This document shows positions 1 to 64,000 of a stretch of 64,000 nt of DNA, one piece after another. Positions within the stretch are counted from its first letter, which is position 1. Each line of letters opens with the position of its first letter. Both the position numbers and the translations under genes were made by a program. The DNA comes from Amycolatopsis alba DSM 44262 (GTDB taxonomy: Bacteria; Actinomycetota; Actinomycetes; Mycobacteriales; Pseudonocardiaceae). The notes beneath the pieces are model-generated. The model saw only the letters and a list, made by a program, of their open reading frames with translations, ran no database searches and was not told where the DNA came from. The stretch is taken from the NCBI RefSeq assembly GCF_000384215.1, contig NZ_KB913032.1, forward strand, positions 1,637,021-1,701,020, read 5' to 3'.

Positions 1-25
1 AGGTCTTCGGGGAGGGCGGTGGAAC

Positions 26-736
26 ATGCCGGTCACCGATGTCGCGATCGACAAGATCAAGGACATGATCATCTCCGGCGAGCTTGCTCCTGGCGACAGG
101 CTGCCGAAAGAGGCCGAACTGGCCCAGCGGCTCGGCCTGTCCCGCAGTTCGCTGCGCGAAGCGGTGAAGGCGCTGTGCCTGATCCGCGTGCTCGACGTCC
201 GCCAGGGCGACGGGACGTACGTCACCAGCCTCGAACCGAATCTCCTCCTCGACGCGATGACGTTCGTGGTGGACTTCCACCGCGACGACACCGTGCTGGA
301 CTTCCTCGCCGTCCGCCGGATCCTCGAACCGGCGGCGACGGCGATGGCCGCGATGCACATGGGCGACGAGGACATCGCGGAACTAGGCCGCCTGCTCGAC
401 GAGCTGGCCGACTCGCCGACGGTGGAGGCACTGGTCGCCAACGACCTGCAGTTCCACCGCAAGATCGCCGACGGGTCCGGGAATCCGGTGCTGTGCTCGC
501 TGCTGGACAGCCTGTCCGGCCCCACCGCGCGCGCCCGCATCTGGCGCGGGCTCACCCAGGAGGGCGCGGTCGCGAAGACCCGCGAGCAGCACACGGCGAT
601 CTACGAGGCCATCGCCGCCCGCGAGCCCGAACTCGCGCGTTCGTGGGCCACCGTGCACGTCGCGGGCGTGGAGCAATGGCTCCGCAACGCCCTCGGCACC
701 GCCGATGATCCCACCGCGGCCACCGAACCTTCCTGA
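26..736 (+). CDS. GntR/FadR-family transcriptional regulator, likely controls the adjacent fuconate operon
   Basis: A 236-residue FCD-type GntR regulator. Residues about 5-70 form the winged HTH, with the typical LGLSRSSLREAVKAL recognition stretch. The rest is an all-helical FCD ligand domain that keeps the metal-site pattern DLQFH, EQH and a late TVH histidine, so it probably senses a small organic acid. The ATG follows a GGAGGGCGG-rich stretch, but the window edge is only 25 bases upstream, so a longer N-terminus cannot be excluded. It is convergent with the sugar-acid operon that ends at 819. By analogy with other FadR-type regulators of sugar-acid pathways, it is a good candidate to bind the palindrome at 7391-7405; that link is inference. 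Confidence 0.88.
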   Translation: MPVTDVAIDKIKDMIISGELAPGDRLPKEAELAQRLGLSRSSLREAVKALCLIRVLDVRQGDGTYVTSLEPNLLLDAMTFVVDFHRDDTVLDFLAVRRILEPAATAMAAMHMGDEDIAELGRLLDELADSPTVEALVANDLQFHRKIADGSGNPVLCSLLDSLSGPTARARIWRGLTQEGAVAKTREQHTAIYEAIAAREPELARSWATVHVAGVEQWLRNALGTADDPTAATEPS

Positions 737-757
737 CACAACAACCTCCATGGATGC

Positions 758-810
758 TCCGTGAAGGCCTCCTTCCCTACCCTCAAGGTAGTGAAGGAGG
801 CCTTCACGGA
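758..810. terminator. Type A palindrome between convergent genes
   Basis: Inverted repeat with 24-base arms (758-781 and 787-810), one mismatch and a 5-base loop. The arm core is GTGAAGGCCTCCTT. It lies between the stops of the regulator (736) and the permease (819), so it can end transcription from both sides. It has no U-tract. The same core recurs at 30734-30792. Confidence 0.75.
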
Positions 811-818
811 CTTTCGGG

Positions 819-1835
819 CTAAGTCTGGGCTTTCCCGCCGGCGTAGCGGGAAATGATCAGCGCGACCAGGATGATCACGCCGTAGATCGCTTTCAGCCAC
901 TCAGGCGGCACCTGAGCGACCTGCAGCAGGTTGGTGACCGTCTGCAGGAGCAGCACGCCGGTGAGCGCCCCGACCAGCGTGCCCTTCCCACCGTCCAGGG
1001 AGACACCGCCGATCACCGCAGCCGCGAACACCTGGAGGATGAGCCCGTCGCCCTGATCGGCGCCGAGCGCACCGACGTAACCGGTGTACGCGAGCCCGCC
1101 GATCGCGGCCAGCACACCGGCCACGACGAACACACCCCACGAGATCCGGTCGACGCGGATACCGGCGGCCCGTGCGGCTTCCCGGTTCCCGCCGATGGCG
1201 TAGAGCGACCGGCCGATCCGGTGATACCGCAGCCCCAGCCCGAACACGGTGAACAGCGCCGCGGCCAGCCACACCGACATCGGCAGCCCGATGAACGTCG
1301 TCGTCGCCAGCGCGGTGAACACGTCCAGCTGGTCGAAGAGCGTCTTCCCCTGGGTGGACCCGATCTGCGTGCCGCGCAGCACCGTCAGCATCGCCAGCGT
1401 GACGATGAAGGCGTTCAGCTTCAGCTTGACGATCAGGAACCCGTTCACGAAACCGACCGCGGCACCGGCCACCAGCACGGCGAGGATGCCGGCGAAACCG
1501 GGGAATTCGGTGCCGAAGCCCGAAGACGCCACCGGGATGACCAGCATCGCGCCGAGCGCGGGCGCCATGCCCATGGTCGATTCCAGCGACAGGTCGAACT
1601 TCCCGGTCAGCAGCACGAGCGATTCGCCGAGCACCACCATCGACAGCGCCGCCGAGGCGGACAGGATCCCGACGATGCTGCCGAAGGTCAGGAACGTGTC
1701 ACTGATCAGTCCTCCGATGATCAGCACCACGACGAGCGCCGGAATCAGGGCGAGTTCGCGCAGCCAGCGGAACTTCCGGCGGCGCGGCGGGGCAGGCAGC
1801 GACGAAGTCTTCGGATCGGTCATGAGTTCAGTCAC
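819..1835 (-). CDS. Sugar ABC transporter permease (RbsC/BPD_transp_2 family)
   Basis: A 338-residue integral membrane protein of the carbohydrate-uptake-2 permease family. It has a basic cytoplasmic N-terminus (to about residue 30) followed by roughly 8-10 hydrophobic segments. The conserved stretch around AAGIRVDRISWGVFVVAGVLA includes the loop that contacts the ATPase. The GTG start at 1835 overlaps the ATPase stop by four bases (GTGA) behind GAAGGAG. An in-frame ATG lies four codons later at 1823. It is the last gene of the operon and would carry the monosaccharide across the membrane with the lipoprotein encoded at 3349-4392. L-fucose or a related 6-deoxy sugar is the likely substrate, judged only from the adjacent catabolic genes. 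Confidence 0.9.
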   Translation of the reverse strand: MTELMTDPKTSSLPAPPRRRKFRWLRELALIPALVVVLIIGGLISDTFLTFGSIVGILSASAALSMVVLGESLVLLTGKFDLSLESTMGMAPALGAMLVIPVASSGFGTEFPGFAGILAVLVAGAAVGFVNGFLIVKLKLNAFIVTLAMLTVLRGTQIGSTQGKTLFDQLDVFTALATTTFIGLPMSVWLAAALFTVFGLGLRYHRIGRSLYAIGGNREAARAAGIRVDRISWGVFVVAGVLAAIGGLAYTGYVGALGADQGDGLILQVFAAAVIGGVSLDGGKGTLVGALTGVLLLQTVTNLLQVAQVPPEWLKAIYGVIILVALIISRYAGGKAQT

Positions 1836-3352
1836 CGCTCGACTCCTTCGATGTCGGCCACCAGGTCGCCGTCGGACCAGCCCGCCCGGTGTTCGGCGAC
1901 CACGGCACCCGCGCGGAGCACGAGCACCCGGTCGCTCAGGCGGAGATCGTCCAGTTCGTCGCTGACGATCAGCACCGCCTTGCCCTCGGCCCGCACCCGG
2001 TCGACGACCGCGAGCAGCGCCTCCTTCGATTTCACGTCCACCCCCGCGGTCGGGTTGATCAGCACGACCAGGCGCGGATCACCGGCCAGCGCACGGGCAA
2101 GGACGACCTTCTGCTGGTTGCCACCGGAAAGGTCGGACACCGGCTGGTCGGCGTCGGCCGCGACGATGTCGTAGTCCCGCAAAGCTTTTGACGCTTTCGC
2201 GTACCGCGCGCCCGGCGACGCGACACCGCCCTTGCCCATGCGATCCAAAATGGACAGTGTGGCGTTGTCCGCGATGGAGTGTTCGAGTACCAGCCCTTCG
2301 TGGTGCCGGTCTCTGGGCACACAGCCGATCCCGGCGCGGATCGCGGCCGGGATGTCGCCCGGTTTCAACGGTTTCCCGTCCACCCGGATCGTGCCCGCGC
2401 TCGGTGACAGCAGGCCGTACACGGTTTCGGCGACCTGGTGCTTGCCGCTGGCGTTGCTGCCCGCGAGCCCGATCACCTCGCCGCGGTGGATCCGGAACGT
2501 CACGTCTTCGAAGCCGTCACCGGAAAGCCCGTCGACGGTCAGCACCTCGTCGGCGTCCTCGGCCAGCGCCTCACGCGTCGAGGCGTCGCGGACGGAAAGC
2601 CCGCCCTGCTCGCCGGTCATCGCGTCGATCAGCTCGGCGCGGCCGACCTCCGAGACCGGCGCGGTCAGGATGTGCTTGGCGTCGCGCAGCACGGTGACCG
2701 CCTGGCACACCTCGTACACCTCGTGGAGGTGATGCGAGATGAACAGGAACGTCACCCCGTTCGCCTGCATCTGGCGCATCCGCGCGAAGAGCCGCTCGAT
2801 CGCCTGGCTGTCCAGTTGCGCCGTCGGCTCGTCGAGCACGATGAACCGGGCACCGTAGGAAAGCGCTCTGGCGATCTCGACGAACTGCCGGTCTTCGACC
2901 GAAAGCTCGCCAGCCGGGGTGTCGACGTCGACACCCACGTCCCAGGAGTCGAGCAGCTCCCGTGCCTGGCGGCGTAATCGCTGCCAGCCGATCGCGAAGC
3001 CCTTACCCGACTGGCGGTTGAGGAACAGGTTCTCCGCGACGGTCAGCTGCGGGACGACCATCGCGTGCTGGTAGACACAGGCGACGGCACGCTTCCAGTC
3101 GTCCTGTTTGGACAAGGGCGGTGCGGGAACGCCACCGAACTCGACCCGTCCGGTGTCCGTTTTGGACAGTCCGGTGAGGATCGAGACCAGCGTCGACTTC
3201 CCGGCACCGTTGCGGCCGACGAGCGCGTGCGACTCGCCGGGGTTGACGGTGATGCTGACGTCGGACAACGCCACGGTCGGGCCGTAGCGTTTGCCGACGC
3301 CCTGTGCGCTGACCACCGGCACGGCGGCGGACCCGGCGGGCAGCGCGCTCAC
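1832..3352 (-). CDS. Sugar ABC transporter ATP-binding protein with two NBDs (RbsA/MglA type)
   Basis: A 506-residue tandem ATPase. The first nucleotide-binding domain has a Walker A at about residues 46-53 (GRNGAGKS) and the Walker B LDEPTAQLD. The second has the signature LSGGNQQKV but a degenerate P-loop (GSNASGKH), which is usual in RbsA-type proteins where the second site is weak. The open frame extends much further upstream, but that part is the shadow of the binding-protein gene. The likely start is the GTG at 3352, which overlaps the binding-protein stop by four bases and gives the normal family length. It energises uptake through the permease at 819-1835. Confidence 0.9.
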   Translation of the reverse strand: MSALPAGSAAVPVVSAQGVGKRYGPTVALSDVSITVNPGESHALVGRNGAGKSTLVSILTGLSKTDTGRVEFGGVPAPPLSKQDDWKRAVACVYQHAMVVPQLTVAENLFLNRQSGKGFAIGWQRLRRQARELLDSWDVGVDVDTPAGELSVEDRQFVEIARALSYGARFIVLDEPTAQLDSQAIERLFARMRQMQANGVTFLFISHHLHEVYEVCQAVTVLRDAKHILTAPVSEVGRAELIDAMTGEQGGLSVRDASTREALAEDADEVLTVDGLSGDGFEDVTFRIHRGEVIGLAGSNASGKHQVAETVYGLLSPSAGTIRVDGKPLKPGDIPAAIRAGIGCVPRDRHHEGLVLEHSIADNATLSILDRMGKGGVASPGARYAKASKALRDYDIVAADADQPVSDLSGGNQQKVVLARALAGDPRLVVLINPTAGVDVKSKEALLAVVDRVRAEGKAVLIVSDELDDLRLSDRVLVLRAGAVVAEHRAGWSDGDLVADIEGVER

Positions 3353-4392
3353 AGGTTGTTCCCCCAGAGAGCCTTGTCGTCGACGTTGTCCTTGGTGACG
3401 ACCGGCGCGGGGAGCTGGTCTTCCAGGATGCCGGGCCGGACCTCGACGATCGTGCTGCCGTGGTCGGTCGGCCCTGCCTTGAAGGTCTCCCCCTCCATCG
3501 CCTTCTTGACCCAGTACATGCCGTACTTGGCGTAGTCGTCGGCGGGCTGGGACACGGTCGCGTCGAGTTCGCCCGCGCGGATCGCGGCCAGCTCCTGCGG
3601 GATGCCGTCGTTGCTGACCAGCACGACATGCTTCGGGTCGCCGACCGGGAAGTAGAGGTTCTTGCGTTTGAGCGCCTGCTGCGTCGGCGCCAGGTAGACA
3701 CCGCCCGCCTGCATGTACACGGCCTTGATGTCCGGGTTGGCGGTCAGCAGACTGTCCAAACCGGACGACGCCTTGTCCGCCTTCCACTCGGCAGCGACCT
3801 CCAGCACCTGGACGCCGGGGAACTTCGCCTTCATGCATTCCCGGAACGCCTCGGAGCGGTCGCGGCCGTTGACCGAGGCGAGATCGCCCATGACCTGCAC
3901 GACCTTGCCCGACGTGACCTTCGCGCCGATCGCTTCACAGGCCTTGGTGCCGTACGCCTTGTTGTCCGCGCGCACCACCATCGCGACCTTGCCGCTCTCG
4001 GGCGCGACATCGACCGCCACCACCGGGACGCCTTTGTTCTCCGCTGCCTTGAGGCCCGCCACGACGGCGGCGGAGTCGATGGGGGTCACGACAAGGCCCT
4101 TGACGCCCTGATTGAGCAAGGTGTTGACGTCGGTGATCTGCTTCGCCGAATCGCTGTCCGCGTTGACCGTCGGCAGCGCGTCGACGCCCTGTTCCTTCGC
4201 CTTCAGCGGTACGTAGTTGTTGTAGGCCTGCCAGAACGGTGAGGTCAGCAGCGGGATCGTCGCGCCGACCTTCCCGCCCTGCGCTCCACCGGCACCCGGT
4301 TTCGGAGCGTTGTCCTTCGTGGACCCACAGGCCGACAGCGCCAGCCCGAGCGCGGTGGCCGCGGCGGCCACCCTGATCACCCTCGTACGCAC
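3349..4392 (-). CDS. Sugar ABC transporter substrate-binding lipoprotein
   Basis: A 347-residue periplasmic-binding-protein-like (type I, Peripla_BP_4) lipoprotein. The signal peptide ends in a lipobox LSAC with lipidated Cys22, so the mature protein is anchored outside the membrane. The mature part shows the two-lobe sugar-binding fold, for example the ITDVNTLLNQGVKGLVVTPID segment. The GTG start at 4392 has AAGGAGG five to six bases upstream; a nearby ATG is out of frame. It is the first transporter gene of the operon, after the catabolic enzymes. Ligand identity (fucose-like sugar) is inferred from the neighbours. Confidence 0.9.
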   Translation of the reverse strand: MRTRVIRVAAAATALGLALSACGSTKDNAPKPGAGGAQGGKVGATIPLLTSPFWQAYNNYVPLKAKEQGVDALPTVNADSDSAKQITDVNTLLNQGVKGLVVTPIDSAAVVAGLKAAENKGVPVVAVDVAPESGKVAMVVRADNKAYGTKACEAIGAKVTSGKVVQVMGDLASVNGRDRSEAFRECMKAKFPGVQVLEVAAEWKADKASSGLDSLLTANPDIKAVYMQAGGVYLAPTQQALKRKNLYFPVGDPKHVVLVSNDGIPQELAAIRAGELDATVSQPADDYAKYGMYWVKKAMEGETFKAGPTDHGSTIVEVRPGILEDQLPAPVVTKDNVDDKALWGNNL

Positions 4393-4419
4393 CGCATCCT
4401 CCTTGATGACAGCGGGAAC

Positions 4420-5178
4420 CTAGTGCTGGACCGGGCCGCGCGGACGCAGCCCGTACATACCTCCGTCGACGGCGAGTGCCGTGCCGGTGGTCGAAGCCGA
4501 CAGCGGACTGGCGAGGTACACGACCGCGTTCGCGACCTCGTCCGCGGTCACCAGCCTGCCCATCGGCTGACGGGCGGCCAAAGCGGCCCGTTCGGCCTCC
4601 GGGTCGCCGGCGGAGTCGAGCAGCCTGCCGACCCACGGGGTGTCCGCGGTACCGGGGCAGACGCAGTTGACCCGGATCCGGTCGGCGAGGTGGTCGGTCG
4701 CCATCGCCAGGGTCAGCGAGAGCACCGCGCCCTTGCTGGCCGAGTACAGCGCGCGGTTGGGCAGGCCTGCCCACGCGGCGATCGAACAGGTGTTGACGAT
4801 CGCGGCCGACGGCGAGTTCTTCAGATGCGGCAACGCGGCCCGCGCGAGCCGCACCATGCCGACGACGTTGATGTCGAGGACCCGGTGCCACTCGTCGTCA
4901 CTGTTGGAGGTGACGTCGCCCTGCGCGCCGATTCCCGCGTTGTTGACCAGGACGTCGAGCCTGCCGAAACGCTCCGCGACCGCGTCGATCGCCGCGCGGA
5001 CCTCGTCGTCGGAGCCGACGTCGCACCGGAATCCGGTGAGACCTTCGGGAAGGTCGTCCGGCTTCAGGTCGAGGACCGCGACCTTCGCCCCGCGTGCGGC
5101 GAGCAGGTCGGCGGTGGCCCTGCCGATACCGGAGGCACCGCCGGTGACGGCGGCGACAAGGCCTTCGAACTCACTCAC
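4420..5178 (-). CDS. SDR-family dehydrogenase, probable 2-keto-3-deoxy-L-fuconate dehydrogenase
   Basis: A 252-residue classical short-chain dehydrogenase. It has the NAD(P)-binding TGGASGIG at residues 12-19, the NNAG motif, and a YSASK catalytic pair. Placed between a fuconate dehydratase and a transporter, it most likely oxidises 2-keto-3-deoxy-L-fuconate to the 2,4-diketo acid, as known for the non-phosphorylative fucose route in Xanthomonas. An L-fucose or L-fuconolactone step is an alternative, because many SDRs of this type are similar. The GTG start overlaps the dehydratase stop by eight bases. Confidence 0.8.
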
Positions 5179-6475
5179 TGTCGATCTCCGTCCATTCTGG
5201 ACCGTCGGGGAAGGTGAACCGGCGCAGGGTGGCGTCGTGCATCCGTGCCGAGAAGCCCGGCGCGGAGGGCGCCAGGTAGCGGCCGCGGGTCACGACGGCC
5301 GGATCGGTGAAATGCTCGTGGAGGTGGTCGACCCACTCGATGGACCGGTCGACGTCGGAACCGGACACCGCCGCGAAGTCGAACATCGACAGGTGCCGCA
5401 CGAGCTCGCACAGCCCGACCCCGCCGGCGTGCGGGCACACCGGGACGTCGAATTTGGCCGCCAGCAACAGGATCGCGAGGTTCTCGTTGAACCCGCCGAC
5501 CCTGGCGGCGTCCAGCTGCAGCACCGAGATCGCACCGGCCTGCAGCAGCTGCTTGAACACCACGCGGTTCTGGACGTGCTCACCGGTGGCCACGCGGATC
5601 GGGGACAGGGCCTTGGCGATCGCGGCGTGCCCGAGCACGTCGTCCGGCGAGGTCGGTTCCTCGATCCAGTACGGGTCGTACGGCGCCAGCTCGGTCATCC
5701 AGGCGATCGCCGACGAGACGTCCCAGCGCTGGTTCGCGTCGACGGCGACCCGGATGTCCGCGCCGACGGTCTCGCGGGCGAGCTTCATCCGGCGGACGTC
5801 GTCTTCGAGATCGCCGCCGACCTTCAGCTTGATCATCTCGAAGCCGTCCGCGACGGCCTGCTCGGCGAGCCGGGCGAGTTTCTCGTCCGAGTACCCGAGC
5901 CAGCCGGGGGAAGTGCTGTACGCGCGGTATCCGTCACGCTCGATCTTGGCGATCCGCTCGGCGCGGCCGGGCTCGGCGGCGCGGAGGATGTCGAGCGCCT
6001 CCTGCTCGGTCAGCGCGTCGGACAGGTAACGGAAGTCGACGAGGGAGACCAGTTCCTCCGGCGACATCTCGGCGGCGAAACGCCAGACCGGGAGCCCGGC
6101 GATGCGCGCGGCGAGGTCCCAGGCGGCGTTGACCACGGCGCCGATCGCCATATGCGCGACACCCTTTTCCGGGCCGAGCCACCGCAGTTGCGAGTCGCCG
6201 ACCAGCGCCCTCGACAGCGCGCCGAGCGCGGCCGCGTCGGTCGGCACGTCCAGGCCGACGACATGCGGTTCCAGCGCGCGGATCGCCGCGGCCTGGACGT
6301 CGTTGCCGCGTCCGATGGTGAACGCGAGGCCGTAGCCGTCCGGTCCGCCGTCGGTGTGGAGCACGACGTACGCGGCCGAGTAGTCCGGGTCCGGGTTCAT
6401 GGCGTCCGAACCGTCCAGCTCCCGCGAGGTGGGGAAGCGGACGTCGAGCACCTCCATGCCCACGATCTTCGCCAT
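5171..6475 (-). CDS. L-fuconate dehydratase (enolase superfamily)
   Basis: A 434-residue enolase-superfamily acid-sugar dehydratase. It shows the base-carrying IKLKV strand, metal-ligand strands [10 protein letters not shown] and [10 protein letters not shown], a third ligand region [10 protein letters not shown], and [11 protein letters not shown] near the end. The N-terminus ([21 protein letters not shown]) is characteristic of L-fuconate dehydratase, which converts L-fuconate to 2-keto-3-deoxy-L-fuconate. The ATG at 6475 sits in a TGATG overlap with the upstream gene; a GTG one codon earlier (6478) is an alternative start. It forms a dehydratase-dehydrogenase-hydrolase set with its neighbours. 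Confidence 0.9.
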
Positions 6476-7335
6476 CACGCCTGCCTCGTGCTCTGGCGCT
6501 GGCGGCCGAGGCCGTCGATCTCGAGCTCGATGACGTCACCTTCCCGCAGGTACGGCTTGGGATCGGGCTGGCCGAGCGCGACGCCCTGCGGGGTACCGGT
6601 GTTGATGAGATCGCCAGGGCGCAGCACCATGAACCGACTCAGATAATGCACGATCTCGGCGACCGTGAAAATCATGTCCTTGGTGGACGAGTCCTGTTTC
6701 TTCTCGCCGTTGACCCAAAGCCGCAGGCCGAGGGCCTGCGGATCGGGCACCTCGTCGGCGGTGACCAGCCACGGGCCGAGCGGGTTGAAGTTCTCGCACG
6801 ACTTGCCCTTGTCCCACGTGCCGCCGCGTTCCAGCTGGAACTCGCGCTCGGACACGTCGTTCGAGACGGTGTACCCGGCGACGTACTCGAGGGCCTCTTC
6901 GACGCTCTCGATGTAGCGCGCGGTCTTGCCGATGACGACGCCGAGCTCGACCTCCCAGTCGGTCTTGGTCGAACCACGCGGCACGAGCACGTCGTCCTCC
7001 GGGCCGACGACGACGTCGGGCGCCTTCATGAAGACGACCGGCTCGGTCGGGACCTCGGCACCGGACTCCTCTGCGTGCTGCCGGTAGTTGAGGCCGACGC
7101 AGACGACCTTGCCGGGCCGCGCGATCGGCGCGCCCACCCTGGCGCGCGCGAGTTCAGGACCGGCTTCAGGCAGCTCACCGGCGGCCAGCGCGGCCGCGAC
7201 CCTGGCGACACCGTCGCTCGCGAAGAAGCTGCCATCGATGTCGGAAGTCAGCCCCGAGAGGTCGCGCACCGTGCCGTCCCCGGCACGTACGAACGGACGC
7301 TCACTTCCCGGTTCCCCGAGACGCAACAGCTGCAC
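6475..7335 (-). CDS. Fumarylacetoacetate hydrolase-family protein, probable 2,4-diketo-3-deoxy-L-fuconate hydrolase
   Basis: A 286-residue FAH-family enzyme. The catalytic domain starts near [16 protein letters not shown]. The metal ligands are the two glutamates of DWEVELG and the aspartate of SNDVSERE, typical of family members that cleave C-C bonds in diketo acids. In the oxidative L-fucose pathway such a hydrolase splits 2,4-diketo-3-deoxy-L-fuconate to pyruvate and lactate. This role fits the neighbouring fuconate dehydratase and SDR but is inferred. It is the first gene of the six-gene minus-strand operon, so the operator at 7391-7405 lies just upstream of it. Confidence 0.87.
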
Positions 7336-7390
7336 GGATTTTCCCTTCCGGCCGAACCGTCAGCATTCGACGGCTCCAACAGCAACGAAC

Positions 7391-7405
7391 ATACATCCGA
7401 TGTAT
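7391..7405. promoter_or_regulatory. Candidate FadR-type operator for the fuconate operon
   Basis: Perfect odd palindrome ATACATC-C-GATGTAT, 55 bases upstream of the first gene of the operon. Its size and symmetry fit a GntR/FadR dimer site, and such a regulator sits at the far end of the cluster (26-736). It lies between this operon and the divergent efflux gene. Assignment to that regulator is inference. Confidence 0.6.
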
Positions 7406-7565
7406 ACCCGACGACCTCCGGCAAGATCTAGAGGTCGCTGCGATTTGTGTCGAAAATTGATCGGATCAGTAGTCTGAACTTAGGGTGCCCTGAGTCACAA
7501 CGGGAATAGTTACCTACTCTAAGCAAGTTGTTCCTCGCGGAACCATCACTGGGGAAGGAACGAGC

Positions 7566-8816
7566 ATGACCATCGCGCCCGAGCGAGTGGAAGAAATCGT
7601 CACGCGACCGAGTACCACCGGCCGCGCCCGGTTCGTCCTGATCCTCGGCGGCCTGTCCGCCTTCGGGCCCCTGTCCATCGACATGTACCTGCCCGCGCTC
7701 CCGCAGATGGCGGGCGAACTGCGCGCGGCGGACGCGACCGTCCAGCTCACGCTGAGCGCGTTCATCATCGGGCTCGCCATCGGGCAGCTGATCCTCGGAC
7801 CGCTGTCCGACGCGATCGGCCGCCGCAAACCGCTCGTGGCCGGGCTCGCGCTCTACATGGTCGGCTCGATCCTGTGCGCCCTCGCCCCGAGCGCCGAACT
7901 GCTCATCGCCGCGCGCGGTGTCCAGGCCTTCGGTGCCGCGGCCGGCATCGTGATCGCCAGGGCGACCGTGCGCGACTTCTACTCCGGCACCGCGATGACG
8001 AAGTTCTTCTCGCTGCTCATGCTGGTCAACGGGCTCGCCCCGATCCTGGCGCCGATCATCGGCGGCCAGATCCTGAACTGGACCTCGTGGCGCGGCGTGT
8101 TCGTCTGCCTGACCGTGTTCGGCGCGTTCCTGCTCGCCGTCGTCTTCTTCCTGCTGCCGGAACCGCTGCCCGAGGAACGCCGTACCCCGGCCCGCTTCGG
8201 CTCGGTGCTCCGGAAGTACGGAAGCCTGCTCCGCGATCGCGCTTTCCTCGGCTACGCGCTGGCTTCCGGGCTCATGTTCGGCAGCCTGTTCGCCTACATC
8301 TCCGGCTCGTCCTTCGCGCTGCAGGGTGTCTACGGGCTCAGCCCGCAGGCGTACAGCCTGGTGTTCGGGCTCAACGGTATCGGCATCGTGGCCGTCGGCC
8401 AGCTGAACGGGCGCATCGTCGGACGTTTCCCGGAGCGGACGCTGCTGACCGTCGGCCTCGGCATCGCGGCGGTGGCCGGGTTCGGCGTGCTGGCCGCGAC
8501 GGTGCTGGACCTCGGCCTGATCGGGCTGCTGATCCCGCTGTTCATCCTGGTGTCGAGCATCGGCATGGTGGCGCCGAACGCGAGTTCGCTGGCGCTGGCC
8601 GAACAGGCGCGGTCCGCCGGTTCGGCGTCGGCGCTGCTGGGCGTGCTGCAGTTCGTCGTCGGCGGGCTGGCGACGCCGCTGGTCGGGCTGGGCGGTCCGG
8701 GCACCGCCGTGCCGATGGGGATCGTGATGGCGGGGTTCGGCGTGCTGGCTCTGCTGGCCTTCGGGACCATGACGCGGTCGACGGCACCGGAGACCCTGGC
8801 ACTCCAGCAGGCGTAG
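7566..8816 (+). CDS. Bcr/CflA-family multidrug efflux MFS transporter
   Basis: A 416-residue major facilitator with 12 predicted membrane segments. The N-terminal GGLSAFGPLSIDMYLPALPQMA and the motif A loop GPLSDAIGRRK are typical of the Bcr/CflA proton-driven drug exporters. The ATG has GGGGAAGGAACG just upstream. It is divergent from the fuconate operon with a 230-base shared upstream region and is monocistronic, ending in the palindrome-rich gap. Substrate is unknown; members of this family export bicyclomycin, chloramphenicol or sulfonamides. Confidence 0.9.
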   Translation: MTIAPERVEEIVTRPSTTGRARFVLILGGLSAFGPLSIDMYLPALPQMAGELRAADATVQLTLSAFIIGLAIGQLILGPLSDAIGRRKPLVAGLALYMVGSILCALAPSAELLIAARGVQAFGAAAGIVIARATVRDFYSGTAMTKFFSLLMLVNGLAPILAPIIGGQILNWTSWRGVFVCLTVFGAFLLAVVFFLLPEPLPEERRTPARFGSVLRKYGSLLRDRAFLGYALASGLMFGSLFAYISGSSFALQGVYGLSPQAYSLVFGLNGIGIVAVGQLNGRIVGRFPERTLLTVGLGIAAVAGFGVLAATVLDLGLIGLLIPLFILVSSIGMVAPNASSLALAEQARSAGSASALLGVLQFVVGGLATPLVGLGGPGTAVPMGIVMAGFGVLALLAFGTMTRSTAPETLALQQA

Positions 8817-8850
8817 GGGCTCGTGAGCGGCGATCGGGTTCTGACGGACC

Positions 8851-8864
8851 CGTATTTGCCTACC
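8851..8864 (+). repeat. 14-base motif shared with 47699-47712
   Basis: CGTATTTGCCTACC occurs here and, in inverted orientation, at 47699-47712. Both copies lie next to a type B palindrome downstream of a gene, which suggests that a larger unit was duplicated. Confidence 0.6.
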
Positions 8865-9040
8865 CACTGGTGCGAGTGGCGGTCGGGTGTCGAGGATTTG
8901 GGACGTTGTACGTCCGGAAGCTTCCCCGTCGCGTATCCGCCACCGGTCATGACCGGTACGACGTTGATCAACGGAGGATTGGGGACGGTGACTGTCCCGG
9001 ATCTTCCGTCGATCAAGATTCAAGACCTGGCGACCCGCTC

Positions 9041-9087
9041 GACGGTGAAGGAATCAGGACGTTGAACGTCCTGATTCCTTCACCGTC
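9041..9087. terminator. Type B palindrome, perfect 23-base arms
   Basis: Perfect inverted repeat with 23-base arms around a single G. The arm begins GACGGTGAAGGAATCAGGAC. It lies between the 3' ends of the efflux pump and the ferredoxin reductase. A near copy is at 47615-47663. There is no U-tract. Confidence 0.75.
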
Positions 9088-9131
9088 AAGCCCTACAACC
9101 GCGGAACCGCCACTTTCCGCTTCCCGCTGAC

Positions 9132-9184
9132 GTTGCGAAAGCCACTTTCACAACGTTGAAGGTTGCGAAAGTGGCTTTCACAAC
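9132..9184. repeat. Type C palindromic repeat
   Basis: Two 23-base units (9132-9154 and 9162-9184), each of the form GTTGCGAAAG-NNN-CTTTCACAAC and each nearly self-complementary. They differ only in the central triplet (CCA against TGG), so they are direct and inverted repeats at the same time. The GCGAAAGCCACTTTC core recurs at 44325-44340 and a variant at 40250-40303. Confidence 0.7.
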
Positions 9185-9241
9185 TCCACCTCGACGTTCC
9201 GGTGGCGGGTTGGGGGGTGCGTGAAGGGGGCCTTCATGTAC

Positions 9242-10465
9242 CTAGGCGAGTCCCTTGAGATCGGCCGTCTTCAGCTGCTCCGCCGTCACCGAAGCGCGTC
9301 CCTCGACAAGGGCCTTCAACGCGTCCCCGTCATCCCACTGGTTGACGTTCATCGCGGCGGTCACCTGCCCGTCCCGCAGCCAGAACGCCGTGAAGTCCCG
9401 CGCCGCGAGGTCGCCGCGCACCACCAGCTGATCGGTTTCGGGATCGGCGAGGCCTCGGTATTCGCAGCCGAGGTCGTACTGGTCCGAGAAGAAATACGGG
9501 CTCTTCAGGTACGGCTCGTTCTCTCCCAGCAGGTTCGCCGCGACGTGCTCGCCCTGCCATTTCGCGTTCGACCAGTGCTCGACGCGGACGCGTTTTCCGT
9601 AGCGGGGATGGAAATGCGCGGCGATGTCGCCGATCGCGTAGACGTCGGGCGCGGCGGTCCGCAGGCCCGCGTCGGCGCAGACACCGCCGTCGTCGGACAG
9701 TTCCAGCCCGGCGGCGTGCGCGAGGTCGACGCGGGGAGCGGCGCCGACGGCCACCAGCACGACGTCCGCGGGAAGCTCATCCCCGCTCTGAAGACGTACG
9801 CCGGTCACCCCGTCCGGGCCACCGGTGAACCCGGCGACGCCTTCACCGAGACGCCAGTTCACCCCGTGGGTGGTGTGAAGGTCCTTGAAGACGCCGGACA
9901 CCTCCTCGCCCAGTACCGCGAGCAGCGGCGAGCCGACCTGGTCGACCACGGTCACCTCAGCGCCATGCTCCCTGGCGGCCGCCGCGGCCTCAGTGCCGAT
10001 CCAGCCCGCGCCGACGATCACCACCCGTTCGGCGTCCTTGAACGCCGAACGCAGCGCCAGCGCGTCGTCGAGGGTGCGCAGGGTCCGCAGTCCGGGCAGG
10101 TCGCCGCCGGGCACCGGCAAGGAGCGCGGCTGGGAGCCGGTCGCGAGCACGAGACGGTCGAAGCGATGCTCGCCGCCCGCGTCGTCGTGCACGAGGCGCG
10201 AGCCGAGTTCGATCTTGGTCGCGGTCGCGCCGCTCCGGAAAGCGATGTCCTTCTCTTCGTAGAAACCCGCGTCGTGCACCCAATCGGGTTCATCGGTGTT
10301 GCCCATCAGCAGCCCTTTGGACAAGGGCGGTAATTCGTACGGGCGATGCTTGTCGGTGCCGAGCAGCAGGATTTCACCCGCGTAGCCACGTTCTCGCAGC
10401 GTCCCGGCGGCCGTCGCTCCCGCGAGGCCGGCACCGACGATGACGATCTTCCTGGGTTCGGACAC
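9242..10465 (-). CDS. FAD-dependent ferredoxin/rubredoxin reductase
   Basis: A 407-residue flavoprotein of the ferredoxin-NAD+ reductase family that supplies electrons to P450s or dioxygenases. It shows the FAD Rossmann motif VIVGAGLAGATAAG near the N-terminus, PPLSKGLL, a second dinucleotide fold VIVGAGWIGTEAAA for NAD(P)H, and the FAD-contacting YAIGDIAAHF. It has no ferredoxin or P450 neighbour here, so its partner is encoded elsewhere. It is monocistronic, and its 3' end abuts the palindrome-rich gap. Confidence 0.9.
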   Translation of the reverse strand: MSEPRKIVIVGAGLAGATAAGTLRERGYAGEILLLGTDKHRPYELPPLSKGLLMGNTDEPDWVHDAGFYEEKDIAFRSGATATKIELGSRLVHDDAGGEHRFDRLVLATGSQPRSLPVPGGDLPGLRTLRTLDDALALRSAFKDAERVVIVGAGWIGTEAAAAAREHGAEVTVVDQVGSPLLAVLGEEVSGVFKDLHTTHGVNWRLGEGVAGFTGGPDGVTGVRLQSGDELPADVVLVAVGAAPRVDLAHAAGLELSDDGGVCADAGLRTAAPDVYAIGDIAAHFHPRYGKRVRVEHWSNAKWQGEHVAANLLGENEPYLKSPYFFSDQYDLGCEYRGLADPETDQLVVRGDLAARDFTAFWLRDGQVTAAMNVNQWDDGDALKALVEGRASVTAEQLKTADLKGLA

Positions 10466-10613
10466 AAAGACCTCCCGAGCAGGCTTTCCCCCGGACGCTA
10501 CTCCGGTTCCCCCACGTCCGGCCTAGCCAAACCCGAAGTCGATCACGGAATGCGTGGCCGGTTAACCCATCAGTAGGAATGTGGCGTAACCCGCGTCACG
10601 GCCTCGAAATCAC

Positions 10614-10634
10614 CTCGTCCCAGCCTCGGACGAG
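10614..10634 (+). promoter_or_regulatory. Leader hairpin before a small gene
   Basis: CTCGTCC (10614-10620) and GGACGAG (10628-10634) form a 7-bp hairpin directly before the AAAGGGAG ribosome site of the gene at 10646. It could modulate translation; this is weakly supported. Confidence 0.3.
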
Positions 10635-10645
10635 AAAGGGAGATC

Positions 10646-10879
10646 ATGGGCTACGGGAGGATGAGGACGTTGGCACCGCGGGACGAATGGTCGGTCGGCT
10701 GCCGGGATCTCGCGGGCAGGCGCCGGGACGTGACGGTGTTCGTGAGCAGCGACAAGATCGTGCTCGTGGCGCCGCCCGGCGAAGCCGCCGTACTCGGGCC
10801 GCTGGACGTGGGGCGCCTGCGCGCCGCGCTCCGCGACGCCGTGGTCGCGGTGGCCGAACATCCGGATCACAGTGAATGA
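10646..10879 (+). CDS. Small protein of unknown function (77 aa)
   Basis: A short, well-started gene with AAAGGGAG seven bases before the ATG. The protein is mixed alpha/beta, with a strand-rich middle (RDVTVFVSSDKIVLVAPPGEAAVL) followed by a helix (LRAALRDAVVAVAEH). It has no signal peptide or membrane segment. I do not recognise the family. Codon use and GC-rich third positions match neighbouring genes, which supports it being real. It precedes the double reductase by 58 bases on the same strand, but the IR at 10891-10906 suggests the reductase has its own promoter. Confidence 0.6.
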   Translation: MGYGRMRTLAPRDEWSVGCRDLAGRRRDVTVFVSSDKIVLVAPPGEAAVLGPLDVGRLRAALRDAVVAVAEHPDHSE

Positions 10880-10890
10880 CAACTACCGTT

Positions 10891-10906
10891 CCTACTTCTG
10901 AGTAGG
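10891..10906. promoter_or_regulatory. Candidate operator before the double reductase
   Basis: Inverted repeat CCTACT-TCTG-AGTAGG, 32 bases upstream of the ATG at 10938. Its reverse complement shares TACCTACTC with the region before the efflux gene (about 7515). No adjacent regulator is obvious. Confidence 0.35.
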
Positions 10907-10937
10907 TAGAGTCGGCTCCGTTCGGAAGGAGCAGGCC

Positions 10938-12911
10938 ATGACCACCTACTTCGTGACGGGCGCGACGGGTTTTCTGGGAAAACGCCTGGTCGCGCGCCTA
11001 CTGCGGCGACCTGAGACCGTAGCCGTCCATGTTCTCGTGAGGGAGACCTCACGCGGGAAGCTCCCGAGCCACGAGAAGCTCGTTCCCGTCACCGGCGATC
11101 TGACCGAACCTTCGCTGGGCATCGACCCCGCCCGGCTGGGTCGCCTCGACCACGTCGTGCACCTCGGCGCGATCTACGACCTCACCGCGGACGAGGCCGC
11201 CAACCGCGCGGCCAACGTCGACGGCACCCGCAACGTCCTGGAGTTCGCCGCCGCCGCGAACGCCGGACTCTTTCACCACGTCTCTTCGATCGCGGTCGCC
11301 GGGCAGTACGCCGGGCGCTTCACCGAAGCCGACTTCGACCTCGGCCAGTCCTTCGCGTCGCCGTATCACGCGACGAAGTTCGAGGCGGAGAAACTCGTGC
11401 GACGGCATGGGAAAACGCCGTTCCGCGTGTACCGGCCGTCCGCCGTGGCCGGCGATTCGCGCACCGGTGAGATGGACAAGATCGACGGTCCGTACTACTT
11501 CCTCCCCGCGATCTCGCGGCTCGCCGCCCTGCCTCGCCGCTTCCCGCTGGCCGCCCCTGATCTCGGCGCCACGAACATCGTGCCGGTCGACTACGTCGTC
11601 GAAGCGATGGAACACCTCATGCACGTCGACGCGCCCACCGGCAGCACGTACCACCTCGCGTCGCCTCGGCCCCAGCCGCTGCACGAGGTCTACAACGCCT
11701 TCGCACGGGCCGCGGGCGGCCCGAAGATCTCCGCCGTCCTTCCCCCGCGACCGTCCGGCGCGCTGAAGCGGGCCGGGACCCGGCTGGCGAAGTCCGCGGC
11801 GGCCGGGTTCGACCGGGTCCCCGGCGGGCGTCCGGCCCGCGCGGCGGTACTGGCGGAACTCGGCGTCCCGCTCGAAGTCCTGCCCCATCTGAGCATGGAG
11901 GTCGACTTCGACACGAGCGCGACCACCGCGGCCCTCGAAGGCAGCGGGATCACCTTGCCGCCGTTGAAGGAGTACGCCGGTCCGCTCTACCGCTACTGGC
12001 TCGCGCACCTGGACCCCGATCGCGGCCGCCGCCGTCCGGGGCCGGAACCGCTCGACGGCCGCAAGGTGCTGATCACCGGCGCCTCGTCGGGCATCGGGCG
12101 CGCGTCCGCGCTGGCCGTCGCTGCGAAGGGCGCCGAAGTGATCCTGGTGGCCAGGCGTGCTGACGAACTCGAAGAGGTCCGTGAGCAGATCGTCGCGGCG
12201 GGTGGGAAGGCCTCGGCGTATCCGTGCGACCTCACCGACGGCGGCGCGGTCGACGCTCTGGTCAAGGACGTGCTCGCCGCGCACGGCGCCGTCGACATGC
12301 TGGTCAACAACGCCGGCCGCTCGATCCGGCGCTCGCTTTCACTGTCCACCGAACGGTTCCATGACTACGAGCGCACGATGGCCATCAACTACTTCGGCCC
12401 CGTGCGGCTGACGCTGGGCCTGCTGCCGTCGATGACCGCGCGCGGGTTCGGCCACGTCGTCAACGTGACCACGCAAGGGCTGCAGACCGACACCCCACGG
12501 TTTTCCGCTTACCTGGCCTCGAAGGCCGCGCTGGAGGAGTTCGGGCTGACCGCCGGCCGGGAAACGCTTTCCGACGGCGTCACCTTCACCTCGGTCCGGA
12601 TGCCGCTGGTGCGCACCGACATGATCACCCCGACCGGGTCCTACCGCGGCATGCCGTCCAGCTCCCCCGAACGCGCCGCCGCTCTCGTGGTGAAGGCACT
12701 GGAGAAACGACCCGAGATCCTGAATCTGCCCGAAGGCACGGCCGCCGAGTTGGTGACGCTCGTCGCACCGAAGACGGCGCGGTTCTTCGCCCACCTCGTC
12801 TACCGCGCGATGCCGGAGTCCGCTCCGGAATCCCGTGGCCTGCCCCGGAAGGCTCCGCTCGCCTCGGTGGCGGGCGCGGTCACCAGGCTTCTCTGGCGCC
12901 GCCGTCCCTGA
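10938..12911 (+). CDS. Two-domain reductase: extended SDR fused to classical SDR (mycobacterial AcrA1-like)
   Basis: A 657-residue fusion. Residues about 1-350 form an extended SDR/epimerase-like domain (TGATGFLG cofactor loop, HVSSIAVAG, YHATK catalytic pair), similar to the fatty acyl-CoA reductase/male-sterility fold. Residues about 375-640 form a classical SDR (LITGASSGIG, NNAGRS, YLASK). The order and length match the mycobacterial multifunctional acyl-CoA reductase AcrA1 (Rv3391), which suggests two-step reduction of a fatty acyl-CoA to an alcohol, with intermediate transfer between domains. Substrate is unproven. The ATG has GGAAGGAG upstream. Both active-site pairs are intact. Confidence 0.85.
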   Translation: MTTYFVTGATGFLGKRLVARLLRRPETVAVHVLVRETSRGKLPSHEKLVPVTGDLTEPSLGIDPARLGRLDHVVHLGAIYDLTADEAANRAANVDGTRNVLEFAAAANAGLFHHVSSIAVAGQYAGRFTEADFDLGQSFASPYHATKFEAEKLVRRHGKTPFRVYRPSAVAGDSRTGEMDKIDGPYYFLPAISRLAALPRRFPLAAPDLGATNIVPVDYVVEAMEHLMHVDAPTGSTYHLASPRPQPLHEVYNAFARAAGGPKISAVLPPRPSGALKRAGTRLAKSAAAGFDRVPGGRPARAAVLAELGVPLEVLPHLSMEVDFDTSATTAALEGSGITLPPLKEYAGPLYRYWLAHLDPDRGRRRPGPEPLDGRKVLITGASSGIGRASALAVAAKGAEVILVARRADELEEVREQIVAAGGKASAYPCDLTDGGAVDALVKDVLAAHGAVDMLVNNAGRSIRRSLSLSTERFHDYERTMAINYFGPVRLTLGLLPSMTARGFGHVVNVTTQGLQTDTPRFSAYLASKAALEEFGLTAGRETLSDGVTFTSVRMPLVRTDMITPTGSYRGMPSSSPERAAALVVKALEKRPEILNLPEGTAAELVTLVAPKTARFFAHLVYRAMPESAPESRGLPRKAPLASVAGAVTRLLWRRRP

Positions 12912-13024
12912 CGTCCTCGCCGCCGGGCTCGATCGGGGGACGCCCCCGGCCGCTACCATCGGTTTCCGATACGCCGTGGGGTCGGCGGGCACGGGCCGAG
13001 GCAGGGACAGCGGGAAGGGGCAGT

Positions 13025-14830
13025 GTGGACGTCGCCAGTCCCCCGCTGTCGACCGGACCGGACACGGCAGTGGTACGTCCGTCCAGGACAGTGCTGCGGC
13101 TTTCCCTGCACGCGGCCTGGGTGCTCGCGCTCGCCGTCGTCACCGAACTCCGGGTGGGGCGCTTCGGTTTCCACCCGTCGGACCAGGGTTTCATCCTGGC
13201 CCAGGCGTGGCGGGTGCTGCACGGCGAGGTCCCGCACTCCGACATCATCTCCGCGCGCCCCCTGGGTTCGGCGTACCTGCACGTCGTCGACTTCGTGGTG
13301 CCGGGGCCGCTGTTCTTCGTCTCCAGCGTGCTCAGCATGCTGGAGATCATCCTGGCGACCATCGCGTTCGCCGTGCTGGTCACCCGGCGCCGCGTCCGCG
13401 ACTGGGGGCCGGGCCTCACCGGGCTGACCGCCGCCGCGTCCCTGCTGAACCTCAACGCGTTCCCGCTGATGGCCTGGCACACGATCGACGGGATCTTCCT
13501 GACCGCCTGCGGCGCCTGGGCGCTGGATTCCGGGCTGCGCCGCGAGTCGGCTTGGCCGCGGCGCCTCGGCCTGGTGCTGCTGGGCACCGCGGTGTTCGTC
13601 AAGCAGAGTTTCGCGCCGGTCCCGCTGATCGCGCTGTGCTGGTTGCTGCTGCATCCGTCACTGCGCGACGGCGCGTTCCGCACCGGCCGCTGGTGGGCGC
13701 GCCTGGCCTGGGATCTGCTGGCGCTGGGCGCTTTCCTGGTGTTCTACCTCGGAATCGTCACGTTCGACGGCGGGCTCGGCGCAATGGCCGAACAGCTCAC
13801 CGGCGGCCTTCCCGCTTACGGCGAACGACTTCTCGGGCTGTGGCTGGAAAATCCCGAGACCCTGCTGCTGCCACCGGTGCGGGGCTTGACCTTCTTCGCC
13901 ATCGCCGGTGTGCTTCTGGCGCTGCTCGGGTACTTCCGCGACCGCGCCGGATTCACCGGTGCGCTCCTCGCGCGGCTGCTGCTCCTGGCGGGGGTGGCGG
14001 TGGTGGTCGGCACTGTCGTCGATGGACACTTCACCGGCGCGTCGCGCTGGGCGGACGTCCTCTGGTGGATCCTCGGTGTGGCGCTCCTGGTGAACTGGGC
14101 GGCGAACCGGCGGTTCCCGAAGATGGGCGCGCTGGTCTTCGCGACCGGGTTCATGACCAGTCTGTCCTGGGGCAACGACACCCCGACGCTGTTCACCGGA
14201 ACGCTGGCGCTGACGGCGATCCTGGAGCTTTCGGACGCGCTGCCGCCGCTGCCCGAGCCGTCCGGCCGGATCCGGCTGGCGGGGGCAACGGCGATGGGGC
14301 TGGTCGCCGTGCTGGCCTCGGGCTGGGCCGTGATCACGCACCACGACGATGCCGCGTACCTCGACATGGCGCGCGAGAAACTGACCGGCGACCTCGGCGC
14401 GGTGACACCGTCGATGCGCGGGATCCGGACGAACCCCGGCACTTTCACCTACGTGTCCCAGATCCAGGACTGCGTCACGCGCTTCCCGGCGGGACGCACG
14501 GCCGTCCTGCCCGACAATCCGTTCGCCTACCCCGCTTTCGGCCTGCACAACCCGTTTCCGCTGGAATGGCCGCTGCCGCTGGAGATCGTCGCCGACGCCC
14601 CGCAGCGCATGCTCGCGACCGCCGACGAACTCAACCGCGACGGCGACTACCTGGTGCTGTTCCAGACGGTCAGCATGCCGACGCTGGCCAAAGGCGGGCC
14701 GGTGCCCGCCGAGGTCACGGGCGACACGCCGATCTTCGACTACCTCGGGCTGGAGAACGCGCTGCGGTCGCGGCTCACCGGGCAGACCGTCACCTGCGGC
14801 AGCTTCGTCGGCAAGTGGATGCCCAAGTAG
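13025..14830 (+). CDS. Polytopic membrane protein, possible GT-C-type glycosyltransferase
   Basis: A 601-residue protein with about 10-12 hydrophobic segments through residue 450 and a roughly 120-residue hydrophilic C-terminal part. A GFHPSDQGFILAQAWRVLHGEVPHSDI segment after the first membrane helix resembles the early acidic loop of GT-C glycosyltransferases and of actinobacterial cell-envelope membrane proteins. No catalytic assignment is safe. The GTG start follows GGGAAGGGGCAGT. It is convergent with the cupin gene, with only three bases between the stops. Confidence 0.75.
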   Translation: MDVASPPLSTGPDTAVVRPSRTVLRLSLHAAWVLALAVVTELRVGRFGFHPSDQGFILAQAWRVLHGEVPHSDIISARPLGSAYLHVVDFVVPGPLFFVSSVLSMLEIILATIAFAVLVTRRRVRDWGPGLTGLTAAASLLNLNAFPLMAWHTIDGIFLTACGAWALDSGLRRESAWPRRLGLVLLGTAVFVKQSFAPVPLIALCWLLLHPSLRDGAFRTGRWWARLAWDLLALGAFLVFYLGIVTFDGGLGAMAEQLTGGLPAYGERLLGLWLENPETLLLPPVRGLTFFAIAGVLLALLGYFRDRAGFTGALLARLLLLAGVAVVVGTVVDGHFTGASRWADVLWWILGVALLVNWAANRRFPKMGALVFATGFMTSLSWGNDTPTLFTGTLALTAILELSDALPPLPEPSGRIRLAGATAMGLVAVLASGWAVITHHDDAAYLDMAREKLTGDLGAVTPSMRGIRTNPGTFTYVSQIQDCVTRFPAGRTAVLPDNPFAYPAFGLHNPFPLEWPLPLEIVADAPQRMLATADELNRDGDYLVLFQTVSMPTLAKGGPVPAEVTGDTPIFDYLGLENALRSRLTGQTVTCGSFVGKWMPK

Positions 14831-14833
14831 GGG

Positions 14834-15337
14834 TCAGAGAATTTCGGTGCGGTACTTCGCGGCGAGTTCCTTGCCCTTCGCCCGGCGTTCCCGCTGCTCC
14901 TGCTCGGTGAGCACGGGTGGTGCCGAGTCCGCGCGGTCGACCGGGTCGGCGACCTGCCGGAAGTACTCCTCCTGCCCGGCAGGCGCGCACATGCACAACA
15001 TGCGCGCAGGCTCGTCCGAGACATTGCGGAAGAAATGCGGGGCGTTGGCGGGAACGTTGACCGTCTCACCCGCCCGCACCCGCACCCGCTCGCCACGGAA
15101 GGTGAACTCGAGTTCGCCTTCCAGCAGGGTGAACATCTCCTCGAAATCGTGCCGGTGCGGCGGGGGCCCGCCGTTCGGGGGCACCCGCATTTCGATCAGC
15201 GTGTAGCGACCGTTGGTCTGTTCGCCGGAGACCAGGATCGTGTAGATGCCGCCTGCCAGCGCTAGGTGCTCGGCATTCTCGGAGTTCTTCGAGGCGACGA
15301 CCAGTCGCCGTTCGGGGTCGTCCAAGGGAATGGTCAT
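14834..15337 (-). CDS. Cupin-2 domain protein
   Basis: A 167-residue single cupin. The metal-binding motifs are present: PPHRHDFEEMFTLLEGELEF (two His and a Glu) and the later PANAPHFFRN histidine. It is probably a small metalloenzyme or sugar/aromatic-acid-binding protein; the reaction is not predictable. A charged helical tail (EQEQRERRAKGKELAAKY) follows the barrel. It lies 36 bases downstream of the MocR-type regulator on the same strand, so the two may be cotranscribed. Confidence 0.82.
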   Translation of the reverse strand: MTIPLDDPERRLVVASKNSENAEHLALAGGIYTILVSGEQTNGRYTLIEMRVPPNGGPPPHRHDFEEMFTLLEGELEFTFRGERVRVRAGETVNVPANAPHFFRNVSDEPARMLCMCAPAGQEEYFRQVADPVDRADSAPPVLTEQEQRERRAKGKELAAKYRTEIL

Positions 15338-15373
15338 GGTTTCCAGCGTGCCACGGAACGACCAGGCAGGGGG

Positions 15374-16690
15374 TCAGTCGACGCCTGCGTCCTCGGGGCG
15401 CCCGGAAGCGAGCCCTGCCAGGACGTCCAGAGCGGCGCCGAGGGTCTCCAAGGGCGGCGAAGACACCGCGAGCCGGACCGCGTTCGGGGCGTGCCCCGGT
15501 ACGACGGCGAACGCGGCCGCCGGGGTGACCGCGATCCCGCGTCGCGCGGCCGCGGCGACGAAGGTCTCGGCGCGCCAGTGCTCCGGGAGTTCCCACCAGC
15601 AGTGGTACGCGCGCGGATCGGCGCGCAGCGTGAACCCGGCCAGCCGGTCCGCAGTCATCCGCAGGCGTTCGGCCGCGTCGAGCCGTTTCGCCCGTTCGAC
15701 GGTTTCCAGGGTGCCGCCGGTGATCCAGCGGGTGGCGGCTTCGACGGCGAACCGGGGCGCCACCCAGCCGCCCGAGCGCACCGCCGCGGCCAGCCGCTCC
15801 GTCCATTCCGCCGGGACGGCGAGGAATCCGGTGGTCAGTCCAGGGGCGAGCCGTTTGGACAGGCTGTCGGTGAACACCGTGCGTTCCGGCGCGTACGCCG
15901 CGAACGGGCGGACCTCGGGCCGCAGGAAGGTGTAGATCCCGTCCTCGATCACCGGGATGTCCATCCGGCGCACGGTTTCCGCCAGCGCGACGCGCCGCCC
16001 TTCGTCCATTGTGGACCCAAGCGGGTTGTGCAGGGTCGGCTGGACGTACAGCGCGCGGACGGACGCGGCTTCGAGCGCCTCGGGAACGAGGCCCAGGTCA
16101 TCGGTCTCGACGGGGACCAGCTGAACGCCGAGCCGCCCGGCGAGCGCCTTGACCACGGGGTACGTGATCGCTTCGACGGCGAGGCGTTCCCCCATCGGCA
16201 CGAAGGCGGCGATGGCGGCCGCGATGGCCTCACGGCCGCTTCCGGCGAAGAGGATTTCGGGCGTCCAGCCTTCCTTCGCGAACAGCCCGGCGGCGGCGTC
16301 ACGCGCCTGCTTCGAACCGGTGACACTCCCCGGCCGCAGCGCCGCTGTCAGGACGTCTTCACGCAGGAGCGGCTCCAGCGCCTTCCCGACCAGCGCCGAT
16401 TGCTCCGGGAGGACGGCGAAATTGAGCTCCAGGTCGACCGTCGCACCGCCCGGCTCGGCGAGCGCCGTCTCCAGCGGCGGCCTTCCGGCGCGGACGAACG
16501 TGCCCCGGCCGACCTCGCCGACCACGACACCTCGCCGGACGAGTTCGCCGTAGACCCTGGCGGCGGTCGAGCTGGCTATCCCGCGGTCACGGGCGAACCG
16601 CCGCTGCGGGGGCAGCCTGTCTCCGGGGCGGAGCCTGCCCGCCTCGACATCGGCGGAGATCTCGTCCGCGACTATCCGGTAGTCCTCCAT
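15374..16690 (-). CDS. MocR/PdxR-type GntR regulator with aminotransferase domain
   Basis: A 438-residue regulator with an N-terminal winged HTH (residues about 1-70; GRLRPGDRLPPQRRFARDRG) and a class I aminotransferase-like domain. The predicted PLP lysine is in TDSLSKRLAPGL, so it probably senses PLP or a PLP-amino-acid adduct. The frame is open further upstream, but MEDYRIVADE at 16690 behind GAAGGGGC gives the normal start. It is divergent from the siderophore ATPase. The adjacent cupin is the nearest candidate target. Confidence 0.87.
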   Translation of the reverse strand: MEDYRIVADEISADVEAGRLRPGDRLPPQRRFARDRGIASSTAARVYGELVRRGVVVGEVGRGTFVRAGRPPLETALAEPGGATVDLELNFAVLPEQSALVGKALEPLLREDVLTAALRPGSVTGSKQARDAAAGLFAKEGWTPEILFAGSGREAIAAAIAAFVPMGERLAVEAITYPVVKALAGRLGVQLVPVETDDLGLVPEALEAASVRALYVQPTLHNPLGSTMDEGRRVALAETVRRMDIPVIEDGIYTFLRPEVRPFAAYAPERTVFTDSLSKRLAPGLTTGFLAVPAEWTERLAAAVRSGGWVAPRFAVEAATRWITGGTLETVERAKRLDAAERLRMTADRLAGFTLRADPRAYHCWWELPEHWRAETFVAAAARRGIAVTPAAAFAVVPGHAPNAVRLAVSSPPLETLGAALDVLAGLASGRPEDAGVD

Positions 16691-16813
16691 GCCGCCCCTT
16701 CGATCGCACCGAGATCGCTCGCGGGATTGCACCGCGAAAGCGCACTGCGGATGATGCCATCGAAGGGCGGTGTGAGCCGACTGCGACCTACGGAACACCA
16801 CAACGGCGGACTC

Positions 16814-16832
16814 CTAGGTTAGCCTAACCTGC
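16814..16832 (+). promoter_or_regulatory. Iron box (IdeR/DmdR-type)
   Basis: CTAGGTTAG-C-CTAACCTGC is a close match to the actinobacterial consensus TTAGGTTAGGCTAACCTAA. It ends one base before the GTG at 16833 and overlaps a TAGCCT that could be the -10 element (16820-16825). Repression by iron-loaded IdeR/DmdR is expected. Confidence 0.85.
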
Positions 16833-17651
16833 GTGGAAACCCTCACCGAGCAGCGCACGACGTCACGACTGCACGCGGACGCCCTGACGCTGGCCTACGA
16901 CGGCAGGACCGTGGCCGAAGACCTCGGGGTGGTCATCCCCGACCGGTCGTTCACCGTCATCGTCGGCCCGAACGCCTGCGGCAAGACGACCCTGCTGCGC
17001 GCGCTCGCGCGGATGCTCAAACCCCGCCAGGGTTCGGTGTTCCTCGACGGCCAGGCGATCAGCTCCTTTCCCGCCAAGGAGGTCGCCCGGAGGCTCGGCC
17101 TGCTGCCGCAGAGCTCGATCGCGCCCGACGGCATCACCGTCGCCGACCTCGTCGCGCGCGGCCGGTACCCGCACCAGCGCCTGCTGCGCCAGTGGTCGCG
17201 CGAGGACGCCACCGTGGTCTCGGAGTCCATGCGCGCGACCGGCGTCGACGACCTCGCCGAGCGGCTGGTCGACGAACTGTCGGGCGGCCAGCGGCAGCGT
17301 GTGTGGATGGCGATGGCACTCGCGCAGGAGACCGACCTCCTGCTGCTCGACGAGCCGACGACCTATCTGGACATCGCGCACCAGATGGACATCCTGGACC
17401 TGTGCGCGCAACTGCATCAGGAACAGGGCCGGACGCTGGTCGCGGTACTGCACGATCTCAACCACGCCGCGCGCTACGCGACCCACATGATCGCGATGCG
17501 GGGCGGAGAGGTCCTGGCGACAGGCACCCCCGAAGAGGTCGTGACCGCGGACAACGTCGAAAAGATCTTCGAACTGCCGTGCCGCGTCATGCCTTGTCCC
17601 GAAACCGGGACCCCGCTGGTCATCCCGAAGGCCGGGCGCCGCGCGGCCTGA
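16833..17651 (+). CDS. Iron-siderophore ABC transporter ATPase (FepC/FecE family), probably leaderless
   Basis: A 272-residue ATPase. Walker A is GPNACGKT at about residues 45-52, the signature is LSGGQRQRVWMAMALAQE, and Walker B is LLLLDEPTTYLDIAHQMD. The FepC-type TTYLD segment marks it as a ferric-siderophore importer. No permease or binding protein is adjacent, so it is an orphan that serves a transporter encoded elsewhere. The GTG start abuts the iron box, leaving no room for a Shine-Dalgarno sequence. Transcription from the TAGCCT element would therefore give a leaderless mRNA. The next in-frame starts would cut into the ATPase fold. Confidence 0.88.
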   Translation: METLTEQRTTSRLHADALTLAYDGRTVAEDLGVVIPDRSFTVIVGPNACGKTTLLRALARMLKPRQGSVFLDGQAISSFPAKEVARRLGLLPQSSIAPDGITVADLVARGRYPHQRLLRQWSREDATVVSESMRATGVDDLAERLVDELSGGQRQRVWMAMALAQETDLLLLDEPTTYLDIAHQMDILDLCAQLHQEQGRTLVAVLHDLNHAARYATHMIAMRGGEVLATGTPEEVVTADNVEKIFELPCRVMPCPETGTPLVIPKAGRRAA

Positions 17652-17704
17652 GGTGCGCCCGTCGGGCATCCGCTTTTCCGTCAGGCGACCTAAGTCGAGG
17701 TGCC

Positions 17705-18361
17705 ATGTCCCAGGAAATCTGGTCCAAAGTGGACGAGTACATCACTGATGCGCTCGTCCCGTCCGATCCCGCTCTCGAAGCGGCTCTTCTCGCCTCCGAC
17801 GAGGCGGGGATGCCGCCCATCGCCGTCGCTCCGAACCAGGGCAAGCTGCTCCACCTGCTGGCCAGGATGATCGGCGCCCGCTCGATCCTCGAGATCGGCA
17901 CGCTCGGCGGCTACAGCACCATCTGGCTCGCCCGCGCGCTCCCGCCGGGCGGGCGTCTCGTGACCCTCGAGTACTCCCCGGAATTCGCCGAGGTCGCGCG
18001 GAAGAACCTCGACACCGCCGGCGTCGGCGAGTTCGTCGACATCCGGCTCGGGAAGGCGCTGGACATGCTGCCCGGCATCGAAGGCCCGATCGACCTGACG
18101 TTCATCGACGCGGACAGGGTCAACAATCCGGCCTACTTCCAGGAGGCGCTGCGGCTGAGCCGTCCGGGCGGGCTGATCGTGATCGACAACGTCGTGCGCG
18201 CGGGCGCGGTGGCCGACCCGTCGGACACCTCCGAGGAGATCAGGGGACTGCGGCGGATGCACGAACTGATCGCCGCCGAACCGCGGGTCGACGCGACCGC
18301 GCTGCAGACCGTCGGCAAGAAGGGGCACGACGGGCTGGCCGTCGTGCTGGTGACCTCCTGA
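17705..18361 (+). CDS. SAM-dependent O-methyltransferase (methyltransferase_3 family)
   Basis: A 218-residue class I methyltransferase of the catechol/caffeoyl-CoA type. It has the SAM motif SILEIGTLGGYSTIWLARAL, the acidic loop VTLEYSPE, and the metal/substrate loop FIDADRVNNPAYF followed by IVIDNVVR. It is likely Mg-dependent and methylates a catechol-like hydroxyl. An open frame extends 500 bases upstream through the ATPase gene, but the ATG at 17705 behind GAGGTG is the credible start. Its stop is one base from the stop of the convergent PBP gene. Confidence 0.88.
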   Translation: MSQEIWSKVDEYITDALVPSDPALEAALLASDEAGMPPIAVAPNQGKLLHLLARMIGARSILEIGTLGGYSTIWLARALPPGGRLVTLEYSPEFAEVARKNLDTAGVGEFVDIRLGKALDMLPGIEGPIDLTFIDADRVNNPAYFQEALRLSRPGGLIVIDNVVRAGAVADPSDTSEEIRGLRRMHELIAAEPRVDATALQTVGKKGHDGLAVVLVTS

Positions 18362-18362
18362 A

Positions 18363-20255
18363 CTAGCGCGGACGCCCCTGGTGGAAGCCGTTCATGAAGC
18401 GCTGCCACAGGTCGGCCGGGATCGTCTTCCCGGTCAGCTTCTGCCCGGCGGCGTCCCGCATCCGGCGCGGCTCGTCCGAGCCGACCCAGACCGCCGTCGA
18501 AAGCTGCGGCGTGTACCCGACGGCCCAGCCACCGGCGTTGTCGTCGGTTTCGTTGTACTGGAAGGCGCCGGTCTTCAACGCCGCCTGCCGGTCCTTCAGC
18601 CCGGTGCTCAGCACCTGGCTGATCGTGCCGGCGATCCGGCGGCTGAGCGCCTCGTCGCCCTGGAACGCGGGCGTCTTGTCCGAGGGCCGTTCCCACACGA
18701 CTTCGCCGTGCTCGTCCCGGATCTTCGACACCAGATGCGGGGTGGCGCGCATGCCGCCTGCCGCGAAGGTCGCGTACGCGCCGGCCATGTCGCTGGGCCG
18801 CAAGGGATACCGGCCGACCGCGATGCCGGGCCCGATCAGGAACCCGTCCTTCTCGCGCAGGGTCACCGCGCCGTCGACAGACTCCGGGATCCCCGCCGCG
18901 CGGGCGCCGTTCCGGACGGTTTCCGCGCCGAGTTTCTTCGCCAGGTCGACGAACGGTCCCTCAGCGTCGCGCCTGATCGCCTCGCGCAGCGTGCATTTTC
19001 CCGCTTCGCCGCACTGGTCGTCGAACTCGAAGGTCTCGCCGAGGAAGTCGACCTTGGCAGGCGGCTTCAGCGGTTCGTCCACGTTGACGCCCCGTTCGAG
19101 ACCCGCGGCGAGGGTGAACGGGTCGAAGACCGAGCCGGTGCCGTACGGGGTGCCCGCGTAGTCGTGCACGCTCCAGCCCCCGCCGTTGTAGGCGCGGATG
19201 GCGCCGGTCCCCGGTTCGACCGCGACCAGCGAAGCCCGGAAGTGCTCCGGCTGCCCCTGCAGCCGCTCCTTGACCACCTTCTCGGCTTCGTCCTGGGCAC
19301 GCGGGTCGATGGTCGTCTCGACCTTCATCGCGCCGCCGCGGAGCCGGTCCAGCGGGTAGCCGATCTGTTCCAGCTCGGCGAGGACCTGCTGCTTGAGGTG
19401 GTACTTCTCGTAGGTGACGCGACCGGCACGGGTCTCCGACGGCGGCTGGATCGCATCTCCTGGGTAGGCCATGGTGACCGCCTCGGCCTGACCGACGTAG
19501 CCCCGCGTGACCAGCTTGTTCATCACGTAGGACCAGCGCTTTCTGGCGTGGTCGTGGGAGGAGGCGAACGGGTCGTGCACCGACGGCGACTGGATCATGC
19601 CCGCGAGGAAGGCTGCCTCGCTCCAGGTCATCGAGTTGTCGAGCGGCCTGCCGAAGTAGGCGTTCATCGCCGACGCCGGACCGTAGGTGCCGCGGCCGAA
19701 CGAGATGATGTTGACGTAGCTCTCGAAGATCTCCTTCTTGGTCTGCTGCTGGGTGATCTTCGTGGCGAGCACCAGTTCGGAGAACTTGCGGAGGAGGGTG
19801 GCGTCGTCGTTCCCGGTGGACTTCTTGATGTACTGCTGGGTGATGCCCGAACCTCCGCCGACGCCGGTCACCAGCGCGCGGAGGGCGCCGGTGGGATCGA
19901 AGCCCTCGTTGTCCCAGAACGTCGGGTCCTCGGTCGCGATGATCGCGTCGCGCAGCTTCGCGGGGATGGCGTCGTAGGACACGAACTGCCGGTCGCCACC
20001 GGGCGGGATGACCTTGAGCAGCTCGGAACCGTCCGCGTTCTGCAGGATGACGGTCTTGTCGAGATCGGCGAGCACCTCCTGCGGGCTGCGGACGTCGAGC
20101 AGGACGTACGCGATCCCGAACGCGGCCACCGGGATGCCGATCAGAAGACCGAGCGACCAGGCGGCGATCCGGCGCCACCTGCGTTTCTTCCCTTTCGGCT
20201 CGGGGGCGGCCGTGGTTTCCGACTCGGGTGCGATTTCCTCATCCGGGTTTTCCAC
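18363..20255 (-). CDS. Class A penicillin-binding protein with degenerate transpeptidase motifs
   Basis: A 630-residue protein: basic cytoplasmic tail, one membrane helix (about 31-53), glycosyltransferase domain (about 75-250), transpeptidase-like domain (about 340-620). The glycosyltransferase keeps E109-D110, GGSGITQQ (135-141) and the KEIFESYVN/FGRGTYGPASA motifs. The transpeptidase lacks key residues: the SxxK site reads S375-V-F-D378, the SxN site reads D430-A-E432, and the KTGT motif reads K561-T-G-A564. It probably polymerises glycan strands but cannot crosslink by the usual serine mechanism. The GTG start has no clear ribosome site. Confidence 0.88.
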   Translation of the reverse strand: MENPDEEIAPESETTAAPEPKGKKRRWRRIAAWSLGLLIGIPVAAFGIAYVLLDVRSPQEVLADLDKTVILQNADGSELLKVIPPGGDRQFVSYDAIPAKLRDAIIATEDPTFWDNEGFDPTGALRALVTGVGGGSGITQQYIKKSTGNDDATLLRKFSELVLATKITQQQTKKEIFESYVNIISFGRGTYGPASAMNAYFGRPLDNSMTWSEAAFLAGMIQSPSVHDPFASSHDHARKRWSYVMNKLVTRGYVGQAEAVTMAYPGDAIQPPSETRAGRVTYEKYHLKQQVLAELEQIGYPLDRLRGGAMKVETTIDPRAQDEAEKVVKERLQGQPEHFRASLVAVEPGTGAIRAYNGGGWSVHDYAGTPYGTGSVFDPFTLAAGLERGVNVDEPLKPPAKVDFLGETFEFDDQCGEAGKCTLREAIRRDAEGPFVDLAKKLGAETVRNGARAAGIPESVDGAVTLREKDGFLIGPGIAVGRYPLRPSDMAGAYATFAAGGMRATPHLVSKIRDEHGEVVWERPSDKTPAFQGDEALSRRIAGTISQVLSTGLKDRQAALKTGAFQYNETDDNAGGWAVGYTPQLSTAVWVGSDEPRRMRDAAGQKLTGKTIPADLWQRFMNGFHQGRPR

Positions 20256-20337
20256 ACCGGGTTAGACGCCCGGACGAGTGAAAAGGTTGTGGGAAAATCA
20301 CCTGATCGTGTCCTGGGTCTGCACCCACCGCGTTTCG

Positions 20338-21060
20338 TCAGACGAGGAAGGCGCGAAGCAGCGAAGCGGTGCCTTCGACGTGCTCAGCCATCGCCCGGCG
20401 GGCCGCCTCGGAGTCGCCGGCGAGGATCGCGTCGACGATGGCCTCGTGCTGGGCGTTGGAGTGCTCCAGGTTCGGCTCCAGCAGCGGGATCATGTCGAGC
20501 AGCTGGTTGACCCGCATCCGCGCGTCGGCCATCGCCGTGGTCAGCGAGCCGGACGCGGTGACCTCGGCGATCGCCAGGTGCAGCCGCGAATCCTTGCGCC
20601 GGTAGTCGCCGACGTCGGCCGCCGCGGCCTCGGCGAGCGTGCTGGTCAGATGCTGCCGGTCGGCCGGGCTGAGCGAGCGCGACGCCGCCATCTCGGCGGC
20701 ACCGGTCTCCAGGACATGCCGCAGGCCCAGCGCGTCCTGGAGGGTGACGTCGTCGACGTTCCGGCCGTCGGCGGCGGGCGGATCGGGCAGCACTTCGTTG
20801 ACGAACGTGCCGCCGTAGCGCCCTCGCCGCGACTCGACGTAGCCCGCGTCGGCCAGCGCGCGGATCGCCTCACGCAGCGTCACCCGGCTGACCCCGAGCC
20901 GCTCGGCGAGTTCACGCTCGGAGGGCAGCCGCTCGCCCCCGCCCACCACGCCGAGGCGGATCGCCTGGAGCAGCCTTTCGACGGTCTCCTCGAAGGCGTT
21001 GCCCGCGCGCACCGGGCGGAACAGCGCGTCACCCGCGTTCGCGACCGTGCTCGACTCCAC
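20338..21060 (-). CDS. GntR/FadR-family transcriptional regulator
   Basis: A 240-residue FCD-type regulator. The winged HTH spans about residues 23-90 (GERLPSERELAERLGVSRVTLREAIRAL), followed by a helical FCD domain with metal-site pattern DSRLH and a late AEHVEG histidine. The GTG start at 21060 follows CGAGTTTAGG-like sequence in reverse. No metabolic genes are adjacent; it is divergent from the toxin-antitoxin pair, and the 12-bp inverted repeat at 21094-21129 lies between them. Its ligand and targets are unknown. Confidence 0.85.
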   Translation of the reverse strand: MESSTVANAGDALFRPVRAGNAFEETVERLLQAIRLGVVGGGERLPSERELAERLGVSRVTLREAIRALADAGYVESRRGRYGGTFVNEVLPDPPAADGRNVDDVTLQDALGLRHVLETGAAEMAASRSLSPADRQHLTSTLAEAAAADVGDYRRKDSRLHLAIAEVTASGSLTTAMADARMRVNQLLDMIPLLEPNLEHSNAQHEAIVDAILAGDSEAARRAMAEHVEGTASLLRAFLV

Positions 21061-21093
21061 CCTTCGAGTTTAGGCCGCCCGCGATTCGGCACC

Positions 21094-21129
21094 TGGTTGC
21101 GGTACTTGCGCACGCATGTACCGCAACCA
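21094..21129. promoter_or_regulatory. 12-bp inverted repeat in a divergent promoter region
   Basis: TGGTTGCGGTAC (21094-21105) and GTACCGCAACCA (21118-21129), perfect, with a 12-base spacer. It lies between the FadR gene and the DUF433/PIN-like pair, 61 bases before the antitoxin start. It could be an operator for either, or a leader hairpin. Confidence 0.45.
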
Positions 21130-21190
21130 GAGTGTCTGTCGATCACACGAAGCCAGCGAGCGGATATGGTCTCCAAGAGAGGAGGACGAC

Positions 21191-21859
21191 GTGGACGACG
21201 ATGTGAGGTTTACCCGCGCCCTGATGAGCATGACTGATGCTGCCCGCCATCTCGGTGTTCCTCAGCAGACCTTCCACCGCTGGGCACGAGGCTACCCACG
21301 CGGCGGCCCCCTGCTTCACATCTCCGCGACGGATAGCATCCGGCAGGCAAGTGTTCCCTTTATCGCGCTAGCAGAGGCGTGGGTTCTTGAAGGACTGCGT
21401 CAAGCCGGTGTGCGCCCCCAGCGGATCCGCCCCGCGCTGGAAAAACTCCAACGCGAGTTTGGACGAGAGTACGTACTCGTGTCGCCTGCCCTCGTAACTG
21501 ATGGAATCTCAGTGCTGTGGGACTTTTCCAGAACTGAGGCTGGAGCCGGCCTGATCGAAGGTCGCTCGGGTCAGACTGTGATTCGCGAGATCGTGCAGGA
21601 CTACCTCACGTACGTCGGATTCGGTTCCGACAATCTCCCCAACCGTCTCAAGCTCAAGGTCTTCGAGCCCTCAGCGGTGGCCATTGATCCTTATCGATCC
21701 TCAGGACAACCTGTATTCGTTGACTCCGGCGCACGAGTCGCGAACGTAGCCGCGATGCTGAAAGCAGGTGAAGAACCTGCCATCGTCGCCGAAGAGCACG
21801 GGATCGGCATCGAAGCTGTCCGGGCCGCCGCACGCGTCCTCCTGGGCCGCGCCGCCTGA
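21191..21859 (+). CDS. DUF433-domain antitoxin (VapB45-like)
   Basis: A 222-residue protein. The N-terminal part (about residues 10-35) looks like a MerR-like HTH (SMTDAARHLGVPQQTFHRWA). The C-terminal 65 residues contain the DUF433 core (GQPVFVDSGARVANVAAML, HGIGIEAVRAA), which is paired with PIN-like toxins. The GTG start at 21191 has AGGAGG six bases before it; the open frame extends to 21116, but that region carries the inverted repeat. Its base composition is lower in GC than the flanking genes, which suggests acquisition by transfer. It probably neutralises and represses the downstream toxin. Confidence 0.75.
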   Translation: MDDDVRFTRALMSMTDAARHLGVPQQTFHRWARGYPRGGPLLHISATDSIRQASVPFIALAEAWVLEGLRQAGVRPQRIRPALEKLQREFGREYVLVSPALVTDGISVLWDFSRTEAGAGLIEGRSGQTVIREIVQDYLTYVGFGSDNLPNRLKLKVFEPSAVAIDPYRSSGQPVFVDSGARVANVAAMLKAGEEPAIVAEEHGIGIEAVRAAARVLLGRAA

Positions 21860-22256
21860 GTTCCACCTCGACGAGAACGCCGTGACTCGATCAGTCCGGC
21901 GTTTTCTTGTCGGACTCGGCTACCCATGCCATACGCCACCGGAGGTATTCGGCACCAGAGCCGAATCCCTAGGAGCAGCAGATACCGAATGGCTCGGAAA
22001 GATCGCCAACACAGGTTGGGTCGTACTGAATCGCGACGCCAAAATCATGGAGAGACCTCACGAGTTGAGCGCGTACCGTGCCGCGAAGGTCCACATGTTC
22101 TATCTGCCTGGGGAAGCCACCCGAGATCATCTTCTCCACTTGGTAGAGGTCAATCTCCAAGACGTGATCACGTATGCCGCCAACCGGAATCCCGATGTCT
22201 GGAAGATCACCGAGCGTGGTGTCGAGCGGTTTCCTCTCAAGAAGCGGCGGGGCTGA
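21768..22256 (+). CDS. PIN-like (DUF5615/VapC45-type) toxin
   Basis: The recognisable toxin begins at FHLDENAVTRSVRRFLVGLGY (from about 21859) and includes the acidic HLDEN, a GAADTEWLG segment and WVVLNRDAKIME, the pattern of PIN-like nucleases that usually start with an FxLDEN motif. The only in-frame start before this motif is the GTG at 21768, inside the antitoxin gene, which adds about 31 residues with no family similarity. The true start is therefore uncertain: either a 92-base overlap with coupled translation or an unusual start near the antitoxin stop. The predicted role is an RNase toxin. GC content is below its neighbours. Confidence 0.65.
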   Translation: MKNLPSSPKSTGSASKLSGPPHASSWAAPPEFHLDENAVTRSVRRFLVGLGYPCHTPPEVFGTRAESLGAADTEWLGKIANTGWVVLNRDAKIMERPHELSAYRAAKVHMFYLPGEATRDHLLHLVEVNLQDVITYAANRNPDVWKITERGVERFPLKKRRG

Positions 22257-22282
22257 AGAGACTCGCACCCCTCCAGCCCCGC
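22247..22282. terminator. Hairpin across two convergent stops
   Basis: GCGGGGCTG (22247-22255) and CAGCCCCGC (22274-22282) flank the stops of the toxin and of sdaA. It probably acts as a bidirectional terminator. It is unrelated to the palindrome families. Confidence 0.55.
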
Positions 22283-22286
22283 GGCG

Positions 22287-23660
22287 TCAGCACTCGATGA
22301 CGTTGACGGCCAGGCCGCCGCGCGCGGTCTCCTTGTATTTCACGCTCATGTCCGCACCGGTCTCGCGCATCGTCTTGATCGCCTTGTCCAGCGTCACGAC
22401 GTGCGAACCATCGCCGCGCATCGCCATCCGCGCGGCGTGGATCGCCTTCGACGCGCCTACGGCGTTGCGCTCGATGCACGGGATCTGCACCAGCCCGCCG
22501 ACCGGGTCGCAGGTCAGCCCCAGATGGTGTTCGACGCCGATCTCGGCGGCGTTCTCCACCTGAGCGGGTGAACCGCCGAGGACCTCGGTGAGCCCGGCCG
22601 CGGCCATCGCGCTGGCCGATCCGACCTCGCCCTGGCAGCCGACCTCGGCGCCCGAGATCGAGCCCGTCTGCTTGAGGATCGAGCCGATCGCGCCCGCGGT
22701 GAGCATGAACGTCACGATGCCGTCGTCCGAGGAACCCCGGATGAACCGCTGGTAGTAGTGCAGGACCGCCGGGATGATCCCCGCCGCGCCGTTGGTCGGC
22801 GCGGTGACGACCCGGCCGCCCGCGGCGTTCTCCTCGTTGACGGCCAGCGCGTACAGGCTCACCCAGTCCATCGCGTACAACGGGTCGCCGACACCGTCTT
22901 CGGCGAGCAGCTTCTCGTGCAACGCCTTCGCGCGCCGAGGAACCTTGAGCCCGCCCGGCAGGACGCCCTCGTGCTCACAGCCGTTGTGCACGCACTCCAC
23001 CATGACCTGCCAGATCTCCAGCAGCCCCTCGCGGATCTCCTCGCGTGTGCGCCACGCGAGTTCGTTGCGCAGCATGACCTCGCTGATCGACAGCCCGGTG
23101 TCCTCGCAGTGCTTCAGCAGATCCGCGCCGGTGCGGAACGGGAACTCCAGCTTCGTCGAGTCCTCGACGACGACAGTGTCGGTCTCGTAGGACTCGTCGC
23201 GCACGAACCCGCCGCCGACGGAGTAGTAGGTGCGCTCGCGCAGCACCTTCCCGTCGGCGTCGAAAGCGCGGAAGATCATCCCGTTCGGGTGCGCCGGCAA
23301 CGACTTCCGCCGGTGCATGGTCAGGTCGGTGTCCTCGACGAACACGATCTCGTGTTCGCCTCGCACGCGCAGCCTGCCCGTTTCCCGGATCTCGGCGATC
23401 TTGCCCGGCACCGTGCCGGTGTCGATCTCCTCCGGCCGCTCCCCGGACAGCCCGAGCAGCACGGCCTTGTCACTGCCGTGCCCGAACCCGGTCGCGCCGA
23501 GCGAGCCGAAAAGCTCGCTCTGGACACGCGTCGTGGCCGTCAGATCACCGTCGGCGGCCAGACCGTCCACAAAGGTCAGTGCGGCGCGCATCGGGCCCAC
23601 CGTATGGGAGCTGGAGGGGCCGATGCCGATCGAAAACAGGTCGAAGACGCTGATCGCCAT
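22287..23660 (-). CDS. sdaA: L-serine ammonia-lyase, iron-sulfur type, single chain
   Basis: A 457-residue L-serine dehydratase that converts serine to pyruvate and ammonia. It has the N-terminal beta domain ([19 protein letters not shown]) and the alpha domain with the 4Fe-4S cysteines in [18 protein letters not shown] and QIPCIERN. Start is ATG with GGAGGG eight bases upstream. It is the last gene of the glycine-cleavage operon, 16 bases after lipA. This lets serine made by GlyA enter central metabolism. It ends at the hairpin shared with the toxin gene. Confidence 0.93.
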
Positions 23661-23676
23661 TGATCTGCCCTCCTTC

Positions 23677-24678
23677 CTATCTGGCCAGCAATGAGCTGGC
23701 TTCTTGGGCCGCGGGCCCTTCGGCGGCGAGATGGGCCAGGTTCTCCGACAGTGCTTCGCCGCGGTGGGCCTTCGTCTGCGCGAACAGGCGGCCGGCGCGA
23801 TACGACGAGCGTACGAGCGGTCCGGCCATCACACCAGCGAAACCCATCGCTTCGGCGGTGTTCGAGTGCTCGACGAACTCCTCGGGCTTGACCCAGCGGT
23901 CCACCGGATGGTGCCGCGGCGAAGGACGCAGGTACTGGGTGATCGTCAGGATCTCGCAGCCCGCGTCGACCAGGTCCTTCATCGCGGGCGCGACCTCGTC
24001 GGGGGTCTCGCCCATGCCGAGGATCAGGTTCGACTTCGTCACCAGACCAGCCTCACGCGCCTTCGTGATGACCTCCAGCGATCGCGCGTACCGGAAACCG
24101 GGGCGGATCCGCTTGAAGATCCGCGGCACCGTCTCCACATTGTGCGCGAGCACCTCCGGCCGCGAACCGAACACCTCGGCCAGCTGATCGGGATCCGCGT
24201 TGAAGTCCGGGATCAGCAACTCGACACCGGTACCCGGATTCAACGCGTGGATCTGACGGACAGTCTCCGCATACAGCCACGCGCCACCGTCTTCGAGATC
24301 GTCACGCGCGACACCGGTCACCGTCGAGTAGCGCAAACCCATCGCCTGCACCGACTCCGCCACCTTGCGCGGCTCGGTCGTGTCCAGCGCCTCGGGCTTG
24401 CCCGTGTCGATCTGGCAGAAGTCGCAACGTCGCGTGCACTGGTCCCCGCCGATCAGGAACGTCGCCTCGCGGTCTTCCCAGCATTCATAAATGTTGGGAC
24501 AACCGGCCTCCTCACACACGGTGTGGAGGCCTTCCCGCTTGACCAGGCCCTTGAGCTCGGTGAACTCGGGACCCATCCGCGCGCGGGTCTTGATCCACGG
24601 CGGCTTCTTCTCGATCGGGGTCTGCGCGTTGCGGACCTCGAGCCGGAGAAGTTTGCGCCCCTCGGGGAGCGCGCTCAT
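23677..24678 (-). CDS. lipA: Lipoyl synthase
   Basis: A 333-residue radical SAM enzyme that inserts two sulfurs into protein-bound octanoyl groups. The auxiliary cluster motif is [12 protein letters not shown], the radical SAM cluster motif is CTRRCDFC, and the C-terminal RSSY motif is present. Its ATG overlaps the glyA stop by four bases, so it is translationally coupled inside the gcv operon. This supports a role in lipoylating GcvH. No lipB or lplA is in the operon, so octanoyl transfer depends on genes elsewhere; this may be a second lipA dedicated to glycine cleavage. Confidence 0.93.
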
Positions 24679-25943
24679 CGGTTGAGGTCCGCGTACAGCG
24701 GGTGCTTCTTGGCCAGCAGTTCGACACGGGCGGACAGCGACTGGCGCAGGGCCTCGTCGAAGTCCGGGCGCAGCGCCTCGGCGATGATGTCGGCGACCTC
24801 GGCGAAGTCCTCGGCACCGAAGCCGCGGGTCGCCAGGGCCGGGGTGCCGATGCGCAGGCCCGAGGTGATCATCGGCGGGCGCGGGTCGAACGGGACGGCG
24901 TTGCGGTTGACCGTGATGCCGACCGAGTGCAGCCGGTCCTCGGCCTGCTGACCGTCCAAAGTGGAGTTGACCAGATCGACGAGCACCAGGTGCACGTCGG
25001 TGCCGCCGGTCAGCACGCGGACGCCCGCTTCGGCGCAGTCCGTGCGCGAAAGGCGGTCGGCCAGGATCTTCGCGCCTTCGAGCACCCGCTGCTGACGCTC
25101 GCGGAACTCCTCGGTCGCGGCGATCTTGAGCGCGACGGCCTTGGCGGCGATGACGTGCTCCAGCGGTCCGCCCTGCTGTCCGGGGAACACCGCCGAGTTG
25201 ATCTTCTTGGCGAGTTCCTGGCGGGACAGGATGATGCCGCCACGCGGGCCGCCGAGGGTCTTGTGCGTGGTCGTGGTGACGATGTCGGCGTAGGGCACCG
25301 GGCTCGGGTGCAGCCCGGCGGCGACGAGACCGGCGAAGTGCGCCATGTCGACCATGACCTTCGCGCCGACCTCGTCGGCGATGCGGCGGAACTCGGCGAA
25401 GTCGAGCTGACGCGGGTACGCCGACCAGCCGGCGATGATCAGCTTCGGCTGGTGCTCCTTGGCGAGGCGCTCGATCTCCTCGATGTCGACGATCCCGGTC
25501 TCTTTGTCGACGTGGTAGGCGACGACGTTGTAGAGCTTGCCCGAGAAGTTGATCTTCATCCCGTGGGTCAGGTGCCCGCCGTGGGCGAGGTCGAGACCGA
25601 GGATGGTGTCGCCGGGGTTGAGCACCGCGACCATGGCGGCGGCGTTGGCCTGCGCGCCCGAATGCGGCTGGACGTTGGCGTGCTCGGCGCCGAACAGGGC
25701 CTTCGCGCGGTCGATCGCCAACTGCTCGATGACGTCGACGTGCTCACAACCGCCGTAGTAGCGGCGGCCGGGGTAGCCCTCGGCGTACTTGTTGGTCAGC
25801 ACCGAACCCTGCGCCTCGAGCACGCCCACCGGGGCGAAGTTCTCCGAGGCGATCATCTCCAGGGTCGACTGCTGCCGGTCGAGTTCGGCCGCGACGGCGG
25901 TGGCGACCTCGGGGTCCACGTCGGACAGGGCGGCGTTGAACAT
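24675..25943 (-). CDS. glyA: Serine hydroxymethyltransferase
   Basis: A 422-residue PLP enzyme that interconverts serine and glycine with tetrahydrofolate. It shows the N-terminal IASENF, the PLP-lysine motif [15 protein letters not shown] and the folate-binding region near the C-terminus. Its ATG follows the gcvH stop after one base. In this operon it would combine glycine with the methylene-THF released by the cleavage system to form serine, the substrate of the downstream SdaA. Confidence 0.94.
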
Positions 25944-25944
25944 C

Positions 25945-26322
25945 TCAGTTCTCCTGGGTGAGGACGGCGTACGCCTGGGCGTCGAGCAGGGCGGGCACGT
26001 CGCCGGACAGACGCACCTTCAGGAGCCATCCTTCGGCGTACGGGTCCGAGTTGATGAGCTCGGGGGTGTCCGTTGTGGCCTCGTTCACCTCGACGACCTC
26101 GCCGTCCACGGGTGCGTACAGCTCGCTGACCGATTTGGTCGACTCGACCTCGCCGAACACCTCGCCCGCGGTGACGGTGTCGCCGACCGAGGGGAGCTGG
26201 ACGAACACGATGTCACCGAGCGACTCGGCGGCGAAGGCGGTGATGCCCACGGTGGCGACGCCGTCGACGACGTTCAGCCACTCGTGTTCCTTCGTGTACT
26301 TCAGTTCCTGGGGGATGCTCAT
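25945..26322 (-). CDS. gcvH: Glycine cleavage system H protein
   Basis: A 125-residue lipoyl carrier, the normal length. The lipoylation site is Lys63 in [11 protein letters not shown]. Start is ATG 16 bases after the gcvT stop, behind GAAAGG-like sequence. It shuttles the aminomethyl group between GcvP and GcvT and must be lipoylated by the downstream LipA. Confidence 0.94.
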
Positions 26323-26339
26323 GATGGTGAAAGGGCCTT

Positions 26340-27431
26340 TCAGGCGCGGGAGTAGAAGGGCAGGGCGACGACCTCGACGGGCTCGATACGGCCCCGGATG
26401 TCGACGGAAAGCTCGGTGCCGGGCTCGGCGTGCTCCCGGTCCACGTAGGCCATGGCGATCGGGTAGCCCAGGGTCGGCGACAGGGCACCGCTGGTGACCT
26501 CGCCGATCTCGGTCTCGCCGGACAGGACGGTGTAGCCGTGACGCGGGGCGCGGCGGCCGGAGCCCTTGAGCCCGACGCGGACGCGGGGAACGTCCTTCTT
26601 GGACAGTTCCGCCAGCGCGGCCTTGCCGACGAAGTCGTTGGGCTTCTCGAACTTGACGACGCGGCCGAGACCGGCTTCGAACGGGCTCAGCTGGAGGCTG
26701 AGTTCGTTGCCGTACAACGGCATACCGGCTTCGAGACGCAGCGTGTCGCGGCAGGCGAGACCGGCCGGGAGCAGGCCGTGCGGCTCACCGGCCTCGGTGA
26801 GGATGCGCCAGACGGCGGGAGCCTCACCGGCCGGGACGTACAGCTCGAAGCCGTCCTCGCCGGTGTAGCCGGTGCGGGCGAGCAGGACGTCGTGACCCTT
26901 CACGACGGCCGGGACGCTCGCGTAGTACTTGAGCGCGCCCAGGTCGGCGTCGGTGACGGCGCCGAGGATCTCGACGGCCTTCGGCCCCTGGACGGCGATC
27001 AGCGCGACGTCCTCGGACTTGTCGTCGACGACGGCGTCGAAGCCCGAGACCCGCTCGGCCAGCGCCTCCGCGACCACGGCGGCGTTGCCCGCGTTGGCCA
27101 CGACCAGGAACTTCTCGTCGGCGAGGCGGTAGACGACCAGGTCGTCCAGCACGCCGCCGGTCTCGTCGCAGATCATCGTGTAGCGCGCCCTGCCCGGCTT
27201 GACCCCGGACAGGTTCCCGACCAGCGCGAAGTCGAGGACGTCGGCGGCCTGCGGGCCGGTCACCTCGATCTCGGCCATATGGGACAGGTCGAACAGGCCC
27301 GCGGTCTCGCGGACCGCCTTGTGCTCCGCCAGTTCGCTGCTGTAGCGGATCGGCATCGACCAGCCCGCGAAGTCGGTGAACAGCGCACCCAGTCCTTTGT
27401 GGACTCCGTGCAGGGACGTCTCTTTCGACAT
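26340..27431 (-). CDS. gcvT: Glycine cleavage system T protein (aminomethyltransferase)
   Basis: A 363-residue folate-dependent enzyme with the N-terminal FAGWSMPIRY and LSHMAEIEVTG motifs and the C-terminal barrel. It releases ammonia and methylene-THF from the GcvH intermediate. Two tandem starts exist (TTG 27434, ATG 27431); the ATG has the better distance to GAGG. It lies eight bases after gcvP in the operon. Confidence 0.93.
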   Translation of the reverse strand: MSKETSLHGVHKGLGALFTDFAGWSMPIRYSSELAEHKAVRETAGLFDLSHMAEIEVTGPQAADVLDFALVGNLSGVKPGRARYTMICDETGGVLDDLVVYRLADEKFLVVANAGNAAVVAEALAERVSGFDAVVDDKSEDVALIAVQGPKAVEILGAVTDADLGALKYYASVPAVVKGHDVLLARTGYTGEDGFELYVPAGEAPAVWRILTEAGEPHGLLPAGLACRDTLRLEAGMPLYGNELSLQLSPFEAGLGRVVKFEKPNDFVGKAALAELSKKDVPRVRVGLKGSGRRAPRHGYTVLSGETEIGEVTSGALSPTLGYPIAMAYVDREHAEPGTELSVDIRGRIEPVEVVALPFYSRA

Positions 27432-27439
27432 CAAGTGCC

Positions 27440-30271
<2,832 letters not shown>

Positions 30272-30318
30272 GGGAGCTCCTTTACTCAGGCGCCGGATAG
30301 ACCGGTGCGCTGGGAACT

Positions 30319-30502
30319 CCCCCTCTGTCATGGCACCTGAGAGTTTCACCACCCGTGGGAAGGGTGGCTTTCACCTTGGGTGAGGCGCACTTGCGCGCCT
30401 GCTTTCCAGAGTGGCCTCGCGGAAGCGGTAGTGGCTACCTGAGAGATTCCGGGGAGTTTGCTCCTTCGGTGCCCCACCACGTTCGTGGGGGCTCTCCCGC
30501 TC
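30319..30502 (-). promoter_or_regulatory. Tandem glycine riboswitch (two aptamers)
   Basis: Read on the minus strand, aptamer 1 (30502 to about 30425) has GGGAGAG, GCACCGAAGGAGCAA and AATCTCTCAGGT. Aptamer 2 (about 30415 to 30319) has ACTCTGGAAAGC, AACTCTCAGG and GACAGAGG. These are the hallmark elements of the glycine riboswitch. GGGAG just after aptamer 2 can pair with CTCCC beside the TTG start of gcvP, suggesting translational control. Glycine is expected to switch the operon on. Confidence 0.92.
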
Positions 30503-30624
30503 CAGCTCGACGGCCCGATCTGCAGTTGTGCGCACACCGTACCTGGCGTGTTCAGCGCCCGTCTACTTCAGGCCGGGCACGTCACTTGTCCCGTTCGCCC
30601 GGACACCCGCGGTGCCCGGACGGC

Positions 30625-30729
30625 ACTCGCGTGATCAGAGCCGGAACTCGCGTGACGGAAGCCGGAACTCGTGAGTCACGGCTCTGATCACGCGAGTCAC
30701 GGGCCTGATCACGCGAGTCACGCGTTCTC
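30625..30729. repeat. ACTCGCGTGA repeat cluster
   Basis: A perfect 18-base inverted repeat (30625-30642 and 30680-30697, arm ACTCGCGTGATCAGAGCC) sits among further copies and variants of ACTCGCGTGA and its complement up to about 30722. It lies between the gcv promoter and the terminator of the polyamine operon. Function is unknown. Confidence 0.6.
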
Positions 30730-30733
30730 CATC

Positions 30734-30792
30734 AAGTCCGTGAAGGCCTCCTTGAGGGACTCAGAGTCCCTCAAGGAGGCCTTCACGGACTT
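30734..30792. terminator. Type A palindrome, perfect 29-base arms
   Basis: Arms 30734-30762 and 30764-30792 are perfectly complementary around one A. The core GTGAAGGCCTCCTTGAGGG matches the element at 758-810. It starts 25 bases after the stop of the SDR at 30817 and ends the polyamine operon. No U-tract follows. Confidence 0.78.
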
Positions 30793-30816
30793 GGGCAGCG
30801 CGACCAGGGCAGCGGG

Positions 30817-31584
30817 TTAGAGGGGGGTGACGTAGGCGCCGGAGATGCCGCCGTCCACCAGGAACTGCGAAGCGGTGATGAACGAGGCGTCGTCGCTCGC
30901 CAGGAAGGCGACCGCGCCCGCGATCTCGTCCGGTTCCGCGAACCGCCCGACCGGCACGTGCACCAGCCGCCGCGCCGCCCGTTCGGGGTCCTTCGCGAAG
31001 AGTTCCTTCAGCAGCGGCGTGTTCACCGGACCGGGGCACAGCGCGTTGACCCGGATGTTCTCCCGCGCGAACTGCACGCCCAGCTCCCGGCTCATCGCCA
31101 GCACCCCGCCCTTGGACGCGGTGTAGGAGATCTGCGACGTCGCCGCGCCCATCACCGCGACGAACGAAGCCGTGTTGATGATCGAGCCCTTGCCCTGCCG
31201 CCGCATATGGGGCAGCACCGCCTTGCAGCACAGGTACACCGAGGTCAGGTTGACCTTCTGCACCCGCTCCCAGGCGTCGATGCCGGTGGTGAGGATCGAG
31301 TCGTCCTCGGGCGGGGAGATGCCGGCGTTGTTGAACGCGACGTCGACCGAGCCGAATTCGTCCACGGCGGTCTGGAACAGGGCCTCGACCTGGTCGGCGT
31401 CGGTGACGTCGGCCTGCACGAACAGGCCGCCGACCTCGTCTGCCGCGGCTTTGCCCGCATCGGCGGAGATGTCGCCGATGACGACCTTCGCGCCCTCGCT
31501 CGCCAGCCGCCGCGCGGAGGCGAGGCCGATGCCACCGCTGCCGCCGGTGATGACCGCGACGCGGCCTTCGAAACGCTGCACCAC
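30817..31584 (-). CDS. SDR-family oxidoreductase
   Basis: A 255-residue classical SDR with TGGSGGIG near residue 13, NNAGISPP and the YTASK catalytic pair. It is the last gene of the polyamine operon, 43 bases after the aldehyde dehydrogenase, with GGAGG before tandem GTG starts. It could oxidise a hydroxy intermediate or reduce a keto acid formed in amine breakdown. Family members of this type are often annotated as 3-oxoacyl-ACP reductases, so the name should not be taken as function. Confidence 0.82.
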   Translation of the reverse strand: MVQRFEGRVAVITGGSGGIGLASARRLASEGAKVVIGDISADAGKAAADEVGGLFVQADVTDADQVEALFQTAVDEFGSVDVAFNNAGISPPEDDSILTTGIDAWERVQKVNLTSVYLCCKAVLPHMRRQGKGSIINTASFVAVMGAATSQISYTASKGGVLAMSRELGVQFARENIRVNALCPGPVNTPLLKELFAKDPERAARRLVHVPVGRFAEPDEIAGAVAFLASDDASFITASQFLVDGGISGAYVTPL

Positions 31585-31627
31585 TTATTCCTCCGTGCTG
31601 ATGGTCTTGATACGAAAAGAGACCTGC

Positions 31628-32989
31628 TCACTCTGTGCTGATAAAGAGGTTCTTGGTCTCGGTGAAGGCGTCGACAGCGTCCGGGCCGAGCTCGCGGCCC
31701 AGCCCGGACTGCTTGAATCCGCCGAACGGCGTCCAGTACCGGACGGACGAATGCGAGTTGACCGAAAGGTTCCCGGCTTCGACGCCGCGTGCGACGCGGA
31801 AAGCGCGGCCGACGTCGCGGGTCCAGATCGAGCCGGACAGGCCGTACTCGGTCTGGTTGGCCATGGTGATCGCGTCCGTCTCGCCGTCGAACGGGACCAC
31901 CGCGACGACCGGGCCGAAGATCTCGTCCGACGCCAGCGGATGCCGCAGGTCCGGCGGGGTGACGACGGTCGGCGCGAACCAGTATCCCGGTCCGGTGGGC
32001 GCGCTGCCCCGGAACGCGACCGGCGCGGCGTCGTCCACATAGGACGACACCTTCGCGTGATGTCCCGCCGAGATCAGCGGCCCCATCTCGGTCACTTCCA
32101 GCCGTGGGTCCCCGACGACGACCCCGTTCACGGCGGGTTCCAGCAGCTCCATGAACTTCTCGTACACGCTCGACTGGACCAGGATCAGCGACCGCGCGCA
32201 GCAGTCCTGCCCGGCGTTGTCGAACACGCCGTAGGGCGCCTTCGCCGCGGCCTTTTCCAGATCGGAATCGGCGAAGACGATGTTCGCGTTCTTGCCGCCG
32301 AGCTCCAGCGTCACGCGCTTCACCCGCGCGGCGCAGCCCGCCATGATCTGCTTGCCGACCTCGGTGGAGCCGGTGAACACCACCTTCCGCACCGCCGGGT
32401 GGTCCACGAACCGCTGTCCCACCACGGAGCCCTTGCCGGGAAGTACCTGGAAGACGTCCGCGGGGATCCCGGCCTCACGGGCCAGTTCGCCGAGCCGGAT
32501 CGCGGTCAGCGGGGTGAGTTCGGCGGGTTTGAGCACGACGGTGTTCCCGGCGGCGAGCGCGGGCGCGAACCCCCAGCCCGCGATGGGCATCGGGAAGTTC
32601 CACGGCACGATCACCCCGACCACGCCGAGTGGCTCGTGGAACGTCATGTTCACGCCACCGGGGACCGGGATCTGCCTGCCTGCCAGCCGTTCGGGTGACG
32701 CCGAGTAGTACGTCAGCACGTCGCGGACGTTGCCCGCTTCCCAGCGCGCGTTGCCGATCGTGTGACCGGCGTTGACGACCTCCAGCCGGGCGAGGTTCTC
32801 GATGTCCGCGTCGACGGCGTCGGCGAACCGGCGCAGCAGCCGCGCCCGGTCGCCGGGGGCCACCGCACGCCAGGCGGGGAACGCCGCCTGCGCGCGGGCG
32901 ATCGCCGCGTCGGTCTCCTCGGCCGAGGTCAGCTCGACCGACCTCACCACCTCTTCGGTGGCGGGGTTGATCACCTCGAACGTGGTCAT
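31628..32989 (-). CDS. NAD-dependent aldehyde dehydrogenase (PuuC/gamma-aminobutyraldehyde type)
   Basis: A 453-residue aldehyde dehydrogenase. Catalytic residues are visible: the asparagine in VPWNFPMP, the base glutamate in LELGGKN and the nucleophile in NAGQDCCARS, plus FGPVVAVVPF near the C-terminus. In this operon it most likely oxidises gamma-glutamyl-aminobutyraldehyde or a related amino-aldehyde to the acid. The ATG overlaps the PuuD stop by four bases. Confidence 0.88.
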   Translation of the reverse strand: MTTFEVINPATEEVVRSVELTSAEETDAAIARAQAAFPAWRAVAPGDRARLLRRFADAVDADIENLARLEVVNAGHTIGNARWEAGNVRDVLTYYSASPERLAGRQIPVPGGVNMTFHEPLGVVGVIVPWNFPMPIAGWGFAPALAAGNTVVLKPAELTPLTAIRLGELAREAGIPADVFQVLPGKGSVVGQRFVDHPAVRKVVFTGSTEVGKQIMAGCAARVKRVTLELGGKNANIVFADSDLEKAAAKAPYGVFDNAGQDCCARSLILVQSSVYEKFMELLEPAVNGVVVGDPRLEVTEMGPLISAGHHAKVSSYVDDAAPVAFRGSAPTGPGYWFAPTVVTPPDLRHPLASDEIFGPVVAVVPFDGETDAITMANQTEYGLSGSIWTRDVGRAFRVARGVEAGNLSVNSHSSVRYWTPFGGFKQSGLGRELGPDAVDAFTETKNLFISTE

Positions 32990-33699
32990 GCGCGCTCCTT
33001 AGCGGCTTTCACCAGCGCTTCGAAAAGCCTGATGTCGTCGGGATTCTGTTCGGGATGCCACTGGACGCCGAGGACGAACCCGTCGCCGGGCCGTTCCGCC
33101 GCCTCGATGGTGCCGTCGGCGGCCCAGCCCGTGGCGACCAGCCCGTCGCCGAGCTTGTCGACGGCCTGGTGGTGATAACACGGCACCTTGGTCTCGGTGC
33201 CGAGGATCGACGCGACCCGGCTGCCTTCGGCGAGGGTCACGGTAGTCGTGCCGAAGGTCGCGGGCGCGGGCTGGTGATCCTTGGTGTCCAAAGTGTCCGG
33301 CAGATGCTGGGCGAGCGTCCCGCCGAAGGCGACGCTGAGCACCTGCAACCCGCGGCAGACGCCGAGCACCGGTTTGCCACCGTCCAAAGCGGACCGCAGC
33401 AGCCCGAACTCGAACTCGTCCCGGTCCGGCCTCGTGTACGTCGTCGCGTGCTGCTCCCGGCCGTAGCGGGCCGGGTCGATGTCGGCGCCGCCGACCAGCA
33501 CGAGACCGTCCACAGCGGACATCAGCCGGTCGTGCGCGCCGCTCACCGGCGGCAGCAGGACCGGGACGCCGCCGGCCGCGACGATCCCGTCGACGTAGAC
33601 CCGGTGGAGCAGGGCCGCTTCGGTCTCCCACACCAGGAACTTCGCGGGCTCCAGATAGGACGTGAGCCCGATCAGGGGCTCAGAGACGTTCGAACCCAC
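32986..33699 (-). CDS. puuD: Gamma-glutamyl-GABA hydrolase (PuuD-like class I glutamine amidotransferase)
   Basis: A 237-residue peptidase C26-type enzyme. The nucleophile elbow is GVCRGLQVL and the catalytic histidine is in GVQWHPEQ. It would remove the gamma-glutamyl group added by the upstream GlnA3-like ligase, releasing GABA or an analogous product. The GTG start at 33699 overlaps the ligase gene by 20 bases and has GAGAGG six bases upstream. Confidence 0.87.
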   Translation of the reverse strand: MGSNVSEPLIGLTSYLEPAKFLVWETEAALLHRVYVDGIVAAGGVPVLLPPVSGAHDRLMSAVDGLVLVGGADIDPARYGREQHATTYTRPDRDEFEFGLLRSALDGGKPVLGVCRGLQVLSVAFGGTLAQHLPDTLDTKDHQPAPATFGTTTVTLAEGSRVASILGTETKVPCYHHQAVDKLGDGLVATGWAADGTIEAAERPGDGFVLGVQWHPEQNPDDIRLFEALVKAAKERA

Positions 33700-35053
33700 G
33701 GATCCTCTCCCAATCGGTGACGGCGGCGTCGTACGCGGCGTTCTCGACCTTCGCCGCGTTCAGGTAGTGGTCGACGACTTCGTCCCCGAACGCGGTCCTG
33801 GCGAGTTCGCTCCGGTCCAGCAGGACCGCGGCCTCCCGCAGGGTCGCCGGCACCGTCGGCTTGTCCGAACCGTAGGCGTTGCCGTGGAACTCGGGCTCCG
33901 GTTTCAGTTCGTTCTCGATGCCGTGCAACCCGGCCGCGATCAGCGCGGACACCGCGAGGTACGGGTTCACGTCGCCGCCGGGGACCCGGTTCTCCGTGCG
34001 AAGCGAGTCTCCGTGCCCGACGACGCGGAGCGCGCATGTGCGGTTGTCGGTGCCCCACGCGACGGACGTCGGCGCGAAACTGCCGGGGACGAATCGCTTG
34101 TAGGAGTTGATGTTCGGCGCGAAGAAATAGGTCAGCTCCCGCAGTCCGGCGAGCTGGCCCGCGAGGAAGTGCTCCATCAGCGGGGAGAACCCGCCGGGAC
34201 CGTCACCGGCCAGGACGGCCTCGCCCTCGGTGGAGCGCAGGCTGATGTGGATGTGACAGGAGTTGCCTTCACGTTCGTTGTACTTCGCCATGAACGTGAG
34301 GCTTTTGCCCTCCTGCGCGGCGATCTCCTTGGACCCGGTCTTGTAGATGCTGTGGTTGTCGCAGGTGGTGAGCGCGTCGGCGTAGCGGAAGGCGATCTCG
34401 TGCTGGCCGGGGTTGCACTCGCCCTTGGCCGACTCGACGTACAGGCCCGCGCCGCCCATGTCGTTGCGGATCCGGCGCAGCAGCGGCTCGATCCGCGAGG
34501 TGCCGAGCATCGAGTAGTCGACGTTGTACTGGTTGGCCGGGCGGAGGTCCTGATACCGCTTGTCCCAGGCCGACTCGAAGGTGTCGTCGAAGACGATGAA
34601 CTCCAGTTCGGTGCCGACGTAGGCGGCGAGACCGCGCGCGGCCAGCCTGTCGAGCTGCCCGCGCAGGATCTGGCGGGGTGAGGGGGCCACGGCGCCGCCC
34701 TGCACCCGTTCGAGGTCGGCGAGGACGAGCGCGGTGCCCTCCTGCCACGGGAGCAGGCGCAGCGTGTCGAAGTCCGGGCGCAGGACGAAGTCGCCGTAGC
34801 CGGTCTCCCAGGACGACATCGCGTAGCCGTCCACGGTGTTCATGTCGACGTCGACGGCGAGCAGGTAGTTGCACGCTTCGGTGGCGTTCTCGACGACCTC
34901 GTTGAGGAAGTACTCGGCCGCGCAGCGTTTGCCCTGCAGCCTGCCCTGCATGTCGGTGATCGCCACCAGCACCGTGTCGACGGTGCCGTCCTCGACCAGT
35001 TCCCGGAGTCGATCCAGCGTGAGCATGCCGCGCCTGTTCCCCATCAGCCTCAC
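33680..35053 (-). CDS. Glutamine synthetase-like gamma-glutamylpolyamine ligase (GlnA3 type)
   Basis: A 457-residue GS-fold ligase that lacks the features of housekeeping GlnA. It keeps the metal and ATP segments GTELEFIVF, NPGQHEIAFRYADAL, NSCHIHISL and the RTENRVPGGDVNPYL region. In Streptomyces, GlnA3 ligates glutamate to polyamines, and the downstream PuuD/PuuC-like genes support that activity here. Ethanolamine or monoamine ligases (GlnA4/GlnA2 types) are alternatives. Start could be GTG 35053, ATG 35044 or ATG 35026. It is the first gene of the operon. Confidence 0.85.
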   Translation of the reverse strand: MRLMGNRRGMLTLDRLRELVEDGTVDTVLVAITDMQGRLQGKRCAAEYFLNEVVENATEACNYLLAVDVDMNTVDGYAMSSWETGYGDFVLRPDFDTLRLLPWQEGTALVLADLERVQGGAVAPSPRQILRGQLDRLAARGLAAYVGTELEFIVFDDTFESAWDKRYQDLRPANQYNVDYSMLGTSRIEPLLRRIRNDMGGAGLYVESAKGECNPGQHEIAFRYADALTTCDNHSIYKTGSKEIAAQEGKSLTFMAKYNEREGNSCHIHISLRSTEGEAVLAGDGPGGFSPLMEHFLAGQLAGLRELTYFFAPNINSYKRFVPGSFAPTSVAWGTDNRTCALRVVGHGDSLRTENRVPGGDVNPYLAVSALIAAGLHGIENELKPEPEFHGNAYGSDKPTVPATLREAAVLLDRSELARTAFGDEVVDHYLNAAKVENAAYDAAVTDWERIRGFERL

Positions 35054-35272
35054 CTAAAGGTTCGAAGCGGTACCTTTGCGGCTTCTTCCTACCGGGTCAG
35101 TCCGACCCGGTCAACTCAGCCAATGGTCTGATTCGTTACCCATTTCGTACCGTAGTCGGTCCCTGGGCGGATTGTCTGCGATGCCCGGCTGAGAAGATGC
35201 TGTGAATCCCGCCGCATCGGGAGGAGATCCGCGCATCCGGGACGTTGTACGGATCAAGAGAGGTGAGAAGGA
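35054..35272. promoter_or_regulatory. Divergent promoter region with GGGACGTTGTACG motif
   Basis: Shared upstream region of the polyamine operon and the stress protein. It contains GGGACGTTGTACG at 35239-35251, also present at 8900-8912, flanked here by GATCCG and CGGATC (inverted). A binding site for a regulator is possible. Confidence 0.35.
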
Positions 35273-35797
35273 ATGACACAGGCATTCACGCAGCAGACCA
35301 CGTTCACCGAGCCCCAGGGGCGGGCTCAGCTCCCGACGCTGCCCAGCGGGTGGCCGATCGGCTCCTACGAGTCGTACTCCGAAGCGCAGCGTGCGGTCGA
35401 CCACCTCGCGGGAACGGACTTCCCGATCACCGACGTCACCATCGTCGGTGTCGAACCGATCCTCGTCGAGCGGATCGCCGGGCGGATGGGCTGGAGCAAG
35501 GTGCTCACCAGCTCGGCGCTGTCGGGCGCGATGTTCGGTGTGTTCCTCGGCCTCGTGCTGAGCCTGCTGAACCCCGGCGCCGGACTGGTGCCGATCCTCG
35601 TCGGCCTCGTCGGCGGTATCGGGTTCAACCTGCTGTTCGGCGCGCTGGGGTACGCGGCTTCGAAGAACAAGCGCGGGTTCATCTCGCAGAGCCAGCTGGT
35701 CGCCCGGCGCTACGACGTCCTGGCCCAGCCGCGCAACGCCGAGAAGGGCCGCGCCCTGCTGGCCGACCTGGCCGCCAGGAGCGCTTTCATCCACTGA
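35273..35797 (+). CDS. General stress protein 17M-like membrane protein
   Basis: A 174-residue protein. Residues about 25-70 form the GSP17M-like domain (GSYESYSEAQRAVDHLAGTDFPITDVTIVG). Then come two glycine-rich hydrophobic segments (about 80-130) and a basic C-terminal tail. Such proteins are induced by general stress in actinobacteria; the biochemical role is unknown. Start is ATG with GAGAAGGA. It ends at a strong hairpin shared with the convergent tRNA synthetase gene. Confidence 0.8.
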   Translation: MTQAFTQQTTFTEPQGRAQLPTLPSGWPIGSYESYSEAQRAVDHLAGTDFPITDVTIVGVEPILVERIAGRMGWSKVLTSSALSGAMFGVFLGLVLSLLNPGAGLVPILVGLVGGIGFNLLFGALGYAASKNKRGFISQSQLVARRYDVLAQPRNAEKGRALLADLAARSAFIH

Positions 35798-35810
35798 GCC
35801 TCACCCCACA

Positions 35811-35847
35811 CGCGAGCCGGCGCCTCTTCGGGAGGTGCCGGCTCGCG
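35811..35847. terminator. Strong hairpin between convergent genes
   Basis: Arms 35811-35826 and 35832-35847 (CGCGAGCCGGCGCCTC with one G-U pair) around the 5-base loop ttcgg, followed by GCTTT. It serves both the stress protein and the aspartyl-tRNA synthetase. Confidence 0.75.
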
Positions 35848-35851
35848 GCTT

Positions 35852-37105
35852 TCACGGGGTCAGGCGGTGCAGGTCACGCGGGAACAGCGTCGCCTGCCGG
35901 ACGTTGGGCAGCCCCAGCAGCCGGGCCGTCCAGCGTTCGAGACCGAGCGCGAAGCCGCCGTGCGGCGGCATCCCGTGCGCGAAGACGGACAGGTAGTCCC
36001 GGTACGCCTCGGCGGGCTCCCCACGGGCGGCCAGCGCGGCGACGTAGTCCGCGTGCCGGTGCAGCCGCTGGCCCCCGGTCACCAGTTCCAGCCCGCGGAA
36101 GAGCAGGTCGAAACTGTTGGAGTACTCCGGCCGCGCCGGGTCCGGATGCGTGTAGAACGGCCGTTTCGCCATCGGATAGCCGGTGACGAACAGGAAGTCC
36201 GACCCGTGTTCGCGCAAGCCCCAGTCCGAAAGCAGCCGCTCGTGGGCGGGCGCGAGGTCGGGCTCCCCGCGTGGGTCCTCACCGGACAGCCGCGCGATCA
36301 GCTCCTGGGCTTCCGTGAAGTGGAGCTCCGGGATCTCCTCCGGCACCACGACCCCGGTCTCCGGGACGGCGGCGGCCATCCCCGCGATCGCCTCCCGCAG
36401 CACCGCCATCACGTCGTGGTGACCGTCGATGAAGCCGAGTTCCGCGTCGAGGCTGGTGTACTGCGCGAGATGCCGCGCGGTGTCGTGCGGTTCGGCGCGG
36501 AAGACGGGGCCGACCTCGTAGACCCGCTCGAACACCCCGGTCAGGGCTTGTTTGTAGAACTGCGGGGACTGCGCCAGGAAGGCCCGCTTCCCGAAGTAGT
36601 CGATGCCGAAGACGTTCGCGCCGGACTCGGTGGCCGACGAGACGATCTTGGGCGTCTGGGTTTCGGTGAACCCGAGCCCGTCCAGCGCCGACCGGAATCC
36701 GGCGACGCTCGCCGCCGCGATCGTGAAAGCCTCCTTCAGCCGCGGATGCCGCAACGCGACGGCGGCGTTGTCCAGCACCGTGGGCAACGTGGCTTGCACC
36801 GTGGGCCGGTAGAGGTCGAACGGCGGCGGTTCGGCGGGTTCGGAAAGCAGCCCGATCGACGGCCCGGTCAGTTCCAGGCCGCCGGGCGCCTGCGGGTTCG
36901 CGGTGACGAGGCCTTCGACCTCGACCACCGTCTCCTCCGGCGGGCCACCCGGTTCGGCGAGGACGACCTGGGCGAGCCCGGATCGGTCCCGGATCACCAG
37001 GAAGGTGACGGATTTCAGACGGCGACGGCGGTGCACCCAGCCGGCGATGCGGACAGAGCCGCCGACGTGCCGGGGCAGGTCGGCGACGAGGACACGCGAG
37101 ATCAT
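35852..37105 (-). CDS. aspS: Aspartyl-tRNA synthetase, archaeal/non-discriminating type
   Basis: A 417-residue class IIb synthetase. It has an N-terminal OB-fold anticodon domain (VRIAGWVHRRRRLKSVTFLVIRD), motif 2 region VFRAEPHDTARHLAQYTS, and motif 3 GGFALGLERWTARLLGLPNVRQ. It is much shorter than bacterial AspRS (about 590) because it lacks the GAD insertion, so it belongs to the archaeal type, often non-discriminating (charges tRNA-Asp and tRNA-Asn). The start ATG at 37105 has AGGAG five bases before it. It is controlled by a T-box, which is unusual for a second synthetase. Confidence 0.88.
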   Translation of the reverse strand: MISRVLVADLPRHVGGSVRIAGWVHRRRRLKSVTFLVIRDRSGLAQVVLAEPGGPPEETVVEVEGLVTANPQAPGGLELTGPSIGLLSEPAEPPPFDLYRPTVQATLPTVLDNAAVALRHPRLKEAFTIAAASVAGFRSALDGLGFTETQTPKIVSSATESGANVFGIDYFGKRAFLAQSPQFYKQALTGVFERVYEVGPVFRAEPHDTARHLAQYTSLDAELGFIDGHHDVMAVLREAIAGMAAAVPETGVVVPEEIPELHFTEAQELIARLSGEDPRGEPDLAPAHERLLSDWGLREHGSDFLFVTGYPMAKRPFYTHPDPARPEYSNSFDLLFRGLELVTGGQRLHRHADYVAALAARGEPAEAYRDYLSVFAHGMPPHGGFALGLERWTARLLGLPNVRQATLFPRDLHRLTP

Positions 37106-37119
37106 CACAACTCCTGTAC

Positions 37120-37372
37120 GGATATGCGCGACCCCTTGGGAGTGCGGGCGAGAAGGGAACTCGCGGTACCACCGCACTTTCGCCGCCGCCCTGGACGAGC
37201 GGCGGCCTCGAAGGCCCGATGACGAGGGCCGGACGGCGGGGCATGGGGCGCGGACGCCGTTCCTCCCCGCACTCGGGAGGGTCTTCACCGAAGGGCGCGA
37301 GGCCGCCTTCCCAGCTACCGGCGGCTCTCTGGGTCTCGCGGGTTCCTTCGGCTACTCGTCTCCGTCAACGCG
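37120..37372 (-). promoter_or_regulatory. T-box leader of the aspartyl-tRNA synthetase gene
   Basis: On the minus strand the leader shows the stem I start GACGGAGACGAGTAG, an AGAGAGCCGCC...GGCGGC helix, and the antiterminator/antisequestrator box GGTGGTACCGCG (about 37160-37173). A GAC in AAGACCC (37281-37283) is positioned to be the Asp specifier. With no run of Ts before the gene, control is probably translational, as in other actinobacterial T-boxes. Confidence 0.88.
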
Positions 37373-37384
37373 TTGCCGGGGAGG

Positions 37385-40177
37385 CTACGTCCTCCGGCGC
37401 CGTTCCCGCATCCGGAATTCGGCCCGCGCCAGCCCTCGCCGCCCGGCGATGCCGAGTTTCGCGTAGATCCGCCCGAGGTGCTTCTCGACCGCCTTCGGGG
37501 TGACGAACAGTTCCTGCGCGATCTCGCGGTTCGCATGTCCGGACGCCGCCAGATCCGCGACCAGCCGTTCGCTCGCGGTCAACGAGGACGGGTCGGCGGC
37601 GATCGCCCGTCGGGGCCGGTCCCCCAAGGCTTCCAACGCCTTGCCGGCGCGGGTGCGCAACACCGCCGAGCCGCATTCGGCGGCCAGCCGGATCCCGCGG
37701 TTGAGCGGGCTCCGCGCGTCCGTGCCCCGCCGGGCGGCCCGCATCGCCTCGCCGAGGTCGATCAGCGAACGGGCGAGGTGCAGCCGCGCCGGGGACCGCT
37801 CCAGCACCCCGACCGACTCGGAAAGCAGGTCCAGCCGCCGGTCACCGTCGGCGTGCGCGAGCAACCGGAGCGCGGCGCCGATCTCCGTCGCGGTCCCCCA
37901 CTTCCGCGCGATGACCACCTGTTCCTCGGCCAGTTTCAGGGCGTGGTCCGACTCGCCGAGCAGCAGCGCGGCGCGCACGGCCGGGACCCGCCACGGAATG
38001 GTCGGCGGGTCGACGCCCACCGCGCGCATCTCGTCGCGCTGCAGGAACGCCTGCGTCCTGGCGAGCACGGGATTCCCGACGGCGAGCGCGATCAGCGCGC
38101 GGGGTTCGTGCAGCCACATCGTCGGCATCATCCTCGGACCGTCGCCGTGGTCGCCGTCGAACCGCGCCAGCACGTCGGCGGCGGCTTCCAGGTCACCGCG
38201 TTCCAAAGCGGCGTAGGCGAGGAAATGCGTCGCCGTCGCCCTCAGCGCGACCACCTGCGGCGACGGTTCTTCGGCGCCGATGGCGGCGAGCGCGCCCTCG
38301 GCTTCGGCCTCCATGACGGTCAAGTTGCCGAGCCGCCACTCGAGGAACAACGCGGCGTTGGCGACCATCGCGAACTCGACGGGCGAACCGTGCTCCCGCA
38401 CCCGCTGCCGCGCGCGCTCGATCTCCCGTCCGGCTTCGTCGATCCCGTCGGCGGAGATCAGCGCGAGCATCGCGACCACCCAGCCGACCATCACGTCGAT
38501 GCTTCCGGTTGCGTCTTCGAAGAAGGCGCCGTTGGCCAGCGCGCGGCAGGCGGTCTCGGCGACCTCGTCCGCGGGCCGGACCTCGTACCGTCCCATCTGC
38601 GCGAGCAGGCCGAGCAGGGTGCGCTCGTCGGGGGTGCCGCCGCTCAAGCTCGCGTACGCGCTCAGGTGATCGGACGCCGTCCGGCGATGGTGCGGCAGGA
38701 ACGAGCGGATCACCGCGAGCCGCGCCTCCAGGTGCATCCGGCCCGGATCGCGCGGACCGCCAGGGCGGGCGGCGATCGCCTCGCGGAGTTCGGCGACGGC
38801 GGCTTCGGGCCCGTCGACGACCGTCGTGGCTGACGCGGCGGCCGCGACGAGTTCGGCGTCGGGAACACCGGCCGCCGCCAGCAGGAGTTGCCGTCGCGCT
38901 TCGACGGCCTCACCTGTGCGGAGCAGCGCGCGGCCGAGTTCGGCCCGCAGCGCCGCGTTGTCCGGGGTCTCCTCGACGGCCCGGCGCAGATGCGCGGCGG
39001 CTGTTCTCGGGTCGCCCGCCGAAAGCAAGGCGGCCGCGGCCTCGCGCAGGATCACGGCCGAGCCCGGCAAGGTGCCTCTCGGCGCCCGCACGAGATGTGC
39101 GGCGACCCGGTCCGCCGGCGCCTTCGCCGCGTACAGCGCCTTTGCGGCGCCACCGTGCAATGCCGCGCGGGCGACCGGGCCCAGGTCGGCGAGAACGGCC
39201 TCCCGGACGACAGGATGGACGAAGACGAGATGGTCGCCGTCGGCGGCGAACACGTTCGCCGAGCTCAGTGCCTCGACGGCCGCCGAAAGCCCGGTGACGT
39301 CCAGTTTCGCCAGCGCTCCGGCCTGCCACGGATCGCCGCCGGTGCCCAGGATCGCGACCGCGCCGGCGAGCGCGACGGCCTCGGCGGGCAGTCTGCCCAG
39401 CACCGCGCGGAAAACGGCGCTGGGGCCCAGTTTCCCGATCTTGGAGGCGGTCGCGGCACTGTCGACGGGCAGCCCGAGCGCGTCGAGTTCGCCGACGAGA
39501 ACCCTTGTCAGGAAAGGGTTCCCGCCGCTGGCGGCATGCAGTGCGGTGACCACGGCCCAGGCCGGGAGCACCTCACGGGCGGCCACGAGTTCAGCGAGCG
39601 CTTCGGGCGAAAGCGCCTTCGGCACCACACGTTCGGTCTGCCGGGAAACGCTCAGCTGGGTCAGCGGCCCGGTGTGCTCCGCGGGCGGCCGGGTCGCCAC
39701 GACGAGCACGATCGGCAGGTCGGCGATCCGGCGCGAAAGGTAGACGAGGAATCGCAGTGACGAAGGGTCCGCCCAGTGCGCGTCGTCGACCGTGATCAGC
39801 AGCGGCCGGGCCGACGAGAGGTCGACCACGACCCACCACAACGCGTGCAGCGTTCTCGCCAGTTCGGCCTCGCCCGGATCGGCGGCCGCGGCGTCGAGGA
39901 TCTTCGTGCTGTGGCGCGAAACCGAATGCTCGACGAGCTGACGGACGACGCCCCAGGCCATCGCGGCTTCGAGCGCGTCACCGAAAGCCTGCAGCCTGCC
40001 GAACCCACGGCCCTTCGCCAGCGCCTGGGTTTCCTGGACCAGCCGGGTCTTGCCGATACCGGCCCGGCCTTCGATGACCACCACCCGGCCCTCGCCCGCC
40101 GTGGCGGAGTCGAGGGCCGCTTCGATCCTCCCGAGTTCGCATTCGCGTTCGAGGGTCGGCTCGTCGCGATGAGGCAT
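37385..40177 (-). CDS. LuxR-family transcriptional regulator with AAA domain (LAL type)
   Basis: A 930-residue large ATP-binding LuxR regulator. Walker A is GRAGIGKT at residues 37-44 and Walker B is LLITVDDAHWAD. A long TPR-like helical region follows (about 400-840). The C-terminal LuxR HTH is LTASERLVADLAASGHANRE through KAVEKHLGRIYAKLGIAGR. Such proteins often control antibiotic or sugar-utilisation genes. The chosen ATG gives MPHRDEPTLERE; a GTG 17 codons upstream (40228) is possible. Its 3' end is 13 bases from the T-box, so the T-box promoter must overlap or lie in its last codons. Confidence 0.87.
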   Translation of the reverse strand: MPHRDEPTLERECELGRIEAALDSATAGEGRVVVIEGRAGIGKTRLVQETQALAKGRGFGRLQAFGDALEAAMAWGVVRQLVEHSVSRHSTKILDAAAADPGEAELARTLHALWWVVVDLSSARPLLITVDDAHWADPSSLRFLVYLSRRIADLPIVLVVATRPPAEHTGPLTQLSVSRQTERVVPKALSPEALAELVAAREVLPAWAVVTALHAASGGNPFLTRVLVGELDALGLPVDSAATASKIGKLGPSAVFRAVLGRLPAEAVALAGAVAILGTGGDPWQAGALAKLDVTGLSAAVEALSSANVFAADGDHLVFVHPVVREAVLADLGPVARAALHGGAAKALYAAKAPADRVAAHLVRAPRGTLPGSAVILREAAAALLSAGDPRTAAAHLRRAVEETPDNAALRAELGRALLRTGEAVEARRQLLLAAAGVPDAELVAAAASATTVVDGPEAAVAELREAIAARPGGPRDPGRMHLEARLAVIRSFLPHHRRTASDHLSAYASLSGGTPDERTLLGLLAQMGRYEVRPADEVAETACRALANGAFFEDATGSIDVMVGWVVAMLALISADGIDEAGREIERARQRVREHGSPVEFAMVANAALFLEWRLGNLTVMEAEAEGALAAIGAEEPSPQVVALRATATHFLAYAALERGDLEAAADVLARFDGDHGDGPRMMPTMWLHEPRALIALAVGNPVLARTQAFLQRDEMRAVGVDPPTIPWRVPAVRAALLLGESDHALKLAEEQVVIARKWGTATEIGAALRLLAHADGDRRLDLLSESVGVLERSPARLHLARSLIDLGEAMRAARRGTDARSPLNRGIRLAAECGSAVLRTRAGKALEALGDRPRRAIAADPSSLTASERLVADLAASGHANREIAQELFVTPKAVEKHLGRIYAKLGIAGRRGLARAEFRMRERRRRT

Positions 40178-40249
40178 TCGAAAAGGGTAGCGGTCACGCG
40201 GCGAGCCGAAAGAGCTCCGACAGGTCACATTCCGGCGAGAAATGGGAAT

Positions 40250-40303
40250 GCCGCGAAAGTCACTTTCTCCATCCCCGACATCTTCGAAAGTGACTTTCGC
40301 GGC
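40250..40303. terminator. Type C palindrome, perfect 18-base arms
   Basis: GCCGCGAAAGTCACTTTC (40250-40267) and its complement (40286-40303) with an 18-base loop. It is 53 bases after the stop of the HAAS membrane protein gene. Same GAAAGNNACTTTC core as 9132-9184 and 44325-44373. Confidence 0.72.
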
Positions 40304-40356
40304 TCTCCCCGGATCGGGAGGAGGCGGCCCCCGACGCCCGCCTCCACCCGGACCAC

Positions 40357-41601
40357 CTAGCGCGTCGGCTGGGTGGAGTTCGACGGCGGCGCCGGGGTCG
40401 AGGACGGCGGCGCCTGGGGAGTCGCGGAAGGCGGCACCGGTGCGATCTTCGGGATCGCCGCGCTGAACGGGACGTCGGCTTTTTCCTGGCAGAAGGCGCG
40501 GGAACCGTTGTAGCCGTTGACGTTCCCCTGGTCGTCCTGGACACCCCGCTCGACGCGCGGGCGCGGGTAGCGGTTGTCGTCGCCGACCTTCCGCTTCTCG
40601 CCCGTGTACCTCTCACACGCGTACCGGGTCGTGCTGAGCGGGCGGCCGTTCTCGTCGTAGAGATAGACATCCGTCAGCGGTTTGCCCTCGGCGTCGAACG
40701 CGTAGATGTTCTCCACTTCCTGGCTGCCGTAGTTCAGCTGCGGGTTGCCGTAGGTGTCGTTGTACGGCGTGTAGCCGTTTGTGTAAGGACCGTCGGAGTA
40801 GGAGCGCTTCGCGGCCAGATCGACGGCAGCGCCCACCCCGCCGAACATGCTGCCGATGACGAACGCCGAGATCGGCACGGCCAGCCACAGCAGCCGCCGG
40901 TCCGTCTTCAGTTTCGGCCCCGCCCAGACCACCGCGACGGCCGCCAGCAACATCAACGGCAGCAACAGAATGGCCTCGGTGTGCCGAAGCATGAGCAGCA
41001 GGCCGAACCCGACCAGCACCGCCGCGCAGAGCACCCACCACGCCGGTTTGAGCGCGCGGAAGTAGTCCAGTCCCTTGCCGTTCCGGTTGCTCTGGAACGA
41101 CGTCACGATCTCGCGGAGCTTGATCACCTCAGGCAGTTCCGCGATCGAGGCGACACCTCGCCGGACCACGTAGGCGACACTGATCGCGAGCACGGGGGCG
41201 ATGAAAAGCAGGCCCAGCAACGGTTCCACCCGGAGCAGCATCGCGGCCGCGAAGCCGAACAACGCGAACCCGCCCATGGAGAACACCAGGCCCCAGAACG
41301 CGAACCGTGCTCCGCCGATCCCGGTCTTCACCTTCAGGATGGCGGGCTTGTCGCCCGTCTCGGCCGGACGCGGCGGATATCCACCGGACGCGCGCAGTTC
41401 GGCGGCGTAGCTCTCAGGGCTGCCCAGACGCTCGATCAGGGCGTCGACCTTCGGGTTGTCCCCCAGCTCCGCCTCCATTTCGGCGAGGTGGGGCCGGACG
41501 TCTTCGAGGATCTCCTCGACTTCGCTCTCGGGCAGGTCGGCGAGCGCGCTCCTGACCCTCGCCAGATACACCCGCACGGCGGTCGGATTCTGCGTGCTCA
41601 T
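40357..41601 (-). CDS. HAAS-domain multi-pass membrane protein
   Basis: A 414-residue protein. The N-terminal 75 residues form the HAAS signalling domain (YLARVRSALADLPESEVEEI, ERLGSPESYAAELRA). Four to six hydrophobic segments (about 95-265) follow, and then an extracytoplasmic, Tyr/Asn-rich part with a Pro/Ser-rich tail. HAAS proteins pair with PadR regulators, and here its ATG overlaps the PadR stop by four bases. The exported part has three cysteines. Molecular function is unknown. Confidence 0.82.
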   Translation of the reverse strand: MSTQNPTAVRVYLARVRSALADLPESEVEEILEDVRPHLAEMEAELGDNPKVDALIERLGSPESYAAELRASGGYPPRPAETGDKPAILKVKTGIGGARFAFWGLVFSMGGFALFGFAAAMLLRVEPLLGLLFIAPVLAISVAYVVRRGVASIAELPEVIKLREIVTSFQSNRNGKGLDYFRALKPAWWVLCAAVLVGFGLLLMLRHTEAILLLPLMLLAAVAVVWAGPKLKTDRRLLWLAVPISAFVIGSMFGGVGAAVDLAAKRSYSDGPYTNGYTPYNDTYGNPQLNYGSQEVENIYAFDAEGKPLTDVYLYDENGRPLSTTRYACERYTGEKRKVGDDNRYPRPRVERGVQDDQGNVNGYNGSRAFCQEKADVPFSAAIPKIAPVPPSATPQAPPSSTPAPPSNSTQPTR

Positions 41602-41921
41602 GCTGCCTCTCCCAACAGGCTGTTCATTGTCGTGGCGAAAGTCCGCCAGGTCTGCCCCGACTCTTCGAGGCGCTGACGTCCGGGCTCGTTGAGGCTGTAG
41701 TACTTCCGGTGCGGGCCTTCTTCACTCGGCACCACGTAGGACGTCAGCAGGCCTGCCTTGTACAGCCGCCGGAGCGTCCCGTAGACCGAAGCGTCGCCCA
41801 CTTCCTGCAACCCCGCGACCCGGAGTCTTCGGAGCACGTCGTAGCCGTAGCCGTCCTCCCCGCGAAGCACCGCGAGAACGGCGAGGTCCAGCACGCCTTT
41901 AAGTAGCTGACTGATCTCCAC
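41598..41921 (-). CDS. PadR-family transcriptional regulator
   Basis: A 107-residue winged-helix repressor with the PadR pattern LKGVLDLAVLAVLRGEDGYGY, SVYGTLRRLYKAGLL and RKYYSLNEPGRQRL. The open frame begins at 41948, but the GTG at 41921 behind GGGAGGG gives the usual family start (MEISQLLKG). It is cotranscribed with the HAAS protein and probably autoregulates. It is divergent from the YtrA-type operon. Confidence 0.88.
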   Translation of the reverse strand: MEISQLLKGVLDLAVLAVLRGEDGYGYDVLRRLRVAGLQEVGDASVYGTLRRLYKAGLLTSYVVPSEEGPHRKYYSLNEPGRQRLEESGQTWRTFATTMNSLLGEAA

Positions 41922-42006
41922 AGTCGCGTCCCTCCCAGTCTTACGCAACAGAAGGTACCACGCATTGCACAGTAGTGCGCAAGGCGGAAGCCACTTGCGC
42001 TCATCC

Positions 42007-42044
42007 GGTGGTTCATGGGTTACTTAGTCCAGTAATGAACCACC
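42007..42044. promoter_or_regulatory. Large operator palindrome for the YtrA-type regulator
   Basis: GGTGGTTCAT (42007-42016) pairs with ATGAACCACC (42035-42044), and inside it TTACT (42020-42024) pairs with AGTAA (42031-42035). The centre is TAGTCC. It lies 40 bases before the regulator start and resembles operators autoregulated by YtrA-family GntR proteins. Confidence 0.65.
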
Positions 42045-42084
42045 GCACCCACGAAGGGTGCCTGCGACTGGGGACGGAGGTGTC

Positions 42085-42462
42085 GTGCTCGACGAAGGAA
42101 CACCGCTGTTCGTGCAGATCGCCGAACAGATCGCCGACGACATCGCCGAGGGAAGCCTGGCCGAGGGGGAACGCGTGCCGTCAACCAACGAACTCGCCGC
42201 CTTCTACCGGATCAATCCGGCGACGGCGGCCAAGGGAATCAACGTGCTCGCCGACGACGGGCTGCTGGAGAAGCGACGCGGTATCGGCATGTTCGTCGCC
42301 GGCGGCGCGCGGCAGAAGCTGCTCACCGACCGGCGGCAACGGTTCGCCGAGCAGTACCTCGACCCGATGCTCATCGAAGCGAGACGCCTCGGCATCGACG
42401 ACGAAACCCTGATCTCGCTCATCCGCGGGAACGGACACCGGAACGGAGGACCCGCCGCATGA
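42085..42462 (+). CDS. GntR-family regulator, YtrA subfamily
   Basis: A 125-residue repressor with a winged HTH (TPLFVQIAEQIADDIAEG, RVPSTNELAAFYRINPATAAKGINVL) and a short two-helix tail in place of a ligand domain, the YtrA pattern. The GTG at 42085 with GGAGG upstream is preferred over an earlier in-frame GTG. Its stop overlaps the ATPase start (ATGA). It would repress its own ABC operon through the palindrome at 42007-42044. Confidence 0.87.
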   Translation: MLDEGTPLFVQIAEQIADDIAEGSLAEGERVPSTNELAAFYRINPATAAKGINVLADDGLLEKRRGIGMFVAGGARQKLLTDRRQRFAEQYLDPMLIEARRLGIDDETLISLIRGNGHRNGGPAA

Positions 42463-43346
42463 CGCCGACCATTTCGACCACCGGCCTGACCCGGCGCTAC
42501 GGCGACCACCTCGCGCTCGGCGATGTCTCGGTCGACATCCAAGAAGGCAAGATCACCGGCCTGCTCGGCCGCAACGGCGCGGGCAAGAGCACTTTCCTGC
42601 GCATCGTCACCGCGCAGGAGTTCGCCGGCGCGGGCTCGGTCCGCGTGTTCGGGGAGAACCCGGTGGAGAACGAGCGCGTGCTCCGGCGCATGGTGCTCGT
42701 CCGCGAGGACCAGCAGTTCCCGGACTTCAAGGTCCGGCACGCCATCACGACGGCGTCGTGGTTCTACCCGAACTGGGACGCCGAGCTGGCCGACACGCTG
42801 CTGGCCGACTTCGATCTGCCGCTGAAGCGCCCGATCAAGAAGCTCTCGCGAGGGATGCGCTCGGCGCTGTCGATCACGATCGGGCTCGCGGCCCGAGCGG
42901 AACTCACGCTGCTCGACGAGCCGTACGCGGGTCTCGACGCCGTCGCGCGGCAACTGTTCTACGACCGGTTGCTCGACGACTATTCGAGCCACCCGCGCAC
43001 GGTCCTGCTCTCCACGCACCTGATCGACGAAGTGGCCGATCTGCTGGAGCACGTCGTGATGATCGACAAGGGCCGCGTCGTCCTCGACGCGCCCGCCGAC
43101 GACCTGCGCGGCTCGGCCGCCACGGTCAGCGGGCCCGCCCTCGCGGTGGACGACTTCGTCGCCGGACGCCGGGTGCTGCACCGCCGCAAGATCGGCTCGC
43201 GGGCTTCGGTCACCGTCGCCGACGCGTTCGACGCCGCCGCGAAGGCGCGGGCTCAGGCCCTGCACCTGAAGCTGGAACCGTTGTCACTGCAGCAATTGAT
43301 GGTGCACACCTCCAACGGACAGACCGCAGAGGAGGCGTCCGCATGA
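42459..43346 (+). CDS. ABC transporter ATP-binding protein
   Basis: A 295-residue ATPase of the YtrB/CcmA-like group. Walker A is GRNGAGKS near residue 40, the signature is a degenerate LSRGMRSALSITIGLA, and Walker B is LTLLDEPYAGLDA. The signature is LSRGM in place of LSGGQ, common in YtrB-like exporters. The C-terminal 70 residues may dimerise or regulate. It is coupled to the regulator and the permease by four-base overlaps on both sides. It probably exports a cell-envelope-active compound or responds to envelope stress. Confidence 0.88.
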   Translation: MTPTISTTGLTRRYGDHLALGDVSVDIQEGKITGLLGRNGAGKSTFLRIVTAQEFAGAGSVRVFGENPVENERVLRRMVLVREDQQFPDFKVRHAITTASWFYPNWDAELADTLLADFDLPLKRPIKKLSRGMRSALSITIGLAARAELTLLDEPYAGLDAVARQLFYDRLLDDYSSHPRTVLLSTHLIDEVADLLEHVVMIDKGRVVLDAPADDLRGSAATVSGPALAVDDFVAGRRVLHRRKIGSRASVTVADAFDAAAKARAQALHLKLEPLSLQQLMVHTSNGQTAEEASA

Positions 43347-44032
43347 ACACCCTGATCAACGTCGCGCGCTATCACCTGGTGGACCGGCTGCAGTACCTGG
43401 TCCTCCCGGTCGGCGTCACCCTCTTCGCCTTCTCGGTGAACCTCGTCATCTTCTCGGTGATCCCCGAAAAACCCGAGCAGAACTACTCCGGCGGCCTGCT
43501 CACGCTGTTCGTGTTCATGCTCGTCTGCGGTGCCTTGAGCATGACGAAGTCGCTGCCGTTCGGGCTGACGCTCGGTGTGTCGCGGCGGTCGTACTACCTG
43601 GGCACGGTCCTGCTGGTCGCCGGGCTCTCCGCGGTGTACGCGGCGGGGATAGCCGTGTTCCAGGCGATCGAGGACGCGACCGGCGGCTGGGGGCTCGGGC
43701 TCAACTACTTCCGGGTGCCCTGGGTGCTCGACGGCCCCTGGTACCTGACCCTGCTCACGGCGTTCGTGTTGCTGACGCTGATGTTCCTCTACGGCATGTG
43801 GTACGGCCTGATCTACCGGCGCGCTTCGGTGCTGGGCGTGGTCTTGTTCGCCGCCGCGCAGGTGCTGGTGCTGGTGGGCGCGGTGCTGGTGCTCAGCTGG
43901 ACCGACTCGTGGTCGAAGCTCGGCACGTTCTTCGGCACGCTGACCGTCGGCGGCCTGACCGGGGTGCTCGCGCTGCTGGTCTGCGTCGCCGGTGCCGGCG
44001 GATTCGCCACGATCCGCCGCGTCACGGTCTGA
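43343..44032 (+). CDS. ABC transporter membrane protein
   Basis: A 229-residue protein with six hydrophobic segments. Features are a short basic N-terminus, a MTKSLPFGLTLGVSRRSYYLG cytoplasmic loop and an extracytoplasmic loop before the fourth segment. It has no recognised substrate motif and is the permease partner of the ATPase it overlaps by four bases. The regulator-ATPase-permease order matches YtrA-type operons. Confidence 0.82.
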   Translation: MNTLINVARYHLVDRLQYLVLPVGVTLFAFSVNLVIFSVIPEKPEQNYSGGLLTLFVFMLVCGALSMTKSLPFGLTLGVSRRSYYLGTVLLVAGLSAVYAAGIAVFQAIEDATGGWGLGLNYFRVPWVLDGPWYLTLLTAFVLLTLMFLYGMWYGLIYRRASVLGVVLFAAAQVLVLVGAVLVLSWTDSWSKLGTFFGTLTVGGLTGVLALLVCVAGAGGFATIRRVTV

Positions 44033-44058
44033 AGTCCTTCCGCACCAAGGAGTTCGTG

Positions 44059-44556
44059 ATGGCTGTGGTTTCCGTCGTGCTTTCCGTCCTGCTGGCCGCG
44101 ATCTTCGCCGTACTGGGGGTGGCGAAGGTCCTGCGTCAGCCGTCGTCGATCTCCCGGACCGAAAGGCTCGGCTTCTCGGTCCGGGAGATCCAGGGGATCG
44201 GCGCTCTCGAAATCGCCGGGGCCGCGGGCCTGGTCGGCGGGTTCTTCCGGCTCCCGCTGGGGATCGCCGCGGCGATCGGCCTCACCGGGGTCTTTTCCGG
44301 CTGGCGAACGGCGACTTCGGGTGTCGCGAAAGCCACTTTCGAGACACCTGACGTCCTGAAAGTGGCTTTCGCGCCACGGGGGCGCGGCCGGCGGACACCG
44401 GGCCGAGGCTGCGGCGTTCGTGGCAGTCATGCCTGGACGGCAACGGATTCCCGCGCCCGGTCCCGGATGCGACCGACCACTGTGGACCGTCGCCAGGCAT
44501 GCGTGACCTCCACCAGCCACGCCGCCTCGGTGGCGATGTCCGGCTCGTCGAGGTAG
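44059..44556 (+). CDS. DoxX-like membrane protein with 3' end replaced by a palindrome
   Basis: The first about 85 residues are DoxX-like: hydrophobic segments AVVSVVLSVLLAAIFAVLG and the GALEIAGAAGLVGGFF region. After GLTGVFSGWR (about 44310) the expected last membrane segment is missing. The frame instead runs through the type C palindrome (44325-44373), reading VAKATFETPDVLKVAFA, and then through arginine-rich sequence that overlaps the convergent gene by 130 bases. The gene is probably truncated, and its product may be shortened or unstable. The start has AAGGAG, 26 bases after the permease stop. Confidence 0.6.
   Translation: MAVVSVVLSVLLAAIFAVLGVAKVLRQPSSISRTERLGFSVREIQGIGALEIAGAAGLVGGFFRLPLGIAAAIGLTGVFSGWRTATSGVAKATFETPDVLKVAFAPRGRGRRTPGRGCGVRGSHAWTATDSRARSRMRPTTVDRRQACVTSTSHAASVAMSGSSR
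44325..44373. repeat. Type C palindrome inside the DoxX 3' end
   Basis: CGCGAAAGCCACTTTC (44325-44340) and GAAAGTGGCTTTCGCG (44358-44373), perfect 16-base arms. The GCGAAAGCCACTTTC core is identical to 9136-9150. It lies where the DoxX homology ends, 54 bases from the stop of the convergent gene. Confidence 0.7.
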
Positions 44557-45617
44557 GTCGCCGGAACGTCGTCGGGGGCGTACCGGCGGCCCGCCTCGGA
44601 GGCGACGAGCGCGGCGGCCAGTGCCGCGGCCTCGATCGTCGCCGGGACACGGGCTTCGGGGATCTTCGCCTTGCGGGCCTCGGCTTCCGCGACCGGCGGG
44701 ACGTCCGGGTCGAAGTAGGGGCGCAGCGCGAGATGACCGTCCCGGATTTCGATGACCCTGCGGTACAAGGCGAATTCGACACCGCCGGGCATACCGGGAC
44801 CGGGGTCCAGCGCGATTCCGGGGACGGCTTCGCGCAGCGCGGTCCACAGCGGCTCGATGCGGCGGTAGGTCCGGTACATGCCGATCAGGCGGAACGGGGC
44901 CGCCAGCGCGGGCCCCCACACGCTGAGCGTGGCGCCCGCCCCGGCGAGCCCGACGCTCAGCGCCGCCAAGATCGCCGAGATCGTGTCCTCACCCGCGTTG
45001 ACCTCGCCGGTGGTGGCGAGGACGTAGATGTCGTCGACGTCCCAGAAGGTCCAGGCCAGCGCGGACACCCCGCCACCGACGAGCAGCCACAGCCCGGTGC
45101 GAAGCGGACCGGGATCGGCATGACGCGCGAAGCGGGCGAAGACGATCGAGAAGGTCAGCAGGCTGATCAGGCCGTAAACGAGAAAGAGGACGTTGTACGC
45201 GACGAACCAGCCGAGCCTGCCCGGTCCGGCGGCGGTGTGCTCGCCGACGCGATAGCTGTCGGAGAGGAAGAAGAGCACGATCTCGGCGGCCACGACGGCC
45301 CAGGACAGCAACGCGTGCCAGCCGATCCGCTTGCCCTCCCCCAGTTTCAGCGAATGCGCGAACGCCACCGCGAAGGCCATCGCACCGATCTTGAGCACAT
45401 CCGCGGCGAGATTCAGGAGACTGCCGATGGGCTCCTCGACCCCCACCGCGTTCTCCATGGCCGGGGTGAGCAGCATGATGCCGCCCGCGATGCACGTCCC
45501 GAACGCGCTGAGGAACCACATCCGCCGCAGCGGCTGGGTGTGGCGAGCCTGGATCAGCTTGTATCCGAAGCCCGCGAAAGCCACCACGCAGCAGAAGTAC
45601 GCGATGGTCTCGGTCAC
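44427..45617 (-). CDS. MAB_1171c/DUF6545-type seven-helix membrane protein
   Basis: A 396-residue protein. About seven hydrophobic segments lie in residues 1-245 and a cytoplasmic DUF6545-like domain in the C-terminal 150 residues (RTYRRIEPLWTALREAVPGI, YRRVIEIRDGHLALRPYFDP). The family is called a putative transporter, but the biochemical role is unknown. The GTG start overlaps the ImmA/IrrE stop by four bases. It is the third gene of an XRE-peptidase-membrane protein trio that recurs in actinobacteria. Its 3' end is overlapped by the read-through of the damaged DoxX gene. Confidence 0.82.
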   Translation of the reverse strand: MTETIAYFCCVVAFAGFGYKLIQARHTQPLRRMWFLSAFGTCIAGGIMLLTPAMENAVGVEEPIGSLLNLAADVLKIGAMAFAVAFAHSLKLGEGKRIGWHALLSWAVVAAEIVLFFLSDSYRVGEHTAAGPGRLGWFVAYNVLFLVYGLISLLTFSIVFARFARHADPGPLRTGLWLLVGGGVSALAWTFWDVDDIYVLATTGEVNAGEDTISAILAALSVGLAGAGATLSVWGPALAAPFRLIGMYRTYRRIEPLWTALREAVPGIALDPGPGMPGGVEFALYRRVIEIRDGHLALRPYFDPDVPPVAEAEARKAKIPEARVPATIEAAALAAALVASEAGRRYAPDDVPATYLDEPDIATEAAWLVEVTHAWRRSTVVGRIRDRARESVAVQA

Positions 45618-46177
45618 GGCTGGCGACGCTTCCGGTTGCCGAAGAGGTTGTCGACCCTGGCCATCCCGCCGGCGAGATCGCTCCCGCTCTCGTCGAGGTG
45701 CGCCGCGCCGCGCACCGCCGTCCGGGAGACGCGTTGCGCCAGCAGGCTCGCCAGCAGCTCGGCCTCCTGTTCCTCGACGGCGCTGTATCCCGTGCGGCCC
45801 AGGACACGGCGGACGAGTTCGGGCGACAGGTTCGGCATGAGGGTCTTGCTGGCGGCGGCGTCGAGCGCGATCCCGTCGGCGCCCGCGTCCGAACCGACGT
45901 GGCCGCACAGCAGGTGGCCGACCTCGTGCAGGAGGATATGCCGCCGGTGCAGGGCGGTGGTGTTGGTCGGATAGAGGATGTAGTCGGCGCGTTCGGTGCT
46001 CATCAGCAGCCCGCACGGACCGCTGGAGGGGACGTTGACCTGCATCAATTCGATCGGGCGGCCGCGTTCGGCGGCCAGTTCGGCGATGAAGGCGTCGGCG
46101 TCGAAGGGCTCGGGAAGGCTCACACCGTCGGCGAGACTCCGGCAGCGGCGCCACAACTCCTTACGGCGGCGGTCCAC
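45614..46177 (-). CDS. ImmA/IrrE-family metallo-endopeptidase
   Basis: A 187-residue peptidase with HEVGH at residues 84-88 (zinc ligands H84, H88 and base E85) and a downstream EAELLASLL region that can give the third ligand. ImmA/IrrE proteins cleave a partner XRE repressor. Here the upstream gene encodes an XRE protein and the start GTG directly follows its stop. The likely job is proteolytic relief of repression in response to an unknown signal. Confidence 0.85.
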   Translation of the reverse strand: MDRRRKELWRRCRSLADGVSLPEPFDADAFIAELAAERGRPIELMQVNVPSSGPCGLLMSTERADYILYPTNTTALHRRHILLHEVGHLLCGHVGSDAGADGIALDAAASKTLMPNLSPELVRRVLGRTGYSAVEEQEAELLASLLAQRVSRTAVRGAAHLDESGSDLAGGMARVDNLFGNRKRRQP

Positions 46178-46618
46178 TCACGCCTCCCTCTTCGGGCCGC
46201 CCCGTCCGGATTCCCTGCGGGCGATCGCGTCGATCATGTCGCTGATGGTGTCGAGTCCGTCGGGGGAAAGTGTTACGGCCCGCAGCGCGACATCGCGGAC
46301 ACCGGCGTCACGGAGAGCGCCGAGCAGCGCGAGCTCCTCGGCGATCTTGGCACTCTGCACGTCGTCGAAGAAATACGCCGGCGAGACGCCGAAGAACTGG
46401 GCGAGCGCCTCGAGGTGGCGTTTCGTGGGGTTGTCGCGGCGACCGGTGCGCAACTGCCACAGGTACGTCGTCGAGAAACTCTCGCCGGTGGCCTCTCGGC
46501 AGGCCTTGGCGACCTCCTCGTGGCTGTACGGTTCACGATCGGGTCTCAGCACGATCTGGAACAGCTTGTCGATCTTTTCGGCGAGCGTCGTCTTGCCGGG
46601 CTCGGTCGCGGCCACCAT
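46178..46618 (-). CDS. XRE-family HTH regulator
   Basis: A 146-residue protein with an XRE-type HTH at about residues 30-80 (YSHEEVAKACREATGESFSTT, LRTGRRDNPTKRHLEALAQFF) and a helical C-terminal part (AEELALLGALRDAGVRDVALRA). Start is ATG behind TAGGGAGTGGG. It is the first gene of the XRE/ImmA-IrrE/DUF6545 trio and the probable substrate of the metalloprotease. Confidence 0.85.
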   Translation of the reverse strand: MVAATEPGKTTLAEKIDKLFQIVLRPDREPYSHEEVAKACREATGESFSTTYLWQLRTGRRDNPTKRHLEALAQFFGVSPAYFFDDVQSAKIAEELALLGALRDAGVRDVALRAVTLSPDGLDTISDMIDAIARRESGRGGPKREA

Positions 46619-46686
46619 CCCACTCCCTACATGTCATGCCCGTTCATGCTAGTTGACGCGGTACCCGCATTCATACACGACAGTTT

Positions 46687-47547
46687 TCACCTCACGCGAG
46701 GGCGTGGCTGGCATCGCGGGCACGAGAACGACGAACGGTTCATGAAGGGGTCACGCCGGATCGCCGTCCCGCACCGGCCGCAGGGCAGGCCTTCCTGACC
46801 GTACGCGTCGAGGGAACGGTCGAAATAGCCGGATTGACCGTTGATGTTGACGTAAAGCGCGTCGAACGACGTCCCGCCCGCGACGAGCGCGGCGGCCATG
46901 ACCTCACTGGCGGCGGTGAGCACCGTGCGCCCGTGCGCCGCGGTGAGCCTGTCGGTCGGGCGAGCCCAGTGGAGCTTGGACCGCCAGAGAGCCTCGTCGG
47001 CGTAGATGTTGCCGATGCCGGAGACGAGAGTCTGGTCGAGCAAGGCGCGTTTGATCTCGGTCCGCCTCGACCGCAGCGCGCGGACGGCCTGATCGAGATC
47101 GAAGCGCGGGTCCATCGGGTCGCGGGCGATATGCGCGATGGTGCCCGGCAAGGCTGTCCCGTCGACCTCGGTGAGTTCCGCGAGCGCGAGCCCGCCGAAG
47201 GTCCTCTGGTCGACGAAGCGCAGTTCGGGCCCGTTGTCGGCGAAGCGGAACCTCACGCGAAGGTGCTTCTCGTCGGGCGCGTCGTCGGGCTGGACGAGCA
47301 TCTGGCCGCTCATGCCGAGGTGCGCGAGCATGGCCTGGCCGTCGGAGAGTTCCAGCCACAGATACTTGCCGCGGCGCCGGGCGGCGACGATCTTGGTGCC
47401 GGAGAGCCGTCCGGTGAAATCCTCGGCGCCGAGTTCGTGACGGCGGATCGCGCGGGCGTGCAGGACTTCGACGTCGGTGATCGTCCGGCCGGCGACATGC
47501 GCCTCGAGCCCGGCGCGGACCACCTCGACCTCGGGGAGTTCGGGCAT
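46687..47547 (-). CDS. mutM: Formamidopyrimidine-DNA glycosylase
   Basis: A 286-residue bifunctional glycosylase/AP lyase. The N-terminal P2-E3 (MPELPEVE) is the catalytic start, the H2TH region contains [17 protein letters not shown], and the C-terminal zinc finger is [24 protein letters not shown], with the DNA-binding arginine. It removes 8-oxoguanine. In related genomes it lies next to rnc; here a PL6 lyase gene separates them. Confidence 0.94.
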
Positions 47548-47614
47548 GCCGTCGATTCTCCCACTGGGCGGCGGACAGCCTCGTGAGTGGTGAGGACGGT
47601 TCCAACCGAGACCG

Positions 47615-47663
47615 CGACGGTGAAGGAATCAGGACACTGAACGTCCCGATTCCTTCACCGTCG
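47615..47663. terminator. Type B palindrome, second copy
   Basis: Arms 47615-47635 and 47643-47663 (CGACGGTGAAGGAATCAGGAC), 20 of 21 bases paired, 7-base loop. Near identical to 9041-9087. It lies downstream of the PL6 gene. Confidence 0.72.
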
Positions 47664-47694
47664 ACTCCGGCGCTCGCCTTTCATGCAGGTCAGG

Positions 47695-47724
47695 CGCAGG
47701 TAGGCAAATACGCGCGTACCTGCG
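47695..47724. repeat. Hairpin with the shared 14-base motif
   Basis: CGCAGGTA (47695-47702) and TACCTGCG (47717-47724) enclose GGTAGGCAAATACG (47699-47712), the complement of the motif at 8851-8864. It is 23 bases after the PL6 stop. Confidence 0.5.
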
Positions 47725-47746
47725 GTCAGTGAGGGGTGTGTGGGGA

Positions 47747-49099
47747 TCAGGGAGCGAGCGGCCCCACGTCCGCCTTCGTCAACGCTTTCCGCGTCCCACC
47801 GGCCAGCAACTCGTCGGCCCCGACGTCGAACTTCCCCGACCGCGCCTGCAGATCGATGTCGGTCCCCGCGAAGGGATAGGACCCGACGCCGGCGTCGATC
47901 GCCGGGCTTCCCGCGGACAGCCGGAAGCCCTGCGTCAGCTTGGGATCGACGGCCTCGTACCCGCTCGAAGGCATCCCGGCGGGCCCGCCCCAGGCGATGT
48001 TCCCCTCGTACTTCACCTCCGAACCGCCCGGCATGCTCACGAGCGTTCCCGTCCCCTGCAGGATGTTGTTCGCCAGCACGCAATCCTTGGGTTTGAAAGC
48101 ACCGCCGTCGCCGTGGATGCCGTCGGTGGTGCCGACCACGGTGTTGTACGCGACCACGACGCGGTCGGGCCGGTCGTGGAGCTTGCTGTCCGGTCCGCTG
48201 TCGGCCTCGTCGCCCGAGCCGAACACGATCCCGCGGTTCGCCGTGGAGTTCACGTAGTTGCCGACGATCTTGTGGTCGTTGCCGTGGAAGCGGATCCCGG
48301 ACTTGCCCAGCAGGATGTTCCCCTCGACCACGCTGCGATCCCCGTGGCGCAGCACGATGAACCCGCGGCTGTCGCGGATCGTGTTGTACCGGACGACGTT
48401 GTCCGAAGACTTCACGGAAATCGCTTCGGAGTCCCCGTCAGCCTTCTCGAACAGGTTGTACTCGACGATCCCGCCTGCCGGGTACTTCTGGTGGTTGCTC
48501 AGCCCGAACCGGATCGACTCGCCGCCGTTCGACCCGGTGAACTGGTGGTTGAAGAAGTAGTTGTGGTGCACGCGGACGCGCTTCGCCATGTCGTCCGACC
48601 GCCCGAGCACCTGGAGGAAGACGCCTTGGCTGGTGCGGTTCTGCAGCACGTTGTGGTCGAACTCGGCGTCGTCGCCGTTGAGCGTGACCCAGTTGCCGCC
48701 GCTGGTGAGCTGGACGTCGAGCCGGGTCAGCCGGTTGTGCGTGCTGCCGGCGGGCACGCTCAGCGAACCGCCGTGCCGCAGCTTGAAGCCGCGCAGGACG
48801 ACGTTCGACGCGTTCGAGGAGAACGAGAAGCCCGCGGATCCCTTGATCTCGGCCTTGCCGACGTTTTCCGCGGTGATCGTGATCGGCGCGCTCGCCGATC
48901 CGGACCGTTTGATCGAGATCGCCGAGCTCGCCGAGTAGCTTCCGTCGGCCAGCCGGATCTCATCGCCCGGCTGGGCCTTGTCGATCGCGGACTGCAACGC
49001 GCCGAGCGACGTCACTCGCACGACTTGAGCGGCCGAAGCCGTGGCAGGACCTGCCGTCAGTGCCAGCGCGGTCGCTGTGACAAGGCAGAAAAGACGCAT
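47747..49099 (-). CDS. Secreted PL6-family polysaccharide lyase (chondroitinase B/alginate lyase-like)
   Basis: A 450-residue secreted protein. The signal peptide MRLFCLVTATALALTAGPATASA is followed by a right-handed beta-helix. The catalytic region EAISVKSSDNVVRYN (Lys base) and GFIVLRHGD (Arg) matches chondroitinase B-type PL6 enzymes, with the acidic residues near it as calcium ligands. Substrate could be alginate, chondroitin or a host polysaccharide. It sits between mutM and rnc, with its own terminator elements, and looks like an insertion into this conserved block. Confidence 0.85.
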   Translation of the reverse strand: MRLFCLVTATALALTAGPATASAAQVVRVTSLGALQSAIDKAQPGDEIRLADGSYSASSAISIKRSGSASAPITITAENVGKAEIKGSAGFSFSSNASNVVLRGFKLRHGGSLSVPAGSTHNRLTRLDVQLTSGGNWVTLNGDDAEFDHNVLQNRTSQGVFLQVLGRSDDMAKRVRVHHNYFFNHQFTGSNGGESIRFGLSNHQKYPAGGIVEYNLFEKADGDSEAISVKSSDNVVRYNTIRDSRGFIVLRHGDRSVVEGNILLGKSGIRFHGNDHKIVGNYVNSTANRGIVFGSGDEADSGPDSKLHDRPDRVVVAYNTVVGTTDGIHGDGGAFKPKDCVLANNILQGTGTLVSMPGGSEVKYEGNIAWGGPAGMPSSGYEAVDPKLTQGFRLSAGSPAIDAGVGSYPFAGTDIDLQARSGKFDVGADELLAGGTRKALTKADVGPLAP

Positions 49100-49188
49100 C
49101 CGCCGACCTCTCGATAGGCGACCGGGAAGGTCGCATCAGTGGCGGCGGACTGCGTTGAGGTTACTGATTCACCGACTGAGACGTCAAC

Positions 49189-49212
49189 GAGTCGTCCCGC
49201 TGAGGAGGACTC
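49189..49212. terminator. Hairpin at the rnc stop
   Basis: GAGTCGTCC (49189-49197) and GGAGGACTC (49204-49212), one mismatch, spanning the rnc stop. It probably ends the sepIVA-DUF177-rpmF-rnc transcript. Confidence 0.4.
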
Positions 49213-49957
49213 AGGTCGTCTTCGGCGGCTGCTCGATGTCGAGTTCGGCCGAAAGCTGGCGCCAGGCCGTCTCGGCGGCCTTCTGCTCGGCTTCCTTCTT
49301 GGTCGTCCCCGAGCCGTAGCCGAGTTCGCGACCGCCGACGAGGACGGTGGCGCTGAACTCCTTGCGGTGGTCGGGACCGGTGTCCTCGACCTTGTACTCG
49401 GGCACACCGAGCCCTGCCGACGCGGTCAGCTCCTGGAGACTGGTCTTCCAGTCCAGGCCGGCACCGCGCAGCGGCGCTTCGGCGAGCAGGCCGTCGAACA
49501 GGTGGTGCACGAGCTGGCGCGCGATCTCGATGCCGTGCTGCTGGTACGCGGCGCCGATGACGGCTTCGAGCCCGTCGGCGAGGATACTCGCCTTGTCCCG
49601 GCCGCCGGTGAGCTCTTCGCCCTTGCCCAGCAGCAGATGCGTACCCAGCCCGCCCTCACCGAGGCCGCGCGCGACCCGCGCCAGCGCGTGCATGTTGACC
49701 ACGCTGGCACGAAGCTTCGCGAGCTGACCTTCGGCCAGGTCGGGATGCGTGTTGTAGAGGTGGTCGGTGACGACCAGACCCAGCACCGCGTCCCCGAGGA
49801 ACTCCAGACGCTCGTTCGGCGGCAACCCACCGTTCTCATAGGCATAAGAACGGTGGGTCAGCGACAGCGTCAGCAGCTCGGGTTCGATGGTGATCCCGAG
49901 CGCTTCGAGCAGTGGTGCGGGGTCAGCGGGCGGTCCACCGGCCGATTTGCCCCCCAT
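49211..49957 (-). CDS. rnc: Ribonuclease III
   Basis: A 248-residue RNase III. The catalytic signature [16 protein letters not shown] is near residue 45, and the double-stranded RNA-binding domain is at the C-terminus ([39 protein letters not shown]). The frame stays open upstream through rpmF, but the ATG at 49957, 16 bases after rpmF, gives the normal length. It processes rRNA and mRNA. Confidence 0.93.
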
Positions 49958-49973
49958 GTCGGTCAGCTGCCGA

Positions 49974-50156
49974 TCAGGCGGGCTCGACGACCTGGCGACC
50001 GTTGTGCTGGCCGCAGGCCGGGCACGCGATGTGCTGGAGCTTCGGCTGCTTGCAGGCGCGGTTGGAGCAGGGCACCAGCTGAACCGGAGCCGCCTTCCAC
50101 TGGCTGCGGCGCGCGCGGGTGTTGGATCGCGACATCTTCCGCTTCGGGACGGCCAC
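49974..50156 (-). CDS. rpmF: 50S ribosomal protein L32
   Basis: A 60-residue L32 with the N-terminal [20 protein letters not shown] and a zinc ribbon with four cysteines (CSNRAC, CPACG). The first pair is spaced C-x4-C, longer than the common C-x2-C. Start GTG has AAGGAGAT six bases before it. It lies between DUF177 and rnc, the usual order. Confidence 0.95.
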
Positions 50157-50228
50157 GAGTAGATCTCCTTCAGACGGTCTGCCCGCGGTCGCGAGCGAAC
50201 TTGCTTCTCCGGAACGAGCTGGTGCTCG

Positions 50229-50846
50229 TCAGGCTTGCTTTCCGGGGCCATCAGCCTGGTCATCTGCCGTTTCGTCGCCGAAACGCTTCACCAGCGTGGC
50301 CCACCGAGGGTCTATCTTCTCATGCCCGTGCCCAGGCTCGAGATCGGCCCACTTGACACCGCATTCGATGCACAGTCCCTGGCAGTCTTCGGTGCACAGC
50401 GGGGCCAGCGGCAGCGCGAGCACCACCGCGTCGCGGACCGTCGGCTCGAGGTCGATCCGGTCGTCCACCAGGCGGGGGATCTCGTCCTCGTCGGTGGTCT
50501 CCTCGGTCGAGGAGCCGGGATAGGCGAAGAGCTCGGTCAGGTCGACCTCGACGTCCACGGTGATCGGGTCGAGGCACCGCGAGCAGTGCCCCGTCGCGAC
50601 GGCCGACGCCGTGCCGGTGACGAGCACGCCTTCGACGACGGATTCGAGCATCAGGTCGAGTTCGAGGCTGGAGCCGGCGTCGATGGTGATGACGTCGGGC
50701 ACACCGAGCGCGGTCTCGACGGGAATGGCGCGTTGGACGGCCTTGCTCAGGCCGGCGTGACGGCCGAGTTCACGGGTGTCGAGCACCCACGGGTTCCGGT
50801 CGTCCAGTTGCGCAGGCCTGGCCTGCGGCGACTTGTTCTCAGACAT
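50229..50846 (-). CDS. DUF177/YceD-family protein
   Basis: A 205-residue YceD-like protein with cysteine motifs [10 protein letters not shown] and [13 protein letters not shown] that may bind a metal. It is normally encoded just before rpmF and is linked to 23S rRNA maturation in other bacteria. The conserved order sepIVA-DUF177-rpmF-rnc is kept. The acidic C-terminal tail is variable in the family. Confidence 0.9.
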
Positions 50847-50897
50847 CGGTGATCAGGGTACGCAGGTGCCGCCACCTCTTTACCGGCACGGTCCCCG

Positions 50898-51623
50898 TCA
50901 AGCCTGGTAGTCGTACAGCGACGTCCGGCTGTTGCCCGGCAGGTTGACCGGGGACCGCAGGTGGTTGCGCCCGGAGTCGACCGTCCGCAGCGTGGTCGCC
51001 AGCAGCTCGGAGAACTCGGCGAGCTTGCCGTCGACGTAGGCGTCGCAGTCGGTGCGCTGCTTGTCGGCCTCGACGTGCGCCTCGTCGACGATGCGCGCCG
51101 CTTCGCCGTGCGCGGCCTGCACGACCTCGGTCTGCGCGACGAGCCGGGCCTGTTCGGCGCGGCCGTCCTCGATGGCGCGATCGTAGGCGTCGCGGCCTGC
51201 CTGGATCATGCGCTCCGACTCGGCCCGCGAGCGGTCGGTGAGGTTCTGGAACTCGGCCTGCCCGGCGGCGACCATGCGCTCGGCCTCGCCGTGCGCGTCG
51301 CCCATCATCTGCTCGGCGCGGGCGCGGGCGTCGGCGAGGATGCGCTCGGCCTCCGCCTGCGCGTCGGCGACCGTGCGGTCGGCCTCGGTGTTCGCCGTGG
51401 TGACCGTCTCCGCCGCTTCGGTGCGGGCGGTCTGGATCAGCTGATCACGTTTGTCGAGGACGTCCTGCGCGTCGTCCACTTCACCCGGAAGGGCGTCGCG
51501 GATGTCGTCGAGCAGCTCGAGGGTGTCCCCGCGCGGTACGACGCAACTGGAGGTCATCGGCACGCCGCGGGCTTCCTCCACGATGGTGACGAGCTCGTCG
51601 AGCGCCTCGAAAACCCGGTACAC
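50898..51623 (-). CDS. sepIVA: DivIVA-like septal coiled-coil protein (SepIVA/Rv2927c-like)
   Basis: A 241-residue coiled-coil protein. The N-terminal YRVFEALDELVTIVEEARGVP and SSCVVPRGDTLELLDDIRDAL match mycobacterial Rv2927c/SepIVA, and residues about 70-190 are Ala/Glu-rich heptads. It is needed for septum and cell-wall organisation in mycobacteria. The frame has an earlier GTG (51629), but the GTG at 51623 is placed correctly behind GGGAG and matches the MYRVFEAL start. Confidence 0.88.
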   Translation of the reverse strand: MYRVFEALDELVTIVEEARGVPMTSSCVVPRGDTLELLDDIRDALPGEVDDAQDVLDKRDQLIQTARTEAAETVTTANTEADRTVADAQAEAERILADARARAEQMMGDAHGEAERMVAAGQAEFQNLTDRSRAESERMIQAGRDAYDRAIEDGRAEQARLVAQTEVVQAAHGEAARIVDEAHVEADKQRTDCDAYVDGKLAEFSELLATTLRTVDSGRNHLRSPVNLPGNSRTSLYDYQA

Positions 51624-51698
51624 GGCCACTCCCTACCTACAGCGATCCCCACATTCCCTGAACTCAGTTTGCCCTCATCGCCGCCGTAAGGGGTGAAA

Positions 51699-51737
51699 GC
51701 GCGCGGTACCGGGCGTGTCCCGCCCGATACCGCGCGC
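51699..51737. terminator. Hairpin after the anti-sigma gene
   Basis: GCGCGCGGTACCGGGCG (51699-51715) and its near complement (51721-51737), one mismatch and a 5-base loop. It lies six bases after the stop of the gene at 51743. Confidence 0.7.
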
Positions 51738-51742
51738 CATGA

Positions 51743-52531
51743 TCACCGAAGGGTCAGCTCCGGATCCAGGACGAGCGCCAGCAACTGCTGGTCGGTCAGC
51801 GACGGAGTGCCGCGGACGCGCAGCGCGCCGATGTCCGTCACGGCGACCGCGGTGCCGTCGGCCTGGAACGCGATCGCGTCGCGGCCGACGACCGATTCGA
51901 CGGTCGTTCCCTTCAGATCCGGGCCTGCCAGGCCTTTCTCCTCGATCAAGACTCGCGCCCCGCCCGGCTGCGGCAGCACCTCGCACCGCAGGGGTTTCCC
52001 GTCCGGCAACGTGACCTTGACCTCGGGGCAGGCGGTCCGATGGGAATATCCGTTCTTGGTGGAGACCACACCGCTGAGCGTCACGTTGAACCCTCGTTCC
52101 TTCTTCGAGGTGTCCCGGTAACGCACGCTCGCGGTCATCAGGTCCCACTGGTCCGGGTAGTCCTGCTGGAACTCGCCGACCGTGAGCTCGGTCGCGCCGG
52201 GCAGAAGAGCCGTGACCACCTTCTTCAGATGTTCGAGATTGCGGGTCTTCTGCGCCGTCAGGTCCATGCGCGGCGTGTTCTCGTCCGGCCGGATCTGGGG
52301 CGGGAGCACCGAAGTGGCCGGGGCGGCGGGCGAGACCGGCGCCGGACCCTCCCCCGGCGCCACGAACACCATCGCCGCCGCGATCACCGCCAGCGTCGCC
52401 ACCCCCGTCGAAACGACCGCCCGCCGGTTTCGCGCCTTCTTCGCCGCCGCCCCGGCGACCTCGTCCGGATCGAAGCCGAGCGGGGGCTCGGCCAGCTTGA
52501 TCCCGCGCAGCCTGTTCTCGAGTTCGTCCAT
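51743..52531 (-). CDS. Sigma-factor-linked membrane protein (CU044_5270-like)
   Basis: A 262-residue protein: a short cytoplasmic part (DELENRLRGIKLAEPPLGFDPDEVA), one membrane segment (about 38-58) and an extracytoplasmic domain of about 195 residues. Its ATG overlaps the sigma-factor stop (TGATG). It resembles proteins co-encoded with SigE-family sigma factors and may act as the anti-sigma factor or sensor; it lacks the zinc HxxxCxxC motif of classical anti-sigmas. The upstream open frame is a shadow of the sigma gene. Confidence 0.78.
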   Translation of the reverse strand: MDELENRLRGIKLAEPPLGFDPDEVAGAAAKKARNRRAVVSTGVATLAVIAAAMVFVAPGEGPAPVSPAAPATSVLPPQIRPDENTPRMDLTAQKTRNLEHLKKVVTALLPGATELTVGEFQQDYPDQWDLMTASVRYRDTSKKERGFNVTLSGVVSTKNGYSHRTACPEVKVTLPDGKPLRCEVLPQPGGARVLIEEKGLAGPDLKGTTVESVVGRDAIAFQADGTAVAVTDIGALRVRGTPSLTDQQLLALVLDPELTLR

Positions 52532-53046
52532 CACACGCTCCTCCCGGAGACAGCCTCGTCGTGCTGTCTCTGCAGGGCCGCGCGGAGGACGTCGAGTCCC
52601 CGCGCGGCCTGGCTCCTGACCGTCCCTTCCGAACAGCGCAGCGCGACGGCGACCTCCGCGACCGGGAGATCGGCGCAATAGCGCAGCACGACGACGGCGC
52701 GCTGTTTCGGCGGAACTTCGGCGAGGGCGCGAAGCAGCGAATCCGAAATACCGGTGTTCGCCGGGGCCACGGGCTCTTCGGGGAAGACGCCGTCGCGGTT
52801 CTCTCTGCTCCGCCACGGTCGCCGCCGCTCATCGAGCCAGCAGCGCATCAGGATCTGCCTCGTGTAGTTGTCGACGGGGCCTTTCCGGCGGACCTTCGGC
52901 CAGACCCGGTAAAGGCGTATCAGCGCGGTTTGGACCAGATCCTCCGCGAGATGCCAGTCGCCGCAGAGCAAGTACGCCGTCCGCCGCAGCGGCAGCGCTT
53001 TGTCTCTGGCGAACTCCCTGAAACTCGCATCGTCCCCAGACCGCAT
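52531..53046 (-). CDS. SigE-family ECF RNA polymerase sigma factor
   Basis: A 171-residue ECF sigma factor. Region 2 is FREFARDKALPLRRTAYLLCG through AEDLVQTALIRLY, and region 4 is LAEVPPKQRAVVVLRYCADLPV through CSEGTVRSQAARGLDVLR. The ATG has GAGGAGG five bases upstream. It forms an operon with the membrane protein downstream. The signal is unknown. Confidence 0.88.
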   Translation of the reverse strand: MRSGDDASFREFARDKALPLRRTAYLLCGDWHLAEDLVQTALIRLYRVWPKVRRKGPVDNYTRQILMRCWLDERRRPWRSRENRDGVFPEEPVAPANTGISDSLLRALAEVPPKQRAVVVLRYCADLPVAEVAVALRCSEGTVRSQAARGLDVLRAALQRQHDEAVSGRSV

Positions 53047-53113
53047 CGTGCCTCCTCATCCGTGTTCCGGTGTATCTCACGGACGGGGAGGCACGAAACG
53101 TTGCACGGACGGC

Positions 53114-53803
53114 TCAGCCGTTGAGATTGACCAGCTTGAAGGTCACGTAGTGGTCGGGCGTGTAGAAGATCTCGCCGCCCTTGCCGGAGATCACGCGGTC
53201 GTTCGAGCCCACCGGGAACAGCTGGTAGTAGCCGGCGGCGCACGACGGCAGCACGCCTTCGCGGTTCTCGTAGACCGTGCCGGTCGCGCCGCCGCGGGCC
53301 TTGTCCACCACGGACTTCGCCGCGGAGGACAGCGTCGAGTAGCCGGTCTTCGCCAGCTTCGAGGTGTCACCGCAGGTCGGCGCCGGGGTGCCCTTGACGT
53401 CGATCACGGAGAAGGTCTTGTAGTGGTCGCCGGTGTAGAAGTACTCCCCGCCGGTCCCGGTGACGATGCGGCGCGTGCCGCGGTTCGACGAGCCAGGGGT
53501 CGGGACGGTGTACTCGTGGTAGTAGCCCGAAGCGCACTTCGGGAGGATGTTCTCCCGGTTCGAGAAGACCGTCCCGTCGTTGTCCGGGTACGGGTACGGC
53601 CCGCCCTTCTGGATGAGGTTGTACGTCGTCGTCGCCTCGGCGGGCAGCGACGGGAGCGACACGTGCTTGAACCCGGCGAGATCCCCGCAAGGGTTCTGCT
53701 GGATGGAGACGGGCGTCGCGGCCTGCGCGGCACCGACCCCGCCGAAGAACGTGACAAGCAGAACGAGCAGCGCGGCGGCGGCCCGCGATCGTTTGTTGGT
53801 CAT
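53114..53803 (-). CDS. Secreted protein with two tandem RNase Sa-type guanyl-specific ribonuclease domains
   Basis: A 229-residue secreted protein with a signal peptide (about 1-29). Domain 1 (about 38-135) matches RNase Sa closely, with GTVFSNRENILPK, YYHEYTV and GTRRI and GDHY segments: catalytic E97, R112 and H127 are present. Domain 2 (about 144-229) repeats the fold (GTVYENREGVLPSC, GYYQLFPV, TPDHY), but the catalytic Glu is Leu195 while R203 and H218 remain. Domain 1 should be an active guanyl RNase; domain 2 is probably inactive. No barstar-like inhibitor gene is adjacent. The start at 53803 lacks a clear ribosome site. Confidence 0.85.
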   Translation of the reverse strand: MTNKRSRAAAALLVLLVTFFGGVGAAQAATPVSIQQNPCGDLAGFKHVSLPSLPAEATTTYNLIQKGGPYPYPDNDGTVFSNRENILPKCASGYYHEYTVPTPGSSNRGTRRIVTGTGGEYFYTGDHYKTFSVIDVKGTPAPTCGDTSKLAKTGYSTLSSAAKSVVDKARGGATGTVYENREGVLPSCAAGYYQLFPVGSNDRVISGKGGEIFYTPDHYVTFKLVNLNG

Positions 53804-53902
53804 TTTCGGACCGTAACCCGATCGTGTGTTCGCCAGAAGGCGTCGAGATGAACTCTCCACCGCCGCTCACCGCTGACCGACCAACGGCTTCGGCCGTTCG
53901 GG

Positions 53903-54385
53903 TCAACCTCGTTCGGAGTACTTCTCCGCGAGACGCTTGAACACTACGGGGGGCACCAGGTGCTCGATGTCGCCACCGAGCGCGGAGATCTCCTTGACCA
54001 GCGAACTCGACACGAAACCGTACGCCGGGTTGTTCGCCATCAGCAGCGTTTCGAGCCCGGTCAGCTCGCGGTTCATCTGGGCCATCTGGAGCTCGTAGTC
54101 GAAGTCGCTGACCGACCGCAGGCCCTTCGCGACGGCGATGATGTCGTTCTCGCGGCAGTAGTCGACCAGGAGTCCTTGCCAGGAGTCGACGCGCACGTTC
54201 GGCAGCTTCGCGGTGATCTCGCGAAGGATGTCCATCCGCTCCTCGGTGGTGAACAGGCCCTTCTTGCTCTTGTTCACCCCCACCGCGACGACGACCTCGT
54301 CGAACAGCTTGGCCGCCCGCTCGATGATGTCGAGATGTCCATTGGTGGCCGGATCGTAGGAACCGGGACAGACCGCACGCCGCAT
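53903..54385 (-). CDS. coaD: Phosphopantetheine adenylyltransferase
   Basis: A 160-residue nucleotidyltransferase with the N-terminal PGSYDPATNGHLDIIERA containing the HxGH-type motif (TNGHLD) and the C-terminal YGFVSSSLVKEIS. It makes dephospho-CoA from phosphopantetheine. It follows rsmD by 62 bases, the common order. The ATG has no strong ribosome site. Confidence 0.95.
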   Translation of the reverse strand: MRRAVCPGSYDPATNGHLDIIERAAKLFDEVVVAVGVNKSKKGLFTTEERMDILREITAKLPNVRVDSWQGLLVDYCRENDIIAVAKGLRSVSDFDYELQMAQMNRELTGLETLLMANNPAYGFVSSSLVKEISALGGDIEHLVPPVVFKRLAEKYSERG

Positions 54386-54447
54386 GGCGCGGACGCTACC
54401 AAGGCCGAGGGCCCCTTGCGCGTCCTGCGCGCTTTCTCAGTGCTGCG

Positions 54448-55002
54448 TCACACCTGATATTCGGCCCAGTAGAGCGCGGTGTCGCCGTAGCGCTTCGTCC
54501 GCATCGGCTCGAAACCCGGCGGCCAGTCCGGCTCGCCGTCCCGCGCGGCTCGTTCGATCACCACCAGCGCACCGTCCGTGACCCACCGGCCCGCCGCGAG
54601 CGCGGCCATGACCTCCCCCAGGCGGGTGGAATCCACCGCGTACGGCGGATCGGCGAGGACGATGTCGAACGTTTCCGGCGCCGGAGCGGCCACGACGGAC
54701 TCGACGGCCCCGGCCCGGACAGTGCCGCCGAGCCCGAGCGCGGCGACGTTGCCCTTGAGCACTTCGACCGCGCGCCGGTCCGACTCGACGAACAGCGCGC
54801 CCGACGCACCGCGGGACAACGCCTCCAAACCGAGCGCGCCCGAACCGGCGTAGAGATCGAGGACCTGGGTCCCCTGCAGCTCGCCGGCGACCTCCAGCGC
54901 GTTGAAGAGCGCTTCGCGCACCCGTTCCGACGTGGGCCGCGTGCCCTTCGGAGGGACCTTCAACCGCCTGCCGCCCGCGGTCCCCGCCACGATCCTGGTC
55001 AT
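54448..55002 (-). CDS. rsmD: 16S rRNA (guanine(966)-N(2))-methyltransferase
   Basis: A 184-residue SAM methyltransferase with VLDLYAGSGALGLEALSRG, the N6/N2-methylase motif LADPPY and the N-terminal RIVAGTAGGRRLK. A TTG start six codons upstream exists, but ATG 55002 gives the conserved start. It modifies G966 of 16S rRNA and precedes coaD. Confidence 0.93.
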   Translation of the reverse strand: MTRIVAGTAGGRRLKVPPKGTRPTSERVREALFNALEVAGELQGTQVLDLYAGSGALGLEALSRGASGALFVESDRRAVEVLKGNVAALGLGGTVRAGAVESVVAAPAPETFDIVLADPPYAVDSTRLGEVMAALAAGRWVTDGALVVIERAARDGEPDWPPGFEPMRTKRYGDTALYWAEYQV

Positions 55003-55124
55003 TGCAGCATCGTGCCTCAACGGCTTCCACCGTGACGTTGGCCGGGACTTGGTGAAGCCGCCGCCCAGCTCGCGTAGAGTCGTCCTTCGCCCTCGGAGGC
55101 GATAGAAGCGTTTAGGAGCGTTGC

Positions 55125-57239
55125 GTGTCCGAACCTCGGGTCAGACGGGCCGAGATCGCCATCGAGCAAGCCCATGTGGACACGGTCTACACCCGGCTCG
55201 CCGAATTGCGAGCCCAGGCAGAGGCCATGCGTACCAAGGGCTATGAGATCGGCCATGGCGCCGGGCGGGAAGCGATCTTCGAGCAGGCGTCGATGCTGTT
55301 CGAACGGGACATGATGGTCTACCACGCCAATCAGACCCTCCAGACTCTCGACGCGGAGTACGAGGGGCTGGTGTTCGGCAGGCTCGACCATCTCGACAAC
55401 GACCACATCTACGTGGGCCGTCTCGGGATCCGCGACGCCGAGTTCGACAACCTCGTCACCGACTGGCGCGCGCCCGCCGCCGCCGCGTTCTACCAGGCGA
55501 CGGCCGAGGAGCCGATGGACGTCGTCCGGCGCCGGGTGATCCGGTGCTCCGGGCAGAACGTGCTCGACGTCGACGACGACGTGCTGATCGCCGACGCGGT
55601 CCCGGAGACCATGCAGATCGTCGGCGAGGGCGCGCTCATGGCCGCGCTCGGACGGTCTCGTGGCGAGAAGATGCGGGACATCGTCGCGACCATCCAGAAG
55701 GAACAGGACGAGGTCATCCGGGCGCCGTGGCGCGGTGTCACGGAGATCACCGGCGGTCCCGGCACCGGCAAGACCGCGGTCGCGCTGCACCGCGCGGCGT
55801 ACCTGCTCTACCGCCACCGCCGCCAGCTCGGCGGCGCGGGCGTGCTGGTGATCGGCCCGTCCGGGGTGTTCACCAGCTACATCTCGCGGGTGCTGCCGTC
55901 GATGGGTGAGACGAACGTCGAACTGCGCGCGCTCGGCGAGGTCCTCGACGGCCTCGAAGCGACCCGGCAGGACGCCGCGCCGCTGGCCGCGATCAAGGGA
56001 TCGCTGCGGATGCGCAAGATCCTGCTGCGCGCGTTGCGGGACACGCCGTCGGACGCGCCCGAGGACATGAAGATCGTCTACCGCGGCGAGGTGCTGCGGC
56101 TGAACGCGCGCGAACTCGACAAGGTGCGCCGCAAGGTCCACACCGCGGGCGGGCCGCCGAACCGGTCGCGGATCCGCGCCGCGGAACTGCTGCTCGACGC
56201 GCTCGCCGCGAAGGCCGAGCAGCACGCGAAGGACGACGGGCGGCAGATCGACAAGGCCGAGCTGGTCTCCGAACTCGGCGAGCGGATCGAGTTCCACCGG
56301 TTCCTGGTGGTCTGGTGGCCGATCCTGTACCCGGCGCAGATCCTGCGGTGGCTCGGCACCGAGAAGCGGCTCGCCTCCGCGGCGAAGGGCCTGCTCAACC
56401 GCAACGAGATCAGCATGCTGGCCGCCGACTTCGCGGACCGCTCGCGTGGCTGGACCATCGCCGACGTCGCGCTCCTCGACGAGCTGCGCGTCCTGATCGG
56501 GCAGCCGCCGAAGAGCCGCCGGGCCCGCCAGAACATCGAGGTCAACCCGGACCGCGGCGGCGCCCCGACCCGGCCGGAGCACTACGACGAGTACTCGCAC
56601 GTGGTCGTCGACGAGTCGCAGGACCTCTCGCCGATGCAGTGGCGGATGGTCGGGCGGCGCGGCAAGTACGCGAGCTGGACCGTGGTCGGCGACCCGGTGC
56701 AGAGTTCCTGGCCGGATCCGGCCGAGGCCGCGATGGCGCGCGACCAGGCGTTCGGGCTCAAGACCACCCGGCGCCGGTTCACCCTGCGCACCAACTACCG
56801 GAACTCGGCGGAGATCTTCGACCTGGCCGCGAAGGTCGTCGCCGGGCACGCCGAAGCCGACGAGCTCCCGCGCGCGGTGCGGCAGACCGGCATCACGCCG
56901 GAGGTCCGGCCGGTCGAGGCCGCCGGGCTGGAAGCGGCGACGCAGGCCGCGGTGAAGGAACTGATGGGAGTCGTCGAAGGCACGGTCGGGGTGATCACCG
57001 CCATGGACCGGGTGCCCGAGGTCGAGGGCTGGCTGTCCGAGCTTTCGGACGAGCGGCTCAAGGTCGTCGGCAGCCTCGATTCCAAGGGCCTCGAGTACGA
57101 CGCGGTCGTCCTGGTGGAACCCAACGACCTCATCACGGAGTCGACCACCGGGCGACGGGTGCTGTACGTGGCGCTGACCCGCGCGACCCAGCAGCTGACC
57201 GTACTGGCCTCCAACCCGGACTGGATCCCGGCCGCCTGA
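55125..57239 (+). CDS. HelD-like RNA polymerase-associated SF1 helicase
   Basis: A 704-residue UvrD-like protein: N-terminal coiled coil (about 8-50), Walker A GGPGTGKTAVAL near residue 210, DExx motif HVVVDESQDLSP, and motifs LRTNYRNSAEI, SKGLEYDAVVLVEP and LYVALTRATQQL. This organisation fits HelD/HelR, which strips RNA polymerase from DNA; HelR homologues give tolerance to rifamycins. No rifampicin-associated element was recognised in the upstream region. The start is GTG with AGGAG upstream. It is monocistronic and ends at the type D palindrome. Confidence 0.88.
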   Translation: MSEPRVRRAEIAIEQAHVDTVYTRLAELRAQAEAMRTKGYEIGHGAGREAIFEQASMLFERDMMVYHANQTLQTLDAEYEGLVFGRLDHLDNDHIYVGRLGIRDAEFDNLVTDWRAPAAAAFYQATAEEPMDVVRRRVIRCSGQNVLDVDDDVLIADAVPETMQIVGEGALMAALGRSRGEKMRDIVATIQKEQDEVIRAPWRGVTEITGGPGTGKTAVALHRAAYLLYRHRRQLGGAGVLVIGPSGVFTSYISRVLPSMGETNVELRALGEVLDGLEATRQDAAPLAAIKGSLRMRKILLRALRDTPSDAPEDMKIVYRGEVLRLNARELDKVRRKVHTAGGPPNRSRIRAAELLLDALAAKAEQHAKDDGRQIDKAELVSELGERIEFHRFLVVWWPILYPAQILRWLGTEKRLASAAKGLLNRNEISMLAADFADRSRGWTIADVALLDELRVLIGQPPKSRRARQNIEVNPDRGGAPTRPEHYDEYSHVVVDESQDLSPMQWRMVGRRGKYASWTVVGDPVQSSWPDPAEAAMARDQAFGLKTTRRRFTLRTNYRNSAEIFDLAAKVVAGHAEADELPRAVRQTGITPEVRPVEAAGLEAATQAAVKELMGVVEGTVGVITAMDRVPEVEGWLSELSDERLKVVGSLDSKGLEYDAVVLVEPNDLITESTTGRRVLYVALTRATQQLTVLASNPDWIPAA

Positions 57240-57264
57240 TCCCTCTTTCCCCGAACGCGAAAAG

Positions 57265-57314
57265 CTGAAGGGCTCCTTCAGGGCACTGGTGAATGTCCTG
57301 AAGGAGCCCTTCAG
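57265..57314. terminator. Type D palindrome
   Basis: CTGAAGGGCTCCTTCAGG (57265-57282) and its perfect complement (57297-57314), 14-base loop. Each arm is almost self-complementary. It lies between the convergent helicase and WD40 genes. The TGAAGG-NNN-CCTTCA unit is also at about 9221-9235. Confidence 0.75.
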
Positions 57315-57379
57315 ACCCCCGGTGAGTGAACGATGTGGGGACGCATCGCACGTCCAGGGGTATTTCTAGCGCCAAATCG

Positions 57380-57411
57380 TTGTTCGGTGTCACCGCGCTT
57401 TCACCGAACAA
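57380..57411. repeat. Inverted TTGTTCGGTG repeat before the WD40 gene stop
   Basis: TTGTTCGGTG (57380-57389) and CACCGAACAA (57402-57411), followed by a direct copy CCGAACAACG. It is 28 bases downstream of the stop of the gene at 57439 and probably part of its terminator. Confidence 0.5.
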
Positions 57412-57438
57412 CAACGCCGAACAACGAATCGGCGGTGG

Positions 57439-60400
57439 TCACGGGCACGGAGGCCGGTAATCGAGCCCCGGCAGGCGTTGTTCCCACTCGTCCGCCGTGA
57501 TCCGCGGGTACACGGTCGCGCAGACGCGTTCGGCGGCGCTTTCGGCGCTCGTCTCCCACAGCCGCACGCTGCCGTCCGCGGCGGAGGCCGCGAGCGTGTG
57601 CCCGTCCGGGGCGAACGTCACCGCGTTGACCCTGTCGACATCCTCGGCCAGGGTCGCCGATTCGCGGGCCGTCCCTGGTGCGGAGACATCCCATAGTCGC
57701 ACGGTCCGGTCGTAGCTGCCGGTCGCGAGGATCTTCCCGTCGCCGCTGAAGGCCACCGAGATGACGATGTCGGTGTGCCCGGTGAGCAGCGCGGTCTCCC
57801 TCGGGGCCGCCGGATCCGACACGTCCCAGACCCTCGACGTGCGATCGGCGCCGCCGGTCGCGGCGAGTTTGCCGTCCGGGCTGAAGGCGACGGAGAACAC
57901 CGTGTCGGTGTGTCCCTTCAGTACCGAGAGCTGCTTCGGCGCCTTCACCATGGAGACGTCCCATAGCCGCGCGGTGTGGTCCCAGCCTCCGGTCAGCAGA
58001 GTGCGGCCGTCCGGGCCGAACGCGAGTGAGTGGACGTCGTCCTCGTGCCCGGTCAGTGTCGCGAGTTCGACGGGTTTCCGCTGGTCCGCCACGTCCCAGA
58101 GCTTCACCGTGTGACCGGTGCCCGCGGTCGCGAGGGTCCGGCCGTCCGGGCTGAACGCGACCGCGTCGACGTCCTCCGGGGGACGGCTGAAGACGCCGAG
58201 GTCGACCGGTTTCCGCGGATCGGCGACGTCGATGAGCCGGATCGTGTGGTCCCAGGAGCCGACGGCGAGCGAGCGTCCGTCCGGGCTGAACGCGAGACCG
58301 CAGGCGCCGTTCCCGAAGCCCGTGATCTTGCCGAGCTCACGCGGGTTCCGCGGATCGCCGACGTCGTTCAGCCGCACCACGCCGTCCTGGCTCCCGGTGG
58401 CCAGCAGTTTCCCGTCGGCGGTGAACACCGCCCGGCAGGCCGACCTCGTCGGGCCGCTGACCGCGGGCCCCGGCAGCTCCCACAGCCGCACCGTCTGGTC
58501 GTCGCTCGCGGTCACCAGCGTGCGGCCGTCGCGGGAGAACACCGCCCAGACCACCGCCGCGGTGTGCCCGGAGAGCGGCAGTTTCTCGCGCGGGTTCTTC
58601 GGATCGGCGACGTCCCACAGCCGTGCGTTGCGGTCGAAACCGGTGGTGGCCAGCGTCGACCCGTCGGGGCTGAACGCCACGGACCGCACGATGGTCTTGT
58701 GGGCGGGCATCGTCGCCAGCGGCGCGGGCGCCATCGGGTCGGCGAGGTTCCACAGCCGCGCGGTCTGGTCGATGCTCGCGGTGGCGAGCGTCCGGCCGTC
58801 CGGGCTGAACGCCGCTGCGTGGACCCCGGCGGAATGCCCGGTCACCACGCCGAGCGGCCTGGCCTTGCCCGGTTCGGCGACGTCCCACAGCCGCGCGGTC
58901 TTGTCTGCGCCCGCCGAGGCGAGCGTCCGGCCGTCGGGGGCGTAGGCGATCCCGTTGACGTTGCCGGTGTGGCCGGTGAGGGTGGCCACGAGCACCGGTT
59001 TCGCGAGGTCGCGGACGTCGAACAGGCGGATCGTGCCGTCGCCGTCCGCGGTGGCCAGCACCGGCGCCACCGGGCTGAACGCGACCGCGTTGACCCGGCT
59101 CGGATGCTCCCCGGCCATCGCCCCCGGCACGGGTTTCGCGGGATCGGCGACGTTCCACAACCGGGCCGTCTTGTCCCAGCCAGCCGTCGCGACCGTGGCA
59201 CCGTCGGCGCTGAACGCCACCGAGTTGACGTTGTCCGTATGCCCGGACAGCGTGGCCAGTGCGACCGGGCGATGGGGATCCTTGACGTCCCACAGCTTCG
59301 CCGTCTGATCCCAGCTGCCGGTCACCATCACCTGACCGTCGCCGCGCAGGGCGGCCGAGTTGACCCGGTTGGCGTGCCCGGCGACGCGGGTCGAGTACGG
59401 CGAGGCGACCATCCCGAGCACACTGCTGCGGGTCTCCACGCCCGGATCGACGCGGTACGCCGCCAGCGCGAGCTGCGCGGCCAGCGCCGGGTTCGTCGCC
59501 CGCATCTCCAAGGCCTGCCCGGCGACCTTCTGCGCGAGCGCGCTGTTGCGCTGGCTGGTCGCCGTCTGCTCGGCGCGGACGGCGTACACCATCGCGGCCG
59601 TCGCCAGCACCAGCAGTACGGCCAGGAGCGCGACCAGCTGACGCAACCGCCGGGTGCGGCGGCGCGCGATGGCCTGTTCGTGGTTCTCGATGGCCTCGCT
59701 CGCGTCGAGGAAACGGCGTTCACGCTGGGAAAGCGCGCTGTCGTGCTCGCCTGCCCACTCCATCGCGATGGACAGCCGCGCGCCGCGGTAGAGCCAGCCG
59801 TCGTCGCGGCCGACCGATTCCCACGCGTCGGTCGCCTCGGTGAGCTGGCGGTGCACGCGCAGGCCCTCTCGGTCTTCGGCGAGCCATTCGCGCAGCCTTG
59901 GCCAGCCGCGGATCAGCGCTTCGTGCGCGATCTCGATGCCGTTGTCGTCGAGGGTGACCAGCCGAGACGAAGCCAGCCTGTCCAGCACGACGGCGACGTC
60001 CGGGTCGTCCGCGTCCACTTCGTCGCGGGTGATTCGGCGCTTGGTGTCCTCGGTGCCTTCGCCGAGCGCGGTCATCCGCAGGAAGATCTGGTTCGCCAGG
60101 CGCTGCTGGTGCTCGCTCAGCGCGGTGAAGGTGTGCTCGGAGGTCTGCGCGACCGACCGTTCGATCCCGCCGGTGGACTCGTAGCCGGTGAGGGTGAGGG
60201 TGTTGCCGTGACGGCGGCGCCAGGTCTCCAGCAGGGCGTGCGAGAGCAGCGGCAGCACGCCGGGCTGCCCGGTCGCGTCGGCGACCAGCCGCGAGACCAG
60301 TGCGTTCTCGACGCGGTACCCGGCGTCGATCGCGGGGCGCGAGATGGCCAGCCGCAGCTCCTCGGTGCTCATCGGGCCGACGAGGATCTGCGCGTCCTGC

Positions 60401-61254
60401 ATGGCCTCGACCAGTTCGGGATGCCGCGCGCAGTGCGTGTAGAAGTCGGTGCGGATGCCGAGGACGACCCTCGTCCGGCTGTCCGGCTCGGTCGTCGCGG
60501 TGACCAGCGCGGTCAGGAACGCCGCCCGCTCCTCGATGTCCTGGCAGAGCGTGAAGACCTCTTCGAACTGGTCGACGACCAGCAAGACGTCGCCCTCGCG
60601 GTCGGCGACCAGCTGACGGGCGGCGAGGCCGAGGTTGCGCGGATGCTCGGTGAACTCCGCGAGCAGCCCGCCGGGCGCGAGCCCGAGCGCGGCGCCGAAC
60701 TGGACGGCGCACTCCTGCAGCGGCCGCGAACCGGGGGTCATCAGGACCGTCGTCGAGTTCTCTCCGACGGCGGGCAAGAGACCCGCCCGGAGCAACGAGG
60801 ACTTACCGGAACCGGATGCTCCCAGAACAGCCAGAAATCTTTGGCCCGAAAGCCTGGTAACGAGTTTCTCGACAAGTCGTTCGCGACCGAAGAATCGCCC
60901 CGCGTCACCCTGCCCGAATGCGGTCAGGCCGATATAAGGTGCCGATTCCCCATTCGGTGGGGCAACCGGTGAATCGCCGACTCCGGTGCGCGCCCGCTCG
61001 GTCACGTCGTGCCATCGGGCCTCCCACTCCGCCTCGGGCCCTTCGCACGCCCGGACGTAGGCCAATGTGACCGCCAAGCTGGGCATCTTCTTCCCGCCGG
61101 CGGCTTCGGAGAGGGTGCCCGCCGAGTAGTGGGCACGCCTGCCCAGCTCGCGGTACGTCGGGTTTCCGGCCTTCTCCCGCAATCGCCGGAGATCGGCGGC
61201 GAACTCGAGTAACGGATCGTCCCCATGGTCCAAAGGTCGCTCCGGACGCGGCAC
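57439..61254 (-). CDS. HTH-nSTAND-WD40 signalling protein with 14 WD repeats
   Basis: A 1271-residue protein. Residues about 15-75 are an XRE-like HTH (YRELGRRAHYSAGTLSEAAGG). The nSTAND ATPase (about 105-500) has Walker A GASGSGKSS and Walker B VLLVVDQFEEVF. One membrane helix lies near residue 545-562. Fourteen WD40 repeats follow, enough for two seven-bladed propellers. Such proteins act as ligand-gated switches; some are linked to phage defence or programmed cell death. The GTG at 61254 behind AAAGGA is preferred over the TTG at 61260. No effector domain is visible. Confidence 0.87.
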   Translation of the reverse strand: MPRPERPLDHGDDPLLEFAADLRRLREKAGNPTYRELGRRAHYSAGTLSEAAGGKKMPSLAVTLAYVRACEGPEAEWEARWHDVTERARTGVGDSPVAPPNGESAPYIGLTAFGQGDAGRFFGRERLVEKLVTRLSGQRFLAVLGASGSGKSSLLRAGLLPAVGENSTTVLMTPGSRPLQECAVQFGAALGLAPGGLLAEFTEHPRNLGLAARQLVADREGDVLLVVDQFEEVFTLCQDIEERAAFLTALVTATTEPDSRTRVVLGIRTDFYTHCARHPELVEAMQDAQILVGPMSTEELRLAISRPAIDAGYRVENALVSRLVADATGQPGVLPLLSHALLETWRRRHGNTLTLTGYESTGGIERSVAQTSEHTFTALSEHQQRLANQIFLRMTALGEGTEDTKRRITRDEVDADDPDVAVVLDRLASSRLVTLDDNGIEIAHEALIRGWPRLREWLAEDREGLRVHRQLTEATDAWESVGRDDGWLYRGARLSIAMEWAGEHDSALSQRERRFLDASEAIENHEQAIARRRTRRLRQLVALLAVLLVLATAAMVYAVRAEQTATSQRNSALAQKVAGQALEMRATNPALAAQLALAAYRVDPGVETRSSVLGMVASPYSTRVAGHANRVNSAALRGDGQVMVTGSWDQTAKLWDVKDPHRPVALATLSGHTDNVNSVAFSADGATVATAGWDKTARLWNVADPAKPVPGAMAGEHPSRVNAVAFSPVAPVLATADGDGTIRLFDVRDLAKPVLVATLTGHTGNVNGIAYAPDGRTLASAGADKTARLWDVAEPGKARPLGVVTGHSAGVHAAAFSPDGRTLATASIDQTARLWNLADPMAPAPLATMPAHKTIVRSVAFSPDGSTLATTGFDRNARLWDVADPKNPREKLPLSGHTAAVVWAVFSRDGRTLVTASDDQTVRLWELPGPAVSGPTRSACRAVFTADGKLLATGSQDGVVRLNDVGDPRNPRELGKITGFGNGACGLAFSPDGRSLAVGSWDHTIRLIDVADPRKPVDLGVFSRPPEDVDAVAFSPDGRTLATAGTGHTVKLWDVADQRKPVELATLTGHEDDVHSLAFGPDGRTLLTGGWDHTARLWDVSMVKAPKQLSVLKGHTDTVFSVAFSPDGKLAATGGADRTSRVWDVSDPAAPRETALLTGHTDIVISVAFSGDGKILATGSYDRTVRLWDVSAPGTARESATLAEDVDRVNAVTFAPDGHTLAASAADGSVRLWETSAESAAERVCATVYPRITADEWEQRLPGLDYRPPCP

Positions 61255-61429
61255 CCTCAATCCTTTCTTTTCAGTGGTTTTCCCACCTTCACATTCGGGG
61301 GCAACCGTACCGTGGAAACGGCGGAAGTCCGCCGGGTACCGGGCACATCGAGTCGGTTAATTTCGATCGTTCGACAGGGTGCCCGATGTCACGGGAAGGG
61401 ATCGGGGGCCCGCCGCGTTGTACCGATGC

Positions 61430-62425
61430 GTGACCTCCTTGCCTGACATCCCGCTGTCCGTGCTCGACCTCTCGCCCGTCGTGGCCGGGGGCGGTGTGGG
61501 CGATTCGCTGCGCAACACCCTCGACCTCGCCCGCCGGACCGAGGCGCTCGGCTATCACCGGTACTGGCTCGCCGAGCACCACAACATGCCCGGTATCGCG
61601 AGTTCCGCGACCGCCGTGATGATCGGCCAGGTCGCCGCCGCCACCGAACGCATCCGGGTCGGCTCCGGCGGGGTCATGCTGCCGAACCACGCGCCGCTGG
61701 TGGTCGCCGAGCAGTTCGGCACCCTGGAGGCGTTCCACCCCGGCCGGATCGACCTCGGCATCGGCCGCGCCCCTGGCACCGACCAGCGGACCGCGCTGGC
61801 GCTGCGCGGCCCCGGCGGGCTCACCGCGGAGAACTTCCCGCAGCAGTTCGCGGAACTGCTGGCCTACTTCGAGCACTCCGACCAGCGCGCGGTCAACGCC
61901 GTGACCGCCGAAGGCAACAAGCCGCCGGTGTGGCTGCTCGGTTCGAGCGGCTTCAGCGCGCGCATGGCAGGCGAACTCGGCCTGCCGTTCTCCTTCGCGC
62001 ACCACTTCAGCGCCGAGAACACGCTTCCCGCCGTGGCGCTTTACCGCGACGCGTTCAAGCCGTCGGACGTCCTGGACGAGCCGTACGTGATGCTCGGCGT
62101 CTCCGTGGTCGCCGCCGAGACCGACGAGCGGGCCCAGTACCTGGCCGCGCCCAGCGGCCTGACGTTCCTCAGCCTGCGCAAGGGACGCCCCATCCCGCTG
62201 CCGACGCCGGAAGACGCCGCGGCCTACCCGTACACCGACATCGAGCGCGTGTTCATCGAGGACCGGGCTTCGAGCAGCATCATCGGTTCACCCGAGACGG
62301 TCCACAAGGGACTCGAGACGCTGCTGGCCGACACGGGCGCGAACGAGTTGATGATCACGACCATGGTGCACGACCAGGCGGACCGGGTCCGCTCCTACGA
62401 ACTGGTCTCCGAACTGGCGCACTGA
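61430..62425 (+). CDS. Luciferase-like monooxygenase (MsnO8 family LLM oxidoreductase)
   Basis: A 331-residue flavin-dependent enzyme: [28 protein letters not shown] and [17 protein letters not shown] are typical of the bacterial-luciferase fold. Substrate is unknown. The frame opens earlier at 61379, but that part shows no similarity. A GTG (61430) or TTG (61439) start is plausible; neither has a strong ribosome site. It ends at a 15-base palindrome. Confidence 0.82.
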
Positions 62426-62903
62426 CCGCTCCGCCCGCACGCTCCGCCCCTCCGGGCGCACGCCCCGAGCGCCACGCTTGAGACGATGAGTGTCTCGCAC
62501 GTGGCGCTCGGGGCACTCCCGTCGCCACCACGCCCGCGCTCCGAGCACCGGTCCGTGAAGGCGCTCGAGGATCGATCGAGACTCCAAGTGGGTGACCGTC
62601 CCGCGCCTCACCCACCCCGGAGCGCCGAACGCCCTGACGCGCCATAGATCGCGAAAGAACGGACAAGATCCGCGTCCGCCTTTGTCACAAAGGGACAAGA
62701 ATTCACCGGTTACCAGGACGTGACGTCTTGATCGGACCGAAGTTCTTGTCACCAAGCAGGCTCGTCATTAGCGTACCGACCAGTAGCAAACAGCACGGTA
62801 ACACCCCGTTGATCCTATTCAACGATTCCGTTCCGCCATTCGGAGCAAAGGAATTGCGCAACCTGGGGTGTATTCGCCGTGCCCGGAAAACTGGAGGGTC
62901 GGC
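62426..62903. promoter_or_regulatory. 478-base gap upstream of the mce operon
   Basis: Besides the terminator palindrome it holds two short symmetric sites: CTTTGT-C-ACAAAG (62680-62692) and GACGT-G-ACGTC (62717-62727), plus CTTG-TCAC-CAAG near 62745. These are candidate operators for a regulator of the mce genes. A clear -35/-10 pair was not found. No protein gene is credible here. Confidence 0.45.
62462..62514. terminator. 15-base perfect inverted repeat
   Basis: Arms 62462-62476 and 62500-62514 (GCCCCGAGCGCCACG) with an inner stem GAGAC/GTCTC (62480-62484/62492-62496). It starts 37 bases after the monooxygenase stop. Different in sequence from types A-D but of the same design. Confidence 0.72.
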
Positions 62904-63698
62904 GTGGGCGTCCGGACTAACGCACCCTCATTCCCCGGCGCGGGTGCGATCCGGGAGACGGGCAGGCTGTACTCACTCGGCCTCGACGTCGTCCGCCTGA
63001 CCTTCCGGCGGCCGTTCCAGGCCCGCGAGCTGATCCAGCAGTTCTGGTTCATCGCGAGTGTGTCGATCCTGCCGACGGCGCTGGTCGCGATCCCGTTCGG
63101 CGCGGTGATCGCGCTGCACATCGGTTCGCTGACCGCGCAGATCGGCGCGCAGTCGTTCACCGGCGCGGCCAGTGTGCTGGCGATCATCCAGCAGGCGAGC
63201 CCGATCGTGACGGCACTGCTGATCGCGGGCGCCGGCGGATCGGCGATGTGCGCGGACCTCGGGTCGCGCACGATCCGCGAGGAGATCGACGCGATGGAGG
63301 TGCTCGGGGTCTCCCCGATCCAGCGCCTGATCGTGCCGCGGGTGCTCGCCGCGATGGGGGTCGCCGCATTCCTGAACGGAATGGTCAGCGTGGTCGGCGT
63401 CCTCGGCGGCTATTTCTTCAACGTCATCATGCAGAACGGGACACCGGGTGCGTATCTGGCCAGTTTCTCCGCTCTCGCGCAGCTGCCGGACCTCTGGATC
63501 AGCGAGATCAAAGCGGTCATCTTCGGTTTCGTCGCGGCGATCGTCGCCTCCTATCGCGGGCTCAATCCGAAAGGCGGCCCGAAAGGCGTCGGTGACGCGG
63601 TGAACCAGTCCGTGGTGATCACGTTCCTGCTCCTGTTCCTGTTGAACCTCGTGCTGACGACGCTTTACCTGCAGCTCGTCCCGGCGAAGGGCAGCTGA
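62904..63698 (+). CDS. MlaE/YrbE-family ABC permease of a mce operon (first)
   Basis: A 264-residue MlaE-type permease with five to six hydrophobic segments and the family signature around CADLGSRTIREEIDAMEVLGVSP. It forms the membrane part of an Mce lipid/steroid import system. The GTG at 62904 with GGAGGG is preferred over an ATG at 62868. It overlaps the next gene by one base (TGATG). Mce subunits and the ATPase should follow outside the window. Confidence 0.88.
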   Translation: MGVRTNAPSFPGAGAIRETGRLYSLGLDVVRLTFRRPFQARELIQQFWFIASVSILPTALVAIPFGAVIALHIGSLTAQIGAQSFTGAASVLAIIQQASPIVTALLIAGAGGSAMCADLGSRTIREEIDAMEVLGVSPIQRLIVPRVLAAMGVAAFLNGMVSVVGVLGGYFFNVIMQNGTPGAYLASFSALAQLPDLWISEIKAVIFGFVAAIVASYRGLNPKGGPKGVGDAVNQSVVITFLLLFLLNLVLTTLYLQLVPAKGS

Positions 63699-64000
63699 TG
63701 GCGACGACGACACCCACCCGCGTCACGCGGGTCCGCGAGGCGGTGGACCGCCGGTTCGGTTTCCTGGACACGCTCGGCGACCAGATCCTCTTCTTCCTCA
63801 AAGCGCTGGCCTGGGTGCCGCGCGCGGTGCGCCGCTACCTGCGCGAGATCACCCGTCTGCTGGCCGAAGTCAGTTTCGGCAGCGGCGCGCTCGCGGTCAT
63901 CGGCGGCACGATCGGCGTGATGATCGGGATGACCGTGTTCACCGGCACGGTCGTCGGGCTCCAGGGCTATTCGGCGCTCAACCAGGTCGGCACGTCGGCG
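63698..64000 (+). CDS. YrbE-family ABC permease of a mce operon (second), cut by the window edge
   Basis: The first 101 residues are visible. A basic, helical N-terminus (RVREAVDRRFGFLDTLGDQI) is followed by the first hydrophobic segments (ALAVIGGTIGVMIGMTVFTG) as in the second YrbE of mce operons. It starts within the stop of the first permease. Confidence 0.85.
   Translation, partial: MATTTPTRVTRVREAVDRRFGFLDTLGDQILFFLKALAWVPRAVRRYLREITRLLAEVSFGSGALAVIGGTIGVMIGMTVFTGTVVGLQGYSALNQVGTSA

What the first reader, a model, noticed from the sequence alone, without database searches (positions are those of the whole stretch)
758..57314. Families of long intergenic palindromes at gene 3' ends
At least eight near-perfect inverted repeats with 16-29-base arms lie downstream of genes, mostly between convergent pairs. 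They group by sequence: type A (758-810, 30734-30792; core GTGAAGGCCTCCTT), type B (9041-9087, 47615-47663; core GGTGAAGGAATCAGGAC), type C (9132-9184, 40250-40303, 44325-44373; core GAAAGNNACTTTC) and type D (57265-57314, half copy near 9221). Most lack a U-tract. A terminator only needs a stem, so conserved arm sequence points to a spreading element or a protein that binds the arms.
Basis: partly seen in the sequence, partly recalled or inferred. Interest (0 to 1): 0.75.

Follow-up and report, generated by a model that had tools for sequence, protein, structure and literature searches.

The report
Mobile palindromes at bacterial gene ends
The genome of this soil bacterium (an Amycolatopsis) carries many short, nearly perfect DNA palindromes that sit where genes end; most belong to copied families that often differ between related species at the same spot, so they look like tiny mobile elements that may also act as transcription stop signals.

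Summary
The palindromes are real and beyond chance (15 hairpins in the window; 0 and 1 in two shuffles). Types A and C are large families: 375 and 409 core sites in the 9.8 Mb genome, 0 for the reversed patterns. In 1.2 Mb of the chromosome, 205 of 215 strong palindromes are intergenic; 73 of 118 convergent gaps carry one, against 49 of 287 tandem and 4 of 202 divergent. A1 and C1 copies are 59 bp units with sharp edges and unrelated flanks, and many arms are themselves small palindromes. At orthologous gaps, species 90-95% identical share some palindromes and differ in others: of 16 clean convergent gaps in one pair, 5 share, 4 hold unrelated palindromes, 4 hold one in one species only. I read them as REPIN-like miniature mobile palindromes without the REP transposase (0 of 60 genomes), probably also acting as U-less terminators or 3'-end barriers. 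Dispersal is well supported; the terminator role is inferred, and a 'safe harbour' model explains most of the positional bias. Corrections: type B palindromes are internal hairpins of a larger composite element found mostly inside other palindromes' loops; type D is one inherited locus; its 'half copy' at 9221 is type A3.

The parts
758..810 (.). A2 palindrome (GTGAAGGCCTCCTT core) between convergent genes 26-736 (+, GntR/FCD) and 819-1835 (-, permease)
8820..8851 (+). left half of an F palindrome (CTCGTGAGCGG...), outer arm of a composite element
8852..9114 (+). composite 'K' element, right end truncated; end motif GTATTTGCCTACCC at 8852 (right limit approximate, by eye)
9037..9091 (.). type B palindrome, internal hairpin of the K element
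9132..9184 (.). C2 palindrome (GTTGCGAAAGCCACTTTCACAAC.gttgaag)
9223..9242 (-). single A3 arm (the finding's 'half copy near 9221')
30625..30718 (.). G-type inverted/tandem repeats (ACTCGCGTGATCAGAGCC...)
30733..30793 (.). A1 palindrome, 30 bp perfect arms, 24 bp past the stop of 30817-31584 (-, short-chain dehydrogenase)
40250..40303 (.). type C variant: two inverted GCGAAAGTCACTTTC units with an 18 nt loop, 54 bp past the stop of 40357-41601 (-)
44321..44377 (.). C1 palindrome in convergent gap 44033-44426
47580..47610 (+). left half of an F palindrome, followed by B (right limit approximate)
47615..47663 (.). type B palindrome, internal hairpin of a left-truncated K element
47699..47711 (-). 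right end motif of that K element (GGTAGGCAAATAC)
57265..57314 (.). type D palindrome, one locus, kept in 12 of 12 relatives, convergent gap 57240-57438
35811..35847 (.). ordinary hairpin in a convergent gap; a similar hairpin is kept in 9 of 12 relatives, a dispersed-family palindrome stands there instead in G019 and G031 and a variant in G020
62462..62514 (.). I-type palindrome (CCCGAGCGCCACG)

Best explanation
Several families of miniature palindromic elements disperse through Amycolatopsis chromosomes as discrete units (59 bp for A1 and C1). In many families each unit is an inverted pair of small imperfect palindromes (e.g. GAAGG-CCT-CCTTC), so one strand can fold as one long hairpin or as two short ones, as in a REPIN. 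Units inside genes and promoter zones are not kept, so survivors sit between converging genes or after a stop codon. There the strong hairpin (about -40 to -57 kcal/mol as RNA) most likely serves as a U-less terminator or a 3'-end barrier to exonucleases, for both transcripts where genes converge. Units are gained and lost fast, so sister species often have different palindromes at the same junction. Shown: family structure, sharp edges, gap-type bias, differences at orthologous gaps, no detectable RAYT. Inferred: active transposition, the unknown mobilising enzyme, and the terminator/barrier role.
For: Copy number and control: A 185+190, C 216+193, reversed 0. 116 of 161 palindromes share a 20-mer with three or more loci in 1.2 Mb, against 18 of 1000 other intergenic 55-mers. 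Sharp edges: beyond the unit, left-right pairing is near expectation. Gaps with a palindrome: 73/118 convergent, 49/287 tandem, 4/202 divergent in the window's genome; 22/43, 18/93, 0/66 in G019; 15/32, 13/92, 2/64 in G014. Turnover, G014 v G019 (95.2% identical), 16 clean convergent gaps: 5 share a palindrome, 4 have palindromes neither of which is found in the other's gap, 4 have one in one species only, 1 keeps a trace (one arm lost), 2 none; 27 of 27 clean divergent gaps empty. Nested arms: self-pairing 4.46 v 2.93 +/- 0.16 shuffled, 35 arms. Two-sided compensated changes exceed the independence expectation in six of six families, narrowly in A2 (18 v 14.1). Ordinary hairpins are commoner in convergent gaps without a palindrome than in the leftover DNA of occupied gaps (25/58 v 18/75 beyond shuffles, p 0.025; by score 9 or more 22/58 v 16/75, p 0.052). 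Junctions are occupied more evenly than gap length predicts (75 v 48.6 expected, 0 of 5000 simulations).
Against: No U-tract. In convergent gaps the distance to the nearest stop is as in random placement (715 of 2000 simulations, n=67). In tandem gaps the closeness to the stop (0 of 2000, n=55) weakens when 100 bp before the next start is excluded (55 of 2000, n=43) and vanishes at 150 bp (817 of 2000, n=36). If every convergent junction is an equal target, occupancy is as expected (3939 of 5000; square-root-of-length weights 23 of 5000). No G-U over A-C bias in the transcribed strand of tandem copies (40 v 31, p 0.34). Palindromes often add up rather than replace: D persists in 12 of 12 relatives beside newer ones, and with traces counted the types per convergent gap fall from 2-6 (best hairpin only) to 1-3. 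No target duplication seen by eye, no transposon-sized copy in 1.2 Mb, no mobilising enzyme found. Two-sided changes may be subfamily history, and copies were chosen by allowing few mismatches in both arms.
Confidence: 0.55

Rival explanations
1. Safe-harbour selfish palindromes: units insert anywhere and persist only where harmless (between converging genes, away from promoters); no cellular function.
For: Position in convergent gaps is random and the tandem bias is mostly promoter avoidance. No U-tract. No G-U bias. Units pile up: 17 of 75 occupied convergent gaps hold two or more, and newer palindromes stand beside D.
Against: Ordinary hairpins are scarcer where a unit is present (p 0.025, or 0.052 by the other cut-off); junctions are occupied more evenly than gap length predicts; at gap 35798 three relatives have a dispersed palindrome and no trace of the ordinary hairpin.
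Confidence: 0.33
2. Ordinary bidirectional terminators that evolved in place; similar arms reflect a common preference of RNA polymerase or RNA structure.
For: Gene-end stem-loops are usual: PMC1590033 (passages seen) reports that stable stem-loops prefer convergent gaps and the 50 bp after stops. D and the hairpins at 35811 and 53046 behave like inherited single hairpins.
Against: Near-identical 59 bp copies with the same loops at unrelated loci and abrupt edges, and 0 to about 190 copies between congeners, are not expected of independent origin.
Confidence: 0.05
3. Binding sites of a DNA protein (gyrase, nucleoid protein) that manages supercoils between converging genes, as proposed for E. 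coli BIMEs (recalled).
For: Convergent placement and dyad symmetry.
Against: Unrelated arm sequences occupy some orthologous gaps in sister species, so a sequence-specific binder is unlikely; a structure-specific one is not excluded.
Confidence: 0.05

Closest known systems
REPIN / REP doublets (BIME), e.g. Pseudomonas fluorescens SBW25 (PMC3116915, passages seen)
   Same: Inverted pair of small palindromes in a fixed-length unit, hundreds of extragenic copies, long-hairpin and two-hairpin folds, compensatory changes.
   Different: No RAYT/Y1 transposase in 60 of 60 genomes of the genus; several families side by side; strong convergent-gap bias; some units carry inserts of about 57 to 350 bp in the loop.
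CGTC-tagged REPs (PMC3733652, passages seen)
   Same: Palindromic repeats, mostly inverted dimers, with no dedicated transposase.
   Different: The paper reports them in five phyla that do not include Actinobacteria, with unit stems of 8-9 bp; here the long arms are 18-30 bp. Tag tetranucleotides were not tested systematically here.
TRIT model of the RNIE paper, Mycobacterium tuberculosis (only its mention and reference seen, in PMC3526491; the RNIE paper is not held)
   Same: Recalled: a sequence-conserved terminator motif repeated at 3' ends in an actinobacterium.
   Different: Sequence, turnover and mobility of TRIT could not be compared here.
Intrinsic terminators without U-tract ('I-shaped', recalled)
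   Same: Strong hairpin after stop codons, no U-tract.
   Different: Here most are copies of dispersed families, and they often differ between sister species.

Membership tests
REP/REPIN | inverted pair of small imperfect palindromes in a fixed-length unit | tested here: met
   A1, A2, C1, C2. A3 varies in loop length, and F and B arms fold poorly on their own.
REP/REPIN | extragenic, high copy number | tested here: met
   205 of 215 intergenic.
REP/REPIN | associated RAYT (Y1 transposase, PF01797) | tested here: not met
   0 of 60 genomes of the genus; the search rings in 5 of 14 control genomes. So called REPIN-like, not REPIN.
MITE | terminal inverted repeats with target-site duplication | tested here: inconclusive
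   Inverted ends yes; no duplication seen by eye in 79 printed copies of four families, but palindromic ends make it hard to see.
MITE | parent element with transposase and the same ends | tested here: inconclusive
   In 1.2 Mb one inward pair of unpaired arms at 0.7-6 kb, whose left member is a one-mismatch site inside a gene. Ends of the eight PF13586 transposase places in the genome could not be read.
canonical intrinsic terminator | GC-rich hairpin followed by a U-tract | tested here: not met
   T count equals background.
U-less terminator | RNA 3' ends map to the hairpin | not testable with these tools
   No RNA data.
Rfam families | match above gathering score | tested here: not met
   Only a glycine riboswitch at 30315-30419 in the window.

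The most novel reading that the evidence does not exclude
Amycolatopsis gene ends are contested by competing families of mobile terminator cassettes: palindromes moved by an enzyme unrelated to RAYTs that targets or replaces terminator hairpins, so that termination sites turn over between sister species while the junction stays served, and loops act as landing sites for larger hairpin arrays (K elements).
Probability: 0.25. Interest if true: 0.8.

Novelty: new variant of a known kind. Interest (0 to 1): 0.5.

Why it matters
If true, how an antibiotic-producing actinomycete ends its transcripts is shaped by populations of tiny mobile palindromes that are gained and lost between sister species. 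It also poses a clean question: what moves REPIN-like units where no RAYT is detectable? Junctions with different hairpins in sister species are natural test material for U-less termination in high-GC bacteria.

Tried and rejected
RAYT/Y1 (PF01797) as driver: in 20 relatives found only in one genome of another genus, and in 0 of 60 genomes of this genus. TnpB (PF07282) and IS110 (PF02371): none in the window's genome. Stems growing by copying of flanks: not the rule, since pairing outside the units is near expectation; one copy in G020 has about 12 bp of extra palindrome, unexplained. RNA-only selection seen as G-U excess: no signal. Vectors: two patterns have no exact match in IMG/VR; one K element and the A1 copy have no match on PLSDB plasmids. 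Whether Amycolatopsis outside the close clade has palindrome families of its own was not resolved.

Searches compare only the best hairpin of each gap. The clustering chains A1, A2, A3 and E and was not used for counts. One search gives 75 occupied convergent gaps and one search gives 73 of 118, because only restricts them to 50 bp or more. Orthology tables leave out gaps without both flanks or with rearranged flanks; for the number left out was not printed.

Literature searches (listings only, unless passages are named). No listed title or abstract start described these Amycolatopsis elements; the library holds only open-licence PMC papers.
Full report
Source. The window is positions 1637021-1701020 of a 9.81 Mb single-contig genome. 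Sixty genomes of its genus, itself included, were searched. Eight of them have contigs of the same length as named records: Amycolatopsis decaplanina, thailandensis, oliviviridis, coloradensis, orientalis, regifaucium, keratiniphila and strain WAC 01376.

Observation. Every listed palindrome is present. A hairpin scan gives 15 in the window and 0 and 1 in two shuffles. Genome-wide the A core GTGAAGGCCTCCTT has 185+190 sites and the C core GCGAAAGCCACTTTC 216+193, with none for the reversed patterns.

Census. In 1.2 Mb around the window I found 215 palindromes of score 14 or more, 205 intergenic and 10 in called genes. Gene calls come from my own codon-usage script, not from curated annotation. 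Of 161 with score 16 or more in gaps, 95 lie in convergent, 60 in tandem and 6 in divergent gaps; 39, 68 and 54 are expected from gap length. At least one is found in 73 of 118 convergent, 49 of 287 tandem and 4 of 202 divergent gaps of 50 bp or more; two relatives, 0.4 Mb each, show the same bias. 116 of the 161 share a 20-mer with at least three loci, against 18 of 1000 control stretches taken away from hairpins. By length this extrapolates to about 1,300 such palindromes per genome (inference).

Anatomy. A1 reads AAGTCCGTGAAGG CCT CCTTGAGGGACT-cag-(inverse); C1 reads GGTGTCGCGAAAG CCA CTTTCGGGAC-gtctgat-(inverse); both are 59 bp. Beyond these edges flanks are unrelated and pair about as expected. 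Many arms are themselves imperfect palindromes: 35 non-redundant arms score 4.46 against 2.93 +/- 0.16 for shuffles, though F and B arms fold poorly alone. The six RNA hairpins folded score -40 to -57 kcal/mol; halves of A1, C1, C2 and D fold on their own at -8 to -15. There is no U-tract. Lone arms are few in A (14 of 100), A3 (6 of 58) and C (1 of 100), but many in F (15 of 19), F2 (10 of 16) and G (11 of 15).

Composite elements. Type B palindromes are parts of something larger. An element here called K has end motifs GTATTTGCYTACCC/GGGTAGGCAAATAC; the four copies in 1.2 Mb with both ends measure 89, 191, 215 and 347 bp, and the larger ones hold internal hairpins. Three of these four, all but the 89 bp one, are flanked by F-type arms (one only partly on the right), and three further K copies sit inside A1 arms (read by eye). 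End motifs number 29+26 genome-wide with up to one mismatch. The five two-armed B palindromes in 1.2 Mb all lie 51-221 bp from a K end, including the two in the window, where K is truncated. A different insert of about 57 bp sits in two A1 copies. Whether short palindromes are internal deletions of long elements, or long ones insertions into loops, is open.

Turnover. Syntenic 37-60 kb of 14 relatives (90-95% nucleotide identity among them) were compared gap by gap. Counting only the best hairpin per gap, the five convergent gaps of the window carry 4, 6, 2, 5 and 3 palindrome types among 9-14 species. Counting two species as sharing if either palindrome leaves an 11-mer trace anywhere in the other's gap, and chaining such links, the numbers fall to 3, 3, 2, 1 and 1; still, in 100 of 235 species pairs at convergent gaps neither palindrome is found in the other's gap. 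At 57240-57438 the D palindrome persists in 12 of 12 relatives, beside a newer palindrome in five. At 35798-35851 nine of 12 relatives keep an ordinary hairpin; G019, G031 and G020 show no trace of it and have a palindrome of other sequence there. In the pair G014/G019 (95.2%), 16 clean convergent gaps give 5 shared, 4 unrelated, 4 in one species only, 1 with one arm lost, 2 empty; 27 of 27 clean divergent gaps are empty. Type C is confined to the 17 closest genomes (GcvP identity 94% or more) plus one stray site; type A occurs in 35 of 60, with 25-185 forward sites in those 17 and up to 103 elsewhere.

Function. For a terminator or barrier role: gene-end placement; ordinary hairpins commoner in unoccupied gaps (25/58 v 18/75, p 0.025; by the other cut-off p 0.052); more even spread over junctions than length predicts; and two-sided compensated changes above independence in six of six families, where related copies are not independent. 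Against: once 150 bp before starts is excluded the closeness to stops is gone, and in convergent gaps it never existed; an equal-junction model explains occupancy; there is no G-U bias and no U-tract. So function is plausible, not shown. Term-seq in Streptomyces avermitilis found U-lacking transcript ends to be genuine but weaker than U-rich ones, with a U-rich motif in about 25% of ends (PMC8780764, passages seen), which makes U-less ends unsurprising in this group.

Relation to known kinds. The closest are REPINs (PMC3116915, passages), which share the inverted doublet, the two folds and extragenic abundance, but are tied to RAYTs; none is detectable in 60 of 60 genomes here. CGTC REPs also lack a transposase; the paper that describes GTAG and CGTC REPs names phyla that do not include Actinobacteria (PMC3733652, passages). 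I therefore call these REPIN-like, not REPINs.

Verdict. A real, abundant, multi-family system of dispersed gene-end palindromes with fast gain and loss between species: a new variant of a known kind, with an unknown mover and a probable but unproven role in ending transcripts.

Noticed in passing
window 30315-30419 (-): Glycine riboswitch (RF00504, 54.8 bits) upstream of the glycine dehydrogenase gene 27440-30271 (-).
   Followed up: no
window 57439-60795 (-): nSTAND1 NTPase with WD40 repeats (13 WD40 stretches), beside a helicase-like gene 55125-57239.
   Followed up: no
window 30625-30718; also about 1425112, 1589656, 1780866, 2039088 in the genome: G-type repeats (ACTCGCGTGATCAGAGCC), partly tandem and partly inverted, a separate repeat class in intergenic DNA.
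   Followed up: partly
G014 gap orthologous to window 57240-57438: The gap is 1.7 kb long and holds a reading frame that looks like an IS3-type transposase (recognised by eye) next to G-type repeats.
   Followed up: partly
G019, gap at offset 278557 of the 400 kb stretch: A hairpin there contains an N and a stretch that looks like an Illumina adapter (recalled motif): probably an assembly error at a strong palindrome.
   Followed up: no
G020 gap orthologous to window 50847-50897: A palindrome whose stem runs about 12 bp further than that of similar copies, extending into the flanks on both sides.
   Followed up: no
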